Source: Nereocystis luetkeana (taxonomy: Eukaryota > Sar > Phaeophyceae > Laminariales > Laminariaceae). Taken from it: a stretch of DNA of 64,000 nucleotides. Both the position numbers and the translations under genes were made by a program. Shown piece after piece: positions 1 through 64,000 of this stretch. The first letter of the stretch is position 1; every line of letters starts with the position of its first letter. The DNA lies in the NCBI GenBank assembly GCA_031213475.1, contig JARUPZ010000010.1, positions 7,604,776-7,668,775 of the forward strand. The letters are read 5' to 3'. The notes below the pieces were generated by a model. The model had not been told where the DNA came from and ran no database searches. It worked only from the letters and a program-made list of their open reading frames with translations.

Positions 1-1404
1 TGGTACCAGGTGCTCGACTCCGAACGCTAAACGCTAACCCTCAGCTCCTAACCGTCACCCAAACCGCAACCCTCACCGTACCCGTAAATCCCAACCTACC
101 GCCTGACAACCAAATTGTCGGAATGAAGCTGCCCGAGCTTTGGGTTTGTGGAAGCGGAGAGGTCGAGAAATCGCGATTACTCGGCCAACGTAACGCATTT
201 ACGTCGTATGATACGTACGGGATGCAGCTGCTGTTGTTGTATTTCCCCGATAGAAGCCTTCCTCACAACACAACATCACCTATCAATAGTTCGTAGTGCT
301 CTTCCAGGGCGAGAGGTGCAGAGAGAATCGGACAGAGGGTGCAAAGTATCCAAAGCAAAACACCCGAAAGCTTCATCGTTTTCAAGCAGCTGGTTTTGAG
401 TTTTTAGGGACCGTTCCTGATGTTCTCGTGTTTCTGTTCCGAAAAAAACGAAGGAAGGAACGCTTGGACTTGGGCACTCCAGCAGTAGTGAGTACGTCAG
501 CTCGCCAGTCCTCTGTGCTGTCTTGTTCATGCAGACCTGGTACCGCATAATACGACAGCACAGAAGTTGCAGCCCATCCCATCCGGTCAACCGAATGGCT
601 TCCTACAATACCTTCCCGTCCCATTGCCACCCCCAAACTGGAACCTTTTCTCATCCCGTCCCTTGGCAAGACTCTAAACAATTTCCGCCTATATAACGTA
701 TCGGGCGACACCTTGATACCTGGTTTTTGATATTCTCGGGCCTCGAGCTTGCTGCGAACATTTTCGAAGAAAAACGACCAAGCAAACTACTGCAATAGCC
801 TTTCGCTTCGCCCTTTGATTCTTTTGTTAAAAATTAGTGCTATACCTGGCACCAGGTGTGTAATAATCCACACCTCGAAAACACTCAGACAAGCCTTACC
901 TGGCACCTCGGATCTACGTTATGGGGCCTAACACATCGGCTTGGCCACGTCCCAACATGGTGTTAGCACTGGAGAAGAAATCGCGTATCACGGCGACTTG
1001 GTAATTGAAATAGGTGTCCCTGTATCCCTTTTATTTGTTTCGGAGGCGTCGCAGAAAGGAACCGCTCGCCCCTTCTCGCAGAAGAAATCCGGGCGAGGCA
1101 ATAGCTATATCATGATAACAATCTCCATGTGTGTGTTTATCATGCATGACCAGAGATAACCTACTTGATGCAGTAGTCGGGTCCGTCCCATTCTGCCTCG
1201 TCGTATTCTACTGAACTGTAGTGGTGTCACAACCAACCGTGTTATGTACCTTAACCCTTTCAAGCACTGCACTGCTGTACAGAAACTTTCGTCTTACTCT
1301 AATGCCAAGTGGTCTCCAAAACGGGAGTTCACTACAAAAGGGGTTATGTGCAACGTCGTAACTCCGCCCCCCCTGTGTTACCACCACCCCCCCCCCTCCG
1401 ACAG
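1..1404. other. No gene seen; noncoding flank
   Basis: I see no supportable gene here. The stretch holds several copies of the dispersed TACCAGGT/ACCTGGTA motif (positions 4, 536, 714 and 842). At 1252 a TTAACCCTTT sequence resembles the end of the TTAA-flanked MITE found at 53996, but no matching second end is clear. The last 30 bases are a pyrimidine-rich tract ending in CAG at 1402-1404, which looks like a 3' splice site for the lipase exon that follows. Upstream lipase exons are not recognisable. Confidence 0.5.
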
Positions 1405-1938
1405 ATGTGGGATAGTCTAGGCGACGCAATAGATGGACGCACGGATACTCTGCGCGCGATGATTTGGAAACAGCTGAACGCCGGCAACAGGGTGTGGCTG
1501 ACCGGGCACAGCAAGGGCGGGGCTATCGCTACTGCGGCAGCCTCGCGGCTCCTTCTAGGAGACGCGGTAGATGATGCCGCCCTGCCTAACCCCGCCTTGA
1601 GGCGCCCTGAGGACAGACAACTTACGATTCGCTACGGTCCACTGTCGAAGCTGTCCGTGTTTACTTTTAACGCTCCGATGGCGTTTTCGGTGACGCTCGC
1701 GGAGGCGTATGAGGCCAGGTTGGCGGAGGTTGGTGCGGAGCACGTACGGGTCGAGCATAGGGCGGATCGGGTTCGGAAGCTGCCCCCGCTTGCTGAGATG
1801 AGGCATGTCGGGGTGAGACAGCTGATCGGGGAAGGGGTGATGGAAGACACGGGGGTGATGGTCGGTGCGGCGATAGCGGTAGGGGGAGTCGCGGCGGCCT
1901 TGATCGCCATGGCCACGAAGGTGGCTAATAGTCATTGA
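1405..1938 (+). CDS. Class 3 lipase-like protein, terminal exon
   Basis: The reading frame encodes about 177 residues of an alpha/beta-hydrolase of the fungal lipase (class 3) type. The nucleophile elbow reads LTGHSKGGAIA, with the serine about 36 residues into the exon. Further on are VFTFNAPM, where the family has a TF-x-x-P segment after its central strand, and HRADRVRKLPP, matching the usual D-x-V-x-x-LPP around the catalytic aspartate. RHVG follows. The protein ends in a hydrophobic run (VGAAIAVGGVAAALIAMA) that could be a membrane anchor. A poly-C/T tract plus CAG immediately precedes the ATG at 1405, so this is more likely an internal acceptor than the true start. The oxyanion-loop half of the domain must lie in upstream exons that I cannot identify. 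Family assignment is fairly secure; substrate is unknown. Confidence 0.7.
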   Translation: MWDSLGDAIDGRTDTLRAMIWKQLNAGNRVWLTGHSKGGAIATAAASRLLLGDAVDDAALPNPALRRPEDRQLTIRYGPLSKLSVFTFNAPMAFSVTLAEAYEARLAEVGAEHVRVEHRADRVRKLPPLAEMRHVGVRQLIGEGVMEDTGVMVGAAIAVGGVAAALIAMATKVANSH

Positions 1939-2639
1939 TTCGGTGATGAAATTCGGCGAGGTTTTTCACACCGACCAGTCGGTGCGCTGCCAATGATTGG
2001 TTGATGGCTTGCGGCGGCACGTTGACGCATATTGTGAGGGACGATGTCAATTTACTGAAAGACACTTTGATTGGTTCATGCGATGCAGCGTGGTTTTTTC
2101 GTAACGACCAGTCAGAGCGCTGCTGACCTGCTCTCCATAGCGATTTTTTATTTGTGCCCAAACGTTGGCAGATGTAGTGACTGACGGCATCGATTTTTTC
2201 CGCGCGAATTCAGCGGGAAACTGTGAGGGATATTTTTGTGCCACGGTTCTACGACAGTTGTGGCAATATTACTTTTACGGCAGGCACCACCCACCCGCCA
2301 GGCGCCATTTTTTTGGCGAAAAATCGGGGGGAGGTATGGAAGAGCTTATTTTCTTGTTAATATCCGTTTGGTTCGAGGGTTTGATGAACGCTTTGTCTTG
2401 CTGTGCGTGTGGTTCCATGCTTTGGTACTTGCGTCTTTCCGTGTTTGGGCGATGACTGTTTTTTATTTTGCCGAGGGAGGGTTCCTCTTTTGCCCTTCAG
2501 TGTTTAGTAGAGGGGGGGGCGAGCGAATTGTGGGAGTTGTCGACCAAGCGTTTCACTTTCGCCGCGATGTAGAAATTTGTTGATTATGATAGCTTCTGTG
2601 TTATAATAGTCGGTGGCGTAGACCAACTCGAGACTCAAA
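1939..2639. other. No gene seen downstream of the lipase exon
   Basis: Short reading frames here have no recognisable domain. The sequence is T-rich and carries no clear repeat structure. It may include the lipase 3' untranslated region. Confidence 0.4.
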
Positions 2640-3030
2640 ATTACCCTATCACACGGGTGATACAATATCACACACACCCTGGGACGATTTTTTCCGGGTC
2701 GATTTTATCCGAAACAAGGAGGAAACACGAAAACTTGAATGGTGGCTTTTGGAAAGAGGTCGTCGAGATATTCCCGTAGACGCAACCAGCGCTCGGCGTC
2801 AGCACTTTTCCCGTTGTGGGGCAAATCAGCTTCGATTTTCGTCCGAGCGGGGTGTGTTATGTTATCACCCTCGTGCGATAGTGTGAAAATCGTCCGAGCG
2901 GGGTGTGTTATGTTATCACCCTCGTGCGATAGTGTTATACCAGGTACGGCTGTTATCTAGTCACACGTGTGATACGCTATACTATCTAATCACACGTGTG
3001 ATACGTACGGTAGTATCTTATCACACGTAC
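2640..3030 (+). repeat. Dispersed element with TATCAC palindromes (copy 1)
   Basis: A body of about 170 bases (2670-2850) is followed by repeated palindromes of the form TATCACACGTGTGATA (near 2961, 2991 and 3019), with an imperfect one at 2646. The body is recognisably similar to 38385-38565 and, in reverse orientation, to 15950-16080, which also carries the palindrome at its edge. These three places define one dispersed repeat family. No coding potential is evident. Confidence 0.6.
2840..2935 (+). repeat. 45-bp tandem duplication
   Basis: Positions 2840-2884 and 2891-2935 are identical 45-base copies offset by 51 bases, each containing GTTATCACCCTCGTGCGATA. The duplication lies inside the TATCAC-palindrome element. 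Confidence 0.85.
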
Positions 3031-3299
3031 GTGTTATACGGTGGGGTGGTCGGTTTTCTAGACCCTTGGTTGCCGCGCGTCATATGCGGTGGATACTCCT
3101 GCAGCCAAAATGCGCGGCGGCGAATTGTAAACTACACGAACAAAGCGTGCTTTTTTTGGCCTATAATTTGTATCAGGACTGTGAATAGTCTATACATAAC
3201 AGGTACCAGGTATTAAGTAAGTTGGTTGTTTTTTCTTCTGTGGCGGTTGGGGAGTTTGTTCTATTTTTCGTCAACATCTTCTTGTTTTTCCTCATGGAC

Positions 3300-3620
3300 T
3301 GCCGTCGATGTGCGCCCCACGCGCTTATCAGCCCTCTTGAGACATCCAAGGGGAACGTCAATTAGCACGTCGGACAGATCGCCGATTCCCACAGTTCGTG
3401 ATCTAGATATTTGAGGGCAGACAGATCCCTGATCTGAACGATCTAGCTCATGCTGTCGTGTTGGAGCCGTATAGTTTGCATGATATAGGACTGGTTTCCT
3501 GGGCTGGATACCGAGCGGTATGCACTCTACAGATCCTGCGCAACATCTCACACCGGACGACAGGTCAGAGTCTAGATGATCTACTGTAGAAATATACAGT
3601 AGATCATGATTCTGTCCGGG
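3300..3620. repeat. GATCTG-rich repeat segment
   Basis: This segment shares phrases such as GTGATCTAGATATTT, the CAGATC/GATCTG words and GATCATGATC-like palindromes with 7310-8420 and 10050-10300. It looks like an older copy of the same minisatellite-bearing repeat. Confidence 0.5.
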
Positions 3621-4493
3621 GTGTGGGGACATTGCCGGAGGGAAAAGGCCGATGACAGCATCGGCCACACGACGTAGCCCGTGCTGCAGGGGTACGGTTT
3701 TTTGCAACGGGAAGACTACCGTAGAGAGCGAGGACTACCACCGTGAAGAGCGTTGACTTGAATTCGCACAGGGGAGTGATCGCTTTTGATCGCTATTTCA
3801 TAGTTTTCTCGACAACGACGGCAAGGAAGGGCACAGGAATGTTATCACGAGAGGGATGAAACAGGCTAGCTTGTGATGCGGAACACAAGACAGCAGTGGT
3901 ATTCTATGAAGTAGAGCTATTAATACTGATGCGTAACAAAGGAGGATCGGAATATTACAAGAGAGATGAAGTACATACGGTACGTTTAAGCTCGCGGGAG
4001 CACATTTGCAGTATTACACGCAGCTTGAAAATATCAGTTTCGAGGAAATCCTCGATCTCGCAGCTGATGTGTTTTTTACAAAAAAAATATCAAGAGCATG
4101 TCGGCATCCATCGTTTGGGGTCCTTCTGAGGGACACAAATTGCGTGTCAACAAAGCTTGGTCGGACAGGAGACGACTTGAAAAAACATCGCAAACGTATG
4201 ATACGTAGTTAGACACGGAATAATGTTCAGTCACAGCGGCCAGTCAGCAAACCAACCCCGAGTCGACTTTTTCCCACTTTCTGAGGACAGAGGACGCAAA
4301 AAACAACCCACCGACGCCTGCAAGGAAAGCGCCAGAAAAATAAATAGCTTCTCCGAGGATTTTTCCAGGAAAAAAATATACCAGGTATTCCACATTTATT
4401 CGTCTGTTCCATAAACATCCTTCCTCCACGCCCGTCAACAACAACCAACTAACATCGTGGCCGTCACGGTAAGGAGGCATTTTTCAGGACTCT
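3621..4493. other. No gene seen
   Basis: Only short reading frames without recognisable domains. One TACCAGGTA motif lies at 4379-4387 and a TATTAATA motif near 3919. Confidence 0.4.
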
Positions 4494-4640
4494 TCGCGGG
4501 GTCATGCTTCGACCCGCGGGTCGGGTCAGGAACTTTTTGAAATCTCAGGGGTCGGGTCAGGAGGTTTCCAAATTCTCACCTATCGGGTCGGGTCACCCTT
4601 ACCCGACCTGACCCGCGAGGATTGACCCGACCTGTGAACA
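4494..4640. repeat. ACCCG minisatellite, short array
   Basis: Repeated words of the form GGGTCGGGTCAGGA...TTTTGAAATCTC match, in inverse orientation, the long arrays at 51060-53075 and 61985-62760. The array is short and degenerate. Confidence 0.7.
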
Positions 4641-4799
4641 GCGCTGGCTCTTGATCGACTTTCGAGCAGACGGCAGAACAGCAGCTGCGCCGCCTCTCGA
4701 CCAAAATGAAGTGAATACGGAGCAAGTCGCTTTATACACGTCGTGCCGCCAGGTCCTGCTTCACAACATCAACATAAACATAGATAAGCGACGTCACAA

Positions 4800-5860
4800 C
4801 GAACAAACGCAGCCCAACGACGAGCTTGAGGCAGAATCTTGGCGTCAAAACAGTATCCGTCCGTTTCACTGCCAGCGCCAATTTTGGCGAGCTAGAAGCA
4901 GAACCTTGGGGGGAAAGATGTAACCGTCCGTTTGAGGCCGGTGTCAACCCCGATGGACTTTAGGCATGAACCTCGCCTCGAAAAAAAACCCTCGGATGTC
5001 AACAACTCTGACGAGCTAGTAATAGAACCTCATGCCAAGATAATCCGCATCGACTACCGCAAGCGTGGAAGCTATTATTACGGGGGGCCATAGTTAACAG
5101 GACCAAATATTGTTTGTAAAAATGGTCGAACATATAGGTTTTTATGTGTACCATAGGTCCTGTTAACTATGGTCCCCCGTAATAGTAGAACCTGGCGTCG
5201 AAAAAGCTGCATGATACATCAAGTGTCAATTCTGACGAGCTAATAACAGCCCTTTAGAACAGTAAGCACATTTTCTTCATGGACTACTTTGAAGTAATGT
5301 GGGCTCATTTTTGCAGTAGTGTAAGTAAGGGTTAGAAGGCAGAACCCAACCCAGGGGGGAAAAATCCGTCAAACGCCGATGTCAACGGTTCTGCCGAGTT
5401 TGAGGCAGAACCTTGCTCGAAAAAAGAAAAAAAACACTTCGTCCTAGCCCCCTGTTACAGCTGCGGAAAACATTCCACACTATCGCCGAGTAGTTTGCCC
5501 CCATCTCATTTTATTTCTTCAAGTTTTAAAGCGATTCAAGCCGGTGTCCATCCGACAAGCTTGACTGAAACCTTGTTTCAAAAAACGAAAAATCGTCGAA
5601 AAGTCGGTGTCAACTCTGGCGGGAGCTTGAGCTACTATTGTAGAACCGCGCGTCAAAAAACAATTCGTCAGAAGCCGGCGTCAATCAACAACTCAGTCAA
5701 GCTACGAACACTCTCGCAGATTTTTGTGACATAAAAAAATCGTGGAAAAAAACAAAGCGGTGTCAGTCAACTCTACGTAGAACCTTGTGCCACAAAAAGT
5801 TTCGCGAAATAAAAACCGCTGTCCATCAACTGTGACGAGCTTGAGCAACGTGGGACCTTC
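4800..5860 (+). repeat. Diverged ~70-100 bp minisatellite
   Basis: Loosely repeating units contain TCAAC..TGACGAGCTTGAGGCAGAACCTTG followed by an A-rich CGAAAAAA segment. At least eight degenerate units can be picked out, for example near 4820, 4880, 5010, 5205, 5380, 5610, 5690 and 5830. A MITE (5076-5184) sits inside the array. Confidence 0.55.
5076..5184. mobile_element. MITE family 1, 109 bp, perfect-ended copy
   Basis: The element is bounded by inverted repeats of about 29 bases starting TATTACGGGGGGCCATAG; the right arm is the complement with one mismatch. Its interior carries GGACCAAATATTGTTTGTAAAAATGG. The outer TA/TA suggests insertion at TA, as for Tc1/mariner-type elements, but that is inference. 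Other copies are at 19429-19551 and 63914-64000 (cut by the window), with a divergent one at 19709-19876. It has no coding capacity. Confidence 0.85.
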
Positions 5861-6029
5861 CGCCAAAACAGAAGTCTCCTGTCTTCCCACAAATGGGTCG
5901 CCTGCCGCCTTCCAGCCAGCTCTCTACTTGGCGTTCAACTCGGAGGTAAACGTCATCAAACGGGCGAGCACGGCCTCCCTCAAGCCCGAGCCTTCTGCTC
6001 GAACGTGGCGGTCTACGTACGCCTTCGCC

Positions 6030-6480
6030 GCGGTAGGGGTACTGCTATCCACCTGCAAAAGATAGCAGCGCGAGGGGTGAACGGATCGTGGGGCGTAGTG
6101 CGGTCGGTTGGGCCGGGTGGGAGTAAGGGCTATGGTACTGCTATCCACCTGCAATTGACAGCGCGGTGGGGCTTGGGAGGGGTGGGCGTGAGGGTTGTGG
6201 TGCTGCTGTCCACCTGCAACAAAATACAGCAGCGCGCGGCATGCGTCGCGGGCATGAGGTGGCGGGGGGGTGCAGAGCTATCTATCCGCCAGCAGCAATA
6301 GTAGCGCGTGGGGTGGATCGCGGGAGGGGGGGCGAGAGTCGGTTGGAATGGGCGGGGGTAAGGGTTACGGATGATGATGAAGGCGGTAGGGGTGCGGGGC
6401 TATCCACCTGCAACGATAGCAGCACGAGGGGCCGGATCGTGGGGATGGGATGGGGTGGGGGTCGGTTGGGTAGGTCGGGG
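6030..6480 (+). repeat. GC-rich ~90 bp minisatellite
   Basis: Five degenerate units each contain a phrase like GGTACTGCTATCCACCTGCAA followed by AGCAGCGCGAGGGG and a G-rich stretch (near 6037, 6134, 6198, 6275 and 6394). Reading frames across the array are by-products of the repeat. Confidence 0.7.
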
Positions 6481-6844
6481 GAAGGGTTTCTAAAAATAGC
6501 TTTTGTGGAAGTTCGGGGGCGGGGGGGGGGAATGGTGCAAACAAATGACGGTTGAACCATGGTGATGAAAATAAAGCCACCCCCACAGCATCGGCCTCAC
6601 GAAGCGGCCCGGGCTGCTGGGGTAGGGCATTCTATAGATGGAGCCCCCGAACTTCAACACACACAAGGGATTTAAGCTGCCCGACACGCGTGCTGCATGA
6701 TACTATTAATATGATACTACTCGTACACAGCGCTCACACCAAAAGAAAAAAGAAAATACGAGTACGAGTTGACACGACCACACTTTTCATTATTTCTTGT
6801 CGCCACATCTACCAGGTCCCAAAGAGGTTAACAAGAGAAGGGCG

Positions 6845-7142
6845 TTTTACATGCCGCCGCAAAAACTTTTGAGTCAGGGATCCCCCCAAGGAATTTGAAA
6901 GGACGACCTTACAAGCCGTTCGGTCAGGGGATTCCCCTCCGGAAAGAAAACCAGGCCCATACAAGCCGCCCCCCGTCCCCAAACTTCGGCCAGCGATCTC
7001 GCAAAGGGAATAGAACCATGTCGTTTTACAAGCCACTCCCCCGAAAAAGGTCAGGGCTCCCCCAAAGATATCTTGTGAACTAAGAGCATAAGGTCATTTA
7101 TAAGCCGCCCACCCCCACGACAAAGTTGGGCAGGGGTATCCC
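6845..7142 (+). repeat. ~65 bp minisatellite around TACAAGCCG
   Basis: Five diverged units centre on TACAAGCCG or TATAAGCCG, followed by a C-rich stretch and GGTCAGGG-CCCC (near 6847, 6911, 6959, 7027 and 7098). The adjoining 6481-6844 shows no gene. Confidence 0.6.
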
Positions 7143-7309
7143 GACAAAAAAAAACGTCTCACCCGGCACTCCACGTCGTACACCCCGTTGCAATCTTGCC
7201 CGACGTCTGGATAGACCAGCATTCCTTTGGCCGGCCCGCAATCCAGATCCGACGCTTCCCACTTCAGCTCGAGGCGGAAATCGTACAAGCACCTCTTCTT
7301 GCCTCGGGA

Positions 7310-8290
7310 GAAGGAGGTCTGGCAGGTCCAAAGGAGGCGCCAGAGGGGATCCACAGATCAGACAGATCAGACAGATCAGATAAGGTAGATCATACAGATT
7401 AAGCAGGTCGGACAGATCAAACAGATCGCGCAGAGCAGATCCCCGTTTCATTGTCTAGCTATTTGGGGGCAGATGACATATCACAGGTCCAAAGGAGGCC
7501 AGATAGGAATCGAACGTTCCACAGATCAGACAGATCATCGGACCTCCATCTCGTGATTTAGATATTTATTTCGGGGCAGGGGAGGTCTGACATGCCCGAA
7601 GGAGGTGCCAGAGCGGAGGGCAACGTTTCACAGGTCAGAGATACCAGACAAGTCAAACAGAGCAGACAGATCAGACAGATCAAACAGACCGTACATATCA
7701 GATCATCCAGATCAGATGCCCGTTCCATTTTCTAGATATTTGGGGGAGATGATGTATCACAGGGCCAGAGGAGGCGCCAGAGCGGAGGGCAGCCTTCCAC
7801 AGATCAAGACAGATCATCAGCCCTCCTTTTTCAGTGTCTACATATTTATTTCGGGGCAGAGGATGTCTGACAGGCCCAAAGGAGGCGCCAGAGCGGAGGG
7901 CAGCGTTTCACAGATCAGACAGATTGGACAGATCGGACGAACAAAATCTCCGTTTTAGTGTATAGGAAGTTCGAGGCAGAGAAGATATCACAGGGCCAGA
8001 GGAGGCTCCAGAGCGGAGGGCAACGCTAGGCAGATCAGACAGATCATCAGTCCTCCATTTCCATGGTCTAGATACTTTTTTCGGCGCAGAGGAGGTCTCA
8101 CAGGGCCAAAGGAGGCGTTAGAGGGGAGGGCAACGTTCCACAGAGCAGACAGATCAGACAGATCGAATCCCCACTTCATTATCTAGATATTTATTTTGGA
8201 GCAGAGGAGATCTGACACGTCCGAAGGAGTCGCCAGAGCGCAGGGCAGCGTGCCACAGATCAAACAGATTAGCAGGCCTCCATCTCGTGA
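7310..8290 (+). repeat. CAGATCAGA minisatellite array
   Basis: Eight units, each with a phrase like CAAAGGAGGCGCCAGAGCGG, then GAGGGCAACGTTTCACAGATCAGACAGATC, then TCTAGATATTTATTTCGGGGCAGAGGA. They start near 7316, 7484, 7584, 7755, 7865, 7987, 8093 and 8209. Unit length varies between about 100 and 170 bases, so the array is degenerate. The short CAGATCAGA words inside are themselves tandemly amplified. Confidence 0.8.
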
Positions 8291-8654
8291 TCTAGCCGGG
8301 AACATAGACCCCTGATCTGTATGATCTGCACGATCTGGACCATGCTATTGCCGGGTGGGATCTGTATGATGCAGCTCCTGCACAACACATCATAACGGCA
8401 ATTACAGGATATATCTGTACATGATCTATATAGATGATCTGATATCCGTAGATAATCTGCCCGATGTGTGTACGAGTAACGTTCTCAAGCTCGGGTCGCG
8501 CGCACACTGCTCCAAGCGTTTGGTGAAGGTATGGAAACAAAGACAACCGCAGTCGCCTTCGCTGTGGCGCTTGAGGGCCTTTTGGGTGCGTGTCATCAAG
8601 CCAAGCAACATTACGTATTCTCCACGCCGATAGGTACATACCAGTATATAATAT
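8291..8654. other. No gene seen between repeats
   Basis: The first ~130 bases continue the GATCTG-rich family (GATCTGTATGATCTGCACGATC). The rest shows no supportable feature. Confidence 0.4.
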
Positions 8655-8806
8655 GGGCGATGACCTAATGCTCGAACAACAACAAAAACAACAACAACAA
8701 CAACAACAACAAACAATAGCAACTGCAACAGCAGCAAATAACAACCGCAACAGCAGCAAATAGCCACCGCATCAAGAGCAAACAACGACCGCAACAGCAA
8801 CCACAC

Positions 8807-8838
<32 letters not shown>

Positions 8839-8860
8839 CGACACCCAACAAGCTTCGTCG
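8655..8860. repeat. (CAA)n-type microsatellite
   Basis: An interrupted run of CAA/CAG-like triplets (AACAACAACAAC, GCAACAGCAGCAAAT) spans about 200 bases. Long Leu/Val/Cys-rich frames across it on the minus strand are artefacts of the triplet repeat. Confidence 0.9.
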
Positions 8861-8962
8861 CGATCGGGGGTGGACACAACATACTGATAGGCGCTGCACA
8901 ACACCGACAAAACGCCACCACACTTGCAACCCGCACCACTGCGAGCAGCTACTACTGGAAGA

Positions 8963-9063
8963 CACAATAATCAGAACCAAATACATTAATAATGAGTCAA
9001 CATAGGGGGATACATGTTTTTAGGATCCATCGTGGGTTCCGATTCTTACTACATATGCCCACC
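8963..9063 (-). mobile_element. MITE family 2 copy
   Basis: A ~100-bp element has imperfect inverted ends: CACAATAATCAGAACC at the left and GGGTTCCGATTCTTACTACATATGCCC at the right. Relatives are at 10515-10624 and 11818-11913. Non-coding. Confidence 0.65.
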
Positions 9064-9129
9064 CGTAATACTCGTCGTTTCGAATCCTTCCCCGGTGGTG
9101 TCCAATACCCGGTGGGTGGGCCCGACGTT

Positions 9130-9480
9130 ACGACCCGTGCGTGCTATGTGCGATTTGCATTTATTTTTGATGGCGACTTTTACTTTCCAGCTCTCTGGAC
9201 AAGCGGTGGTAACAGGTGTCGTTCCTTCTCCCTCCCCGGTATGAGCATGCCTTCATTTTTATCGCACATAGGGTTTTACTTCAGCGTTCCCACTGCTCAT
9301 TTAGTTTCATCGAATGTTGCTGACGCGCGCTCTCGCGCTTCCCGCCAGTCAAATTCAATGCAAGAAAAAGTATCTACGAGTACGTATGTGCACTCGGTGA
9401 CAATTGAACCCGCATATTTGATTTTGGTAGGCACGAGGACCACCTACCAAGCCAACCGGGACTTGTTTCCATACGGAAAT
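9130..9480 (-). mobile_element. tRNA-derived SINE family 2, copy
   Basis: Read on the minus strand, a tRNA-like head contains a B-box-like GCGGGTTCAATTGTC followed by ACCGAGTGCAC. After it come CTTTTTCTTGCAT, GCGCGAGAGCG, ATTCGATGAAA and AGTGGGAACGCTGAA. The same order occurs at 15595-15890 and 42300-42565. The tail includes GACACCTGTTACCACCGCTTGTCCAGAG. Confidence 0.65.
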
Positions 9481-10049
9481 ATAGCACCGTTTTTTTTCGA
9501 GTCTCGCGAATTCAACATAGTATAGGAGCTAGCTCTAATAACCGGTTTCGAAACAAAAATGTGGAAGCTAAGACCGATACGTACACAACATAATAATATA
9601 TACCAGGTATAATATATATTATCCCATTGCCCATTGATAGGTACCCAACCAGTAAATATCGGATCGAACGATTTTGGGAAATCTCCTAGGTCGAGGAACT
9701 GCGTACGTGACAGCTGGTTCACACCTTGGGCAGATCATGATCTGGTCATGACCTAGATCATCTGATAATTTTCTCCAAACAAAAAGGATTTCCAGGACTA
9801 GCCAATTGTAAACGAATACAGAGCTGTTCCGAAGAACACCTGTCAAACCACCAAAGATTAAAGGGACTCGAACTTTTGACCTCAAGCTTGCAAAGCACAC
9901 ACTCTTACCAACTTGAGTATATATGTATATATATATATAATATATATCTCCATAAAGAGGAAGAGTAAACAGAAAGACAACGTACCAGGTCTCAATTATC
10001 AAAATCCATACTGTAAATTAATACTGATGATGCACGACTTATTCCTAAG
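9481..10049. other. No gene seen
   Basis: AT-rich sequence with a (TA)n stretch near 9918-9946, TACCAGGTA at 9601 and TACCAGGT near 9983. No recognisable coding region. Confidence 0.4.
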
Positions 10050-10300
10050 GCATCAGGTACAGTTCCTCACCTGCAGTTGCGAGAGATTGCGCAGGATCTA
10101 TCTGTACAGTGCAGACCCAACCCAGGGAGCACTTGGTACAGTAGATCGTGCAGATCGTACGGCTGCCACCCAGCAACATGAGCTACAGATCACACAGATC
10201 GAAAACCTAGATCACGAATGGAAATCGATTATCCACAGTAGATAGATACCAGGTAGATAGATAGATCATGATCTGTCCGAGGCGTGAGATATTTCCCCTA
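10050..10300. repeat. GATCTG-rich repeat segment
   Basis: Words such as CAGATCACACAGATCG, GTAGATCGTGCAGATC and ATCATGATCTGTCCG link this segment to 3300-3620 and 7310-8420. Confidence 0.5.
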
Positions 10301-10324
10301 ACGTGCCGCGGGCCTTAATCTCAC

Positions 10325-10430
10325 CTCGGCGTCACCCTCAATCTTCTCCACGGTCACCACTTCCACGACGCCTTCCGGCGCATCGAACTCCACGCCTAGC
10401 AGGAGCTCCTTGAGGCGCTGCTTCGCCCAG
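10325..10430 (-). CDS. TPR-AHA1N co-chaperone, third visible exon
   Basis: This minus-strand exon starts after a pyrimidine-rich CTCCTTCAG acceptor (AG at 10432-10431). It ends at a GAG|GTGAGA donor (GT at 10324-10323). Joined in phase to the exon ending at 12151, it reads ...DMTSWAKQRLKELLLGVEF and then VEVVTVEKIEGDAEV. This matches the AHA1 N-terminal domain, which binds the middle domain of Hsp90 and stimulates its ATPase: an ERDA-x-W-x-x-x-K-L-K-x-L segment followed by V-x-G-E-A. Without the splice the frame runs to a stop at 10298. The good donor and the missing RKGK-like continuation argue for a further exon downstream that I could not find. Confidence 0.72.
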
Positions 10431-10514
10431 CTGAAGGAGACACGACACGACATGAAAAATTCCAAATCGTCAAGTATAAAATGGGCGTTTTTTTTAATTT
10501 GCTCGTATTTACAG

Positions 10515-10624
10515 GGGGGGAATAGCAATCAGAACGAACTAGGGTTTCCAAACATAGGGGCAATATGCGTGTGTCGAGTTTTTTTGGCCCATTGTGGGTT
10601 CTGATGACTACAACACGTTCCCCC
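10515..10624. mobile_element. MITE family 2 copy in an intron
   Basis: Inverted ends read GGGAATAGCAATCAGAAC at the left and GTGGGTTCTGATGACTACAAC...TTCCC at the right. The element lies in the intron of the TPR-AHA1N gene, about 85 bases upstream of the exon at 10430. Confidence 0.55.
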
Positions 10625-11817
10625 GATATAGTTGGCAATGCACGAGAAAAAGGCCCTAGGGGTGGCCCATTTTTCGATACGACTGCTACGACTGCTGCTG
10701 CAGTGTTGTTAACACGACGATCGAAAAAAACGGCCTTAACCTAACAAAGTCAAACTACCGTAGTTGATAACCCATGCGTTGATTTATGACGCCGCTCTGA
10801 CCAGGAATACAAGGTCCGCTTGATGTTCACACACGAAGTACTGGTGTACTTTCATTGACAACAAAAATACACACTCCGAGCCATAGACGCCCCAGTCAGA
10901 TACAAGTAGGCAGAGAAAAGTTGGCAAATTGCGACAAGAAGAGTCAGTTTTTTGGTCAGCTACAGTAGTCGGCTTAACCCCGCCAAAACGACAAACCGGG
11001 AAGCCCACCGAACTCACAGCCCTCCCCAACACACCCAAAACCTGCTCATGCACTTGATAAACGCAACGCCCAAGCACCCAAAAAGGTCAGAGGCATCGAG
11101 AAGAGGAATGAGCAATAGCCGAAAATGAGAATGCCATACGAAACTACGTACCAGGTACTACAGTAAAAACGCCCCCCAAAAACGAAAAAAGTGTCAATGC
11201 ATGAAAATGAGCTCCGTCACAACGGCCAGCACCCACGTGTTTAAAGGGAAAATACTTGGATTTACTGCAGTGACAGTTTTTTTTGCAGCAGTACAAGGGT
11301 TAAGAAACGGCAACAACGAAAACGAAAACAAAGCCACCTCACATGGCCTCTATAATACCAATTTGTATAGACGGAAAGGATCGTCTATACATTTCCATCA
11401 TACGATAGCCGTCCGGCGTGGTGCACGGTAGCTAATTACGAGCGAAGCAAGTAGCTATTAATACTAACTTTACATGGCCGCCTAAAAAAACAGGGCAGCA
11501 TAGGGCATACATATATAGGACATGCGAAGATATGACATGCCTTACAGGGCAAGCCTTGTGAGGCATGCCTCATAGGGCATATGCCTCTGAGGGCATGCCG
11601 TATGGGACATGCTACCGACCTTATCCGACCCGACCCGCGAGTTTGGATCTCACCTGTGAACAGCTCCGGAAAAAACGCGTTTTTCCTCCGACGAAACCGT
11701 TTTTCTTGGGTTTTTTTTTTACTGCCTTCCGCCAGGTATATACTATCCTGGTACACAGATAACGACAGACACTAACATTCTGCAATAATACCCACCAGCG
11801 TCAGTTTCTGTTCCGGG

Positions 11818-11913
11818 TGGGCATATGTAATAATCAGAACCCACAATGAGCTGAAAATCAATATACGATCCCCTGTGTGTTTACGCACCACATTTGGTTC
11901 TGATTGTTATGTC
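11818..11913. mobile_element. MITE family 2, clearest copy
   Basis: The left end GGGCATATGTAATAATCAGAACC and the right end GGTTCTGATTGTTATGTCCC are inverted repeats of about 22 bases. Total length is 96 bases. It lies in the same TPR-AHA1N intron as the 10515 copy. No coding capacity. Confidence 0.75.
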
Positions 11914-12055
11914 CCAAAAACGCCCAAAAATATCCATGCACTGAGAAACGAAACGTCCCCTAAAAACGCCCCAAGAATACCGATGCATTAAGAAACGAAA
12001 ACGAAACGAAAGACACCTCAAAATAACGACGCACTGAGAAACGAAAAGAAACAAA
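11914..12055 (+). repeat. ~50 bp A-rich minisatellite
   Basis: Three units contain AAAACGCCC...AT-x-C-x-ATGCACTGAGAAACGAAA (near 11919, 11960 and 12019). It lies within the intron between the exons at 12151 and 10430. Confidence 0.6.
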
Positions 12056-12150
12056 AAACAGCAAATTATGCCGAAAAAACGAAACAAAACCGCTGTCTGA
12101 TCTCTGCTTACAGTTTTTTTTACTACCTGATACCTGGTATTCTTTCTAAC

Positions 12151-12822
12151 CTGGTCATATCTCGCGACTCCCACGTGCCCGCCTTGTTCCACGCGCTCAC
12201 GTCGCTACCGGCTGCTCCCTCTCCCGCGTCGCCTCCCCCCACGGCATCCAGTCTCTTGGGGGCGATGTCCCCGATCAGCGCCTTTGCCTCCTCCGTAAGA
12301 TCATTGTTGAAATACGTCGTCACCCTCCCGTCCGCCGTCTTCTTGTATCCCTTCATTCCCCTCCCCTCGCCCCCCCCCCCCGCGCCTCCATTACCCCCTA
12401 CAACTCCTTCCCCGCCTTCCCCCCCTTCCTTCGCCACGTTTTCACCACCACCACCTCCAGCAGCTGCGGAACCCGAAGACCTTACAGAAGAAGCTGTCGT
12501 CGGCGTTGTCTTCTTCATGACCCCCGCGCTTGTTCTCGAAGAGGAAGCGGTCACATCCACCGCCCCCGACGGGGCCACAGCCGCCGTCTCAGCCGCCTTG
12601 ACAGCCTTCACCACGAGCGGAGCCCACAGCTTGCTCTCGGGCTCCAGGGCCGCTCCCGCCCGGAAAGCCTCGGCGGCATCCGCTGCCCGAGAGAGGGCCA
12701 TCAAAGCTTGGCCTTTCCGGTAGTGGCCCTTAGCGTAGCTTGGGTCGAGACGTACCGCCTCCTCCGCGTTTCCCAGGGCCGCCTGGGTTTTGTTCAGGCC
12801 CAGGCGTACCGCGGCCAGGTTG
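12151..12822 (-). CDS. TPR-AHA1N co-chaperone, central exon
   Basis: This 672-base exon encodes the second and third TPR helix pairs and the start of an AHA1 N-terminal domain. It opens with NLAAVRLGL after a TTTCAAG acceptor (AG at 12824-12823). GNAEEAVRLDPSYAKGHYRK then covers the helix carrying the K and R expected of a carboxylate clamp, the site in Hsp70/Hsp90 co-chaperones that grips a C-terminal EEVD. The next helix pair ends at ALEPESKLW. A low-complexity Ser/Ala/Gly linker follows, with a poly-Gly stretch. After that come GYKKTADGRVTTYFNNDLTE and SAWNKAGTWESRDMT, the beginning of AHA1N. The exon ends at CCAG|GTTAGA (donor GT at 12150-12149). A TACCAGGTA motif lies 10 bases inside the intron. 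The likely role is cytosolic Hsp90/Hsp70 co-chaperone. Confidence 0.75.
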
Positions 12823-12849
12823 CTTGAAACGAACGGAACGGAATTCATG

Positions 12850-13110
12850 ACGGAGGGGGGGGGGGCGCGGCGGGGATGGGGGGAGGGGGGGTCGTACTCG
12901 CTTACCTTAGGCTTTTGATCATGGACCACGCGTCCCTTTCGAGACAGGGGTGGGGGGGCGGGGGAGGCGTACTCATTTGTTGCTTGCCTTAAGTCATTTG
13001 ACCATTGATCACGCATCCCTTTCGAGACGGAGGGGGGGGGGGTTATCCAGAAGTCGGTGGTTTGGGGGGGGAGGAGGGCGTCTTTATTTTTTGATTGCCT
13101 GAGTCATTTG
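12850..13110 (-). repeat. ~110 bp tandem repeat in TPR intron
   Basis: Three units contain CATTTGACCATTGATCACG or close variants and CATCCCTTTCGAGAC, separated by G-rich runs (near 12917, 12996 and 13106). The array is intronic in the TPR-AHA1N gene. Confidence 0.7.
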
Positions 13111-13300
13111 ACCATTGACTACGACGGGCCTTGTGTTACCGGGGATAGAATGTCATCAAGGGTATGATAACATGTTGCTGGAGACAGGATGCTATAGGGG
13201 ATGGGATATTATCGACGATGCTACGATACCTCTACTAGGAACAATAATAGGGATGGTGTTATTGGGGATATAACATGAAGTGCTATCGGGCATAGCGTGT

Positions 13301-13393
13301 TTAACCCATTTAGAACTGCAGTCCCGTTTTGGGGGCAAACTACTTAGACTTTGTCTGGTCTGTTCCTGAAACGGGACTACAGTCCTAAGAAGG
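13301..13393. mobile_element. MITE family 3 (TTAA-type), old copy
   Basis: Starting from TTAA at 13301, the left end CCCATTTAGAACTGCAG closely matches the family-3 end at 53996. The right end ACGGGACTACAGTCCTAAGAAGG is the diverged inverted copy and has lost its TTAA. It is intronic in the TPR-AHA1N gene. Confidence 0.7.
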
Positions 13394-13669
13394 AGATGAG
13401 GGGACGGTTTTTTTTTTGGGATGGAATGGTATTGAGGAATTGATATGGACTGGTAGTGGAAAGCAAGCAGTGCTGCTACTGATGAAATATAGATTATATT
13501 AGGGATGAATTTCATTGAGCTATTGAGAACGAGATGCTGTGGGGGGGCTGAGCAATGGGATGTTGGAGGTGACATGCTACTGGCGATGGAATGAGGAATG
13601 TATGTATCGGGGATGACATATTGTTGGGGATGGAAACTCTCCCTCCCTCTCCCCTCCCAGCTTCGCAAC

Positions 13670-13720
13670 CTGTACAGCGGGCCAACTTCGGGCTTGACTT
13701 TAGCCCTCTGAAGTACCGCA
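13670..13720 (-). pseudogene. Decayed duplicate of TPR exon A (copy 3)
   Basis: Read on the minus strand this resembles the 3' half of the exon at 14022-14111: TACTTCAGAGGGCTAAAGTC and AAGCCCGAAG, ending in a CAG|GTTG donor-like junction at 13670. Substitutions and a short deletion break the frame, so it is unlikely to be a working exon. Confidence 0.6.
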
Positions 13721-13827
13721 CTGGGGATGGAATATGGTTTATTTTCGGAGATGGAACACGGAATGCTATTGGGGATGGAACGTCATCGGGGATGAAATGC
13801 CCCCCCCCCCCCTCCAAGCATCCCAAC

Positions 13828-13892
13828 CTGTGCAGCGCGGCATCTGCTAGCTTGATCTCTAGCCCCTTTGGAGCATCTCAACGGGAAAGAAA
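13828..13892 (-). pseudogene. Decayed duplicate of TPR exon A (copy 2)
   Basis: On the minus strand, GAGATGCT-CCAAAGGGGCTAGAGATCAAGC and GCCGCGCTGCACAG align with the exon at 14022-14111, including the CAG|GTTGGG donor-like end. A small deletion near the start breaks the frame. The spacing from exon A to this copy is 194 bases and from here to copy 3 is 158 bases. Confidence 0.65.
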
Positions 13893-14021
13893 TATGGAAT
13901 GTTTCTGGGGGTGGTACAAGGAGTGATTTCGGGGACGGAGCATGAAATACTATGGGGATGGAATTAGAAACGTTATCGGGGATGGGATGTCGCCGTCCCC
14001 TCTCCCAGCATCCCAACCAAC

Positions 14022-14111
14022 CTGTGCAGCGTGGCGTCTTCGGGCTTAATCTTTAGCCCCTTGGAGTACAGCATCTCCGCTTGCGGGAGGTTTTTCCTCC
14101 CGAATTCCGCC
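14022..14111 (-). CDS. TPR-AHA1N co-chaperone, first visible exon
   Basis: The minus-strand exon encodes AEFGRKNLPQAEMLYSKGLK and then IKPEDATLH, a first TPR helix pair with the usual G-x-x-x-F and LY-x-K-GL pattern. It is bounded by a GTGATCAG acceptor (AG at 14113-14112) and a CAG|GTTGGT donor (GT at 14021-14020). Joining to the exon at 12822 gives ATLHSNLAAVRLGL, the standard TPR A/B helix transition, with the clamp asparagine in SN. The intron between is 1199 bases. The exon with the start codon is not recognisable upstream. Neighbouring intronic copies show that this exon was once tandemly duplicated. Confidence 0.75.
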
Positions 14112-14174
14112 CTGATCACACAGACACGCGCACATCGCCACGCCAAACATGGAAACAAAACAAAACACGGCATT

Positions 14175-14204
14175 AGTTGTTGTTGTTGTTGTTGTTGTTG
14201 TTAA

Positions 14205-14244
<40 letters not shown>

Positions 14245-14245
14245 C
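14175..14245. repeat. (GTT)n microsatellite
   Basis: About 22 GTT triplets with one interruption. Confidence 0.95.
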
Positions 14246-14699
14246 TCGTCACCAAACGTGAACCAGTCCAGAAACAGTCGGAGTTTAGACTACTGCTGTA
14301 GCACGGCACATCCCTGCGGTAGCACATATGATGCCGGGTACGGCGGTAACTGAATATTGCCTAATACGCATGAGTATGTACCCATGTATACTCATTAGTC
14401 AGGACCAGTGTTGCATGTCACCCGCACGGTTTGCCATAAATGATTTCGGTCGACAGCAGCAAACGACAGAGTGATCACGATCTCAAAGATGATGTAGAAC
14501 GACAGCAATACACGGCGTGATTAGCAGTTCAAGAGTACTGAGTGCAGCAGGACCAGCAGCACACGTGCGAGCACTCAAAGAGGCTTCCACTTAAGGTGTC
14601 GCGTGCGAACAGTGAACACCTGGGGAACCCAGACTCTGACCTACAACAGCAGTACGTGTCCTCTGGCAATAAGAAACCGGGATACGGGCCCAGGCGAGG
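14246..14699. other. No gene seen
   Basis: Region upstream of the visible TPR exons. A start exon would be expected here or further up, but I cannot pick one with confidence. Confidence 0.35.
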
Positions 14700-14960
14700 A
14701 AGATGTCGTATTCTAAAAAGGGTGCGTTCCACACCAATTTTCAGCATAGATAAACCCATCCCGAAATTGAAATGTTTCCAGATATCTCTGGCTGAGCAAT
14801 TTCCTTAGTAGAAAAAGGGTGTGCTCCACACTGAATTTAGTATAACCGATCCCGAATTTATCAATTTTCCCGGAAATATCTGCCCGTGAGTGATTTCTTA
14901 TTTTGAGAAAGGGTGTGTTCCACACATCACCTTTAGAACAACCAATCAAGAATTTGTCAT
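14700..14960 (+). repeat. ~95 bp tandem repeat, three units
   Basis: Units start with AAAGGGTGTGTTCCACAC (14715, 14814 and 14906) and continue with an AT-rich segment containing ATC-CCGAATTT. Confidence 0.75.
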
Positions 14961-15594
14961 TTCCCCCGGAATGAAAGGCCGAGTTTCTCGTTAGGCTCTT
15001 TTTTTCTAATGAGAGCAGGGATGCGTGTTACGTACCACAGATTCAAGTCCTATTGCTAATCCACCGGTAGTATTCATACCGTAATAGAGCAATTCTTGTG
15101 AGAACCGCACTCATGTTACATTACCGCTGCCGCCAAACTCGCAGTAGGGGATGGATCCCTATCATCCCCTTGTGAAAGTACGTAAAAAAGGGGAGGTTTT
15201 CCACATAGAGTAAAGTACGCGACATGTGTTGAGACTTTGCTATTCATAGTTGAGAATTTCAGGCTGACATATTTCGAAGTTTAGGGAACTCCAATTGAGC
15301 ATGGGCGCTCAGCGAGGAACGGCACTCTAAATCCTTGATAATAGCATATAATTGCGTTGCAACAAGCCACGAGCCTTACGCAGCCGACACACAGGAGTTT
15401 TCTTGACTGCTGTCGCGTACCGTCGTTTACACATGGAGGCGTTTCTACTTATATAGGGACTGCTGTGACCAAACGTTTTACGTAGAACCTATTTTTTTCT
15501 GAGAACCTCGTACCTCGTACAATACCCACTACTCTGGGGGCAAACATAAACGTCAGTAGAACTTAAAAATTAATAGGACGACGTTTTTTTTTTC
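14961..15594. other. No gene seen
   Basis: Unstructured intergenic sequence; no domain, tRNA or clear repeat. Confidence 0.4.
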
Positions 15595-15890
15595 TTTTTT
15601 TTCCATCATTTTTACTTTCCGGCCTAGCTCGTAGAAAGTTTTACCCTCGGCGATCTTCTGGACAAGCCATGGTCGCAGGTGTCGTCCCTTCTCCCCCCCG
15701 GTACGTGCCTTTAATATTTGTCGCGCATAGGGTTCAGCATTCCCACTGCTCGTCGATTTTCATCGAATGTAGCTAACTCACGCTCTCGCGCTTTCCGCTA
15801 ATCATTTTTTTCAGCAAGAAAAAGTCCCTGCGAGCATGTGCACTCGGTGAGACTTGAACCCACGAAATTGATCGTGATAGGTCCTCGTGT
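15595..15890 (-). mobile_element. tRNA-derived SINE family 2, copy
   Basis: On the minus strand the head carries CGTGGGTTCAAGTCTCACC, a good Pol III B-box context, then GAGTGCACATGCTCG and CTTTTTCTTGCTG. The body contains GAGCGTGAG, CATTCGATGAAAATCGACG and GAGCAGTGGGAATGCTGAA. Closely related to 42300-42565 and more distantly to 9130-9480. Confidence 0.7.
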
Positions 15891-15914
15891 TTCAGCCCTG
15901 AGTGATACCGGTAC

Positions 15915-16090
15915 TATTCGGATATCACACGGGTGATAAGATAGCACACCCCCTCCGACGAAACTGAAAGCTGATCCGTTTTTTTGACAGCGGGTAGAGT
16001 GTAAACGCTGAGCGACGCGTCTTGGAAATATCCCGAGACTCGACGAGATGTTTCCAAAATCTACCACGTTCATTGTTGTGTGCCCCCCCC
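15915..16090 (-). repeat. TATCAC-palindrome element (copy 2)
   Basis: TATCACACGGGTGATA lies at the left edge. The body, read in reverse, contains GGAAACATCTCGTCGAG, AAACGGATCAGCTTTC and TTCGTCGGAGGGGGTGTG, paralleling the body at 2670-2850. A poly-C run follows at 16083. Confidence 0.55.
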
Positions 16091-16194
16091 CCTGGCGCAT
16101 ATCTTGAAGAAAATCGGCTCTGAAATTCGTCTCAGGGGGTTTGTTATCTTGCGCGCTGCTGGTATACTCCTATGGTACTAGTCGAGCGGTGATG

Positions 16195-17530
16195 TGCCAG
16201 GAATATAATACCGCGATAAAGTGGGACCCCGCGGTAGACGGTATACCGCGGTTTTTTCGGGTGGTTCGCTACCGCGGTACATACCGGGGACCACGCATAA
16301 TAAGTAGTTTCTAGTGTGCAGTACTGCGTGCCAGTACCAGATATCGTATTGCCTCTGCGGTAACTGTTGCGTATTGCAGTAGCCTATTGGTCGGAAACAA
16401 TAGGTGAATACTCGTAGGAGCCCTCCACGACGTGCGCCGGTAGCCGTGGCTCTACATCAGTATTTTACTGCGTCACAGTTGAAGACCTTGTTGTGGTGAG
16501 ACGTTGTACGTGTAAAAAAATTGTAAATGAGAGTGCAGCAATACTCTCATGTACCGAGTATCAGCTCGCAGATGGTTTTGAGACATATTCAAGAGGCCAG
16601 AGTCCGGCTGGAAACACACATGCCGCCGCCGCGCTGTCAGCTGCGTGCGTGTGTCCTTCGCTTCGAACCATTATTTTGTCGTGAGCTCAAGCTTTATTTA
16701 TATCAATACGCCGGAGGATGAACAAAAAAAAACAAAAACACCCGTCGACATTCAGCCACTTAGTGTCCGGGCTGATTTTTCGCCGCCCAAGTGCCATGAA
16801 GGCGCCCGTCGCATCCCTCCCAACTTCGGGGCCATCGGGAGCCTTTTTTCGGAGTTATGTCCGGAATCTCGTACAGTTCCCCTGGTGCACATGACATCGT
16901 GTGTACCTGGTATGATACACCTCCACTGCTCGCACGGTAGGGACTATTGCTCGTGTGGTAGGGCTACTGCTGCTGCTGCTGCTGCGAGGGGCGATCACAC
17001 CTTGATGGTGAATATTTACGGAGGTGTTGTGCTTGGCGCCTCACGCCGACCCTCCGACCCGCGAACCTCATGGCTGTGGTCAGCGCTTGGATGCTGTGTT
17101 TGGGAGACTCTAGGTTGACTCGGCCGGCATGGATACCGTGCTTGGAAAGACTCTATAGGTTTAGGGTGAATCCGGATGATGTGGCTGGGACAAAAACTTC
17201 AGGTTGATTGAGCAGCAAATGATGCACCCATAGCCAATCAGCGTTCCTGAATAGCTACGTAGCTACCTCAAGATTAACAATCGACCCTTGACTTCTACTG
17301 GCTGCTGCGCGCCGCTGTTGCTTCGGGCACGTTTTGCACCGTTGTGGAGGCGTGTGTACCGCGGTGAATATATATGTATAGGTTGGGGACGGCGATAACA
17401 GATAAAACGAGCCCGGCCCCTCCTTAACCGCGGTGCTAGAGGGGTCGACGTCGTGACAAAGCATATTTCCCCGCCGAGAAGTGGGGCCCCGCGATATATC
17501 GAACCGCGGTAGATAGGGACCTCGACTGTA
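16195..17530. other. Intergenic, with a cluster of ACCGCGGT palindromes
   Basis: No gene is supported. The palindrome ACCGCGGT or CCGCGG recurs near 16223, 16243, 16271, 17357, 17428 and 17507, often beside GTGGGACCCCGCG-type text. Reading frames in between show no domains. A short (GCT)n run lies near 16967. Confidence 0.45.
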
Positions 17531-18944
17531 CCGCTGTACTGATGCCGCTGTCTGTGGATGTAGACGGTGGCGGCGCACAAAAATAACAAAATAATCTCTT
17601 CACCCCCCCCTCCCCCCCGAGATATCGACGAAACCAATACTAACTTTTGGTATTAACCATCGTTATCAGTCAGCGCGGGCTTCCAGCAGTAGGGGTAGAA
17701 ACGTGTTTGCTCCAGTACCGTGCGAGTGCTTGCACTGTGTCTCGCACAACACTTCGGTGTCGTCTCACTATCACGCAGATGTTGGTGTAATCGTCAGTGC
17801 CTACCGTCATTTCGCCTCTCTGGGTTCCCAAGAGGGTTCTAGAAGGCTACCACTATATCCGTAACTATAAGGATCTATTTTATTCATTATTAACGAATGA
17901 AAAAACGTCATTTTCAGGGGCAAGCGTGGTACAACAGCAGTACGCACGATACTACTGTGAGCGAGCAGTACCTTGGAAGCCGACACCGTCTTGACGGCAT
18001 GCTGCACTAAGGGTCGTTATTGACTTCCTTTTTTTTCAAGGTTGCGCGGAAAATTCCCGGAAGCGGAGAAAAAATGCGGTGGGTATTGTGATCGTCCGGT
18101 GTAATTGTTTCATGAGGTTGCAACGCTCGTCCATGTGATCGATTCGTCAAAACCAGCGGCGCGCGCGCGCAAGCTGTCCGCTTGATCGTGCCTCCAGAGG
18201 TGTCCCGACTCCACTATTAATAGAGAGGCGACCCTATCTCGCCGTACCTCGCGAGCGTAGCTTAAAACAAACTTCTGGCGCGACGAAGCCCTCCACGGCA
18301 TGACAAATAGCTGGTAATTTCGTGTTGATCTCGGCTATGTCGGTGAGTCGGCAATGTTTGCCTGGACGAAGAGAGCTCTCGTTGTGCACGGCGCTTTCTG
18401 CGACCGGCCACGGCGTGGAAATGACCCTGGGGATGACCTTGATATATCCTGTACAGCAGTGCCCATTGGCGACACGGCGCACACGACTCACACCATGCGC
18501 CTGCCCGATGTTCTGCGTCGATGCGAGACTCCACGATACGCGAAATTAATTCATACCTGGTACCTGGTAGATATTTTGCTGGGGGCTGAAAACGCGAAAA
18601 AAAAACTGCGACCCGGAAAATTTCCTCGAAACGCGAAAAAAAAACGTCCAGCTGATAAACGACCCTCAGCCGAATTCGCAAATTGCAAAAAGCATGACGA
18701 TGGTTCGGCGGGTATTGAACGCTGCTATCGTACTGGTAACTAACTGCGTTGCTTTTAGACTACTGCTCATTCCGCTCGTTTGTGCTGCTGTGTTTTGTGC
18801 CTTCTAGCCTCTGGCCTCGTGGGGATGATACCGGCAGGCACTCGCATACACAACAGACTACGTAACGGGTACATATCAGGAACGAGTACCAGGCACCGGG
18901 TACAGCTCTATTTGCTGCAGTACAGGCAGTGTGCTAACATCATC
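17531..18944. other. No gene seen
   Basis: Unassigned sequence. It carries TACCTGGTACCTGGTA near 18554 and TATTAATA motifs near 18213. Frames of 60-140 codons overlap on both strands without a recognisable domain. Confidence 0.4.
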
Positions 18945-19428
18945 GGTCACCCCGGTGGGCTAGTGCAGTGGTACCCTCTAATGCTGCTATTAATAAGAGT
19001 TGATGCTGGAGTTCGAATCCCACATGGGTCGAAGTTTATTTGCGAAAATAAGTAAACAACTGCTGAGAGCGCCTATCAATAGTAGCGTGTGGCGCAGCAT
19101 GACACTCAGCTCGAACAATTCGTTCAGCACAGTTGTCTGCTGCGATCCGAAAACGTAACCCCCTGCCCCCTATTTTTGGGAGTTCCAGTCTAACGGCGTT
19201 ATTTTTGTAGACGAGAATCACCAAAAACGTGCCTTTAGAGCCCCCGAGAGGCCTCTTTCAGCGTCAGGCAACGAGCCTTAACCCAGTAAGGCTGGTAAGG
19301 CTCGAAACACCTCTTAAGGCACGGCCCTTCTCAGAAAAGGGCTAATTTTAAGGCAAGCCAGGGCCTAGGAGGAGGGAAGGAGAAGAGCCTGCATTGTGGC
19401 CCGCGGATCTGAGTTATACCTGTACAAC
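18945..19428 (+). mobile_element. tRNA-derived SINE family 1, diverged copy
   Basis: The head GGTCACCCCGGTGGGCTAGT and GAGTTCGAATCCCACATGGG preserves A-box-like and B-box-like text (GGTTCGAATCC type). The body keeps TTTATTTGCGAAAATAAG and GAGAGCGCC. The end keeps AGAAGAGCCTGC and CGGATCTGAGTTA, shared with 41314-41661. A family-1 MITE abuts the 3' end at 19429. Confidence 0.6.
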
Positions 19429-19551
19429 TATTACGGGGGGGCATATTAAATAGGACCAAATATTGCCAGTAAAAATGGCGAAATAGATACCTGGTACCTG
19501 GTCTGTTTTTGTCTGTACCGTAGGTTCTATTTAATATGGCCCCCCGTAATA
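19429..19551. mobile_element. MITE family 1, second copy with TACCTGGTA insert
   Basis: Inverted ends TATTACGGGGG... and ...CCCCCGTAATA match the 5076 copy. The interior keeps AGGACCAAATATTG and AAAAATGG. Relative to the 5076 copy, the loop contains an extra ATACCTGGTACCTGGT segment. Confidence 0.8.
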
Positions 19552-19708
19552 CAAAGTAGAGACAGGAAAAGACGGGCGAAGATATCGTACGTACGAGAAC
19601 GTACGTGATGTACAAGAACGTACGTAATCAAAAGGGGATGGGCAAAACAAAGAAGAAAAAAAAAGCACAGCAGACGTACTCGTATGGTACTCGTGTTGCT
19701 GTGATTCT

Positions 19709-19876
19709 GGTACGGGGGACCATAGTGTGAAAATAGGATCTACAAGGTACCTGGTATGGTACGAGTATACCAGGTGGACGAAAAACTATACCATGGTACC
19801 AGGTATATTTCCCATCTTTACTATAAATAACAATATTTGGTCCTACCAGGTATTTACTACTGCTGTGGTCCCCGTA
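19709..19876. mobile_element. MITE family 1-like, diverged
   Basis: Ends TACGGGGGACCATAG and GTGGTCCCCGTA are inverted. AACAATATTTGGTCC near the right end is the family-1 internal word. Several TACCAGGTA/TACCTGGTA motifs lie inside, making it longer than the other copies. Confidence 0.5.
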
Positions 19877-20117
19877 AAAAAGGACTGCTGCCGAGTGCTT
19901 CACTTGCGGGGTGCGGAGTGGCAACCTGTCCTGCGGAGGAAAGTCGAACGCATCGAAACGCACGTACTGTGCGTGTGTGCGGTGCTTATCGGAAAAATAC
20001 AAAACTCGTCTATTAATACCTGTACCCTGAACCGCCGGATCACTGCATACTTCGCCGCGTTTAGTACCCTTACGTACAAGTACTCTTCGTCTGCTGTATG
20101 GACATGCTCCTTCGTAT

Positions 20118-21391
20118 CTGTGGTTGTTGTTGTTGTTGTTGTTCTCACATTAACTCTCTGACGAAGGAGTCCGTGGTCACACAAAAGGTGCTGGAGCCCT
20201 AGGAAGATCCGAAAAACAAAAAAAAACGAAAATTCGGCTGCCTCAAAATACACGAGACGAAGAAAGCGCACACGAGCTAAAACCAATGTGCAAACTGAAC
20301 TAACATGGCCACGGGTATATCCTCTCAACTTCTCAACTTTAACATACAGTACCCCCGTTCCCACCACTAACCAACTCGTGGCTGCTGACTACAGCGGATG
20401 CTGTCTGAAGTGCTGCCTGCACCGTACGAAACGCACGGTAGTCGTGAAAACGAAAGAAGAACACACCTGCCTGCTATCTGGAGTGCTGTCAGAGTGAAGA
20501 CTCGCGGATATGCAGTGAAAAAAGGAGCAATCGAACCTTACTACCACACGAATATCAACGATCGCTATCTCTTCCTGGATTGTCTAACACATAAAGGTGC
20601 AGCACAGTTATGGTACCACGCCCCTGATAATTGCGTAGGTTATTCCCCATGAAGGGTATACAACTCGTTAAACTACAAAGACCAGCAGTGACGACGTTAA
20701 TAACAAGTACCGGTAGATACTATTCTGCCTCGTGAAAAACAATACCACCAGGAAAAAACAAACTATGACCGCTTCTCTCGTGATGATGGTGTGCGCGCAG
20801 ATCATGGGTCTCCGTGCACCGTCTTCCTGCCGCTCTTCATGGCCGCCTCATCGCCTTGGCCCAATCCACCCGCTCCTTTGCGCATGCACTCGTTGCCATT
20901 CCCTTCCAGTCGATTTCCTTTCTCCGTCATCCTGCAAAACAAAATGCTCCTCGCACTTACTTGCGGTTCTGATCTGAAAAATAAAAATTCTCGCGCAGGG
21001 GGAGGTCAATCCGTCTCTTCCCCGCACGTCGACGCTCAGTCTCCCTCCTCCCTCGTCGTCGAATCCAGCCTCCTACCGGCGCAATAGACTGTGCCGTAGT
21101 GTGGCCTGTGGTGGCGCCTGCCTCCGCGTACGGACACCCCGATTGAGCATTGCTGCTCTGCCGCAGCTGCCTAAAAAAGACGCGCGAATCGTAGGTCTCC
21201 GTGCCTGACGCACCACGTACGACCCAACAACTCTACTGCCGCCTGAGCCTCGCGGCCACAGGCAGCAGCAAGAAGGTATCACTCCTTGAGGGTGAGTCCG
21301 GCCTTACACCCGCCAGAAAGACCTACCCCACTCGCTATAAGCCTGATAGGGCATGCCTCGCAGCATTCCTTGCCGAGGCAGCGAGGGGAAC
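20118..21391 (-). mobile_element. 1.25-kb retroposon with (AAC)n tail, copy 1
   Basis: On the minus strand this element runs from GTTCCCCTCG to GTTAATGTGAGAAC plus an (AAC)n tail. It is almost identical, in opposite orientation, to 47687-48975, with only a few bases of net length difference. Its last ~40 bases (GACCACGGACT...GTTAATGTGAGAAC(AAC)n) are shared with the 3' end of the LINE at 42733-47139, which suggests it is mobilised by that machinery. Small frames, such as one ending LWYHAPDNCVGYSP at 20652, are preserved between the two copies, but I recognise no protein. Confidence 0.75.
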
Positions 21392-22042
21392 GGATGATGT
21401 ATATAAAATACCACAGGTACGATACATTGCACTTGTTCCGAGATATGGTGTCAACTTGAAATATCATTGCCACCAACCCGTGTTTCTTCCAGCAGTACGG
21501 GACCTACATACGGGGTGGTCCTGGATTCGACAGCCCACCAGTCTGTCCCCTCGCGTCCCTAGCCCTGCTGCACCAACAATCAAAGAGTACTCGTATTGCT
21601 GGGGGAGAATCGTACCTGGCCCTGTTCTTGATTTCCTCGAATAGCTTGGCCTTTCCTTGATCGTCTTCAGGCGAGGCATCCATTATGTCTCCATGGGCAC
21701 CGAATGATTTCTGGCTGAACATCGCTGCCATGGTTAGACTGCTGCAAGATCTGCACTGGGTATACGGGCCTACCTTGTCGGGAAAGACTCAAGAGAGGAT
21801 GTTACGTGGTTCCCGACCGAAAATCGAAGGCCCCCCGCCCCCCGCCCGTTCCAGAAAAAATCCGCCGCGGGAGTTCCACTCGATCTTTCGGCACTTTTTT
21901 ATGTCGCTATAGAGCTTGCCCGCCCCCCCCCCCCCCTGCGGAGGATTTTACTCTTTTTCACGTTTGTTTTGGTTTTCACGTTGGTTGCGGTTGGTTGAAA
22001 TCTACTACCAGGTACCAGGTACCTGGTACGTAATAATTGTAA
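21392..22042. other. No gene seen
   Basis: Unassigned. Contains a poly-C run near 21922 and a cluster TACCAGGTACCAGGTACCTGGTA at 22006-22028, the densest copy of that motif in the window. Confidence 0.4.
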
Positions 22043-22047
22043 GTAAA

Positions 22048-22118
22048 ATGTGCACAGATGGTTCCTTCGTACCAACGTACCAGATGTGCACAGATGGTTC
22101 CTTCGTACCAACGTACCA
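22048..22118 (+). repeat. 35-bp tandem duplication
   Basis: ATGTGCACAGATGGTTCC followed by TTCGTACCAACGTACCAG occurs twice in direct succession, followed by TACCAGGTATCATATACCAGG. Confidence 0.85.
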
Positions 22119-22229
22119 GGTATCATATACCAGGTATATAAAGCAACGCCTCTCTTCCGTATACCCATACATATTTTGATGTCATTTCCGGATCATGGCC
22201 CACACTGTTACGTGTGCACACTTGATTTT

Positions 22230-24048
22230 ATAACAGGTGGATCAAACGGGAAGGCACGAGCGTCGATGGATCCTGAGCTTGGACGACGGTCTTCTGGTCC
22301 TCGTGCGCAGGTGGCTTCGCCTCAACGCGACCAAGACGGACGGGGGTCCCAACATGACAGCTGAGATGTTCCGCGACTACCTTGTCAAGGAGATCCTGCC
22401 CGAGGTAGCTGCCACCCAGACCGACAACTACAACCCCTTCAAGCACGCCCCCATCTCCAAGACCGTGTCAGAAGAAGGCGTTGTGTTGTACTCGATCACC
22501 GTTCGCACTGCGAGATCCTGGCTCCATAAGCTCGGGTGTCAATACCGTGACTCCAGGTCAGGCCTGTACTTTGACGGCCATGACCGCGAAGACGTCCTGT
22601 TGTACCGGGTTGAGGTATACCAGGTATCTCCCTGCGTACTTCAAGCACCGCGACTACACCGACATCGGATCGACGCGACTCTCGAGGAGGCGGTATCCTG
22701 GGGAGTGGAAACGAAACAGCGAGACAGGGGGCAGCGGGACAGGGGGGAGGCGGGTCGTGTCTGGGTCTGCGTGAATACTTTCAAGGAGACGCTCGCCGAG
22801 CTTCCGGGGTATCTCCGAAAGAGGGTCACGAGCAAGAAAACGTATGCTGGCGAGAGGAAAAAGTCGATGTTCTGCTACCAAGACGAGTGCATCTATCTAC
22901 AGGTCTAACGACGGTGAGCGATTCTCGTGGGTCCCGCCCAACGTGCACGGGCTCAAAAAGAAGGGAGACGGAGCCGGCATCATGATCTCCGGCACCATCG
23001 TGGACACCTTGGGATTCGTCGCCGGCGACCAAGATGACATCGACAAGGCACAAGATTTGCGTCGTGAGCGCTGCCGCATCTCGTCAGCCAAACACGCAGC
23101 GGGAGACACGACCAAGCCGGAGGAGTACCGCGACATCGATATGCTTCACAAAGATGACGACGGTAAGTTCTGGACGTACTACAAGTTTGAGTACGGCAAG
23201 AACAAGGAGGGGTACTGGACGGGGGCGAAGATGGTTCAGCATATATATATATGGCCGATGTTTTGGATCTCTTCGCTGTGGTATTCCCAGAGTACAAGCC
23301 TGTCTGTTTTTTTGACTGGTCGTCGTGTCATGATTGCGTCGAAGAGGGGGCACCGAGCGTCACGAGGATGAACGTCGGTTACGGGGGGGTTAGAAAGGGT
23401 GTCGATCTAGCTGCTCAGGGGTCTGTAACCATACTAGAAGACACACCCAAGCTTAAGAAAGGGCAAGTGCAACACCTCACCTTTCAGGAAGGTGAAGTCC
23501 CATTTTACGCTCCGGATGCCACCGATCACGTCGGAAAGCTGAAGGGGCAGAGGCAAATCCTGTTTGAGAGGGGGCTTTTGGTCCCCGGGATGACAAAGAC
23601 TGGGAGCAAGAGGGGTGATAAGAACCCTAACCTAGCGCTGAGCAAGGTAGCGGTGTTGAGCGCGCAGTTGGACTTCAAAAACGTGGACCCCAGCTTAGTG
23701 GTGCTAGTCAAACGCTGCGGAGGGGTTGCAATCATGCTTCCCAAGTTCCATTGTGAGATCAATCCGATAGAGCTTGTTTGGGGCAGGTCAAAGCATTGGG
23801 TCCGCAAAAACTGCAGATGCACAATCCAGTGCTTGCGGGTCAACGTTGCTAAGAGTTACGCGGTGGCCGAAGACCGGTTCAGTGTAAACATAGTACAGAA
23901 CTTCTGCAGGAAGGTGTGGCCAACTACCACCTGGTGTACGCTCAGAATCTCACGGGTCCCACGGCAGTGGAGAAGAGGGAAACGTTCAAGTCGCACCGGA
24001 AGCCGGCCCCATCTGAGTTCCTTCACCCCACGTAATGTACATTATTAA
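22230..24048 (+). pseudogene. DDE transposase, frameshifted
   Basis: The sequence encodes a transposase of the DDE type (IS630/Tc1-like or the related large family found in fungi and protists), spread over three frames. The N-terminal part has TARSWLHKLG (helix-turn-helix-like) and GLYFDGHDREDVLLYR. A first acidic motif YQDECIY lies at about 22879 and SNDGERFSWVPP follows in another frame. A second acidic motif CFFDWSSCHD lies near 23308. The last, FHCEINPIELVWGRSKHW, lies near 23752, with the glutamate at 23770. The D-to-E spacing is long, so this is not a classic D34E mariner. Frame breaks occur at about 22620 (a TACCAGGTA insertion) and 22895. An acceptor-like TTATAACAG precedes 22238. It is presumably non-functional. 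Confidence 0.7.
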
Positions 24049-24591
24049 CGTTGTAAGATACTTGATTTATGATATGCCTGGTGTTTTTTTGGGGCGGTGT
24101 TTGCCCATGTCATAGATTTCCTGGCTGTTTATATTGTGTGTACTACACTTGGTATCATATTATCATAAAGGATATATGCTTAGTTTGGAGATGGTTGTAT
24201 AGGGGGGGGGGGGGGGGGGGGCGGTGGGTGTGCATAAAAGCCCCGCCGATCGAGGTGAAAATCAAGCGAAAACAGGCGCCAATGGATGCTTCCAAGGCAA
24301 GAAAAAGACACATTTTTCGTGTCCCCCCAATAAAAATGCCTCATGTTTATTATTCAACTCCCGTGTATATATATATGGCCATGCTGTGTCTTCAAACACT
24401 CAAGGCCCGCCCATATCAACCTCAAAAAATAAAAAAAGGGCCATGGCAAGAGCGTAGTTGCCGAAATAAGCGATATTTTATTTTGTCCCCTCCCCCCCAA
24501 AAAAAGCCTGAAAAATTCTATACGAAAACCTCAAAATATTAGAAACGCCTCAAATCGATATGGTCTTTGAACAAATCTTATTTCATTTATG
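24049..24591. other. No gene seen
   Basis: A run of about 20 G residues lies near 24200. The rest is AT-rich without recognisable features. Confidence 0.45.
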
Positions 24592-26212
24592 AGGGCCGGT
24601 CTTATCGAGGGCAAAATAAACGGAAAAAAAACGAAATAAAACGAACAGACTTTCGTTTTTCGCAAAAAACGGCAGGTTGAGTCCTAACGAGAGGGCAAAA
24701 AAAACGAAAAAAAAAACGAAACAAAAATAAGAAGCCGAGTCGAATTTTTACGCGGTGCAATTTTTCGGAATGACTCAACCGCCACAGCACGTGGTTCCCG
24801 GTGATAGCGCTCGACAGCGACGGTGGATAGACACAACTCGCACACGTAAGGCACCCTCCACAGCAGGCGGTTCTCGTGGTCCAACCCGCTCCCTACGGAG
24901 TGCTCTAGAACTTGTGTATCGGCCATCGCTGTTCGATGGCAGACGTTTGAATGTTGAGTGGGACTCATGTCCAAAAATATACCGCCACAGCCACTTCCTG
25001 ATCCCCCGGTTTCTTACGAGGGCACCCCATGGTGATTCCCTACCCATATGTGCTCGCGCCGTGAGCAGACAAAAGCCGCGTGTGGCAGCCACATGCACTA
25101 CCTCGACCATCGTGCGCTTGCCAACCGGTCGTAGAAACTTTATCGGAACTTCATCCCAACGCGTCGAGCTCCTCCTATGTTCCTCTTCGACCCTGGGTAT
25201 CCCATATTTCGTTTATTTGGCACCCATTTCGTTTTTTTTCAAGTCCTCTGGGGCTTAATAAAAACGAAATGTGAAAACGGAGGTATCGGGATCTCTACTT
25301 CTAATTTTTACAATTTGACCAATAAAACTCACGTACTCTTTAGTTCTGTTTTTCGTTTTTTTGTTTTATTGGTCAAATTGTAAAAATTAGAAGTAGAGAT
25401 CCCGATACCTCCGTTTTCACATTTCGTTTTTTTCAAGTGTGTTTCGTTTTTTCGTTTTATTGGTCAAATTGTAAAAATTAGAAGTAGAGATCCCGATACC
25501 TCGGTAACCACATTTCGTTTTTTTCAAGTCCCGGAGGACTTAAAAAAAAACGAAATGGGTGCCAAATAAACGAAATATATATGGGATCCCCAGGGTCGAA
25601 GAGGAACATATAGGATAGGAGCTCGACGCGCGTTGGGATGAAGTTCCGATAAAGTTTCTACGACCGGTTGGCAAGCGCACGATGGCCGAGGTAGTGCATG
25701 TGGCTGCCACGCGGCTTTTGTCTGCTCACGGCGCGAGCACATTTATTTGGGTAGGGAATCACCACATGGGGTGCCCTCGTAAGAAACCGGGGGATCAGGA
25801 AGTAGTAAGTGGCTGTGGCGGTAAATTTTTGGACATGAGTCCCACTCAACATTCAAACGTCTGCCATCGAACTGCGATGGCCGATACACAAAAGTTCTAG
25901 AGCACTCCGTAGGGAGCGGGTTGGACCAGAGAACCGCCTGCTGTGGAGGGTGCCTTACGTGTGCGAGTTGTGTCTGTCCACCGTCGCTGTCGAGCGCGCT
26001 ATCGCCGGGAACCACGTGCTGTGGCGGTTGAGTCATTCCGAAAAATTGCACCGCGTAAAAATTCGACTCGGCTTCTTATTTTTGTTTCGTTTTTTTTCGT
26101 TTTTTTTGCCCTCTCGTTAGGACTCAACCTGCTGTTTTTTGCGAAAAACGAAAGTCTGTTCGTTTTATTTCGTTTTTTTTCCGTTTATTTTGCCCTCGAT
26201 AAGACCGGCCCT
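24592..26212. mobile_element. Foldback element, ~1.6 kb palindrome
   Basis: The left arm starting AGGGCCGGTCTTATCGAGGG at 24592 is matched by its complement ending at 26212. Anchors through the arms keep a near-constant coordinate sum (24781 with 26025, and 25221 with 25561), so the whole segment is an imperfect palindrome centred near 25400. The central 250 bases hold nested inverted copies of GAAATGTGAAAACGGAGG and TTTTACAATTTGACCAATAAA. The same frame is open in both arms (starting MQFFGMTQPPQHVVPGDSA) but has no recognisable domain. The structure suits a foldback transposon; no transposase is present. Confidence 0.8.
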
Positions 26213-26575
26213 AAAAACGAATAAAAAAACGAAATGAAAAAACGAAAAACAGAACTAAATAGTATACGTGAGTTTTATTGGTCAAATTGTAAAAATTAGA
26301 AGTAGAGATCCCGATACCTCCGTTTTCACATTCCGTTCTTTTCAAGTCCCAGGGCCGGTCATCATAATAAAAAAAAGAAAAAGAAAAATGATTATGTATT
26401 GGCGAAGTTAGGGCCGGTCTTATCGAGGGCAAAATAAACGAAAAAAAAACGAAATGAAAAAGCGAAAACAGAACTAAAGAGTATACGTGAGTTTTATTGG
26501 TCAAATTGTAAAAATTAGAAGTAGAGATCCCGATACCTCTGTTTTCACATTTCGTTTTTTTGGACTTAAAAACCG
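26213..26575 (-). repeat. Extra foldback units
   Basis: Two further copies of the inner unit (TTTTATTGGTCAAATTGTAAAAATTAG...GATCCCGATACCTC) sit at about 26270-26335 and 26490-26555. A third GGGCCGGTCTTATCGAGGGC lies near 26410. They extend the foldback element tandemly. Confidence 0.75.
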
Positions 26576-26977
26576 ATTAAGTAAAACGCGGGTCACAAGT
26601 AAGTGCCCGCACCGGTGCGGGCATTTGTGACCTGAATTTTGGGGACTTCGTTAAAAAAAAAGCGGGTCCTACAACAATTAATTGAGCAGATAAGATCTAA
26701 AATATACCTCGGAAAGCTCTTCGCAGGAGCTTTCGAATGAGCCTATTCAAAGAAGCGAGGTCGCGCTGTCGAGCTCACAATCGAGTGTTGACCGTCGCCG
26801 TGAAGGCACTTCACCGGACAAGCATCGTAGCCATTTCTCAACGGCTACAGCAGTCTCGCCGAAACAAGTTGCAGATTTGGAGAGCTAGTCTCCTGGGCGA
26901 TTTTATGGCATCTGAATCATCCCCGATCCCCGCCAGGACCCGGCCAAAATAAAACGAAACAAAACTTTTCAAATATT
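26576..26977. other. No gene seen
   Basis: Contains the short hairpin GCCCGCACCGGTGCGGGC near 26608. No recognisable coding region before 26978. Confidence 0.4.
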
Positions 26978-27331
26978 TTGACCACATCAAAAAAAATCTC
27001 GAAGCCTGAAGACGCGAAGACTCCTGGATTCGAGGTCATGCCTTTCACGCTGAAATCCGAGGCGCTGCAGAGCATCAAGGCAGTGCTGGCTTCTCGGGGC
27101 GCACACAAGCTAGTCAGCGTGCTCCCAGTGAAAGTTAAGAGAACTTATCAAGTGGAGGTCACGGCGGAGCTTCCCGATGGATCGAGATCTCGCTGGAGAA
27201 GCGGTTCTACCAAGTATCCAGGCGGCAACAAATCTCGTCGAGCTTGGGACGCAGAGGCGCAGTTTGCGGCTGTCTGGCGGCCAGGCCACTCGAGCAAGCT
27301 GGTGCCCCGCATCAGTGATGCCAAGCGCTAG
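26978..27331 (+). CDS. Hypothetical protein fragment
   Basis: A 117-codon frame includes TPGFEVMPFTLKSEALQSIK and KRTYQVEVTAELPDGS, with protein-like composition and GC-rich codon ends unlike the flanking repeats. I do not recognise the family. The C-terminal third is rich in Arg, Ser and Trp. It overlaps the next frame, so a frameshift or intron between them is possible. Confidence 0.35.
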   Translation: MTTSKKISKPEDAKTPGFEVMPFTLKSEALQSIKAVLASRGAHKLVSVLPVKVKRTYQVEVTAELPDGSRSRWRSGSTKYPGGNKSRRAWDAEAQFAAVWRPGHSSKLVPRISDAKR

Positions 27332-27332
27332 A

Positions 27333-27716
27333 TCGAAGCCGAAGCCGAAGCTCCTCCACCTCGAGAAAAGCGATCACGTGACTGCCACAACAACAAAAAT
27401 CGAGGATGCACCGCCTGAAAAACGCGGCGGGATACGGGAGGGGGCAGGCAGGCCGAAGGGACCCTATGGCGGGAAGAAGCTGCGGGAGCTTTTGCAGACC
27501 TATAAAGCGGCTGTCAAGCTCGGGCAGCTTACACATGCGGGTATCGCCGCTCGTGACCTTCCTGCCGCGATGTTAGAAGCGCAAGTCCATGTGGACAAAC
27601 GTCAGGCGGAATTCGACCCAGCTTTCCTCAAGCGTCAAGCCAACAAGGGCGTGTGTAGGAAGGAAGCTCTTCGCAAGCTCAAATGGGCGAGGTTGCAGCT
27701 TGCGAAGGCGGCTTGA
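27333..27716 (+). CDS. Hypothetical protein fragment with GRPKG motif
   Basis: The frame has a plausible segment reading EKRGGIREGAGRPKGPYGGK, an AT-hook-like GRP core flanked by basic residues, then KLRELLQTYKAAVKLGQLT and a lysine-rich C-terminus ending LQLAKAA. The GGIREGAGRPKG phrase resembles N-termini of some transposon-encoded or DNA-binding proteins. The start is uncertain; the frame is open from 27177. I cannot assign a function. Confidence 0.35.
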   Translation, partial: SKPKPKLLHLEKSDHVTATTTKIEDAPPEKRGGIREGAGRPKGPYGGKKLRELLQTYKAAVKLGQLTHAGIAARDLPAAMLEAQVHVDKRQAEFDPAFLKRQANKGVCRKEALRKLKWARLQLAKAA

Positions 27717-28204
27717 GCTGCCCGAGCGTGCCGGGAGAACTGGCAGCAGGGCGTCGCCTACTTCAGAGGCGTCGAAAAGGAGTGTCTCGGTGCTGCTGCT
27801 GTGAATTCGTGTGGGCTCGAGGTGAGTTGTCAGATTTGACTGCTGCATGTTTATTTCTGCTGTATAATACTCGCATGTACGCTGCTGTTTTATGACACTC
27901 GTGGTCGTATTACCTGCTGTGTGTGACACATGATGATATGATAGCTGTTGCTGTGACGGTATTGCTGCTGTTGCTGTAATATGACCATACATACTGCTAT
28001 CATATGATATGCATGTATGATACCACATTGCTGCGGTATCATATTTACCATGTTGCATGCGAAGACACGTACATGGCTCCGCAAGACCCCTCTCTCACGC
28101 CCCCCCCTCCTCTCTCTCTCTTTCTCTCTCGCTCTCTTTCTCTCTTTCTCTCTCTCGTTACCCCCGCCGTTGTTTCGCGTCCCGCTGCTGTGCCGCACCT
28201 ACAG
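27717..28204. other. No gene; probable intron sequence
   Basis: Ends in a long CT-rich tract (28095-28160) and CCGCACCTACAG, a strong 3' splice-site context for the exon at 28205. A GAG|GTGAGT donor-like site lies at 27821, but its phase does not match any open frame joined to 28205. Confidence 0.45.
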
Positions 28205-28399
28205 GAGTCTGTGGACGTTTCTCACGCGCAAGCGGGGAAGCTATTCCAAGTGTCGCTGGCTCTGAGATCAGTGTATCAGTTGCTTCTACGGAAGGAGTCA
28301 CCCACGCATGCTTTCGAGGAAACTTCGAGGTGGCTGGAAGTGCCGGTAAGCACTATCAAGACATGGGAGAGGATGTACCGCAACAAGGGCTACATCAAG
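28205..28399 (+). CDS. Internal exon, helix-turn-helix-like, unknown protein
   Basis: Exactly 65 codons between a polypyrimidine-CAG acceptor (AG at 28203-28204) and an AAG|GTAAGA donor (GT at 28400-28401). The translation includes GKLFQVSLALRSVYQLLLRK and then FEETSRWLEVPVSTIKTWER followed by MYRNKGYIK. The S/T-R-W-L-x-V-P-x-S-T-I-x-x-W segment looks like a helix-turn-helix of the kind that precedes DDE transposase domains. No matching neighbour exon could be joined in phase. It may belong to a host gene or a transposon. Confidence 0.5.
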
Positions 28400-29820
28400 G
28401 TAAGAGCAGCAAACTGCAGCCTATCGTTGTGCACGCACATGTCATATCATACAAGTCACAGTATGCTATGCCTTTGAAATTACGCAATTTCGTTTTGTTT
28501 GCGGGTAACTTATAGCAGTATACCGTGCCAGTTGTTGAAGTCGCGACGACCCAACTCAATTCCGTTGCATTCTCCCAAACGTCGACTATGTACTCTTGAT
28601 TGCACTCGCACATATCCGGCCCGGCCCACGTACCATATTTCAGGTAGAATCGATGACGATGAGCCACACCCATCAACCGACGGCGACGGCAGGTTAAAAA
28701 CAAGAGCTCATAGAAGTCAGAGTGGCCCCGTCGACGACACGGAGGAAATCCAGAGGAATCCACAGGCGGGAGGAGTAGCGATGGCGAGGGCTATAGCCAA
28801 GACAGCTGTTGCGATGACGATCACCCGGGCCTGGTCGAAGAAACCTCCACTCGCGGGGATAACTTGCCATGCACGAAGACTCCTCTTGTGTAGGTTACGG
28901 CCTTTCAGCCATAGACAAGGAGGGGGGAAGGGGGTGAGGCGGCTGGCGCCTGAACAGTCGTGGATGATTACTTGGATTCTGATTAGTCGGGGGGAGGGGG
29001 GGAACAGAGCATCAGGGCATGTCTGTTTTCTATCGATTGGATTGCGTTCATATTCGTTGTTTTCCCGTGCTCGATGGTGGCAGGTGTGAGTAATTTTGTT
29101 GGAATGTCCCTGACCTATGTGTTGTGGCTGCGCCATCTCTGTTCGGTTGCAGTGCCCGCAGGGTGTGTTTTGTTCAAAGCGCGTGTTTAGCTCACACAGG
29201 TTGCCACAATGTGATGCCCCCTCTTGTGTTCGACTGATGATACCGTCTTCGTTTTTGTATTCTGGCCAGTTGATGCTGGGAATTTCAATATCCACATCTC
29301 TGTGTCTGGCTGCTGCCTATATTGTAATTGTTTGTCGACGAAAGCTCAAGACAGGGGGGTTACTAATTTTTGTGAATTACGTATGATACTCGCTCAACCA
29401 CGACATGTGGGGAGTTGTTACACTCTTGCCTCATTGTGGCGCATTGGTTTAGAACTCGTCAAAGAGAGGCACGGGCTTCCCCGAAGCATACGCACGTAGA
29501 TGCATTGAGCAGGGAGGAAGCAGAAGGACACGCAAGGGGTAGGTTAGGCGGGTACCACGCCGCACGGTCGACATACCGTACACAGTGTTGTACATTACAT
29601 GCCCGCAACCGGTGTTTGTATGGCGTAGAATAGTCTCGAAAGGCGTGGCAGATATAGGACATCGTGTGTAAACAACTGTCCACACAGGGCCAGTTGGATT
29701 GAGCAAACATGCAGTAGATTCATAATATAAAGCAAAATATTGGATGCAACAATGTGTACTGTTTCCGCATATCTATAAATACAGGGGGCGCGTATGACTG
29801 TCAGCGTCTTGTGGCGGTTC
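28400..29820. other. No gene supported
   Basis: Long overlapping frames occur on both strands (for example 28717-29295 minus and 28499-29089 plus), but none has a recognisable domain, and both strands open together. I leave it unassigned. Confidence 0.35.
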
Positions 29821-30417
29821 ACCGTACAAACCCACTAGATGTCGGTGTGGTGGGTGCGTTTTCGACTGCACTGTAGGGTCGCCCTTTTTTGGGCACCCTC
29901 CAGCGGGTACGGTCGCATACCCTCCAGAGGGTTTTGGGGGGTGGCGTCAGCCTCCACGGCGTGCGCGCCGGAAAACTCTGTACGTCGATGTGGTGGGTCT
30001 GAAAATTGCCGCGCGATAGTGTCACCCAATTTTGGGCACCCTCCAGAGGAAATGATATTCTGCCCTCCAGAGGGTTTCTACTGTGACGCCGGCCTCCAGA
30101 GCGTGCGCGGCCGACCACTCTGTACGTCGGTGTGGTGGGTCTAAAATTTACCGCACGATAGTATCGCCCAATTTTGGGCACCCTCCAGAGGGAAAGATAT
30201 TCTGCCCGCCAGAGGGTTTTTGTTGTGACGTCGGCCTCCAGAGCGTGCGCGGCCGACCACTCTGTACGTCGGTGTGGTGGGCCTAAAATTTACCGCACGA
30301 TAGTATAGCCCGTTTTTGGGCACCCTCCAGAGGGTAAGATATCTTGCCCTCCAGAGGGTGTTTGGTGGTAGCCGATTGACCACGTGTGAGTACATATATA
30401 TGTACACCGTACAAACC
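29821..30417 (+). repeat. 142-bp satellite, four units
   Basis: Anchors near 29838, 29980, 30122 and 30264 (GTACGTCGGTGTGGTGGGTC) are exactly 142 bases apart. Each unit contains palindromic CCCTCCAGAGGG words and GGCCTCCAGAGCGTGCGCG. The array is bracketed by the direct repeat ACCGTACAAACC (29821 and 30405). Reading frames through it are repeat artefacts. Confidence 0.9.
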
Positions 30418-30570
30418 TTTTTTGAAGCATCTGACCAGCATATTTAAAGTGTACATACTACCACCATTAATAGTCTACCTGGTACAGCAGGGCGCAGGTT
30501 ATATGGTGACCGCTGACTCCCAGGAGGAACACCTCCAGGAGGACATAAAAAATAAAAATATTTTTTTCAA

Positions 30571-30825
30571 TTATGAAATACGTCAGCTGTGAGTTCGACT
30601 GATTAAATATTAATATTAATAGTTGATACTCAGCTTTGCAAGCTGCGTTATACGTCTCGTCTATATCCCATTTTTTACTGGTACATATTTTATAACATTA
30701 TGAAATGCGTCAGCTGTGAGTTCGACTGATTAAATAGCTGACACTCAGCTGTGCAAGCTGCGTAATACGTTTCGTCTATACCCCGTTTTTTACCGAATTC
30801 TACAAATTGTACTGACATACTGATG
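30571..30825 (+). repeat. 127-bp tandem duplication
   Basis: TTATGAAATACGTCAGCTGT...GTTCGACTGATTAAATA at 30571 recurs at 30698 with few changes. Both units end in TCGTCTATAYCCC-TTTTTTAC. Confidence 0.85.
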
Positions 30826-31589
30826 TCTTTCGCATTCGCCGTAGGAGTGACTTGTCCTCGGTCCGCTGGCTGAGCATTTCGAGTAAAGAGCCAGCATAGG
30901 AGAGCCGTCTGTCATCGCCAATCGTATCAATGGCTGTCAATCTGTCAACGTTAACTGTCAACCAGATTTTGGGAACTAAAGTACTCGGTCACTACACCAA
31001 CGTCAACGACGAGTTAGATTTTGATCATGATCATGCAGCCGACATATTTAGTACCAGGTATGATACAATACCGGGTATCGATTTGCGTGAGGACCATCCT
31101 TGAACCGACGGCATCAACAACAAACGCGTCCTCGTGCGATGTTTATTCATTTATTAGCGATTGGCACTCGGTGATGATAGATGGTATGCCTGGATCCTGC
31201 GGACGACGCCATTTATGACGGTATGCCTGGGGCACATGCTGGATACAGGATAACAAAGGAGCAGTATGGGGCTGACCCGCCTAGTGCAAAGCAGGTCGAG
31301 CTAGACACGTTCAGTCATTCACAGAGTTTGGTGTCATATATTGACGGTCTATGATTTCCACCTTCCTGACTTTCAAGAGTGTTCTGAGCACCAGGGCGAA
31401 AACATAAATTACTTGCTATGGGCGTGTTTCATCAGAACACGCCACCTCAACAATAGAGGGGAAACGGGGACACCATCAATACCATGACACGGTGCGCATT
31501 GTCGAATGGCGAACACAAAAAATGACAATAAGAACATGAAAATCCGATACACGGGATGCAATTCGTATTAATCAGTATATACTATATCT
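30826..31589. other. No gene seen
   Basis: Unassigned sequence with TACCAGGTA and a TACCGGGTA variant near 31051-31077. Confidence 0.4.
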
Positions 31590-32680
31590 ACCCAATCAAG
31601 GTGCCGCTATTATAGCAGTATAACATACCTGGTAGTAGACAACGATGTCTGATTTCCATGCTCGCTCACGTGCCAAAGATCACCTACCTGGTACATTATC
31701 TACAACTTTAACCAAGGTGCCGCTACAATAGCAGTATCAGACAGATACCGATTTTCGTGCTCGCTGATGTGCCGCTCGGTCCGTCCTATTAATATCTACC
31801 TTTTTCACCAGATCAACATAAAGTTACCTTACTTACCTATACCAATATCAACCTCACCCGTCGGCGTGCAATCAGCCGTGTTTTGTAACCGTTGCTTTAT
31901 AGACACTGCATGGTCTACCCAACCAGGTTGCCACTACTACTGTTTGTAGCAGCAGTAGACATCGATTGCCATGCTCGCTCATGTGCCAAACACTACGCGA
32001 TGTACCGAACTAAGGTGCTGCCAGCAGTAACAGACACCGATTTATGTGGTCGCTCATGTGCCGCTCCGTCAGTTCTCCCTACCTTACGTACCATACGAGT
32101 ACGAAATTATCTTACTTATACCAGACCAACACCAACATTATCTACCGGCTTGCAGTCGGCCTTCTATACCGAGGGCATTTCAGCCGTTGCAAACTAAACA
32201 CTGAGTGCATAATATACCCAACCAGATAGCCACTAGCAGCAGTGGACACCGATTTACATGCTCGCGCATGAGACAGGCACGTGAACTACTCATCAGCCAA
32301 GGTGCCGCTAGCAGCGACAGACACAAGTTTCCGTGCTCGCTCACGTGCCTCATGACCTGTTCAAGACGTACCAATATTACTTTCCTTGCGTACCGTATGT
32401 TATACCAGGTATCATCCACCGGCGTGCAGTCAGTCTTCAAGAGTCAAGGCCTTCAGCTGTCGAAGAAAAAAACACAACCCAATCCATGACCTACGTCACC
32501 AAGGGTGCCACTAGAGTAGCAGTACACCGATTTCCATGCTCGCTCACGCGCCAAACAAATACTACGCGATCTACCATACTCACCATACCAATACTGTCAC
32601 TACAAAAACAGCATCTGCCGTTTGCGTGCAGTCAACCTTGTAGGTATCGCTACAGGGTTTTCAGAGCCATTGCACAATAA
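31590..32680 (+). repeat. ~300 bp higher-order minisatellite
   Basis: Diverged units contain AAGGTGCCGCTA...CAGTA, CGATTTCCATGCTCGCTCACGTGCC and GGCGTGCAGTCAGCC...CAGCCGTTGC. The phrase CTCGCTCACGTGCC or a variant recurs near 31660, 31760, 31970, 32048, 32260, 32335 and 32540. The GGCGTGCAGTC word recurs near 31863, 32146, 32418 and 32620, giving four larger units of roughly 270-320 bases. Confidence 0.75.
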
Positions 32681-32869
32681 AACACTACGTACACACAACA
32701 ACAGCAGTCAGTAAATCATCTAAAAAAAAAGTCTTGCTGTTATTGTATCTACACTTACTCATGGTAAGCTTGAAATACAATCCGATGACGCTTTCATTGA
32801 GGTGCGTGCGACTGTAGGAGTAGTAGCACCTAATTTTTCCGATCCTTCGGCACTTCAGGAACACCACAC

Positions 32870-33000
32870 CTCTTATCACCCGTGTGATACGGTGTGCTAT
32901 CTCATCACCCATGTGGCACGGCGCGTTATCTCATCACGCGTGGTATACGCGTGTGCTTGTTGTCTTCATCACCCGTGTGATACGGTGTGTAATCTTACCA
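32870..33000 (+). repeat. TATCACCCGTGTGATAC array
   Basis: TTATCACCCGTGTGATACGGTGTGCTATC recurs in degenerate form four times within 130 bases, matching the palindromic part of the element at 2640-3030. Confidence 0.7.
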
Positions 33001-33159
33001 CCTACCAGTAGGTAATAGGGCCAATACCTGCACTAGCGCCCAAAGGGGCTGACGTTGACACGCTTACCCGATAAGCAACCCCATAACCTGCAAGTAGGTG
33101 TGCATACCGAATATATATATGAAAACACAGGCGGGATTCTAATATATTGGGCACACACG

Positions 33160-33470
33160 TGCCCCCCCCCCCCCCCTTCCCCGCGCATAATGTGGGCGTA
33201 AAAAAAGGCAACGTGCACAAAACGAACAATGCAGCAAATCCCACAAGGTGTCGACAACCTCTCAATCCGGTACGCTCAACGGTTCAGAGTGAAAAAAGAG
33301 GGACTACTACTGCGGTTCATGAATTTCAAGTTAAAACGGAACATGTAAGAAACATAGTCCGAGGGGAAAAAAAATACCAAAAAAATGGTGCTACACTGTT
33401 CAATGTCACCATGAGGGTGTTTTTACGCCCACATTGTGCAGTGTGTGGGGGGGGGGGGGGGAGATTCCCG
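33160..33470. mobile_element. MITE family 4, C/G-run ends, ~300 bp
   Basis: The left end is a poly-C run, then CCCCGCGCATAATGTGGGCG and a TAAAAA run. The right end is TTTTTACGCCCACATTGTGC, then a poly-G run. The ~20-base inner inverted repeats are well matched. The interior has no gene. Only one copy is seen here, so family status is inferred from structure. Confidence 0.6.
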
Positions 33471-34230
33471 GACGCCTGTGCACTCCCTAAGCTGAGGAGC
33501 CCCGTCAGCAAAGTAAACCTCATATAAAAAGTATATAAATATAAAAATAGAAGTCTGCCAAAAAGTGACACCACTATAATAGCACGTGCCTTGAAAACAG
33601 CTTCCCCCTTCCCGTAGTGCCTACGCGGAGACTTAAACCAAGCGCTAAAAACGCGCGTATCATACCAGGTACCGGTACGGTGCACTTAGAGCTATCGATA
33701 GACGCTATATATGTCTATTTCTTAGACATTCAAGACGAAGGCTACCGTTAGTAGAATATACCCAGCTACATGAAATGCGCTTTACGAGCTGGCTGCTGCT
33801 GTACTTCAAGGCCTCAAAAGCCACAAAATAACCGAAATATTGAAAAAAAAAATGTACAGGTAACCATCATTAGTCACTGATTGCCGCTAGAGTCTACCTC
33901 GAAAGTCAGAAATGAATGCCTACGGTTCATTCTGTTCATGCCGGGAAGCACAACTCAAGACTCGCGTGAGGATTCAATCCGCGAGTTGAGCGGAAAAGAA
34001 AAGGGAGGGAGGACCCCACAAGAAAAATAACACGCGCCAATCGACAACGCGGGCTCAGCTAGAAAAAAAACGCATGAACAAAAACACCGGGAAGACTCGG
34101 GAAACAAAACGCGACTGCCGCGACGCAGATAGATGCGCACGTAACATCCAGAACCCTCTCTACACAAGAGCTGAACAACAATTCTTCGACATAATATATA
34201 TATATATATATATTCGGAGTATATATTTTG
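33471..34230. other. No gene seen
   Basis: Unassigned AT-rich sequence with TACCAGGTACCGGTAC near 33664 and a (TA)n run near 34193. Confidence 0.4.
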
Positions 34231-34559
34231 CTCATCCCATTTATTATCTTCGCACACCTTCTTCTCTCTCTCTCCTTCCAACTCGTATCTCAGATCCGGG
34301 GTCACATAGCAGGCTCTTCTCCCCCCTTCCCGCTACGGTACGTGCCTTCATTTTTATCGCGAGAAGATTTCAGCCTTTTCTTCCCTCGTCGACTCGCATC
34401 GAATTGTGCCTACCCACGCTGCAAGGCGCTCTCAACAATTGAATCCTTTTTATTTTTATTTTTGAAAATAAAGTCAAATGTCCGACCCACCTGGGGCTTG
34501 AACCCAGGACTCAAACACACGTAGAGTTCGAGGTTAACCACTTGAATCACCGGGGCGAC
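34231..34559 (-). mobile_element. tRNA-derived SINE family 1, copy
   Basis: Minus strand: the head has GTCGCCCCGGTGATTCAAGT and CCTGGGTTCAAGCCCCAGG (A- and B-box-like), then GACTTTATTTTC and an A-rich stretch. The body is GAGAGCGCCTTGCAGCGTGG...GACGAGGGAAGAAAAGGCTG, and the tail is CGGATCTGAGATACGAG...AATGGGATGAG. It is nearly identical to 41314-41661 by eye, so this family is young. Confidence 0.85.
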
Positions 34560-35985
34560 TATGGTTGACGTTTATAGTCGACGAGACGAATACAATATAC
34601 CCAACCCTAACCCAATCGACAACGGTTAAGGAGACATACCTCTTCGTCTCGTACACAGCGTGTGTCAACCATAGTGTCGAACAAAAAGTGGCACCTGGTA
34701 CGCTTTAGTGACCTGCACACCCCACCCCGGCGCCCAGTCAACACATACGTGCCTTCGTCGTTGGCAACATTCGTACCTTCTCTCTGCGCGCTTGGATGAT
34801 GCACGAGTCATAAAACGATTAATAAAAAAAAACATTTTCACCGCGCGGGCATTTTTCGGCGCGAAAAAGAAAAGCACGAATAAAGCCAGCGTGAGTATAT
34901 ATGTGGCGACGCATGTATGAGGCGCTCATGACCATCCCTCAACCCCCCACCCCCTACTGGATCGTGCGCACGCAGCAGCACAGCAGGATTGACCAGCCGC
35001 AAAATTGGGAGACATTGAGATTCGCGATGACACGAGCGGCCAAAGGCGCTTGTAACAAAAAAGTACACCTGATACAACAAGGGCACACTAAAAATAACAA
35101 AATAACAAAGCCATTGGATCTTCACGTTTACTGTATGTACTTGGGCATACCTGGTACCTCTAGAACATTAAATATACGTCGTATTCCGGCGTAACTAGTA
35201 TGTAACTTGCATGCAAAACATACATCTCTCCCGTGCGAAAAAAAACTCAACATTCTTACCAGCACCCACCCACCCACCTAGAAAAACTTGACCACCCACC
35301 CTACGATTCGCCGAACACCTCATGGCGCTTCGCGCTTGGTGCAAGCAATGTCTGTCTGGTCGGTGAAGCACCCCGGCACTGTAGCTGGCATTGTAGGGAT
35401 GCGAGGGTCTATGGTAATACGAGAACGGCCTGGCATGATGCAGAGTGCACTCCCCCCCTCCCTCCGGCATTGTAGGGATGCGAGGGTCTACGGTCACACG
35501 ACCACGGCCATGCAATACGTGAGTACGCCTCCTCCCCTCCTCCACGGAATATGAGCCGCTCACCTTCAACGGCAAGATCCCTCCAAAAGTAACGGAATTA
35601 ACGCCCGGGCAGAAAGCGAGGACCAACTCGAACGAAAAGATCGCTAAAATATGATTACTTCGCTGCGTCTACAAAAAAGATTATATGTGATCATACGTGT
35701 CTTGGATGCACACGGTGAAAAATGGAGGCAAGCACAGCAGGGGGGGGGGGGGGGGGGTAAGCCACTTGTAACAAAAAACGGTCGATTGTCCAAAATGCCG
35801 CTGAGGGTACCAACTAAAACCCCCAAGTTTGAGCTCGAAAGCAAAACTGCTGAATTAAAAATAAATAAATAGATAACTACAATATGCAGCGCGATCTACT
35901 CATATTATACCTTTCTCCACACAACCCCGTGTGGCGGGCTTAGACAGCAGACCACCAGGGGCAGAGTAATGCCACGCGCCGTCGT
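34560..35985. other. No gene; one short tandem repeat
   Basis: No recognisable coding region. A ~78-base unit, GGCATTGTAGGGATGCGAGG followed by GTCTA, is duplicated at about 35389 and 35467. A run of about 18 G residues lies at 35740. This lies downstream of the helicase stop codon and may include its 3' untranslated region. Confidence 0.45.
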
Positions 35986-37764
35986 TCACGCCGGGACCGC
36001 GACGAGGAGTTGCGCGGCAAGCCTTTCAGCCGCCAAACGCCTCGCGATCTTCTTTCCGGGAGACTTTCCGGCGGCGTACAGATCGCGAAGCGGCGACTCG
36101 TACGTCATGGTGCACACCCACAGCCCCGCCTCATTCTTAAAGCTGTCCTCAAGGATAGCCCTCGTCTTCTTCGAGAAGATGTTCAGCGCGCTCAGCGCCC
36201 CGGGCGTCGCCGCACCCGTCGCAGAAGCAGCACCTGCGTGCGGGCTCAATTTTACTCCAAAGGTCACCAAGACACCGCGCGCACAGCGCTCGCGCGAACG
36301 CTGAGCGGCAAAGAGAGCCTCGTGGGCTGCCTCATCCGTGCCCCCCGCGGGCGGCTTGAACTTCCGCACGAGGCGCAGCTGCTGCTGCTCGACAGCCTCG
36401 AGGTCGGCGGTCGTGCGGTCCGAGCGCTCGCGGAGCACGACGAAGCTGCTTCCGGCTTGCCGCGCGCGGCCCCGCCCCTGGACGAGGGAAACGGCGTGCT
36501 CCATCGCGTCGAAGCGAATGGTGCAATTTGCGGCGGGGATGTCCATGCCTTCCTCGGCGATGACGGTGGCCAGGAGGAGGTTGACGCGGCCGTCGCGAAA
36601 GGCGTTCAGGTGCGTCTGCGCCGCGCTCTTCGTGACGGAAAGGGAGGCCGTCGCGGGGGACGAGGAGGCATACAGGCACGCCGTCGAGAACAGCGGCGCC
36701 AGCGCGTCGTCGATGGAGAGCACGTGGGCCAGCACGTGGGTTGTAACGCGCTTCTGTACGAACACGACGCCGCGGAATCCGCTTCTATCGCCACCGCCGC
36801 GACTGCCACCATGGAGGGCATATTTTTCTGTGAGCACGTCCTTGAGGTGCTCGAAGCGAGGAAATCTCTCCGGAACCTCTTCCCAGAACGCCGAGATCAC
36901 CTGTCGTACGGAGCCCGGCCACGTCTCCTCCCCCCGCCGACTCGCAGAGGTGCTCCGTGCCCTGCACCCGCCCATATCGAGAATCATGGCCGCTTCGTCC
37001 TCCGCCTCCTCGAAGGTGACAACCAAGGTCTTGGTCGCTTCGTACCAATGCTCTAGCTCGGCGAGCATCGGAAAGCGAACCGCATCCGGACGCGCGGGCT
37101 GGCCGCTCGAAGAGAAAGCCCTGCTTTCTTCAGTGGAGGCGCTTTTCTTTGACTTGCCGCCGCGTGCGAGCTTGTGAGCGTGGGTGCCCCATTCCCTGGG
37201 CGCGAGATTTCCGGACGGGGGTAGCGGCGAGGAGAACGACGGGAGTTCCGACCGAGAAACGGCCTGTTCCATTGCGCGAACGCAGGCCATGAGCAGGCCA
37301 GTGAAGGCGGTGCTGCGGCCTTCCCTAACCCGGCGGAAGAAGGTGGAAACCATCTCGTGCGGCTTGCGAGCGGACACCGGCACGACTCCCGTTGGAAGCG
37401 GGAACGTACGCGCTCCTACGGGATCGAGGACGACTTCGGCCGCAGCCCCCACAGCATGGTAACCGTCAGCTTTCAGCTCGTTCGATGTTGCAGTCTCCGT
37501 GTTCGTCACCAAGAGCTCGCTGCACATGGAGCGCAGCGAGGCTTCGACCTCCTTGTCTTCAACGGCGTAGGTGTAACAGGCCGTGAGGCCTAGCACTCGC
37601 ACCCCGCTCAGGTGTGGTGGTGGTGGTGGGGGGTGATGGCCGCGTTGTTGTGCAGAAGACGGCGGTGGTGGTGGTGAGCTGCTCGGAGGTGGTTGTGACA
37701 GCGACCACCGGCGAAGCCTAAGCGCCAGCTTGCGGTACGGGTGTTCCTTGAGGACATGGTGCAC
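35986..37764 (-). CDS. Dicer/RIG-I-type helicase, exon 2 (C-terminal part)
   Basis: A 592-codon exon begins after a T-rich tract and GCGACAAG acceptor (AG at 37766-37765). Its first codons VHH complete motif II (DEVHH) when joined in phase to the exon ending at 49054. HPYRKLALRLRRW and motif III LGLTACYT (usually TAS) follow, separated by a proline-rich insert. The C-terminal helicase lobe has GFRGVVFVQKRVTTHVLAHV, motif V LLATVIAEEGMDIP and motif VI LVQGRGRARQ. This Q-x-RGRAR form is typical of Dicer and RIG-I-like dsRNA helicases. The last ~70 residues (ALSALNIFSKK... to SPGKKIARRLAAERLAAQLL) look like a dsRNA-binding fold. The protein stops there, without PAZ or RNase III domains. It would bind and translocate on dsRNA in RNA silencing or RNA surveillance. 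Confidence 0.85.
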   Translation of the reverse strand: MHHVLKEHPYRKLALRLRRWSLSQPPPSSSPPPPPSSAQQRGHHPPPPPPHLSGVRVLGLTACYTYAVEDKEVEASLRSMCSELLVTNTETATSNELKADGYHAVGAAAEVVLDPVGARTFPLPTGVVPVSARKPHEMVSTFFRRVREGRSTAFTGLLMACVRAMEQAVSRSELPSFSSPLPPSGNLAPREWGTHAHKLARGGKSKKSASTEESRAFSSSGQPARPDAVRFPMLAELEHWYEATKTLVVTFEEAEDEAAMILDMGGCRARSTSASRRGEETWPGSVRQVISAFWEEVPERFPRFEHLKDVLTEKYALHGGSRGGGDRSGFRGVVFVQKRVTTHVLAHVLSIDDALAPLFSTACLYASSSPATASLSVTKSAAQTHLNAFRDGRVNLLLATVIAEEGMDIPAANCTIRFDAMEHAVSLVQGRGRARQAGSSFVVLRERSDRTTADLEAVEQQQLRLVRKFKPPAGGTDEAAHEALFAAQRSRERCARGVLVTFGVKLSPHAGAASATGAATPGALSALNIFSKKTRAILEDSFKNEAGLWVCTMTYESPLRDLYAAGKSPGKKIARRLAAERLAAQLLVAVPA

Positions 37765-37819
37765 CTTGTCGCGCCGCACGTACAAACGTAAACGCGAAAA
37801 AACGGACACAGAAACGGTG

Positions 37820-37918
37820 TTAATCCTTTGGGCACTGCACCCCTGTGCGTAAACATGTATATGCCTCTAACTTCAAGTAGTTTGTCCCCAAAACGGGGGC
37901 GCGGTCCTAAAGCGCTTC
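37820..37918. mobile_element. MITE family 3 (TTAA-type), diverged copy
   Basis: TTAA at 37820 is followed by TCCTTTGGGCACTGCACCCC. The right half AAGTAGTTTGTCCCCAAAACGG and GCGGTCCTAAAG matches the right end of the perfect copy at 53996-54084. It sits in the helicase intron about 55 bases upstream of the acceptor. Confidence 0.65.
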
Positions 37919-38379
37919 ATAGTATGGCAACGCACTGGGGTGCACGGTACGGGGTGGCGCGAGTTCGGCAGGGTGCCTTCTGTGGGGCCTCCCGAGGGCG
38001 CCTGCAGTCAGCGGGGAACGATGGCCGCTGCGAAGCCGCCACCAACTTCTTGTTCGGATCCAGGTTCCAGGCTGATGGCTAGGAATCCTTGTCCTGACTG
38101 AAGCTATAATACCAGTACTCTGATCTACCATACGTCATCGCCCATACTCATAGTTCCAAACTGACCCTGGGTATCAAACTGAGTGTAGATGTACTGTACA
38201 GTAAGTACCTGGTATACAGCAGTAGATTGTCGCCGGCTGGTTGGCCATAAGCATCAGAGTTCGCCCGCACAGCCTCTAAAGACATTTCAAGGAGCGGGAA
38301 TCGAACGGCATAAATATATCGTGCCACAGGAGATGGATCCAGCGTCGTATACGCCCTATAACATGCAAGATAACACACA

Positions 38380-38600
38380 CACTCTTGGGACGAGCTTCCG
38401 AGTCGATTTTAACCGAAACAAGAAGGGCACACGAGACGAAAACATAGGTTGTCTTTTGGAAATACTTCGTCGAGATATTTCTCCATATAGACGCTTTTGT
38501 TCGGCGTTTGCACCCTCGCGGTTGTCGATAAAATCAGCGTCGAGACTTGTCCGAGAAGACGTGTTGTCTTTGCGTGTTACACGTTACCAGGTATATGCAC
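38380..38600 (+). repeat. TATCAC-element body (copy 3)
   Basis: GGGACGAGCTTCCGAGTCGA, TTTTAACCGAAACAAG, TTTTGGAAATACTTCGTCGAG and AAAATCAGCGTCGAGACTTG parallel 2670-2850 in the same order. The palindromic tail is absent; a TACCAGGTA motif lies at its end (38586). Confidence 0.55.
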
Positions 38601-39129
38601 ATATACATCACGGCACATGCAGCAACAAGACTATTTCCGTTTGACCAAAGGGCGGCAAAAATATATTGATGAGACGTCCGCCACCCCACCAACCGCTAGC
38701 CGCCGATCTTGGGGTACTGTTGTATATAGGGCTGGGCACTGACACAGTATGTACTGGCAGTACTGATATACTGGCAAGTAATCTACTGATGGGCCCTGCC
38801 AGTATATTTGCCAGTTGTGTTCGTCTTGCGTACTTCCAAGAAGCACGCCTCATCACAGTGCGGGAACCCACCAAATGCGTTTCGGGAGGAGAGAGGAGAG
38901 AGGGGCTCTCCGACACCCCCCTCGGCTGTTGGGCCTTTCGCCGCGTTCCTTCTTTCCGTTTTCTCATGGTCGGGCTTTTTCTTTGCGTTGAGTACCTGGT
39001 ACCTGATACCGGTCGCGTTTACTCGTAGCATTACTTCGTTCTTGGGGATTGATCGCTCATTGCTTCGTTTCTGTTTTCGTTTGACTGTGCTTTTATTTAT
39101 GTTTTATTTCCTGGTAAGAACCCACTATT

Positions 39130-39470
39130 AATACCCTGTGCCCCAACGGTACGTGAGGAGCGATGGAGTGACATTAAAGACTGGGCCTTTCAAACGTCAT
39201 CGTACATGCTTGCGAGTCCAGCCAAGGGCAGTTTTTTTTTCTCGTGAAAAAAAATGCAGTAAACGCCAGCATGAGTTTGCAAAATTCGACGAGAGTCAAC
39301 GAGGGACGAAAATGCCGAAATAATTCCGCGATGACAAGGAAAACGCCAACCGTAGTGGGGAGGGGGAAGGAGCGCCCGCTATGTGACCCGGATTTGAGCT
39401 ACTACTGGGAGGGAGCTGGAGAGTAGGGCCAGAATAACAAATGGGATGGAGAAAAACAAAACAAAACGGA
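39130..39470 (+). mobile_element. tRNA-derived SINE family 1, old copy
   Basis: Only the body is well preserved: ATTCGACGAGAGTCAACGAG, ATGCCGAAATAATTCCGCG, CGCTATGTGACCCGGATTTG and AATGGGATGGAG follow the order of the 41314 copy. The tRNA-like head is degenerate. Confidence 0.5.
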
Positions 39471-40016
39471 AACAGAGGGATTTATTATGTACCTGCGCTA
39501 AAACCAGTAAGGTTGTTTCCTACGCAGTTCGGTTGGTAAGCTTCAGATTTTTTTACCCGATCCCATTTTCAGATGTGAACTTGGCAGATCGAAGCAGTCT
39601 TCCTATGCGAAAAAAACAGATTTATTGTGCGTGCAGAGATTCGAGCGAACGCCGAGACCAACTGCTGTTGTTGTGGTCTGGCGCCGCGAAGAGATGCGCT
39701 GGGTGCGCTGCACTGCGCGTAGGACCTAAGCGTCAGAGCCAACGCTGACTGCCTTTGGTCCGGCGGCGAAGAGACGTGGCGAGTGCGCTACGCGTAGCGT
39801 CAACCTGTCTTGGTATTTAGTATTTCACAATGTGACTGACTTTTGCTGCGGCTGTACCAGTCTACGAGTACGTGCGTGTCGACGGAGAGATGCGCGCCGA
39901 GTACGCTTCTCTTGGTCTCTACGCCTGAGCCCGCGCCAGCCAACTGTAGTCTGGCCATGGAGAGACGCGCCGCCCGCCGACCGCGCGTCGGGCGCGCAGC
40001 AACGTCGATGTACCGC
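39471..40016. other. No gene; degenerate GC-rich repeat
   Basis: Phrases like GGCGCCGCGAAGAGATGCGC, GGCGGCGAAGAGACGTGGCG and GGAGAGACGCGCCGCC suggest an old minisatellite at 39640-39990. Nothing else recognised. Confidence 0.4.
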
Positions 40017-40270
40017 TGTGTCACTATCCAACTCATCGATCGTTCTGCTGATGCTTGCTGGTCGTGGATAACATCTTGAATTTAGAGACCATGCCACTTT
40101 TCTATTTGAAAATCTGATAGCCCAAGTCGTGAGATTTTGGCACAGCTGTGTCACCATCCAACGCATCGATCGGTCTGCTACTGCTTTCTGGTCGTGGATA
40201 ACATCTTGAATTTAGAGACCATGCCATTCTTCGATTTGAAAATCTGGATGACCCAAGTCGTCGGATTATG
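40017..40270 (+). repeat. 130-bp tandem duplication
   Basis: TGTCACTATCCAACTCATCG at 40019 recurs at 40149 as TGTCACCATCCAACGCATCG. The text GGTCGTGGATAACATCTTG and TTTAGAGACCATGCCA is shared in both units. Confidence 0.9.
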
Positions 40271-40823
40271 GGTCAAAATCTGATGACTTGGGCCATCGGA
40301 TGCTCGAATAGAAAAATATCCGGTCAGATTTTTTGCACATCCGGACTGCACAAGCAGATGCTGTCATTTATTAGATCGAAAAATACAAATTTGAAGCTCG
40401 GAATCAACCCGCATAGGAAACAGCCTACGTAGCATGAATATATTCACATCATCGCCAGAAGTTGGGTGCATTTCTTGATTTTTGGGTGTCGATAACCGCA
40501 ACCACCCCCGGCCGACGCAGGTTTGAGGCCCGAATGTGCTGGGACGGGTCAACGTGCCCAAGCGCCAGCAGTAACAACAGCTTGTGCCGATGTTGCAACG
40601 GGAGCGATAGGTTAAATTGACACACGACACGGGAACGTGGAAGTGTGGTGAATTTTTACCAATCCGCTAGAGGATAAACAAAAATAAAAAATAAAAATGT
40701 GATGGGAAGTGAAGCGAAACAGAGTTTTTTGTTCGCCTGCCGGCTCCCCCCACCAGCCCGGGAGAAGCGATTGGCCGAGCTACGCTCGGCCGCCTCGCTG
40801 ACTCGCTTCGCTAGGCCAGCATA
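40271..40823. other. No gene seen
   Basis: Contains a hairpin-rich GGCCGAGCTACGCTCGGCC at 40772. The 40520-40600 segment shares GGCGCTTGGGCACGTTGA (in complement) with 41700. Confidence 0.4.
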
Positions 40824-41145
40824 TTTGTACCTCTTTGAGTCTTTGTTAGTATGGTCCGTTTTGCCTTTTTTTTTGCGTTTTGTATCTGCTTCTGTTTTTG
40901 TTTTGTTTTGTTTTTTTTTTGCTTAGCTTCATCGTCTTTTTCAGGTTTTTGTCTGCTATTAATAGTCTCCTTTCTGCTTCCCTGGTGTCCGCAGTGGTGG
41001 AGTGCGTATGCTTGTTTTTTGTTTTTTGCCTCTGTTTTTACTTGAGGTATTTCTTCCACTCCAGAGTTATTGGAGCCTGTCCTGCGACCACGGACTGCAG
41101 TGTATTGTGAGTTAATGTGAGAACAACAACAACAACAACAACAAC
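40824..41145 (+). mobile_element. 5'-truncated LINE copy
   Basis: From TTTGTACCTCTTTGAGTC to GTTAATGTGAGAAC plus (AAC)n, this matches the 3' untranslated end of the LINE at 42733-47139 in opposite orientation, including CCACTCCAGAGTTATTGG. It carries no coding sequence. This is the expected product of incomplete reverse transcription. Confidence 0.85.
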
Positions 41146-41313
41146 AGCTCCAATCTAGAACACTGGCTGACTCAGTCAGTAGCGATTATATTGTCGTCAA
41201 AATCATACACGAGTACATATATATTTTTTAATCCTCCAGCGGATTGGTAACAATAAAGCACTTCCAATATTAATAGCAGATTTCGTGTCGTGTGTCAATT
41301 TAACTGCCAGAGG

Positions 41314-41661
41314 CGGTCGCCCCGGTGGTTCAAGTGGTTAACCTCGAATTCTACTTGTTTGAGTCCTGGGTTCAAGCCCCAGGTGGGTCGGACTTTGACT
41401 TTATTTGCAAAAAAAAAAAAAAAAAAAAACATTCAATTGTTGAGAGCGCCTTGCAGCGTGGGTAGGCACAATTCGATGCGAGTCGACGAGGGAAGAAAAG
41501 GCTGAAATCTTCTCGCGATAAACATGAAGGCACGTACGGTAGCGGGAAGGGGTAGAAGAGCCTGCTACGTGACCCCGGATCTGAGTTACGAGTTGGACGG
41601 AGAGAGAGAAGAAGATGTGCGAAGATAATGAATGGGATGAGAAAAAAAGAAAGAAAAAAAG
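41314..41661 (+). mobile_element. tRNA-derived SINE family 1, best copy
   Basis: The head reads GTCGCCCCGGTGGTTCAAGT, then TTGAGTCCTGGGTTCAAGCC and CCAGGTGGGTCGGAC. The T-arm-like CTGGG/TTCAAGC/CCCAG is intact but the acceptor stem does not pair, so this is a SINE head and not a tRNA gene. The body continues through poly-A (41407-41429), GAGAGCGCCTTGCAGCGTGG and CGGATCTGAGTTACGAG to AATGGGATGAG and an A-rich tail. Confidence 0.85.
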
Positions 41662-42299
41662 ATCCCGTTGCACAGCAGAGCAGGCTGCTGTTAACACTGG
41701 CGCTTGGGCACGTTGATCAGACCTGACGCCCGAGAGGGGCAGGTGCGATGGAGGTAGCCACCCGTACTTCGGAGTATCTAAAAAAATAAGAGTTCTGGTT
41801 CTCTGGATTGTTCCAGAACTCTGCCCTTCACTCGTTCTACTTATAGTAAGTACGTACTTACCAGGGTACGTACTACGAGTACGACTGTAAAAATATCCCA
41901 CACTCTATCCAAGTAGCTTTGACTCAATAAAAGGTGGGTGCAGTGTTGAAAAATTCGAACGAATCAAGTATCTTGTGCTGCTGGTATCGTTATTCCGGCG
42001 AATCAAGACAACAGACAGCACTTGTTTGCCCGGCCTGCATGATGGGACTATTACGACGTACGTCGAATTCGTCAAGTGCTTCGAGTAAAGGCAAGGATGC
42101 CTGCTGGCTGGTTACGATTCCAGGTAGGTCTCGCCCCCCCCTGGTAGCGTACCGCAAACCGCAAGGGCTCGGTTCCGAGGGACGCCGGTGTGGTCCGCAG
42201 CGGCCATGTCATCAGTGGCTCACGTCTCACCTCCCTTCGTCCATCCTGCTCAACGGTTTCCCTCCCTCTCTCTCTATTAATAGCCCTCTTCTCTTTTTT
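41662..42299. other. No gene seen
   Basis: Intronic; no recognised feature beyond a CTATTAATAG palindrome near 42275. Confidence 0.4.
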
Positions 42300-42565
42300 T
42301 ATTTATTTTTTTAATCATCACTTTTACTTTCAAGCCTAACTCGTAGGAGGCTTTTACCCTCACCGAGCTTCTGGGCAAGCCGTGGTCACAGGTCTCCCCC
42401 CTGGTACGTGCCTTTATTTTTTGTCGTGCATCTAGGGTTCAGCATTCCCACTGCTCGTCGATTTTCATCGAATGTAGCTATAACTCTTGACAAAAAAAAG
42501 TATGCAAGAAAAAGCCCCTACGAGCATGCACTCGGTGAGACTTGAACCCACGAAATTGATACCAG
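42300..42565 (-). mobile_element. tRNA-derived SINE family 2, copy
   Basis: Minus strand: ATCAATTTCGTGGGTTCAAG and TCTCACCGAGTGCATGCTCG, then CTTTTTCTTGCAT, CATTCGATGAAAATCGACG and GGGAATGCTGAACCC. The 5' head is broken off at a TACCAGG motif (42561), where the 15595 copy continues normally. Confidence 0.7.
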
Positions 42566-43204
42566 GGTATTGAATTTCACGCGGCCCACCTATAAAGCGA
42601 CCGGGGACTTCTCTGTTTCGAATATACACCACACACCCTCTGCCAGCGTGAGTAGTAGTGCGCTTTTTATGTGTTTCCATCTTAGTTGTATTGTGAGGCG
42701 TTACCGTGGGACGTACGTAAGCTGTCATTGTATGTTGTTTGTTGTTGTTCTCACATTAACTCACAATTCACTGCAGTCCGTGGTCGCAGGACAGGCTCCA
42801 ATAACTCTGGAGTGGAAGAAATACCTCAAGTAAAAACAGAGGCAAAAAACAAAAAACAAGCATACGCACTCCACCACTGCGGACACCAGGGAAGCAAAAA
42901 GGAGACTATTAATAGCAGACAAAAACCTAAAAAAAGAAGATGAAGCTAAGCAAAAGAAAAACAAAAACAAAACTAAAACAGACGCAGATAGCAAAACGCA
43001 AAAAAAAAAAGGCAAAACGGACCATACTAACAAAGACACAAAGAGGTACAAACGGGAATGAAAGAAAAATGAAAGGGACAAAAAAGCGATAATCACGGGC
43101 GGGGGGGAAAGAAAATACCAAAGGCAGGCACTGGAGCATACAGACACGCAAAGTTGCCCAGATGGCACCATGCTAGTTACTTGGGTCCCAAAGAAAGGAG
43201 TGCA

Positions 43205-45586
43205 TCATGACGATGATGGCCATAACCAGGCTTCAGTCTGTTGGGCAGACCGCCTCCCCTCCCCCCCCCCGCCATCCCCCCTCGTCCCCCTTTCGCCCCC
43301 CCCCTCTTCCCTGCCATTCTGCACACTCGCGTTGGCGTCAACGGCTGTGGTCGTGGTTGCAGCTATTCTATGCCGTTCTGCCGATGCCTCCTTCTCATCT
43401 GTATGCCATTTCCGCATGAAGGCCTCCGCCCCTTCCTCGACCCGTCGGAACCATCTGCAGGCTTTCTGTGCTGCCTCGCGCCACCCTTCGAGCTTGATGC
43501 CGAACTCCTTGAGGTCCTCCTCAAGGTACCTCATCCAGTCCCACTCCTGTCCTCCGGAGTAACCCTTACCCCCAACCATCTCCCCAAACATCACCCTCTT
43601 CGGCAGACGCTCCTCTCCCATTCGTGTCACAAAGCCCGCAAACAAGAGCCTACGTCTGCGTACCGTCGTCTCAACGCTTTCAGATGTTGTCCTGAGAAGC
43701 GCGCTAGCATAGGATAGAATGTGGTCTTCGCGCTTTCGTTTTCGCCACCCGATGCATCGGAGGAGCATCTTGTGGTGGACCTCCCGTAGCCTACCGTAAT
43801 CAGTCTTGCTCGGGCTCCAAGTAACGCAACCGTAGAGCAACGTTTCGATCACCTCGGCTCTCAGCATTCGCACCTTCAGGCGTAGGCGCACACCCGGGCG
43901 GTCATAAATTTCCATCTTATACCGTCCGAAGCATGCCCATGCCCTCTGGAGTCGACGCGTTACCTCGACACTTCTGCCCGTCCAATCTGCGCTGATAGCC
44001 CCACCCAGATACACAAACTCGGTCGTTTGTTTGTACACTTGGCCGGAGGCGGTGACGGTGAACGGCACGTTCCCCCCATCTTTCGTTTGCAGACACGTTA
44101 TCTCCGTCTTGGCCTCCGAGACCGTCAGGCCGAAAGCGGCACATGCAGACACGATCACCGTCATCATCCTCTCCAGGCCGTTGGGTGACCTCGATACTAT
44201 GCCTGCATCGTCGGCATAGAGCATAGCCCACAGTGTCTGGGCCTCTTTATCATTCCCCTGTCCGTCGGCGTGCCCGACCCGTGCCTTCCCCCTCTTCTTT
44301 TTCTTCTTCTCCTGCTTTTGTTGGAGTTGCACCAAGCTGTCCGTGATGGCTTTATCAGCAGCGAAACGTTTCTCCGCCACACGCAGCACCGCTGTGAAAA
44401 ACATGTTGAACAACAATGGTGCGAGCACACACCCTTGCCGTAGGCCCTGTTTCACGTCGAACATATCTGAGCACTCGCCGTCATCCAGCCGCACGCATGC
44501 TCGCATGCCGTCGTGGAATTGGCGGATAACGGTGAGCATTCTAGGTGGCACCCCAAAGCGAGCCAAGACAACCCACAGGAGGGTTCGGTCGACGGAGTCA
44601 TAGGCTTTGGTGAGGTCGACAAAGCACATGAAGAGCGGAGTGTCCTTCTTCCTTGCCAATTCCTGCAAGCGTCGCACCACGAACATCATGTCGACCGTCG
44701 ATCGTTCGGGCCTAAAGCCACACTGCTCCTCCGGCAGGATGCCTTCCCGTTCGCAATAGTCGCTGAGTCGGCGCGCGATGACTTTGAGGAGCACTTTGCC
44801 GGCATGCGCGACTAGGGAAATGCCACGATAGTTACCACACTCCGTCCTGTCTTTCTTCTTGTGCAGCACCTTAATCGTTGCATCCTTCCATTGCTGCGGC
44901 ACGACCCCTCCCCTCCACACAGCGACGATAATCTCGTAGAAGCTTCCCAAGGTGTCCGAGTCTCCCTCGTCGGCCAGGACCTTCAGAAGTTCAGCTGGGA
45001 GATCATCAGGCCCAACCGCCTTGCGGTTCGCCATCGCCCTGATCGCGTCTTCCACCTCGTATCTAGACGCGACGTCGTCCAGCGGACTGCACGAGGGCCA
45101 GACCTTGAGCTCATCGACGATAGTCGGGTCGAGGGTCGATGACCTTGTGTTTAGCAGCTTATGGAACCACCTTACCCATCGTTCCCGGATGAGGCCTATG
45201 TCTCGTAGTAATCTACCTTCCTCGTCCCTGATGTACTGCGAATGGAAAGTCCTCTTTCCTTCCACATTCATCCCCTTAAGGTGCTTGTAGAACCCAAACT
45301 GATCACCTTCTTGGATACGCCTTTCGAGTTGACGGACGTATTCCTCGAAGAACTTCTACACTCCGTCCGTCCTCGCACGTTTGAGCTGTTTAGTGGCAAT
45401 CTTCACAGCTTTTCGCAGATTTTTGTCTTCCGGGTTAGCACGTAGTTGCGTCCTCGCATTTTCCTTCTCCTGCCATCGTGAGTGCACCTCTGCTTTTACC
45501 TCTTCGGGCGTACACCAGCCCAGCGGCCCTTGTTTTCGACTGGTATGAGGTGCTAGTTTAGCAGCAGTCGACAGCACGGTCTGCAC
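43205..45586 (-). pseudogene. LINE reverse transcriptase, one in-frame stop
   Basis: The 688-codon part starting at 45271 has RT motifs in order: [60 protein letters not shown] (residues 217-229), [15 protein letters not shown] and YADD (residues 352-355). A lysine/glutamine-rich loop of about 40 residues is inserted before YADD. The C-terminal part carries [20 protein letters not shown] and a conserved [18 protein letters not shown] segment. Upstream, the same frame continues to 45586 (LSTAAKLAPHTSRKQGPLGW) but is broken by one TAG at 45356-45358. Catalytic residues are intact; the stop may be a recent mutation. Confidence 0.85.
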
Positions 45587-46716
45587 TAGAGCAGTTGCCT
45601 TATCATCGACACTCCCAATTGTACCAGGCGGTGGGGGGTAAGTTTGGTTATCTCCCTATTGAGGTCCGCTCGGAGACCGGGGTCTGCCATCAACCGTTGT
45701 AGATTAATAGCTCGTTTTCCGCTGCCTGCTTTTACCCTCCGATTCGGCGCGAACCGACCCAAGAGGCGAATATTGCAGACCACGAGGTTGTGGTCAGATT
45801 CATGCCGATCCTCTGGGGGTTTCCGTACTGTCATGTTGCGGACCAGGCGTCGATCAACTTGCCGAGTAAGGATGTAGTCTAGCCTACACTGACCCTTCCC
45901 GGAGTTTGGAGATTGGAAAGTGTACGACACTCCGCGAGTAGGTGTGGCAAAGAACGTGTTGAGGAGCGCAAGCCTGTTGTCATCTGCGAGGAGGAGTAGT
46001 CGCTCTCCGTTGTTGTTCAATTCATCGCGCCCGTATTTACCCATCACCTTACTGCCGGCACATCCGCTCTCTCGCTTGCCGGTGCGAGCATTTGCATCCA
46101 AGAGTACAAGTAGGTGATCCCCACTTGGGACCCCCGAGACGACTTTGTTCAGTTCGTTCCAGAAGTGATCTTTCTCGCGAACGGGTGCATCCAGTATCGG
46201 CGCATAGCCGACAACAAAAGAAACAGCATTTGATTTGCCCTCAAGTTGAATGCGAACTTTCATCAGTCTGGCACTAACGCACTCCACCTCGAGACCATCC
46301 TTGCCCACACCTGCCACAATAGACTCCCTGACAGCTAGTCCTACACCATGGGTGCCCTTCCTCTCGTATTTGCTGCCGTCTGCTCCAGAGCAAAAAATCG
46401 TGGATCCAGCTGCTGTGAACGTGCTATGCCCGTCTCGCCTAGTCTCTTGGAGACCTACGACATCGCATCCTAGTTCCTGGCATACCTTCATGATGACCTC
46501 GCTGTGGCCGATGCCATTTTTGCCGTTGAAGGCGAGTGTGCGAACATTGAACGTGCCCACGACGAGTTCCCCAGCTCTGTACCTAGCCCTAGCATCTGAG
46601 CGTAACCTTCGAGCTTCTCTGCGACCTTTCCGACCTTGCCTCCTCTTCTTCCGTGCAGCGTGTTTTTTCTCCTCTACCCTCCGCTTTTCCCAGGCGGTGG
46701 GTTTCTTCCGTTCCAT
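45586..46716 (-). CDS. LINE apurinic-type endonuclease domain
   Basis: The endonuclease/exonuclease/phosphatase fold is shown by GTFNVRTL, GLQETRRDG, VVGYAP, LLVLLDANARTG, CRLDYILTR and ESDHNLVV, covering the expected Asn, Glu, Asp-x-Asn, Asp and SDH catalytic positions. A highly basic N-terminus starts at MERKKPTAWEKRRVEEKKH (ATG at 46716). The frame is open up to 47139, but that upstream part looks non-coding. Near 45635 the frame slips by one base in a C-rich run, and the following segment (SVDDKATALVQTVLSTAAKL) is open in the RT frame. So one frameshift separates the endonuclease from the RT. Confidence 0.8.
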   Translation of the reverse strand: MERKKPTAWEKRRVEEKKHAARKKRRQGRKGRREARRLRSDARARYRAGELVVGTFNVRTLAFNGKNGIGHSEVIMKVCQELGCDVVGLQETRRDGHSTFTAAGSTIFCSGADGSKYERKGTHGVGLAVRESIVAGVGKDGLEVECVSARLMKVRIQLEGKSNAVSFVVGYAPILDAPVREKDHFWNELNKVVSGVPSGDHLLVLLDANARTGKRESGCAGSKVMGKYGRDELNNNGERLLLLADDNRLALLNTFFATPTRGVSYTFQSPNSGKGQCRLDYILTRQVDRRLVRNMTVRKPPEDRHESDHNLVVCNIRLLGRFAPNRRVKAGSGKRAINLQRLMADPGLRADLNREITKLTPHRLVQLGVSMIRQLL

Positions 46717-47139
46717 GTTTTTTCGCCCGGCCCGGTTCGTGCCGAGGTTCCGACGTGCTGGGGGCAGCAATCCCAACGCGCCTCGACGCCCATCATCTCC
46801 TAGATGACGTCGAATGGGGTATACATACGTAACTCTTGCAACTCTTGCAGCTCGCTCAGACCTATGCCAATGGGAACGCGAAGTTGAAAAGTTTTTTTTC
46901 AAATATATGGCTTTAAAAAAATAGCCGAATTTTTTCTCGTACCGCCGCTGTGGGGAAAAAAGAGAAAAATGTTTGATTTTTTCTTTTTTTTCCCCCAATG
47001 GCTGCAGGCGGCGCAATTTGTGTTTTTCTGGTGGCAAATTGTCAACACGGTGATCGAAACCAGCTCGTGCGACCATCGACCCTCGATCTCGACATAGACT
47101 CAGCCCACGGCCAACCCACTCGGTATCTGGCAAGCCCAA

Positions 47140-47686
47140 CGAGTATAGATGACGGCCTCGAAGATATCAGGCGGATCCATGATCTAGGGGGCGAGAGCTT
47201 GCCGGCGGCGTCGTACGGTATCCTCCCAAACCTGAAAAAAAGACTATTTTTGCCATTCGAGACGGATGGAGAAGTTTTACTTCTTTTGTTTTGCGCAAAC
47301 CAGCGGCCAAATGTTCTTTTATCACACGCCTGGTCAGCTCCCGCCACATGACACCGGCCATGGTGTGAAGACGATGACCCTAGGGTGGGTCGGAGCCCCT
47401 AACGAGCGCACTCCGTTCAGAATTCGTGACGCAATCGTTGATTTTGTTGATCGATGTCTGTCGAGGACTCGGAATCTCGCCGCTTCGAACCAAAGATCGG
47501 CCTGAGTCAGATTTGCTTTTTTCGGGCTTTTCCAAAAGTTAGGAACTTTTTTTTTTTTTTAGGTGGCCCATAGGAAGCGTGTTCTGAATTTTTTTGGCGG
47601 GTATCTTTGAAATTTAAACTTTTTATTGCAACTTCGCTGTACCATTGGCATAGGTCTCAGCCAGTGCGGATTCGATACAGGATACA
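47140..47686. other. Unassigned, possibly LINE 5' region
   Basis: No recognised domain. It contains several T-rich runs. It may hold the LINE 5' untranslated region or older insertions. Confidence 0.4.
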
Positions 47687-48936
47687 GTTCCCCTCGTTGC
47701 CTCGGCAAGGAATGCTGCGAGGCATGCCCTATCAGGCTTATAGCGAGTGGGGTAGGTCTTTCTGGCGGGTGTAAGGCCGGACTCACCCTCAAGGAGTGAT
47801 ACCTTCTTGCTGCTGCCTGTGGCCGCGAGGCTCAAGCGGCAGTAGAGTTGTTGGGTCGTACGTGGTGCGTCAGGCACGGAGACCTACGATTCGCGCGTCT
47901 TTTTTAGGCAGCTGCGGCAGAGCAGCAATGCTCAATCGGGGTGTCCGTACGCGGAGGCAGGCGCCACCACAGGCCACACTACGGCACAGTCTATTGCGCC
48001 GGTAGGAGGCTGGATTCGACGACGAGGGAGGAGGGAGACTGAGCGTCGACGTGCGGGGAAGAGACGGACTGACCTCCCCCTGCGCGAGAATTTTTATTTT
48101 TCAGATCAGAACCGCAAGTGCGAGGAGCATTTTGTTTTTCAGGATGACGGAGAAAGGAAATCGACTGGAAGGGAATGGCAACGAGTGCACGCGCAAAGGA
48201 GCGGGTGTATTGGGCCAAGGCGACGAGGCGGCCATGAAGAGCGGCAGGAAGACGGTGCACGGAGACCCATGATCTGCGCGCACACCATCATCACGAGAGA
48301 AGCGGTCATAGTTTGTTTTTTCCTGGTATTGTTTTTCCCGAGGCAGAATAGTATCTACCGGTACTTGTTATTAACGTCGTCACTGCTGGTCTTTGTAGTT
48401 TAACGAGTTGTATACCCTTCATGGGGAATAACCTACGCAATTATCAGGGGCGTGGTACCATAACTGCTGTGCTGCACCTTTTTGTGTTAGACAATCCAGG
48501 AAGAGATAGCGATCGTTGATATTCGTGTGGTAGTAAGGTTCGATTGCTCCTTTTTTCACTGCATATCCGCGAGTCTTCACTCTGACAGCACTCCAGATAG
48601 CAGGCAGGTGTGTTCTTCTTTCGTTTTCACGACTACCGTGCGTTTCGTGCGGTGCAGGCAGCACTACAGACAGCATCCGCTGTAGTCAGCAGCCACGAGT
48701 TGGTTAGTGGTGGGAACGGGGGTACTCTATGTTATAGTTGAGAGGATATCCCCGTGGCCATGTTAGTTCAGTTTGCACTTTGGTTTTAGCTCGTGTGCGC
48801 TTTCTTCGTCTCGTGTATTTTGAGGCAGCCGAATTTTCGTTTTTTTTCGTTTTTCGGATCTTCCTATTAATAGGGCTCCAGCACCTTTTGTGTGACCACG
48901 GACTCCTTCGTCAGAGAGTTAATGTGAGAACAACAA

Positions 48937-48975
<39 letters not shown>
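47687..48975 (+). mobile_element. 1.25-kb retroposon with (AAC)n/(AGC)n tail, copy 2
   Basis: Near-identical inverted counterpart of 20118-21391, with the same 5' start (GTTCCCCTCG). It ends GACCACGGACTCC...GTTAATGTGAGAAC, then (AAC)4 and a run of CAG triplets up to 48974. Poly-Leu or poly-Cys frames over the tail are artefacts. It is inserted in the helicase intron, ending 78 bases from the 5' splice site. Confidence 0.8.
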
Positions 48976-49053
48976 GTACCCATCAGCCCGTAAGTGGTTC
49001 CAGTGGGGCCTATATCCCCCATGGTACTGGCAGACCGTAATCTCATCACTCAC

Positions 49054-49434
49054 CTCATCGAACACCACCACCCGGAACATCTGCCACTGCAAGCGGAACG
49101 AGCCTGAGCCCTCCCCGGCTGCATCACGCTGGGCGATCCTGAAAGCATCAGGGGTTGAAACCAACACGTCGAACGACGGGGGCATCGATACGCCACCCCC
49201 GTACTTCGCAACGTTTAGGCCCGTCCACCTGTGCAGTGCCTCCGCCTGCTGACCGACCAAGAGGCACGTCGGGACCAGGAAGAGAGCTGGGGGGCCAATT
49301 CGCTTGATCACCTCGGCTGCGATAAGGGTTTTGCCAGACCCCGTGGGTAGCACCACGATGGTGTTCGCCTCCCCGCATCTTCGTGCAATGCGAAGCTGGT
49401 AGTCGCGGAGCCTCGCGGGAGCTGCGGCGTGCAT
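49054..49434 (-). CDS. Dicer/RIG-I-type helicase, exon 1 (N-terminal part)
   Basis: 127 codons from ATG at 49434. The start MHAAAPARLRDYQLRIAR matches the usual N-terminal R-x-YQ of Dicer-family helicases. Motif I TIVVLPTGSGKTLIAAEVI, motif Ia LFLVPTCLLVGQQAEAL, VLVSTPDAF and motif II VVVFDE follow. The exon stops at GAG|GTGAGT, cutting between DE and the VHH supplied by the exon at 37764. The two exons together give about 719 residues. The ATG fits the family start well, but an upstream untranslated or coding exon is not excluded. Confidence 0.8.
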
Positions 49435-51059
49435 CCTGTCCGAGGGGCCAGGAGGCTGTTACTCCGCAAGGTAGGCTGTTGTTGGCTGTTGGTGCAACCT
49501 TGATTTTTGGACGTTGACGTTGATTTTTCTGATGCGGGATGCAGCGGACGAGCCTGCAGTAGGTGCTGGCAGATAGGTTCAGGGTGAACCCGGGTAAAAG
49601 GCGGCGGACTCGCGAGCCTTCCACGAGTAAAGGCTCGTACCTAGAAGAGGATCGAAAATCCCAAAAGAGAGACGCCGCGAACGAGTGTCATCCTGTTTCA
49701 TTTTTGGTTTTTCGTTTTGGTCGTTCAGGTGCTCTACTCTGTATGAAGGGGGTCTATGATAGGGAGGAGGGGGGACAACAACGAAACTTGGTGGATAACC
49801 CTGAATCTGTCTGGTCCGAGCGCTCTTTTGCTCGTGCTCTGTCTTGCCTGGAAAAGCGACCGACGACACAAACAGTGCCCACCACCACCGAATCGCACTA
49901 TGCCGAAGCGAAAAGTGAAAGAGGTATGCATGGCTGACAGCGTTCTGGACAAGGTTTTCGCTATACTGCTGTATACTGACGATAGATAGACCGAGCAAGA
50001 CATACATTTGATCCTGCCATGCATGATAAATACCAGTATCTACCAGTAGGTTGCTGTGCCCTCTGGCCAGAGGGCAGGGCGACACCGGCGATCAGGATTG
50101 TAATGGCGGGTATCGCTCCACTGGTGAGAACTGACTGCAACACGCTACTGCTGCACGCTACTGCTGTGTTGTTATCTCCACGCTTAACGCCCCCTGCTGC
50201 ACGTCGAGTGTCCATACCTCCTGCCATATTGTTCGCTGTAATAAGGGTTGGGGTTGGCACAATTTCAAATATCAACCTGCTTTTGAAAAAGCACTTCGAT
50301 CAGCCTCGATCATACAACAAGACAAATTCGCACAAAGTACCGGTATCTAACCCCAACACCCAACAGCAGACCAACAGCAGCAGTACTGGTACAAGGTACA
50401 GGTACTACTGCTGTACTCGTACACAAGGCTCCCCTCCGGGAGGTGCCTAGTGCCTAGGGGAGTGGCGCAATACTCGTACGAGTATACACCTGGTACACGT
50501 TATTAACACTACTACCTGGTAGTACAGTAGTAGCTGCACTGCTATGTCACGTACAGCAATATAGATATACAAGGCGCTTCGCTCCTCGGGCGGCCTACGC
50601 CGCCCGCTACGCTCGCTCTGGAAGGAAAAAGGTACATCAAGCTATGCGACGCGGCCAGGAGGTCGAAATTGAATATACCAGGTATGCAGCAGTATTTTAA
50701 TATTAATAGTAGTTTTTTATGATTGTTGTATTAATAGTTGCAAACTGGCGACCTGATAATGCCAAGAGTCCCGCCGCCATGCGTCAGGAGAAAACAGCTC
50801 GGACGCCGCATACTCTTTCATCGCGTCTCGAGGCACACACGACGCCTAGCCACGAAAACAGCGACCGCGCTCCTCGCAACCCCCCCTCTACCCGCCAGCA
50901 TCCGCTGACACCCGCGACGACGCCGGGCCCTCCCGCGGGGCGGTGCTCCGACCACACGCACGCACACGATACAAGAAAAAAGGAATAAACAACTGCAAGT
51001 GCAAAAGAAACTTCAACGAGCCGGTGAAAAAAACAGGGCTTTTCGCGGGTGAGGTCAAA
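49435..51059. other. No gene; region upstream of the helicase
   Basis: The helicase promoter should lie in the first few hundred bases, but I see no defined element. Further on are TACCTGGTA motifs near 50489 and 50512, TACCAGGTA near 50687, and a hairpin GGGCGGCCTACGCCGCCC near 50599. No coding domain recognised. Confidence 0.45.
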
Positions 51060-53075
51060 CCTCACGGGTCGGGTCGGGTCAGACCCGCGATTTTTTTGAG
51101 GTGTGTTGACCTGACCCGACCCGACCCGCGAGATTTTGAAATCCTCTTGACCCGACCGGACCCGACCCGCGAGATTTAAAAACCCCTTGTCCCGACCCGA
51201 CCCGACCCGTGAGATTTCAAAACCCGTTGACCCGACCCGACCCGACCCGCGAGGTTTTTAACACTTCCTGACCCGACCCGACCCGACCCGCCATTTTCCG
51301 ATTGACCCGTGGGACACGGGTTTCGCGCGGGTCGGGTCAACTGGACCCATGGCATATCTCACGGGTCAACGACGAAAGCTCACGGGTCCAAAGATATAAA
51401 CGTTGGTACGTTGGTCGGTTGGATGGTTCTTGGTCTCTTGTGCTTTTCCTAAAATGTCGTACGTTTGTGTTTGTTTTTTTCGTTTTTTGTTTTTTTTTGG
51501 AGCATTGTGTGGTGTGCGCTTCAAAAAAGACCGTGATGATGAGATAGATCATGACGTGGAGAAAGGCACGCACCCGCACTCTGCCGGGCGGATACCTCCC
51601 GGCCCCTGGGTCGACCCTATACCTCTGACCCGATGGCCTTTGCTGGCGCCCCGGCGAGCGACCTAGCTGTGCAGCCTCCAGCAGCAAGCACTGAAGCGGT
51701 GGATCTGACAGCGGGGGCCACGATCCGCGAGGATCCGGGGCCTGCTGCTGCTACTGCTGCTGCTACTGCCGCGACGAGCGCGGGCTTCCTACACTGCTGT
51801 CATGTCTTGTCTTCATTGTTGCACCCTGCATGAGAGTGTGGCCGTTTTTGTTTGTGGAAATGGATGGACGTGAACATGAACACAATAATATACTTCTGTA
51901 CGGCTTCATCCGACCTGGGATTCGCGTGTGATTATTCTACACGCTATGATATATCCTCTCGGAGGTTTAGGTATCGGCACGAGAGAAGCCTTTGGGCGGG
52001 AAACGGCGAGTATTTTGTATTGTACAATGTCGGACCCGTGGGCCAGACCCGGGGGTCACAAAGGCGGCATTTCGGCAGGTAGCTGCACACGTAAAATACT
52101 GATTCGTGGGCCAGACCCGCGGGTCGGACGTACGGGTCAGCCGGAAAAAACTTCGCGGGTCATGATGACCTGACCCGCGAATGACCCGTATCTCACGGGT
52201 CATGGCCCAACCCGACCCGTGACATTTTTAACCCCTCCAGCTGACCCGACCCGACCCGAGAAATGTTTGAGGCATATTGACTTGACCCGACCCGACCCGC
52301 GAGATTTTGAAAGCCTCTTGACCCGACCCGACCCGACCCGTGAGATTTGAAAATCTCCTGACCCGACCCGACCCGACCCGACCCGCGAGATTTCAAAACT
52401 TCCTGACCCGGCCCGACCCGACCCGCCACCTTCCGTTTGACCCGTGAGACACGGGTTTCATGCGGGTCGGGTCACCTTAACCCGCGAGACCATTTATCTT
52501 GACCCGCAGGTTCGACCCGCGGATGTGGCCCATGGGTCGGGACTTCAAAAACCATTTAGTGTTCATTTCAGTGCCTCGCAGCGATATATAACCTGGCTGT
52601 AGTGGGTATAGATGGATGCGGGCATGCGTATACGAATTTGACGGTGTTTTAAGGTTTGAATGTGATACCAAAGGAGTATTATGGAGTATTGGTACGAGAG
52701 AAGCCGTTGGGTAAGAGAGCGGGAAATGATTCAAATGTTGGATCCGCGAGCCGAATGCGCGGGTCCGACCCGCGGGTCCGTAGAAAACAACACGCGGGTT
52801 ATGCTGGCCCGACCCGCGAGTGACCCGCTTCTCGCGGGTCGTGACCTGACCCGACCCGTGAGATTTTCATCACCTCTTGACCCGATCCGACCCGACCCGT
52901 GAGATTTGAAAAACTCTTGGCCCGACCTGACCCGACCCACGAGATTTGAAAACCTCTTGACCCGACCCGACCCGTGAGATTTTGAACACTTCCTGACCCG
53001 ACCCGACCCGACCCGTGACATTTTGAATACCACGTGACCCGACCCGTGGGTCGGGTTATGACCCGCGAAAAGCCC
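51060..53075. repeat. ACCCG minisatellite arrays with two core segments
   Basis: Arrays of about 45-50-base units, GACCCGACCCGACCCG then TGAGATTTTGAAAACCTCTT with variants, occupy 51060-51370, 52020-52540 and 52740-53075. Between them, related core segments appear at about 51850-52020 and 52560-52740 (GATGGATG..., GGTACGAGAGAAGCC-TTGGG). A third core-plus-array occurs at 61985-62760. This looks like a composite repeat element rather than simple expansion. The stretch 51371-51850 shows no gene. Confidence 0.8.
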
Positions 53076-53240
53076 TGCACAATTCTCTTCAAAGATACTA
53101 GTGGGTGGAAAATTATAATTTTTTCGACAGGATCTTTTGGGTGAGAGGAACAATATCTTCGTGGGTTGGTGCACAAAACAGCAGTGAGGCGATTTTTCCG
53201 TATCTTCCGCATTCGGATTCCTCGCGTGGCGGACTAGGAT

Positions 53241-54299
53241 ATGGAACGCTGGCAAGCTTCGGTCGGTCGGTCGTTTGGTCCAGACCAAGGCCGAGGGGCT
53301 GGTGGTGCGTCACGAGGTACTCATACACACGAGTACGAGTCTGGAGCTTCATCGATTCCTCGTACAGATTCAGAGGGTCGTCGTGTTTTCGGTGGAAATA
53401 ATGCCGTTTCAAAATGTATCCGCGAGACAAATGATTTCGACTACGACTACGACGCGATTAGGACAGCCGTCGTACGTGGCCTTTCTTCCCGAAGCAGAAA
53501 ACTACCCAAACTTACTGGTGGTCAGGTGGACGATATCCCTTTGTTCCTCGGTTCCCTTGCGAAGCTGGATGAATGGAGAGATTGTTACATTCGAGATATG
53601 ATGCCAGTATTTCTGCTGCAACGGCTATGCATGGTGGCAGGCTATACAGGTGAAATTTCTCGTATTTCCAATGACGACCTGCTGGACTGCCTGCATGCTG
53701 AGGCATATCGTGAGCGCGAGCTAGATGCTATCTCTGCGGAAGAATGGCTTAGGTCAATTGCTCGATCGGTTGATCCTGCGACTAACGCTGCTGATGTGGC
53801 ACGATTTGTCGAGACCCTATTTGACGATATGTGCAAGTTCGTTGCCGAGGTTGGAATAAGTGATTTTTTCATGGTTGGAGGAGATTTTCGAGGCGCCTGG
53901 AAATCAGCAACAGCACAACTTTTCACGAGAATATTCTTGGGTGCGATATCACCTGAAGTCTTCAGGCAAGCATGCACTTCACAGCTGCTTGTTAACCCTT
54001 TTAGAACCGCAGTCCCGTTTTGGGGACAAATCACTCAATTTTCAAGTAGTTTGTCCCCAAAACGGGACTGCGGTTCTAAAAGGGTTAACGACGAGCTATA
54101 TTCTCAACCAATGGATTTATTTTTGATGATAGAAAGAGAAGCAAAGGAGTGGCCGAGAGCACACCGGTTACTGGTACATATGCCTATGTCTACGGATAAC
54201 CATGACTACCCTTATTCTGGTAGTCGAGGCTACCAGCAAAGGTCTTCTGTGAGTACTCTAATAGGTATAATTTCTTCCCATCGAGTGGGGATGGAGTGA
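53241..54299 (+). CDS. Unrecognised ORF with an in-frame MITE
   Basis: The frame is open for 352 codons. The central part is protein-like: LPKLTGGQVDDIPLFLGSLA, MMPVFLLQRLCMVAGYTGE, SNDDLLDCLHAEAYRERELD and FVAEVGISDFFMVGGDF. I recognise no family; a retroelement gag-like or host protein are both possible. A 93-base insertion (MITE plus duplicated TTAA) at 53996-54088 adds 31 residues (PFRTAVPFWG...KRVN) without breaking the frame. Without it the frame would read TSQLLVNDELYSQPMDLFL. The start codon is uncertain because minisatellite lies just upstream. Confidence 0.45.
   Translation: MERWQASVGRSFGPDQGRGAGGASRGTHTHEYESGASSIPRTDSEGRRVFGGNNAVSKCIRETNDFDYDYDAIRTAVVRGLSSRSRKLPKLTGGQVDDIPLFLGSLAKLDEWRDCYIRDMMPVFLLQRLCMVAGYTGEISRISNDDLLDCLHAEAYRERELDAISAEEWLRSIARSVDPATNAADVARFVETLFDDMCKFVAEVGISDFFMVGGDFRGAWKSATAQLFTRIFLGAISPEVFRQACTSQLLVNPFRTAVPFWGQITQFSSSLSPKRDCGSKRVNDELYSQPMDLFLMIEREAKEWPRAHRLLVHMPMSTDNHDYPYSGSRGYQQRSSVSTLIGIISSHRVGME
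53996..54084. mobile_element. MITE family 3, perfect 89-bp piggyBac-like copy
   Basis: The 35-base inverted repeats (53996-54030 and 54050-54084) are perfect, starting CCCTTTTAGAACCGCAG. They are flanked by TTAA at 53992 and 54085. TTAA target duplication with CCC...GGG termini is characteristic of the piggyBac superfamily. The spacer is only 19 bases. Older copies are at 13301 and 37820. Perfect ends suggest recent insertion. Confidence 0.9.
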
Positions 54300-54947
54300 A
54301 GCAGGACCGTGCTGGATTACAGGTCGACTTATTCAGCGTCAGGCCAGCCGAGGAGAGCAGGGAGTTGGAGGCGAGCATTTTTCTTCTAGGTGTTATGTCT
54401 ACCCTGCTTCCGCACGCGATGATTGTTCCGGATCGGTGGGTCCTCCTGTGGGACGTTTCGAATCTCAGGATTTCCGCCAACCACGAAATCCTAGTCCTTG
54501 TGCGTGCTACCAGCGACAGTTTTGCTAGATCTGGGCATTCTCATAGTTCAGGTGACACTCCAAGTGGTGCTGCTGTGTTGCATCCTGTCAGCAGAGATAC
54601 GGGGTTGTGTTCGGCTGTTCCTTCAAATATCAACGTATCGCCTATGACGACACCTAGTTCTACAATAATAGTGGAGGGGCGAGGGGCTTCAACAGCGACG
54701 ACTAATACTGCTGTCATTCCCGATATATTTACTGGTGGTGGGGGAGCGTCTTTGTCTGGACTTCGGAGCCATCAGCATCGATCTTGTGGGGATGGTTCTG
54801 TTAAGAAGTTGACGAAATCAGTGTATTGGCATTATCAATGTTCTGTAGCGAATGTACAGCTCCATGTTAGCACTTGCTGCAGCGCCACAGCAGTAGCAGG
54901 TAGCCTACAGAGTTGCTCATCGGTACGACAAGTGTGCTTGGTGGGTG
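54300..54947 (+). other. Open frame without recognised domain
   Basis: One frame is open from 54296 to 54961 (221 codons), Ser/Thr-rich in the second half (ATSDSFARSGHSHSSGDTPS). It may be a continuation of the preceding ORF, but the obvious splice sites (TCT|GTGAGT at 54249, TTCTAG at 54389) do not join in phase. Confidence 0.3.
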
Positions 54948-55212
54948 TGTTGGAATGTTAATTTGTACAGACTATCTGCATGTGTTGAAGCTGGTTGGTT
55001 TGGGTTCCACCGCGTTATTTCAGGTTGCGCCGCATTTCTTTGTGTAACGTTCCTACCGGATATCCACGAGTACAGAGTTCGTAGTCGGATATCCTAGCTC
55101 AGTTCTTCGTTTGGCTTCCCTGCGTTTGTCTACGTGGTTTGTCTACCCTTCCCTGGTTACGACGTCTAGCTCTACCAAGCGGCTCTACTGCATTGACGCA
55201 GGACGAGCGTCA
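54948..55212 (+). repeat. Candidate 5' LTR of the copia element
   Basis: Starts TGTTGGAATG, a common copia LTR start, and ends CA just before a primer-binding-like site. No second LTR is present in the window, so the boundaries rest on these signals alone. Confidence 0.35.
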
Positions 55213-55216
55213 TCGC

Positions 55217-55224
55217 TGGTATCA
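55217..55224 (+). promoter_or_regulatory. Candidate copia primer-binding site
   Basis: TGGTATCA is the start of the initiator-tRNA-Met primer-binding site used by many copia elements. It sits four bases after the putative LTR end. Only eight bases match. Confidence 0.35.
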
Positions 55225-55477
55225 TCAAGTTAATTTATATGAAGTAAGGTGAAGCGAACCTTCTAAGCGTTATCAACTTCTCACATCCTCGACACAGCGT
55301 GTCTGCTCGGTCAGTCTAACGACTACCAGCACCAGCCTTTGCAGCCTACTGCGAAGTACCATCTGGTGGTATCTGTAACAGGTTATGAGCCTCGGTTTAA
55401 GCGTGGTGCGCGCATCTTTTGTTTATTTTATCAGCGGCCCGACCCAGCTCGGTTTCCGTAAATTCAGCCTCTCGGCA

Positions 55478-55640
55478 CATACTCGAGAGCGCTTCTTTTT
55501 AACGCTGACACTGTTACACACAGCAGTTCAGCGTGATTTATCACTGTTACACACAGCAGTTCAGCGTCACATACTCGGGGGCGCTTCTTTTTAACACTGA
55601 CACTGTTACACACAGCAGTCCAGCGTGATTACAGCAACCT
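55478..55640 (+). repeat. Tandem repeat in copia leader
   Basis: ACTGTTACACACAGCAGTTCAGCG occurs three times, and CACATACTCG-GAGCGCTTCTTTTTAAC twice. The repeats fall between the candidate LTR and the polyprotein start. Confidence 0.85.
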
Positions 55641-55761
55641 GACACAAGCTCCGGCACGTGGTTTTTTCAACACTTCGACCGAGACTCGGGTTCGCGTTTT
55701 ACTATATTATATTGGTATCTATATATCGCCGAAGGAGGAACACATCTGCCTTTAGCACTAA

Positions 55762-58700
55762 GTGCGAGTATTCGCCATGGAGGGCGTGGCGTCCAACAAC
55801 ACTCAGACAGTTATCGAGAATTGCCCGGTGTTCGCCGGCAGGAACAAGGATACTTTCCACGAATACAAGACCAAGCTTCGCGTCTGCCTTTCGCTCTACA
55901 GCAAACCCGTCTTCGAGGTGTTTCAAGGCAAGCTCCAGCCGTCATCTAGACTGGGCAGCGCCGGCACATCGTCGCTTAATGCCATTGCTGAGCGGACATG
56001 GATTCAAGCGAACCAAGATCTCTGGAGTGTGCTACTCCTCACCACATCCGGCTCCGCCAACAACACCATTAAAAGGTTTGAGGGCAAGCGGCCAGAAGAT
56101 GGAACGGGGCACGGACAGGCAGCGTGGAAAGCTCTCACTGAAAAATACAACGGCCACACTAAGGAGGCCAGAAGAGCGTGCCATGAGAAGCTCGTCAGCA
56201 CCAAGATGGAGCCCGGGCAAGATCCGGACGACTTCTTTTTCGTCCTAGACGAATGCCGTGACCTACTCCAGGAAATGGGCCAGACGGTCCACGACGAGGA
56301 CATTATTTTACGTGCTCTTCCCATTGAATACGAGAGAGTACTAACCGCCAGCTACGAGAGGCGGGATTTTGGTTTGGACGACATCCGGCACATGGTACAC
56401 ACCATGTATGTCGACAACCTTTCGCGCCCTTCCAGCATCAAGCCGGTCGCAGGTCGTGGCATCGCCATGCAGGTGGCAGGACACAACGGTAGGGACGTGC
56501 AGTGCACCTACTGCAAAGGAGTCGGACACACCATACAAGACTGTGCCGTCTTGAAAGACAAGGAGCACCGGCGTGGGTCAAATCAATGGGGCCAACAAAT
56601 TCAACGACCACAGCACGCGTCTCGCCACGCGAAAGAAGCACCCGGAAACGGGAGGAGAGGGGGCGATGGAAAGCAGTGGTGTTCTTTCCATAAGTCCACA
56701 ACACACAGCGACGCAGATTGCCGTATGCAGCATCAACAACGCAGCAACAGTGCAAACAACGGGAGCGCGAATTATGTCGCTTTTTATGACCCCAACCACC
56801 CTATCTCATTTTCCGCGGTGGAAGCGCCCGTGGAGGAGGAAGCTTTCTGGCCTTTCGGGCCAAAAGATGAATCAGTCGACTCCAGCGGGCTGTTTGGATC
56901 CTTCGGCGGTATCAGCGGAGAAGAGACTAACGGATCGGCCTTCATGATCGAGGAAGGACCAGTCCAGAAACTGCAGCTTCGAGGCCGCATCGTCGGGATT
57001 TTGGCTGCGATCACCCGTGCTCTAGTGATGGTGGCCATATTTCACTATCTGTGGCTCCTATTCGGTGACTCCCGTTATGCCCGCATGGTCTCGACGAACA
57101 CCAATGGGCAGCCCGAAATGCTTAAGGGAATCACCCGTACGGAGAAAGGATCGGCTCTCACGGCTGGTCCTACCGCGGGGTGGCAAGCCCACTGCAGCAA
57201 CACGTTCGTGAATATGCTGGTGGACAGTGGCGCGTCTGGACACTATTTCGATGATGCTATCATCCCCAGACTGCGTGACAGGTTGAAGAACTTCAAGGTC
57301 TTGGATATGCCGAAAGCAATCTCAACCGCCGGGGGGGGAGAATTGATTGGTACAGCGCAGGGGCTTCTCCGGGGTTACGTAACCGACGACAAAGGAGTAC
57401 AGCGTTTAGTCCAACTTTCATGTCTGGTTGTGCCCGGCCTAGGGCGTAACCTGTTCTCGGTAAAACAAGCGGCTCGAAGCGGTGTCGTATCAATTTTTGG
57501 CAGGAACACCCCAAGGCTGGAGACAGACACCTTCACACTTCCACTTCAAGAGCTGGGGTCCGATCTCTACTCTTTCTCGCTGGATCTTGAGGACGAGATC
57601 GACAGGCCGGGGCTGGCAATGCAGGCTGCGGCTAGTGCCAACTTGTGGCATCGGAGACTAGGGCATCTCAATCGCAAGAGCCTAGATCTCCTGAAGAACC
57701 TGGACAACAACGGGGTGAGCTTCGACGGGACCGTTCCAGACTGCGACGTGTGTGCGGTCGGAAAGAGTCACCAGCTAGCTCACCCGAAGACGGCTGATCA
57801 TAAAGCCAAGCTCCCTTTCCAGCTGGTTTTCGTAGACCTGATGGGGCCTTTAACGCCAGAAGCACTCGGAGGTTACAAGTACGTCACCAAGATCTCCGAC
57901 GAGTACACCAAGTGGACGGAGACCTATCTGATGAAGTCCAAGCACGACGCTCTCAGCTCGTTTCAGATGTTCGTACTGTCTGTGGTGATCCCCAGTGGTT
58001 TCCGTGTGGAGCGTTTAAGGGCTGACAAAGGGGGCGAGTTCACCGGCAAGGAGTTCCAGAACTACTGTCTCCAGACGGGGGTATCACTAGAATTCGCCAG
58101 CACCAACTCGCCGCAGCAAATCGGTATGTCCGAGCGTGTTGGAAGAACTCTCGCAGCTATGGTGCGGTGCATGCTCGCCGATAGCCGGCTGCCAAAATTT
58201 CTCTGGGGAGAATTGATGTTTACGGCGGCGTTCCTGGGGAACAGGGCGCCACATTCTGCGATTGGCATGCAGTCCCCGTACAAGATGCTGCACGGAGCAG
58301 AGCCGGATCTTCGGCTTCTTCGAGTCATTGGTGCCAGGGCCTTCGTCCACATCGAGACGTACTCGAAAAAACTCGAGCTCAAGGCGGTAGAAGGGCGACT
58401 AGTGGGATACAGCAACAACAGCAAGAGTTATCGCGTCTACAATCCAGTCACCAGGCGCATCATGGAGAGCAGAAACGTCATTTTCATCGAGACCCCATCA
58501 CGACTCCTTCCGCCATCATCGGATCTAGCCCATAAGCAGATTTTTCCGTCGAGCAACGGGATGGATACCCACAATTACACCACAGACAATGACTTTCTGC
58601 GGGATATTCGCGATTACACTGCAGTGTTGGAACCCCTTACCAGTCCTTCTGGGGACCACATCGCCGCAGGTGGGCTCTCAGTGAACCCACCGGTGGCCGA

Positions 58701-59997
58701 ACTCTTGGACCGAATCAGCGACATCACCCGGAGGGACATACTGGACGGAGGAGCCGTAAGATCACCGTACGAGGGTTTTGTGTCCGGGGGAGCGTCGCTG
58801 GAGAGCGTCCTGGGCAGTGTGCAAGTTGGAGCATCACCAAAGGTAGCTCCGCAGGAGAGCGTTTTCGAGCAGCTGGAGCAGCCAGTATCACCTGGTGGAG
58901 CCTCCCTGGAGTCATCGCCGGCTGCATCATCGCCTCTCCAACAGGAGGGGTATTCGTGGTTGGAAGCGACGCCTGCGGTTACGCGTGCTGGTACTGCAGC
59001 AAAATCCTTTGTGAAGCGTAACACCAACAGCCGTTCAAATTCTGCCCATCTAGCAACAATTGTCACCAGGTCCGCTCTGTCTGAGCTTCGAGGACTGAAG
59101 CTCTACACCAAGATGACTCTGCCAGATATTGCGCACGAGACATACGCAGAAGACTCAGCCGTGGAGTACGCCTATGTCGCGACTAACGTTCGAAACTGTT
59201 CGGCGGGGGAGAATGTGGAAATAATCCCGAACACTTTCAAAGAAGCCATGACTTTACCGGCCAAGGCGCAGTGGAAGGCGGCCTCAGACAAGGAAGTGGC
59301 AAGTCTAAAAAGGAACAACGTCTACACCCTCTTGCCGATGACTGCTGTCCCCACAGAACACAAGATTATCGGCAGTCGATGGGTCTATAAAGTCAAGGCC
59401 GACAACTCACACAAGGGACGCGTTGTTGTACTTGGGTGGGGTCAGTTACCTGGTGTTGATTGCGGCAGTACGTTTGCCCCCGTTTGCAGACTTCAGAGCA
59501 TCCGCATGGTGCTAGCGATAGCGGCGGATTACAATCTGGAGTGCTGGCAGCTAGATTACAACACCGCGTTTCTGAATGCGGATGTCACGGAAGAAGTATA
59601 TGTCAAGATGGCACCCGGATACGAAGAGTTCGACCAAAACGGAGTTCCAATGGTCATGAGACTTCTTAAAAGCTTATACGGCCTTCGCCAGAGCCCAACC
59701 AACTGGTGGAACACAATCGACGGACATCTGGTGGAAATCGGCTTTAAAAGCCTCAAGTCGGACCCGTGTGTCTACACCTACTCGGAGAGCGGCGGCATCA
59801 ACATCCTAACCCTGTACGTTGACGATGTTCTACTGCTTGGAAAAGACCTGACCGTACTCAGGCGGATCAAGCAGAAGCTGATGAGCCGTTTCTCAATGAC
59901 GGACATGGGAGACGTGTCGCTCGTACTCGGGATGGGCGTCACCCGTGATCGTGAGAAGGATCCGCCTGAATACGGCCAGGTCTTTTCCAAGCAGTAG
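55762..59997 (+). CDS. Ty1/copia Gag-Pol, truncated after RT
   Basis: A 1411-codon polyprotein. The Gag part carries a zinc knuckle CTYCKGVGHTIQDC (residues 248-261). A hydrophobic stretch (ILAAITRALVMVAIFHYLWL, about 413-432) is unusual for this position. Protease motif MLVDSGASGHYF is near 486. The GAG-pre-integrase segment has LWHRRLGHLNRKSLDLL and CDVCAVGKSHQ. The integrase core has D692 (FVDLMG), D755 (RADKGGEF) and E791, a D-D-35-E spacing. The copia RT has VYKVKAD, LDYNTAFLNADVTEEVYVKM, LLKSLYGLRQSP and YVDD at 1352-1355. The frame ends soon after MGVTRD, where an inverted duplicate of the RT begins. RNase H and the 3' LTR are missing. Otherwise intact, so the deletion looks recent. 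Confidence 0.92.
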   Translation: MRVFAMEGVASNNTQTVIENCPVFAGRNKDTFHEYKTKLRVCLSLYSKPVFEVFQGKLQPSSRLGSAGTSSLNAIAERTWIQANQDLWSVLLLTTSGSANNTIKRFEGKRPEDGTGHGQAAWKALTEKYNGHTKEARRACHEKLVSTKMEPGQDPDDFFFVLDECRDLLQEMGQTVHDEDIILRALPIEYERVLTASYERRDFGLDDIRHMVHTMYVDNLSRPSSIKPVAGRGIAMQVAGHNGRDVQCTYCKGVGHTIQDCAVLKDKEHRRGSNQWGQQIQRPQHASRHAKEAPGNGRRGGDGKQWCSFHKSTTHSDADCRMQHQQRSNSANNGSANYVAFYDPNHPISFSAVEAPVEEEAFWPFGPKDESVDSSGLFGSFGGISGEETNGSAFMIEEGPVQKLQLRGRIVGILAAITRALVMVAIFHYLWLLFGDSRYARMVSTNTNGQPEMLKGITRTEKGSALTAGPTAGWQAHCSNTFVNMLVDSGASGHYFDDAIIPRLRDRLKNFKVLDMPKAISTAGGGELIGTAQGLLRGYVTDDKGVQRLVQLSCLVVPGLGRNLFSVKQAARSGVVSIFGRNTPRLETDTFTLPLQELGSDLYSFSLDLEDEIDRPGLAMQAAASANLWHRRLGHLNRKSLDLLKNLDNNGVSFDGTVPDCDVCAVGKSHQLAHPKTADHKAKLPFQLVFVDLMGPLTPEALGGYKYVTKISDEYTKWTETYLMKSKHDALSSFQMFVLSVVIPSGFRVERLRADKGGEFTGKEFQNYCLQTGVSLEFASTNSPQQIGMSERVGRTLAAMVRCMLADSRLPKFLWGELMFTAAFLGNRAPHSAIGMQSPYKMLHGAEPDLRLLRVIGARAFVHIETYSKKLELKAVEGRLVGYSNNSKSYRVYNPVTRRIMESRNVIFIETPSRLLPPSSDLAHKQIFPSSNGMDTHNYTTDNDFLRDIRDYTAVLEPLTSPSGDHIAAGGLSVNPPVAELLDRISDITRRDILDGGAVRSPYEGFVSGGASLESVLGSVQVGASPKVAPQESVFEQLEQPVSPGGASLESSPAASSPLQQEGYSWLEATPAVTRAGTAAKSFVKRNTNSRSNSAHLATIVTRSALSELRGLKLYTKMTLPDIAHETYAEDSAVEYAYVATNVRNCSAGENVEIIPNTFKEAMTLPAKAQWKAASDKEVASLKRNNVYTLLPMTAVPTEHKIIGSRWVYKVKADNSHKGRVVVLGWGQLPGVDCGSTFAPVCRLQSIRMVLAIAADYNLECWQLDYNTAFLNADVTEEVYVKMAPGYEEFDQNGVPMVMRLLKSLYGLRQSPTNWWNTIDGHLVEIGFKSLKSDPCVYTYSESGGINILTLYVDDVLLLGKDLTVLRRIKQKLMSRFSMTDMGDVSLVLGMGVTRDREKDPPEYGQVFSKQ

Positions 59998-60470
59998 AAC
60001 ATCGTCAACGTACAGGGTTAGGATGATGATGCCGCCGCTCTCCGAGTAGGTGTAGACACACGGGTCCGACTTGAGGCTTTTAAAGCCGATTTCCACCAGA
60101 TGTCCGTCGATTGTGTTCCACCAGTTGGTTGGGCTCTGGCGAAGGCCGTATAAGCTTTTAAGAAGTCTCATGACCATTGGAACTCCGTTTTGGTCGAACT
60201 CTTCGTATCCGGGTGCCATCTTGACATATACTTCTTCCGTGACATCCGCATTCAGAAACGCGGTGTTGTAATCTAGCTGCCAGCACTCCAGATTGTACTC
60301 CGCCGCTATCGCTAGCACCATGCGGATGCTCTGAAGTCTGCAAACGGGGGCAAACGTACTGCCGCAATCAACACCAGGTAACTGACCCCACCCAAGTACA
60401 ACAACGCGTCCCTTGTGTGAGTTGTCGGCCTTGACTTTATAGACCCATCGACTGCCGATAATCTTGTGTT
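59977..60470 (-). repeat. 494-bp inverted duplicate of copia RT
   Basis: Positions 59977-60470 are the reverse complement of 59357-59850, with coordinate sums constant at both ends (no net indels) and only a few substitutions. Examples are the D-to-E change in IAADY/IAAEY and N-to-I after SGGI. The loop is 126 bases. A transcript across it would fold into a long hairpin. The copy cannot encode a working RT. Confidence 0.95.
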
Positions 60471-60472
60471 GG

Positions 60473-60544
60473 CGAAGCTGCCGGGAATTGAACCCGGATC
60501 TGATCCGGGACAGGGATCAATTCTAACCATTATACCACAGTATC
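60473..60544 (-). tRNA. tRNA-Asp (GUC)-like gene, probably a retro-pseudogene
   Basis: A 72-base cloverleaf: anticodon stem GATCC/GGATC with loop CTGTCCC (anticodon GTC), T-stem CCGGG/CCCGG with TTCAATT loop, A-box TGGTATAATGG, B-box GGTTCAATTCC, and discriminator G as expected for Asp. The acceptor stem (GATACTG with CAGCTTC) has two mismatches at the third and fourth pairs, and the D-stem one. The next three bases are CCA (60472-60470), which eukaryotic tRNA genes normally lack. The copia duplicate begins immediately after. Confidence 0.65.
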
Positions 60545-61984
60545 TTTAACAGGTTCTACCCACGGTTCAATTATTGCCGTGCGCTCCATTGCGAGTCCAT
60601 CTGATGTCATTCCTTCCGCTGCACTGATATCTGTTTATGAGGAGACCGCAACGGGGGGCGTGGGTGTTCGTGAGGACTCCGAGATTGATGTCAATGAACC
60701 TGTCGTCGCTCCTTCTGCTGAACCGGTGTATGCTTCTAAGGAGCTGCCACCTAAGGGATGCGGGTGTCTGTGAAATGTCGGAGATTGATATTCCTGTTGT
60801 TGGTAAGACTCTGACTCGTTAGGGGACCCTCGTGAAAAGGAAGATTCGTCCTCTACACCCGCTATTTTGCTGATGATGGATACTGAACCGGAAGCTGTTG
60901 TGGTATCGCCCGAGGTCGAGCTCGTGGACCATGTTCAAATTCGTGTTGGGCCAGAGAAATGTACCAATAACGCAGGGGGTTTTGAGGGCAAAGAACGCGA
61001 GGGCAAAGCGCATAATGTAAGCGAAAAATCGTTTGTCGACGATCAAATCGGTTCTTGTGCTGGGATAAAGGTTATGGGTGAATCAACTGCAGAGTGTCCG
61101 GCCGTGTATGCTTGCCCGCAGTCGAAGCTTTTACCTCTGAGCCTGGGCTCTCTACTAGCTGCTCCTGACTGATGGCTCTAGGCCGCAACAGGAAGAAGCT
61201 GGTGGGTTGCTTCCTTTCTGTGTACTGTTTCTAGTATGGGTATGGATGTGTGTATGTGCGTGTGATAACTGGTATGTTTGTGACCTGTCGGGCAGAAAAA
61301 TAGTAACTGGTACGACGGCAAATGAGGAGGTATGGGACTACGTCGATAAATATTGCGGTGTAGGTTCTCACGTGAAATTGGATACAGTTTCTTCAAATTT
61401 GAGGTGTTTCTCGTCTGAGTTTAAATCGAATCCAGTGGTTGTGTTGGGTACCACTGTACTGTGGATGAATGGCATGTGGTAAGGGTTTTGTCGAAACGGA
61501 CGATGTTGACTGGTGGTTTCTTCGTTCTTCTTCTTGGAGTTGTGTTTTTTTTATGGTCTCCCCGGCTGTCCCTGTCTTCATTTTTATCGGTTTCCCCAAA
61601 AGTCCCTTTGGGCCTATGGGTTCGCTCTCGGGGGGGGCTGTGGTCGTCAGGGGACATCCGGGGGCATCCCCGGGTTTCCAATAGAGATATGGATCTTGGG
61701 GTATAACGGATGTTGCGTCCTTGTTGCTGGCAAACATTACACACAGCAGTCTCTCTCGTTCCTCTGATTGGTCTTGTATAGACTTACGTATCTCTTACTT
61801 CCCGTCGACTAGGGTGGCTGACTCGCTCAAATGGTACAGCTATATGCTGGCCTCGAACTGAGCTACAGTAGGTCATCCGAGGCGTACCATAGAAGCCCGC
61901 CTTGTGCTGATTTTGGGCCTGCAGCTGCTGACGGCGTGGTTGGTGGTGGCACTGCTTGCACGGGCATTGTCGTTCTCGGAGATT
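60545..61984 (+). other. Degraded or unrecognised coding-like sequence
   Basis: Protein-like fragments include GVREDSEIDVNEPVVAPSAE and a diverged repeat of it (EMSEIDIPVVGK) near 60770, a frame at 60867-61172, and a 91-codon frame at 61207-61482 ending KSNPVVVLGTTVLWMNGMW. Frames shift between them. I cannot assign a family. They might be the continuation of the ORF at 53241, separated by the copia insertion, but this is a guess. Confidence 0.3.
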
Positions 61985-62760
61985 TTGATTTCAACCCCGC
62001 CTGTTCGCGGATCAGGTCACACCTCACGGGTCCGGTCGGGTCAAGTCAGTGACCCGACCGGACCCGCGAGATTTTGGAAGCCTCCTGACCCGACCCGACC
62101 CGTGAGATTTGAAAACTTCCATACCCGACCCGATCCGACCCGCCAGATTTGAAAACCTCTTGAGACGACCCGACCCGACCCGTGAGATTTCGAACACCTC
62201 CTAACCCGACCCGACCCGTGAGATTTCGAACACCTCCTGACCCGACCCGACCCGCCAGATTCCGATTGACCCGTGAGATACGGATCTGTCGCGTGTCGGG
62301 TCACCTCAACCCGCGAGACCATTTATCTCGACCCGCGGATCCGGTCCGTGGGTAGACACTTTCGAAAGCAATTTAAACTTCGTTTTGGTACCCCACACCC
62401 CACAGTGATCTGTGGATCTGTGGCCTGGCTGTAGTGAGCATGGATGGATGCGGACATGCGTATACCATGTTATACATTCGGCGGTGTGTTATTTTTAGAT
62501 TTTATTATACCAAAGAAGGATTATTTAGTGTTGGTACGAGAGCAGCCTTTGGGCAGAAAGCGGGGAGTTTTTGAAGTATCAGATCCGCGGGCGGATGCGC
62601 GGGTCCGACCCGCGGGTCGGCAGAAAACAACTCGCGGGTCATGTTGGCTCGGCCCGTGAGGTTTTCATCATCTCTTGACCCAATTCGATACTACCCGTGA
62701 AAGTTTGAGCACTTCCTGACCCGATCCGCGGGTCGGGTCGTGACCCGCGAACAGCCCAGG
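61985..62760. repeat. ACCCG minisatellite with core segment
   Basis: The array 61995-62345 has units GACCCGACCCGACCCG with TGAGATTTGAAAACCTC. The core 62400-62590 has GTGGCCTGGCTGTAGTGAGC, GATGGATGCGGACATGCGTA and GGTACGAGAGCAGCCTTTGG. A second short array ends near 62755. Same layout as 52200-53075. Confidence 0.8.
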
Positions 62761-63913
62761 GTTGTAAGGGTTGCCAGCCCGCCGAGAATGTCAACTGTTG
62801 GGAAACCTCCAAGCCTCCAAGGACGACACTACGTACCCGTACTGCTTCCAGGAACACCGCCGCTTCTACTAAAATCTCAAATAGTGGGAAACGAAAACAA
62901 ATTGGGGTGATTTATCAATCCAATTTTAAAAAAAGCGTTTTGAAACTGAATTTTAGAATCGTCGATTTTTTTTCAGTTTTCTTTTTGTCGCCGATTTTGG
63001 CCCGCAAGACTTTGGATCAATCTCCGAGTATCGGTTGGTCACTGGTGGAAAGGGCTCGGCTTCCCTCCAAGGAGCTTCTAGGATTGTTCGCTTCGAAATC
63101 CACCACAGCATGTTCAAGGTCATTCGAGCAACTGGTCCTGTTCGGTGCTGGACTGATTTGTACCACAAAATGTACCGAAAAGGGCAACAGCAGCAGTATT
63201 ATCCCTGGAAAGTAGCTGGGATTTCAACACGCACACGAAAAAGAGCCAATTCGGATACATCTCAAAACTGTGCCGATTTCTCAGCGGAAATCTAGTATTA
63301 ATAGTAGGAAGCTCCGTCGAGAAATGCTGGAGTGTTCACTATTTCTAGACCACATTGAGACGTCTTCCGAGCCAAAATCGGCGATAAGGTGCAAAAAATG
63401 GTATTCGCGCCGAACGATTTTGGTTTCTCACCAGATTCGGCCTTACTCTGTTGATACGCGTCATATTCATACGCACAAAGGTTTACCTAAAACTTGGAAG
63501 ACCGCGGGACAGCTCCGTCCGAACGTTATTTTCCATCGCCTTTTATCGCGCTAGCGCTGATACCCAATCACTCTTGTTTTTACACTTCGTATACTCGTAC
63601 AGCGTTTTTTATTTTGTATCGGTAAAAATCGAAAAAGTCCATGTTTTGATGCAGAATCACGTATCATACATACGTACCATGTTCCTGGTGCAAAAAAGTT
63701 GAAATATAAATAACTGCTGTGATGCATCGCCAGACCAAACCGCCTCTTTGTTTTCGGTCTCGCTTACGACTTGCCATAAACCGGGTACATGGTTCACAGT
63801 AGGAGCTGAAATTGGTGCCTGCTCATACCGCACGACTGCCCAACCTGAAAAAAAATATTCAACAGTAGTACGAGATTCGCTTATCACTTGTTCTACAGGA
63901 AGTGTTACCATAG
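62761..63913. other. No gene seen
   Basis: A frame at 63035-63295 has weakly protein-like text (RFEIHHSMFKVIRATGPVRC) but no family. A TATTAATAG motif lies near 63297. Confidence 0.35.
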
Positions 63914-64000
63914 TACTACGGGGGGCCATAGTTAACAGGACCAAATATTGTTAGTAAAAATGGTTAAACATATAGGTTTTTATGTATACGATACGTCCTG
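63914..64000. mobile_element. MITE family 1, cut by window end
   Basis: TACTACGGGGGGCCATAG, GTTAACAGGACCAAATATTG and TAAAAATGGTTAAACATATAGG follow the 5076 copy closely. The right inverted repeat runs off the window. Confidence 0.8.

Follow-up and report, generated by a model that had tools for sequence, protein, structure and literature searches.

A dispersed nine-base near-palindrome in the genome of Nereocystis luetkeana as the probable footprint of a small Tc1/mariner-type DNA element

Distribution of the motif

The stretch of DNA analysed here (the window, 64 kb in length) contains the 8-mer TACCAGGT/ACCTGGTA 39 times (22 + 17) and the full 9-mer TACCAGGTA/TACCTGGTA 32 times (18 + 14), where an order-3 Markov background predicts 2.2 and 0.5, respectively. 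The original prediction had proposed more than 35 copies of the 8-mer pair against about two expected by chance, and both figures agree with these counts; its 14 example positions are all genuine, ten of them exact, three (31051, 32402 and 38586) off by one and one (50687) off by 11, the true position being 50676. The consensus of the 9-mer is TACCWGGTA (W = A/T), and in the following we will refer to its copies as scars.

By motif matching, single scars of the form TACCAGGTA lie on the forward strand at 2938..2946, 3204..3212, 4379..4387, 9601..9609, 10247..10255 (in a GATA microsatellite, where the scar reads as CCAGGTA inserted behind a TA of the repeat), 11149..11157, 19797..19805, 19844..19852, 22114..22122, 22128..22136, 22618..22626, 31052..31060, 32403..32411, 33663..33671, 38585..38593 and 50676..50684. 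The reverse-strand form TACCTGGTA is found at 12131..12139 (at the end of a long open frame), 16904..16912, 19488..19496 (adjoining a decayed second copy, TACCTGGTC, at 19495), 19748..19756, 30476..30484, 31626..31634, 31685..31693, 35148..35156, 38206..38214, 38993..39001 and 50513..50521. The doubling that had been predicted is borne out by a double scar on the reverse strand, TACCTGGTACCTGGTA at 18554..18569 (sites 18554 and 18561), and by a triple scar, TACCAGGTACCAGGTACCTGGTA at 22006..22028 (22006 and 22013 forward, 22020 reverse). The scar at 22618 is situated within a broken transposase-like gene that is not among the counted long frames, and is absent from two related copies on contig C33, where a small indel occurs as well, so that it was not scored as a clean empty site.

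The spread over the window is uneven, with 30 of the 32 sites within the first 39 kb and none in two right-hand gaps of 24.8 kb in total (probability 4e-6 under a uniform rate, the gaps being chosen post hoc), which contain a LINE and a copia element. Long open frames amounting to 12.75 kb (seven of nine, two overlapping frames being excluded) hold one site (12131), where 6.4 are expected. Forms with one mismatch are in excess (134 versus 59 expected), which fits decay. Genome-wide, TACCWGGTA occurs 182,395 times in 465 Mb (91,240 + 91,155), or about once per 2.5 kb, compared with 1,744 occurrences (861 + 883) of a reversed-pattern control. The predicted character of the motif, dispersed, near-palindromic and far above chance, thus holds for the whole genome, where counts are nowhere near expectation.

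Gain, loss and immediate surroundings

A self-comparison of 282 kb yielded 33 distinct 7-base insertions between repeat copies, 12 of which are flanked by TA. All 12 read CCWGG+TA, at nine distinct places; in 11 of these cases the counterpart has a single TA, and in the remaining one (L018:1268) it has one scar instead of two. The 9-mer therefore comes and goes in one piece, adding seven bases to the empty site; the complete conservation that had been named as the opposite outcome is not what is seen, at least between repeat copies of the same genome as distinct from strains.

The flanks are symmetric: among 98 isolated sites, T occurs at -1 in 2% and A at +1 in 5%, and TA is found at -7/-6 in 26 and at +6/+7 in 24. 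Genome-wide, TA stands at -7 of 56,011 of the 182,395 scars and at -8 of 26,178. Most copies are single, with 11 adjacent pairs among the 125 sites of the 282-kb sample. Doubles in the same orientation outnumber inverted ones by 19 to 4 among the genome-wide matches listed, by 9 to 2 in the 282-kb sample and by 8 to 1 in 264 kb picked without regard to the motif; in five of the 19, the upstream 7-mer is identical, and a single repeat present in several copies may underlie them. Part of the doubling may be explained by elements that inserted into the TA of an earlier scar, and slippage may be the source of another part. Independent nested excisions should give about equal numbers of both orientations, and the excess of same-orientation doubles, which counts against a footprint origin, indicates that tandem duplication may add some.

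A candidate source element and the excision model

The window holds, at 17848..17931, a short Stowaway-like element (MITE-S; 84 bp if the TA on either side is counted) whose ends, CCACTATATCC and the reverse complement of CCACGCTTGCC, have diverged from those of its family, CCACTCYGTCCC. Members of this family are about 84 bp long, with imperfect terminal inverted repeats of ~14 bp adjoining TA. A pair search that demanded flanking TA, with two loci (L050, L051) left out as copies of a third (L049), gave 11 inward-facing end pairs among the loci examined, nine of them of 79-89 bp, one of 63 bp and one of 170 bp, the last spanning a neighbouring copy. In the unselected 264 kb, TA precedes the exact 12-base ends in four of four cases, though that search made no such demand. 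A lone TA that may be an empty site was seen in one case (L059 versus L015, 73% identity). Plant Stowaway elements have the terminal sequence CTCCCTCCGT and ends CTCCCTCCGTCCC; the MITE-S ends share the CTCCGTCCC block with them but differ in the first bases, hence the name 'Stowaway-like' rather than 'Stowaway'.

The CCA ends of MITE-S predict a footprint of CCA+GG or CC+TGG, i.e. CCWGG, and the element is also found beside scars. Among the matches listed, 11 of 100 have MITE-S directly after the scar (L058 being one of them), and at L065 the scar lies at the other end of the element. Extrapolated to all 719 matches, this amounts to ~79 of 3,515 ends, roughly a threefold excess over the expectation of 0.76% of TAs. 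The count of 719 at the -7 spacing compares with 532 for a -8 control, in which repeated contexts (60 of the 100 control matches listed) raise the number, so that the control understates the preference.

An internal control is provided by a second element, MITE-A, with ends TTACGGGGG, which lies at 5076..5184 (105 bp, with a further TA at either end) and in a second copy at 19429..19551 (119 bp, again with a TA at either end). Its predicted footprint is a second scar, TATTAATA. MITE-S ends were closer to the flank profile of the CCWGG scar in 23 of 30 cases and MITE-A ends to that of the TATTAATA scar in 34 of 43; random samples of TA sites reached these matched scores in 2 (MITE-S) and 0 (MITE-A) of 10,000 draws, as against 8,873 and 5,923 for the crossed pairings. 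The same pairing of element and scar in MITE-A and TATTAATA suggests that the method generalises. MITE-S, together with whatever transposase moves it, is the best source found for the CCWGG scar and the likely one, possibly as one of several families or generations with the first three end bases in common.

We consider TACCWGGTA to be the excision footprint of a small Tc1/mariner-type DNA element, likely MITE-S, and give this reading a probability of roughly 0.8. Insertion at a TA would duplicate the target to give TA-element-TA, and resident elements do bear TA at both ends. Staggered cuts a few bases inside the ends would then leave behind the CCA of one end and the complementary triplet of the other, and end joining would retain three bases of one end and two of the other (CCA+GG or CC+TGG), giving TA-CCWGG-TA. 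The scar has this form, with both TAs kept and intervening bases that match the CCA ends of MITE-S, from which they would derive. The fill-in footprint TACCATGGTA amounts to 4 strand-counts (2 sites), a rarity that counts against this reading. Scars would pile up to their present density because the mark of each departure outlasts the element. The scarcity of full MITE-S elements next to scars, 3 versus 112 in the unselected 264 kb, is an observation that counts against the model.

Also against the model, a small sample of 21 sites and 22 elements included no case in which one copy carried the element where another had a clean scar. The repeated context TRCTGGCA + scar, tried for such a comparison, has 33 genome matches versus an estimated ~11 expected; the 20 stretches read cover 21 of the 33 sites and include one site in the repeat, which is not a clean excision. 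A search for DDE_3 transposases gave 0 matches and one for pogo-type DDE_1 gave 28, of which six loci were inspected and bore neither paired CCWGG ends nor MITE-S-like ends; the DDE_3 search and these six loci thus contained no autonomous partner of MITE-S, and the pogo-type transposases were rejected as parent. Also discarded were the transposase-like gene around 22618, which has few relatives and lacks matching ends, and, as a candidate autonomous element, a 2.9-kb pair of CCACTCCGTCCC ends on contig C1, which diverge past the first 14 bases and enclose only short frames.

Competing explanations and implications

The scars could be footprints of a different element that targets TA and has by now become rare or extinct, with ends starting CCAGG or CCTGG and a 5-base overhang like a longer version of the Sleeping Beauty footprint, MITE-S being a bystander with similar target taste. 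Such an overhang with a central A.A mismatch would yield CCWGG, and scars vastly outnumber MITE-S copies; we nevertheless regard this as rather improbable. No element with such ends was found in the 282 kb: 123 of 373 TACCWGG are half-sites, and neither their clustering nor inverted-repeat scans produced a recurring terminal family, the single half-site set shared by three (L019 twice, L020) being alike outside the end as well. MITE-S, moreover, fits the flank profile and sits inside scars.

Near-palindromic, dense and dispersed as it is, the motif also resembles a conserved functional element, such as a protein-binding site or a highly iterated palindrome of the HIP1 type, under selection or drive. 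This is largely contradicted by the repeat copies, which differ by having or lacking exactly these seven bases next to TA; the motif's lack from the 24.8 kb with the LINE and copia element and the decay-like surplus of one-mismatch forms likewise make such a function very unlikely. Equally unlikely is an origin as a 7-base tandem repeat, or one resembling a telomere, in which (TACCAGG)n was appended to breaks by telomerase or through slippage; this would account for period-7 doubles and their mainly common orientation. Of four contig ends read, three are TTAGGG arrays and one is not telomeric, and a telomerase origin was rejected because the scar unit is unlike this telomere; furthermore, single copies prevail, inverted neighbours exist and the flank preference is symmetric.

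The Sleeping Beauty transposon leaves the canonical footprint TACWGTA, which likewise has a near-palindromic insert with an ambiguous central A/T between two TAs, but of three bases (CWG) where the scar has five (CCWGG). Footprints are described as usual for Stowaway/mariner elements (PMC4561436), and those of Stowaway MITEs in grasses (Triticeae, and rice 14T32 in yeast) are also reported to consist of a few end bases between two TAs and to include the 3+2 form TACTC...AGTA (PMC1925063), although the grass account describes several types at one intron, whereas the present genome has one type 182,395 times. The suggestion of a short mobile motif without known counterpart is upheld as regards gain and loss between repeat copies, while the 9-mer itself is probably not mobile and its type of footprint is known from Stowaway/mariner (PMC1925063, PMC4561436). 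In another brown alga, Ectocarpus, Mariner-Tc1 elements, mostly non-autonomous, reach almost 12,000 copies; the main text of that report, which treats these elements and their MITEs, contains neither 'footprint' nor 'excision' (PMC12477816). Among the matches listed in searches of open PMC papers, no published report of the TACCWGGTA scar was found. Excision footprints as such are nothing new, but it is unusual for a single uniform scar to recur every ~2.5 kb.

If TACCWGGTA is an excision footprint, scars might themselves breed scars: every departure would convert a lone TA into TA-N5-TA, which resembles the preferred target and would draw further insertions into self-seeding clusters. We hold this idea tentatively and think it somewhat doubtful, but if true, the genome-wide tally of jumps would lie far above the total of elements that the genome has ever contained. 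Counts of cut-and-paste elements usually rest on their remaining copies. A uniform, recognisable scar would make past departures countable and datable, and the number of jumps, the choice of target and the outcome of repair would then be measurable from one genome. The motif would be a trap for motif finders, and the formation of scars would steadily supply 7-base insertions, which in coding DNA are frameshifts.

Abundance and target of the putative scar motif

The original prediction, that the window holds more than 35 copies of TACCAGGT or ACCTGGTA, held on counting, as 39 copies are present, against 2.2 predicted by an order-3 Markov model. Under the same model the full motif TACCWGGTA (W = A or T), here called the scar and read as a putative excision footprint TA-CCWGG-TA, occurs 32 times in the window against 0.5 expected. 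In an unselected sample of 264 kb, composed of the window and 20 pieces of 10 kb placed regardless of the motif, we found 112 scars against 2.2 expected, and the 1987 contigs of the genome (465 Mb) carry 91,240 + 91,155 copies versus 861 + 883 of the reversed motif, i.e. about one scar per 2.5 kb. A 282-kb sample of 27 stretches, which adds to the 264 kb six loci (five of them chosen for holding the motif), contains 125 exact copies alongside 134 one-mismatch forms (59 expected); if this entire excess represented decay, mean scar divergence would be roughly of the order of 7%. Among the matches listed from open PMC papers, we located no published account of a single footprint type this dense. 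The main text of an Ectocarpus transposon study reports almost 12,000 mostly non-autonomous Mariner-Tc1 copies and does not contain the words 'footprint' and 'excision' (PMC12477816).

The flanks of 98 isolated scars display a symmetric target. T is almost missing at -1 (2%) and A is rare at +1 (5%), and TA is in excess at -7/-6 (26) and +6/+7 (24) compared with 8 to 14 at offsets -12 to -8, though also common at +1 (27), +3 (21) and -2 (19). Genome-wide, TA stands at -7 of 56,011 of the 182,395 scars versus 26,178 at -8; in 23 of 100 matches listed from these 56,011, the TA at -7 itself lies within a scar. Symmetry of this kind about a TA would be the expected mark of a transposase dimer.

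Seven-base differences between repeat copies

Self-comparison of the 282 kb yielded 822 distinct clean small indels between repeat copies, 33 of them of length 7. Twelve of these 33 are bordered by TA at either end, and each of the twelve consists of CCWGG plus TA, so that the scar motif behaves as a five-base insert plus a second TA. The partner copy carries a lone TA in 11 of the 12 cases, and one scar instead of two in the remaining one (L018:1268). Several events coincide in their position within a repeat (L026:1827 and L028:8890 together with the reversed L028:7860; likewise L028:1547 and L028:9217), leaving nine distinct places. TA-flanked inserts of length 6 include TTAA (4/7) and CTCG (1/7), those of length 5 include CWG (2/7), and the other inserts are mixed.

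Miniature elements as candidate sources

Stowaway and mariner footprints are described as retaining end bases between the TAs in three studies (PMC4561436; PMC1925063; PMC3660474), the second of which gives the forms TACT...AGTA and TACTC...AGTA; in rice, deletions or filler often accompany excision (PMC4423477). The candidate source is MITE-S, a Stowaway-like element of about 84 bp (one copy at window 17848-17931) with family ends CCACTCYGTCCC. Eleven end pairs, nine of 79-89 bp, occur in the stretches examined by a search that required flanking TA; in the unselected 264 kb, where TA was no search condition, it precedes 4/4 exact 12-base ends. The 264 kb hold three full elements (window, L011, L014) versus 112 scars, and the genome-wide counts are 3,515 for TACCACTCYGT (control 835) and 166 for TACCACTCCNTCCC (control 27).

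A second element, MITE-A (window 5076-5184 and 19429-19551; ends TTACGGGGGACCATAG), served as internal control. Ten of its 13 listed end pairs span 105-112 bp (those of 182 and 220 bp have one end in common), and 11 of the 13 have TA on both sides, although TA was no search condition. If two end bases were kept per side, MITE-A would leave TA-TT-AA-TA, and this predicted footprint, TATTAATA, is strongly enriched (57 versus 1.5 expected, order-2 model, 282 kb). This second scar, paired with MITE-A (ends TTACGGGGG), is flanked by TAC...GTA.

We then compared the insertion sites of each element with the flank profiles of both scars. The CCWGG profile was preferred by 23/30 MITE-S ends and the TTAA profile by 34/43 MITE-A ends; random TAs equalled these matched scores in 2/10,000 and 0/10,000 draws respectively, versus 8,873/10,000 and 5,923/10,000 for the crossed pairings. 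These figures refer to flanks deduplicated by sequence, the two sides of a site being separate entries. Some of the scars sit within copies of a single repeat, a few of the MITE-S ends adjoin scars, and many of these ends stem from 20 regions hand-picked among 100 genome places listed.

Other TA words, adjacent scars and the proposed mechanism

Further enriched TA-N(3 or 4)-TA words, of which TATTAATA is one example, include TACGAGTA (58 versus 9.2) and TACAGTA (93 versus 38; both order-2 model, 282 kb). TACCAGGGTA is a further TA-N-TA word in excess in this sample, and these three words may be footprints of other families. A short element with inverted ends TAACCCYTTTAGAACCGC (L012:9097-9191, L019:3887-3981) is possibly piggyBac-like, given TTAA plus CCCT ends, a trait of that family. 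Repeat arrays rich in GACCCGACCCG, with units of about 36-45 bp, lie at 51106-53046 and 62050-62265 of the window; resembling stretches match in L011, L022 and L030. Scars are absent from both window gaps holding retroelements (24.8 kb in all), and hence from a minus-strand LINE-type element with reverse transcriptase and endonuclease frames (43205-47166) and a Copia-type LTR retrotransposon (55762-59997) that contains a long open frame, as expected if these insertions are younger than most scars.

Adjacent scars, e.g. at 18554-18569 of the window, are mostly in the same orientation. The 125 sites in the 282 kb include 11 pairs, about ten times the roughly one estimated from the share of TAs lying in scars. 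Same-orientation doubles outnumber inverted ones by 9 to 2 in the 282 kb, 8 to 1 in the unselected 264 kb and 19 to 4 among genome-wide matches listed with TA at -7, where 5 of the 19 share the upstream 7-mer TATCAGG and perhaps belong to one repeat. MITE-S itself adjoins scars: in L058 one end begins with a scar's right TA (the opposite end being indistinct), and in L065 an element terminates at the left TA of a scar. TACCWGG immediately precedes 11 of 100 MITE-S ends listed, L058 among them; as these matches were preselected for TA at -7 (719 of 3,515 ends), the fair figure is smaller, and scaling to all 719 gives about 79/3,515 ends (2%), some three times the background of 0.76% of all TAs. 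Independent nested excision does not explain the same-orientation excess, to which tandem duplication may add.

No transposase for MITE-S was found: DDE_3 gave 0 matches, and the six loci examined of 28 with DDE_1 lacked fitting ends. A broken transposase-like gene at 22401-24050 of the window carries the motifs WSSCHD and FHCEINPIELVW; no Pfam family matches its frame of 285 aa or, above the cut-off, its distant relatives with long open frames on contigs C34 and C1 (L034, L036). Among 21 sites and 22 elements compared, none was filled in one copy and cleanly scarred in another.

The motif is enriched, differs between copies by exactly seven bases at TA and has a symmetric target; also present is an element bounded by TA whose ends and target taste both fit. 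On the proposed mechanism MITE-S would duplicate TA on insertion and be excised through staggered cuts, and the joining of three bases of one end to two of the other would yield CCA+GG or CC+TGG. We infer that MITE-S, and not a lost relative, is the source of the scars.
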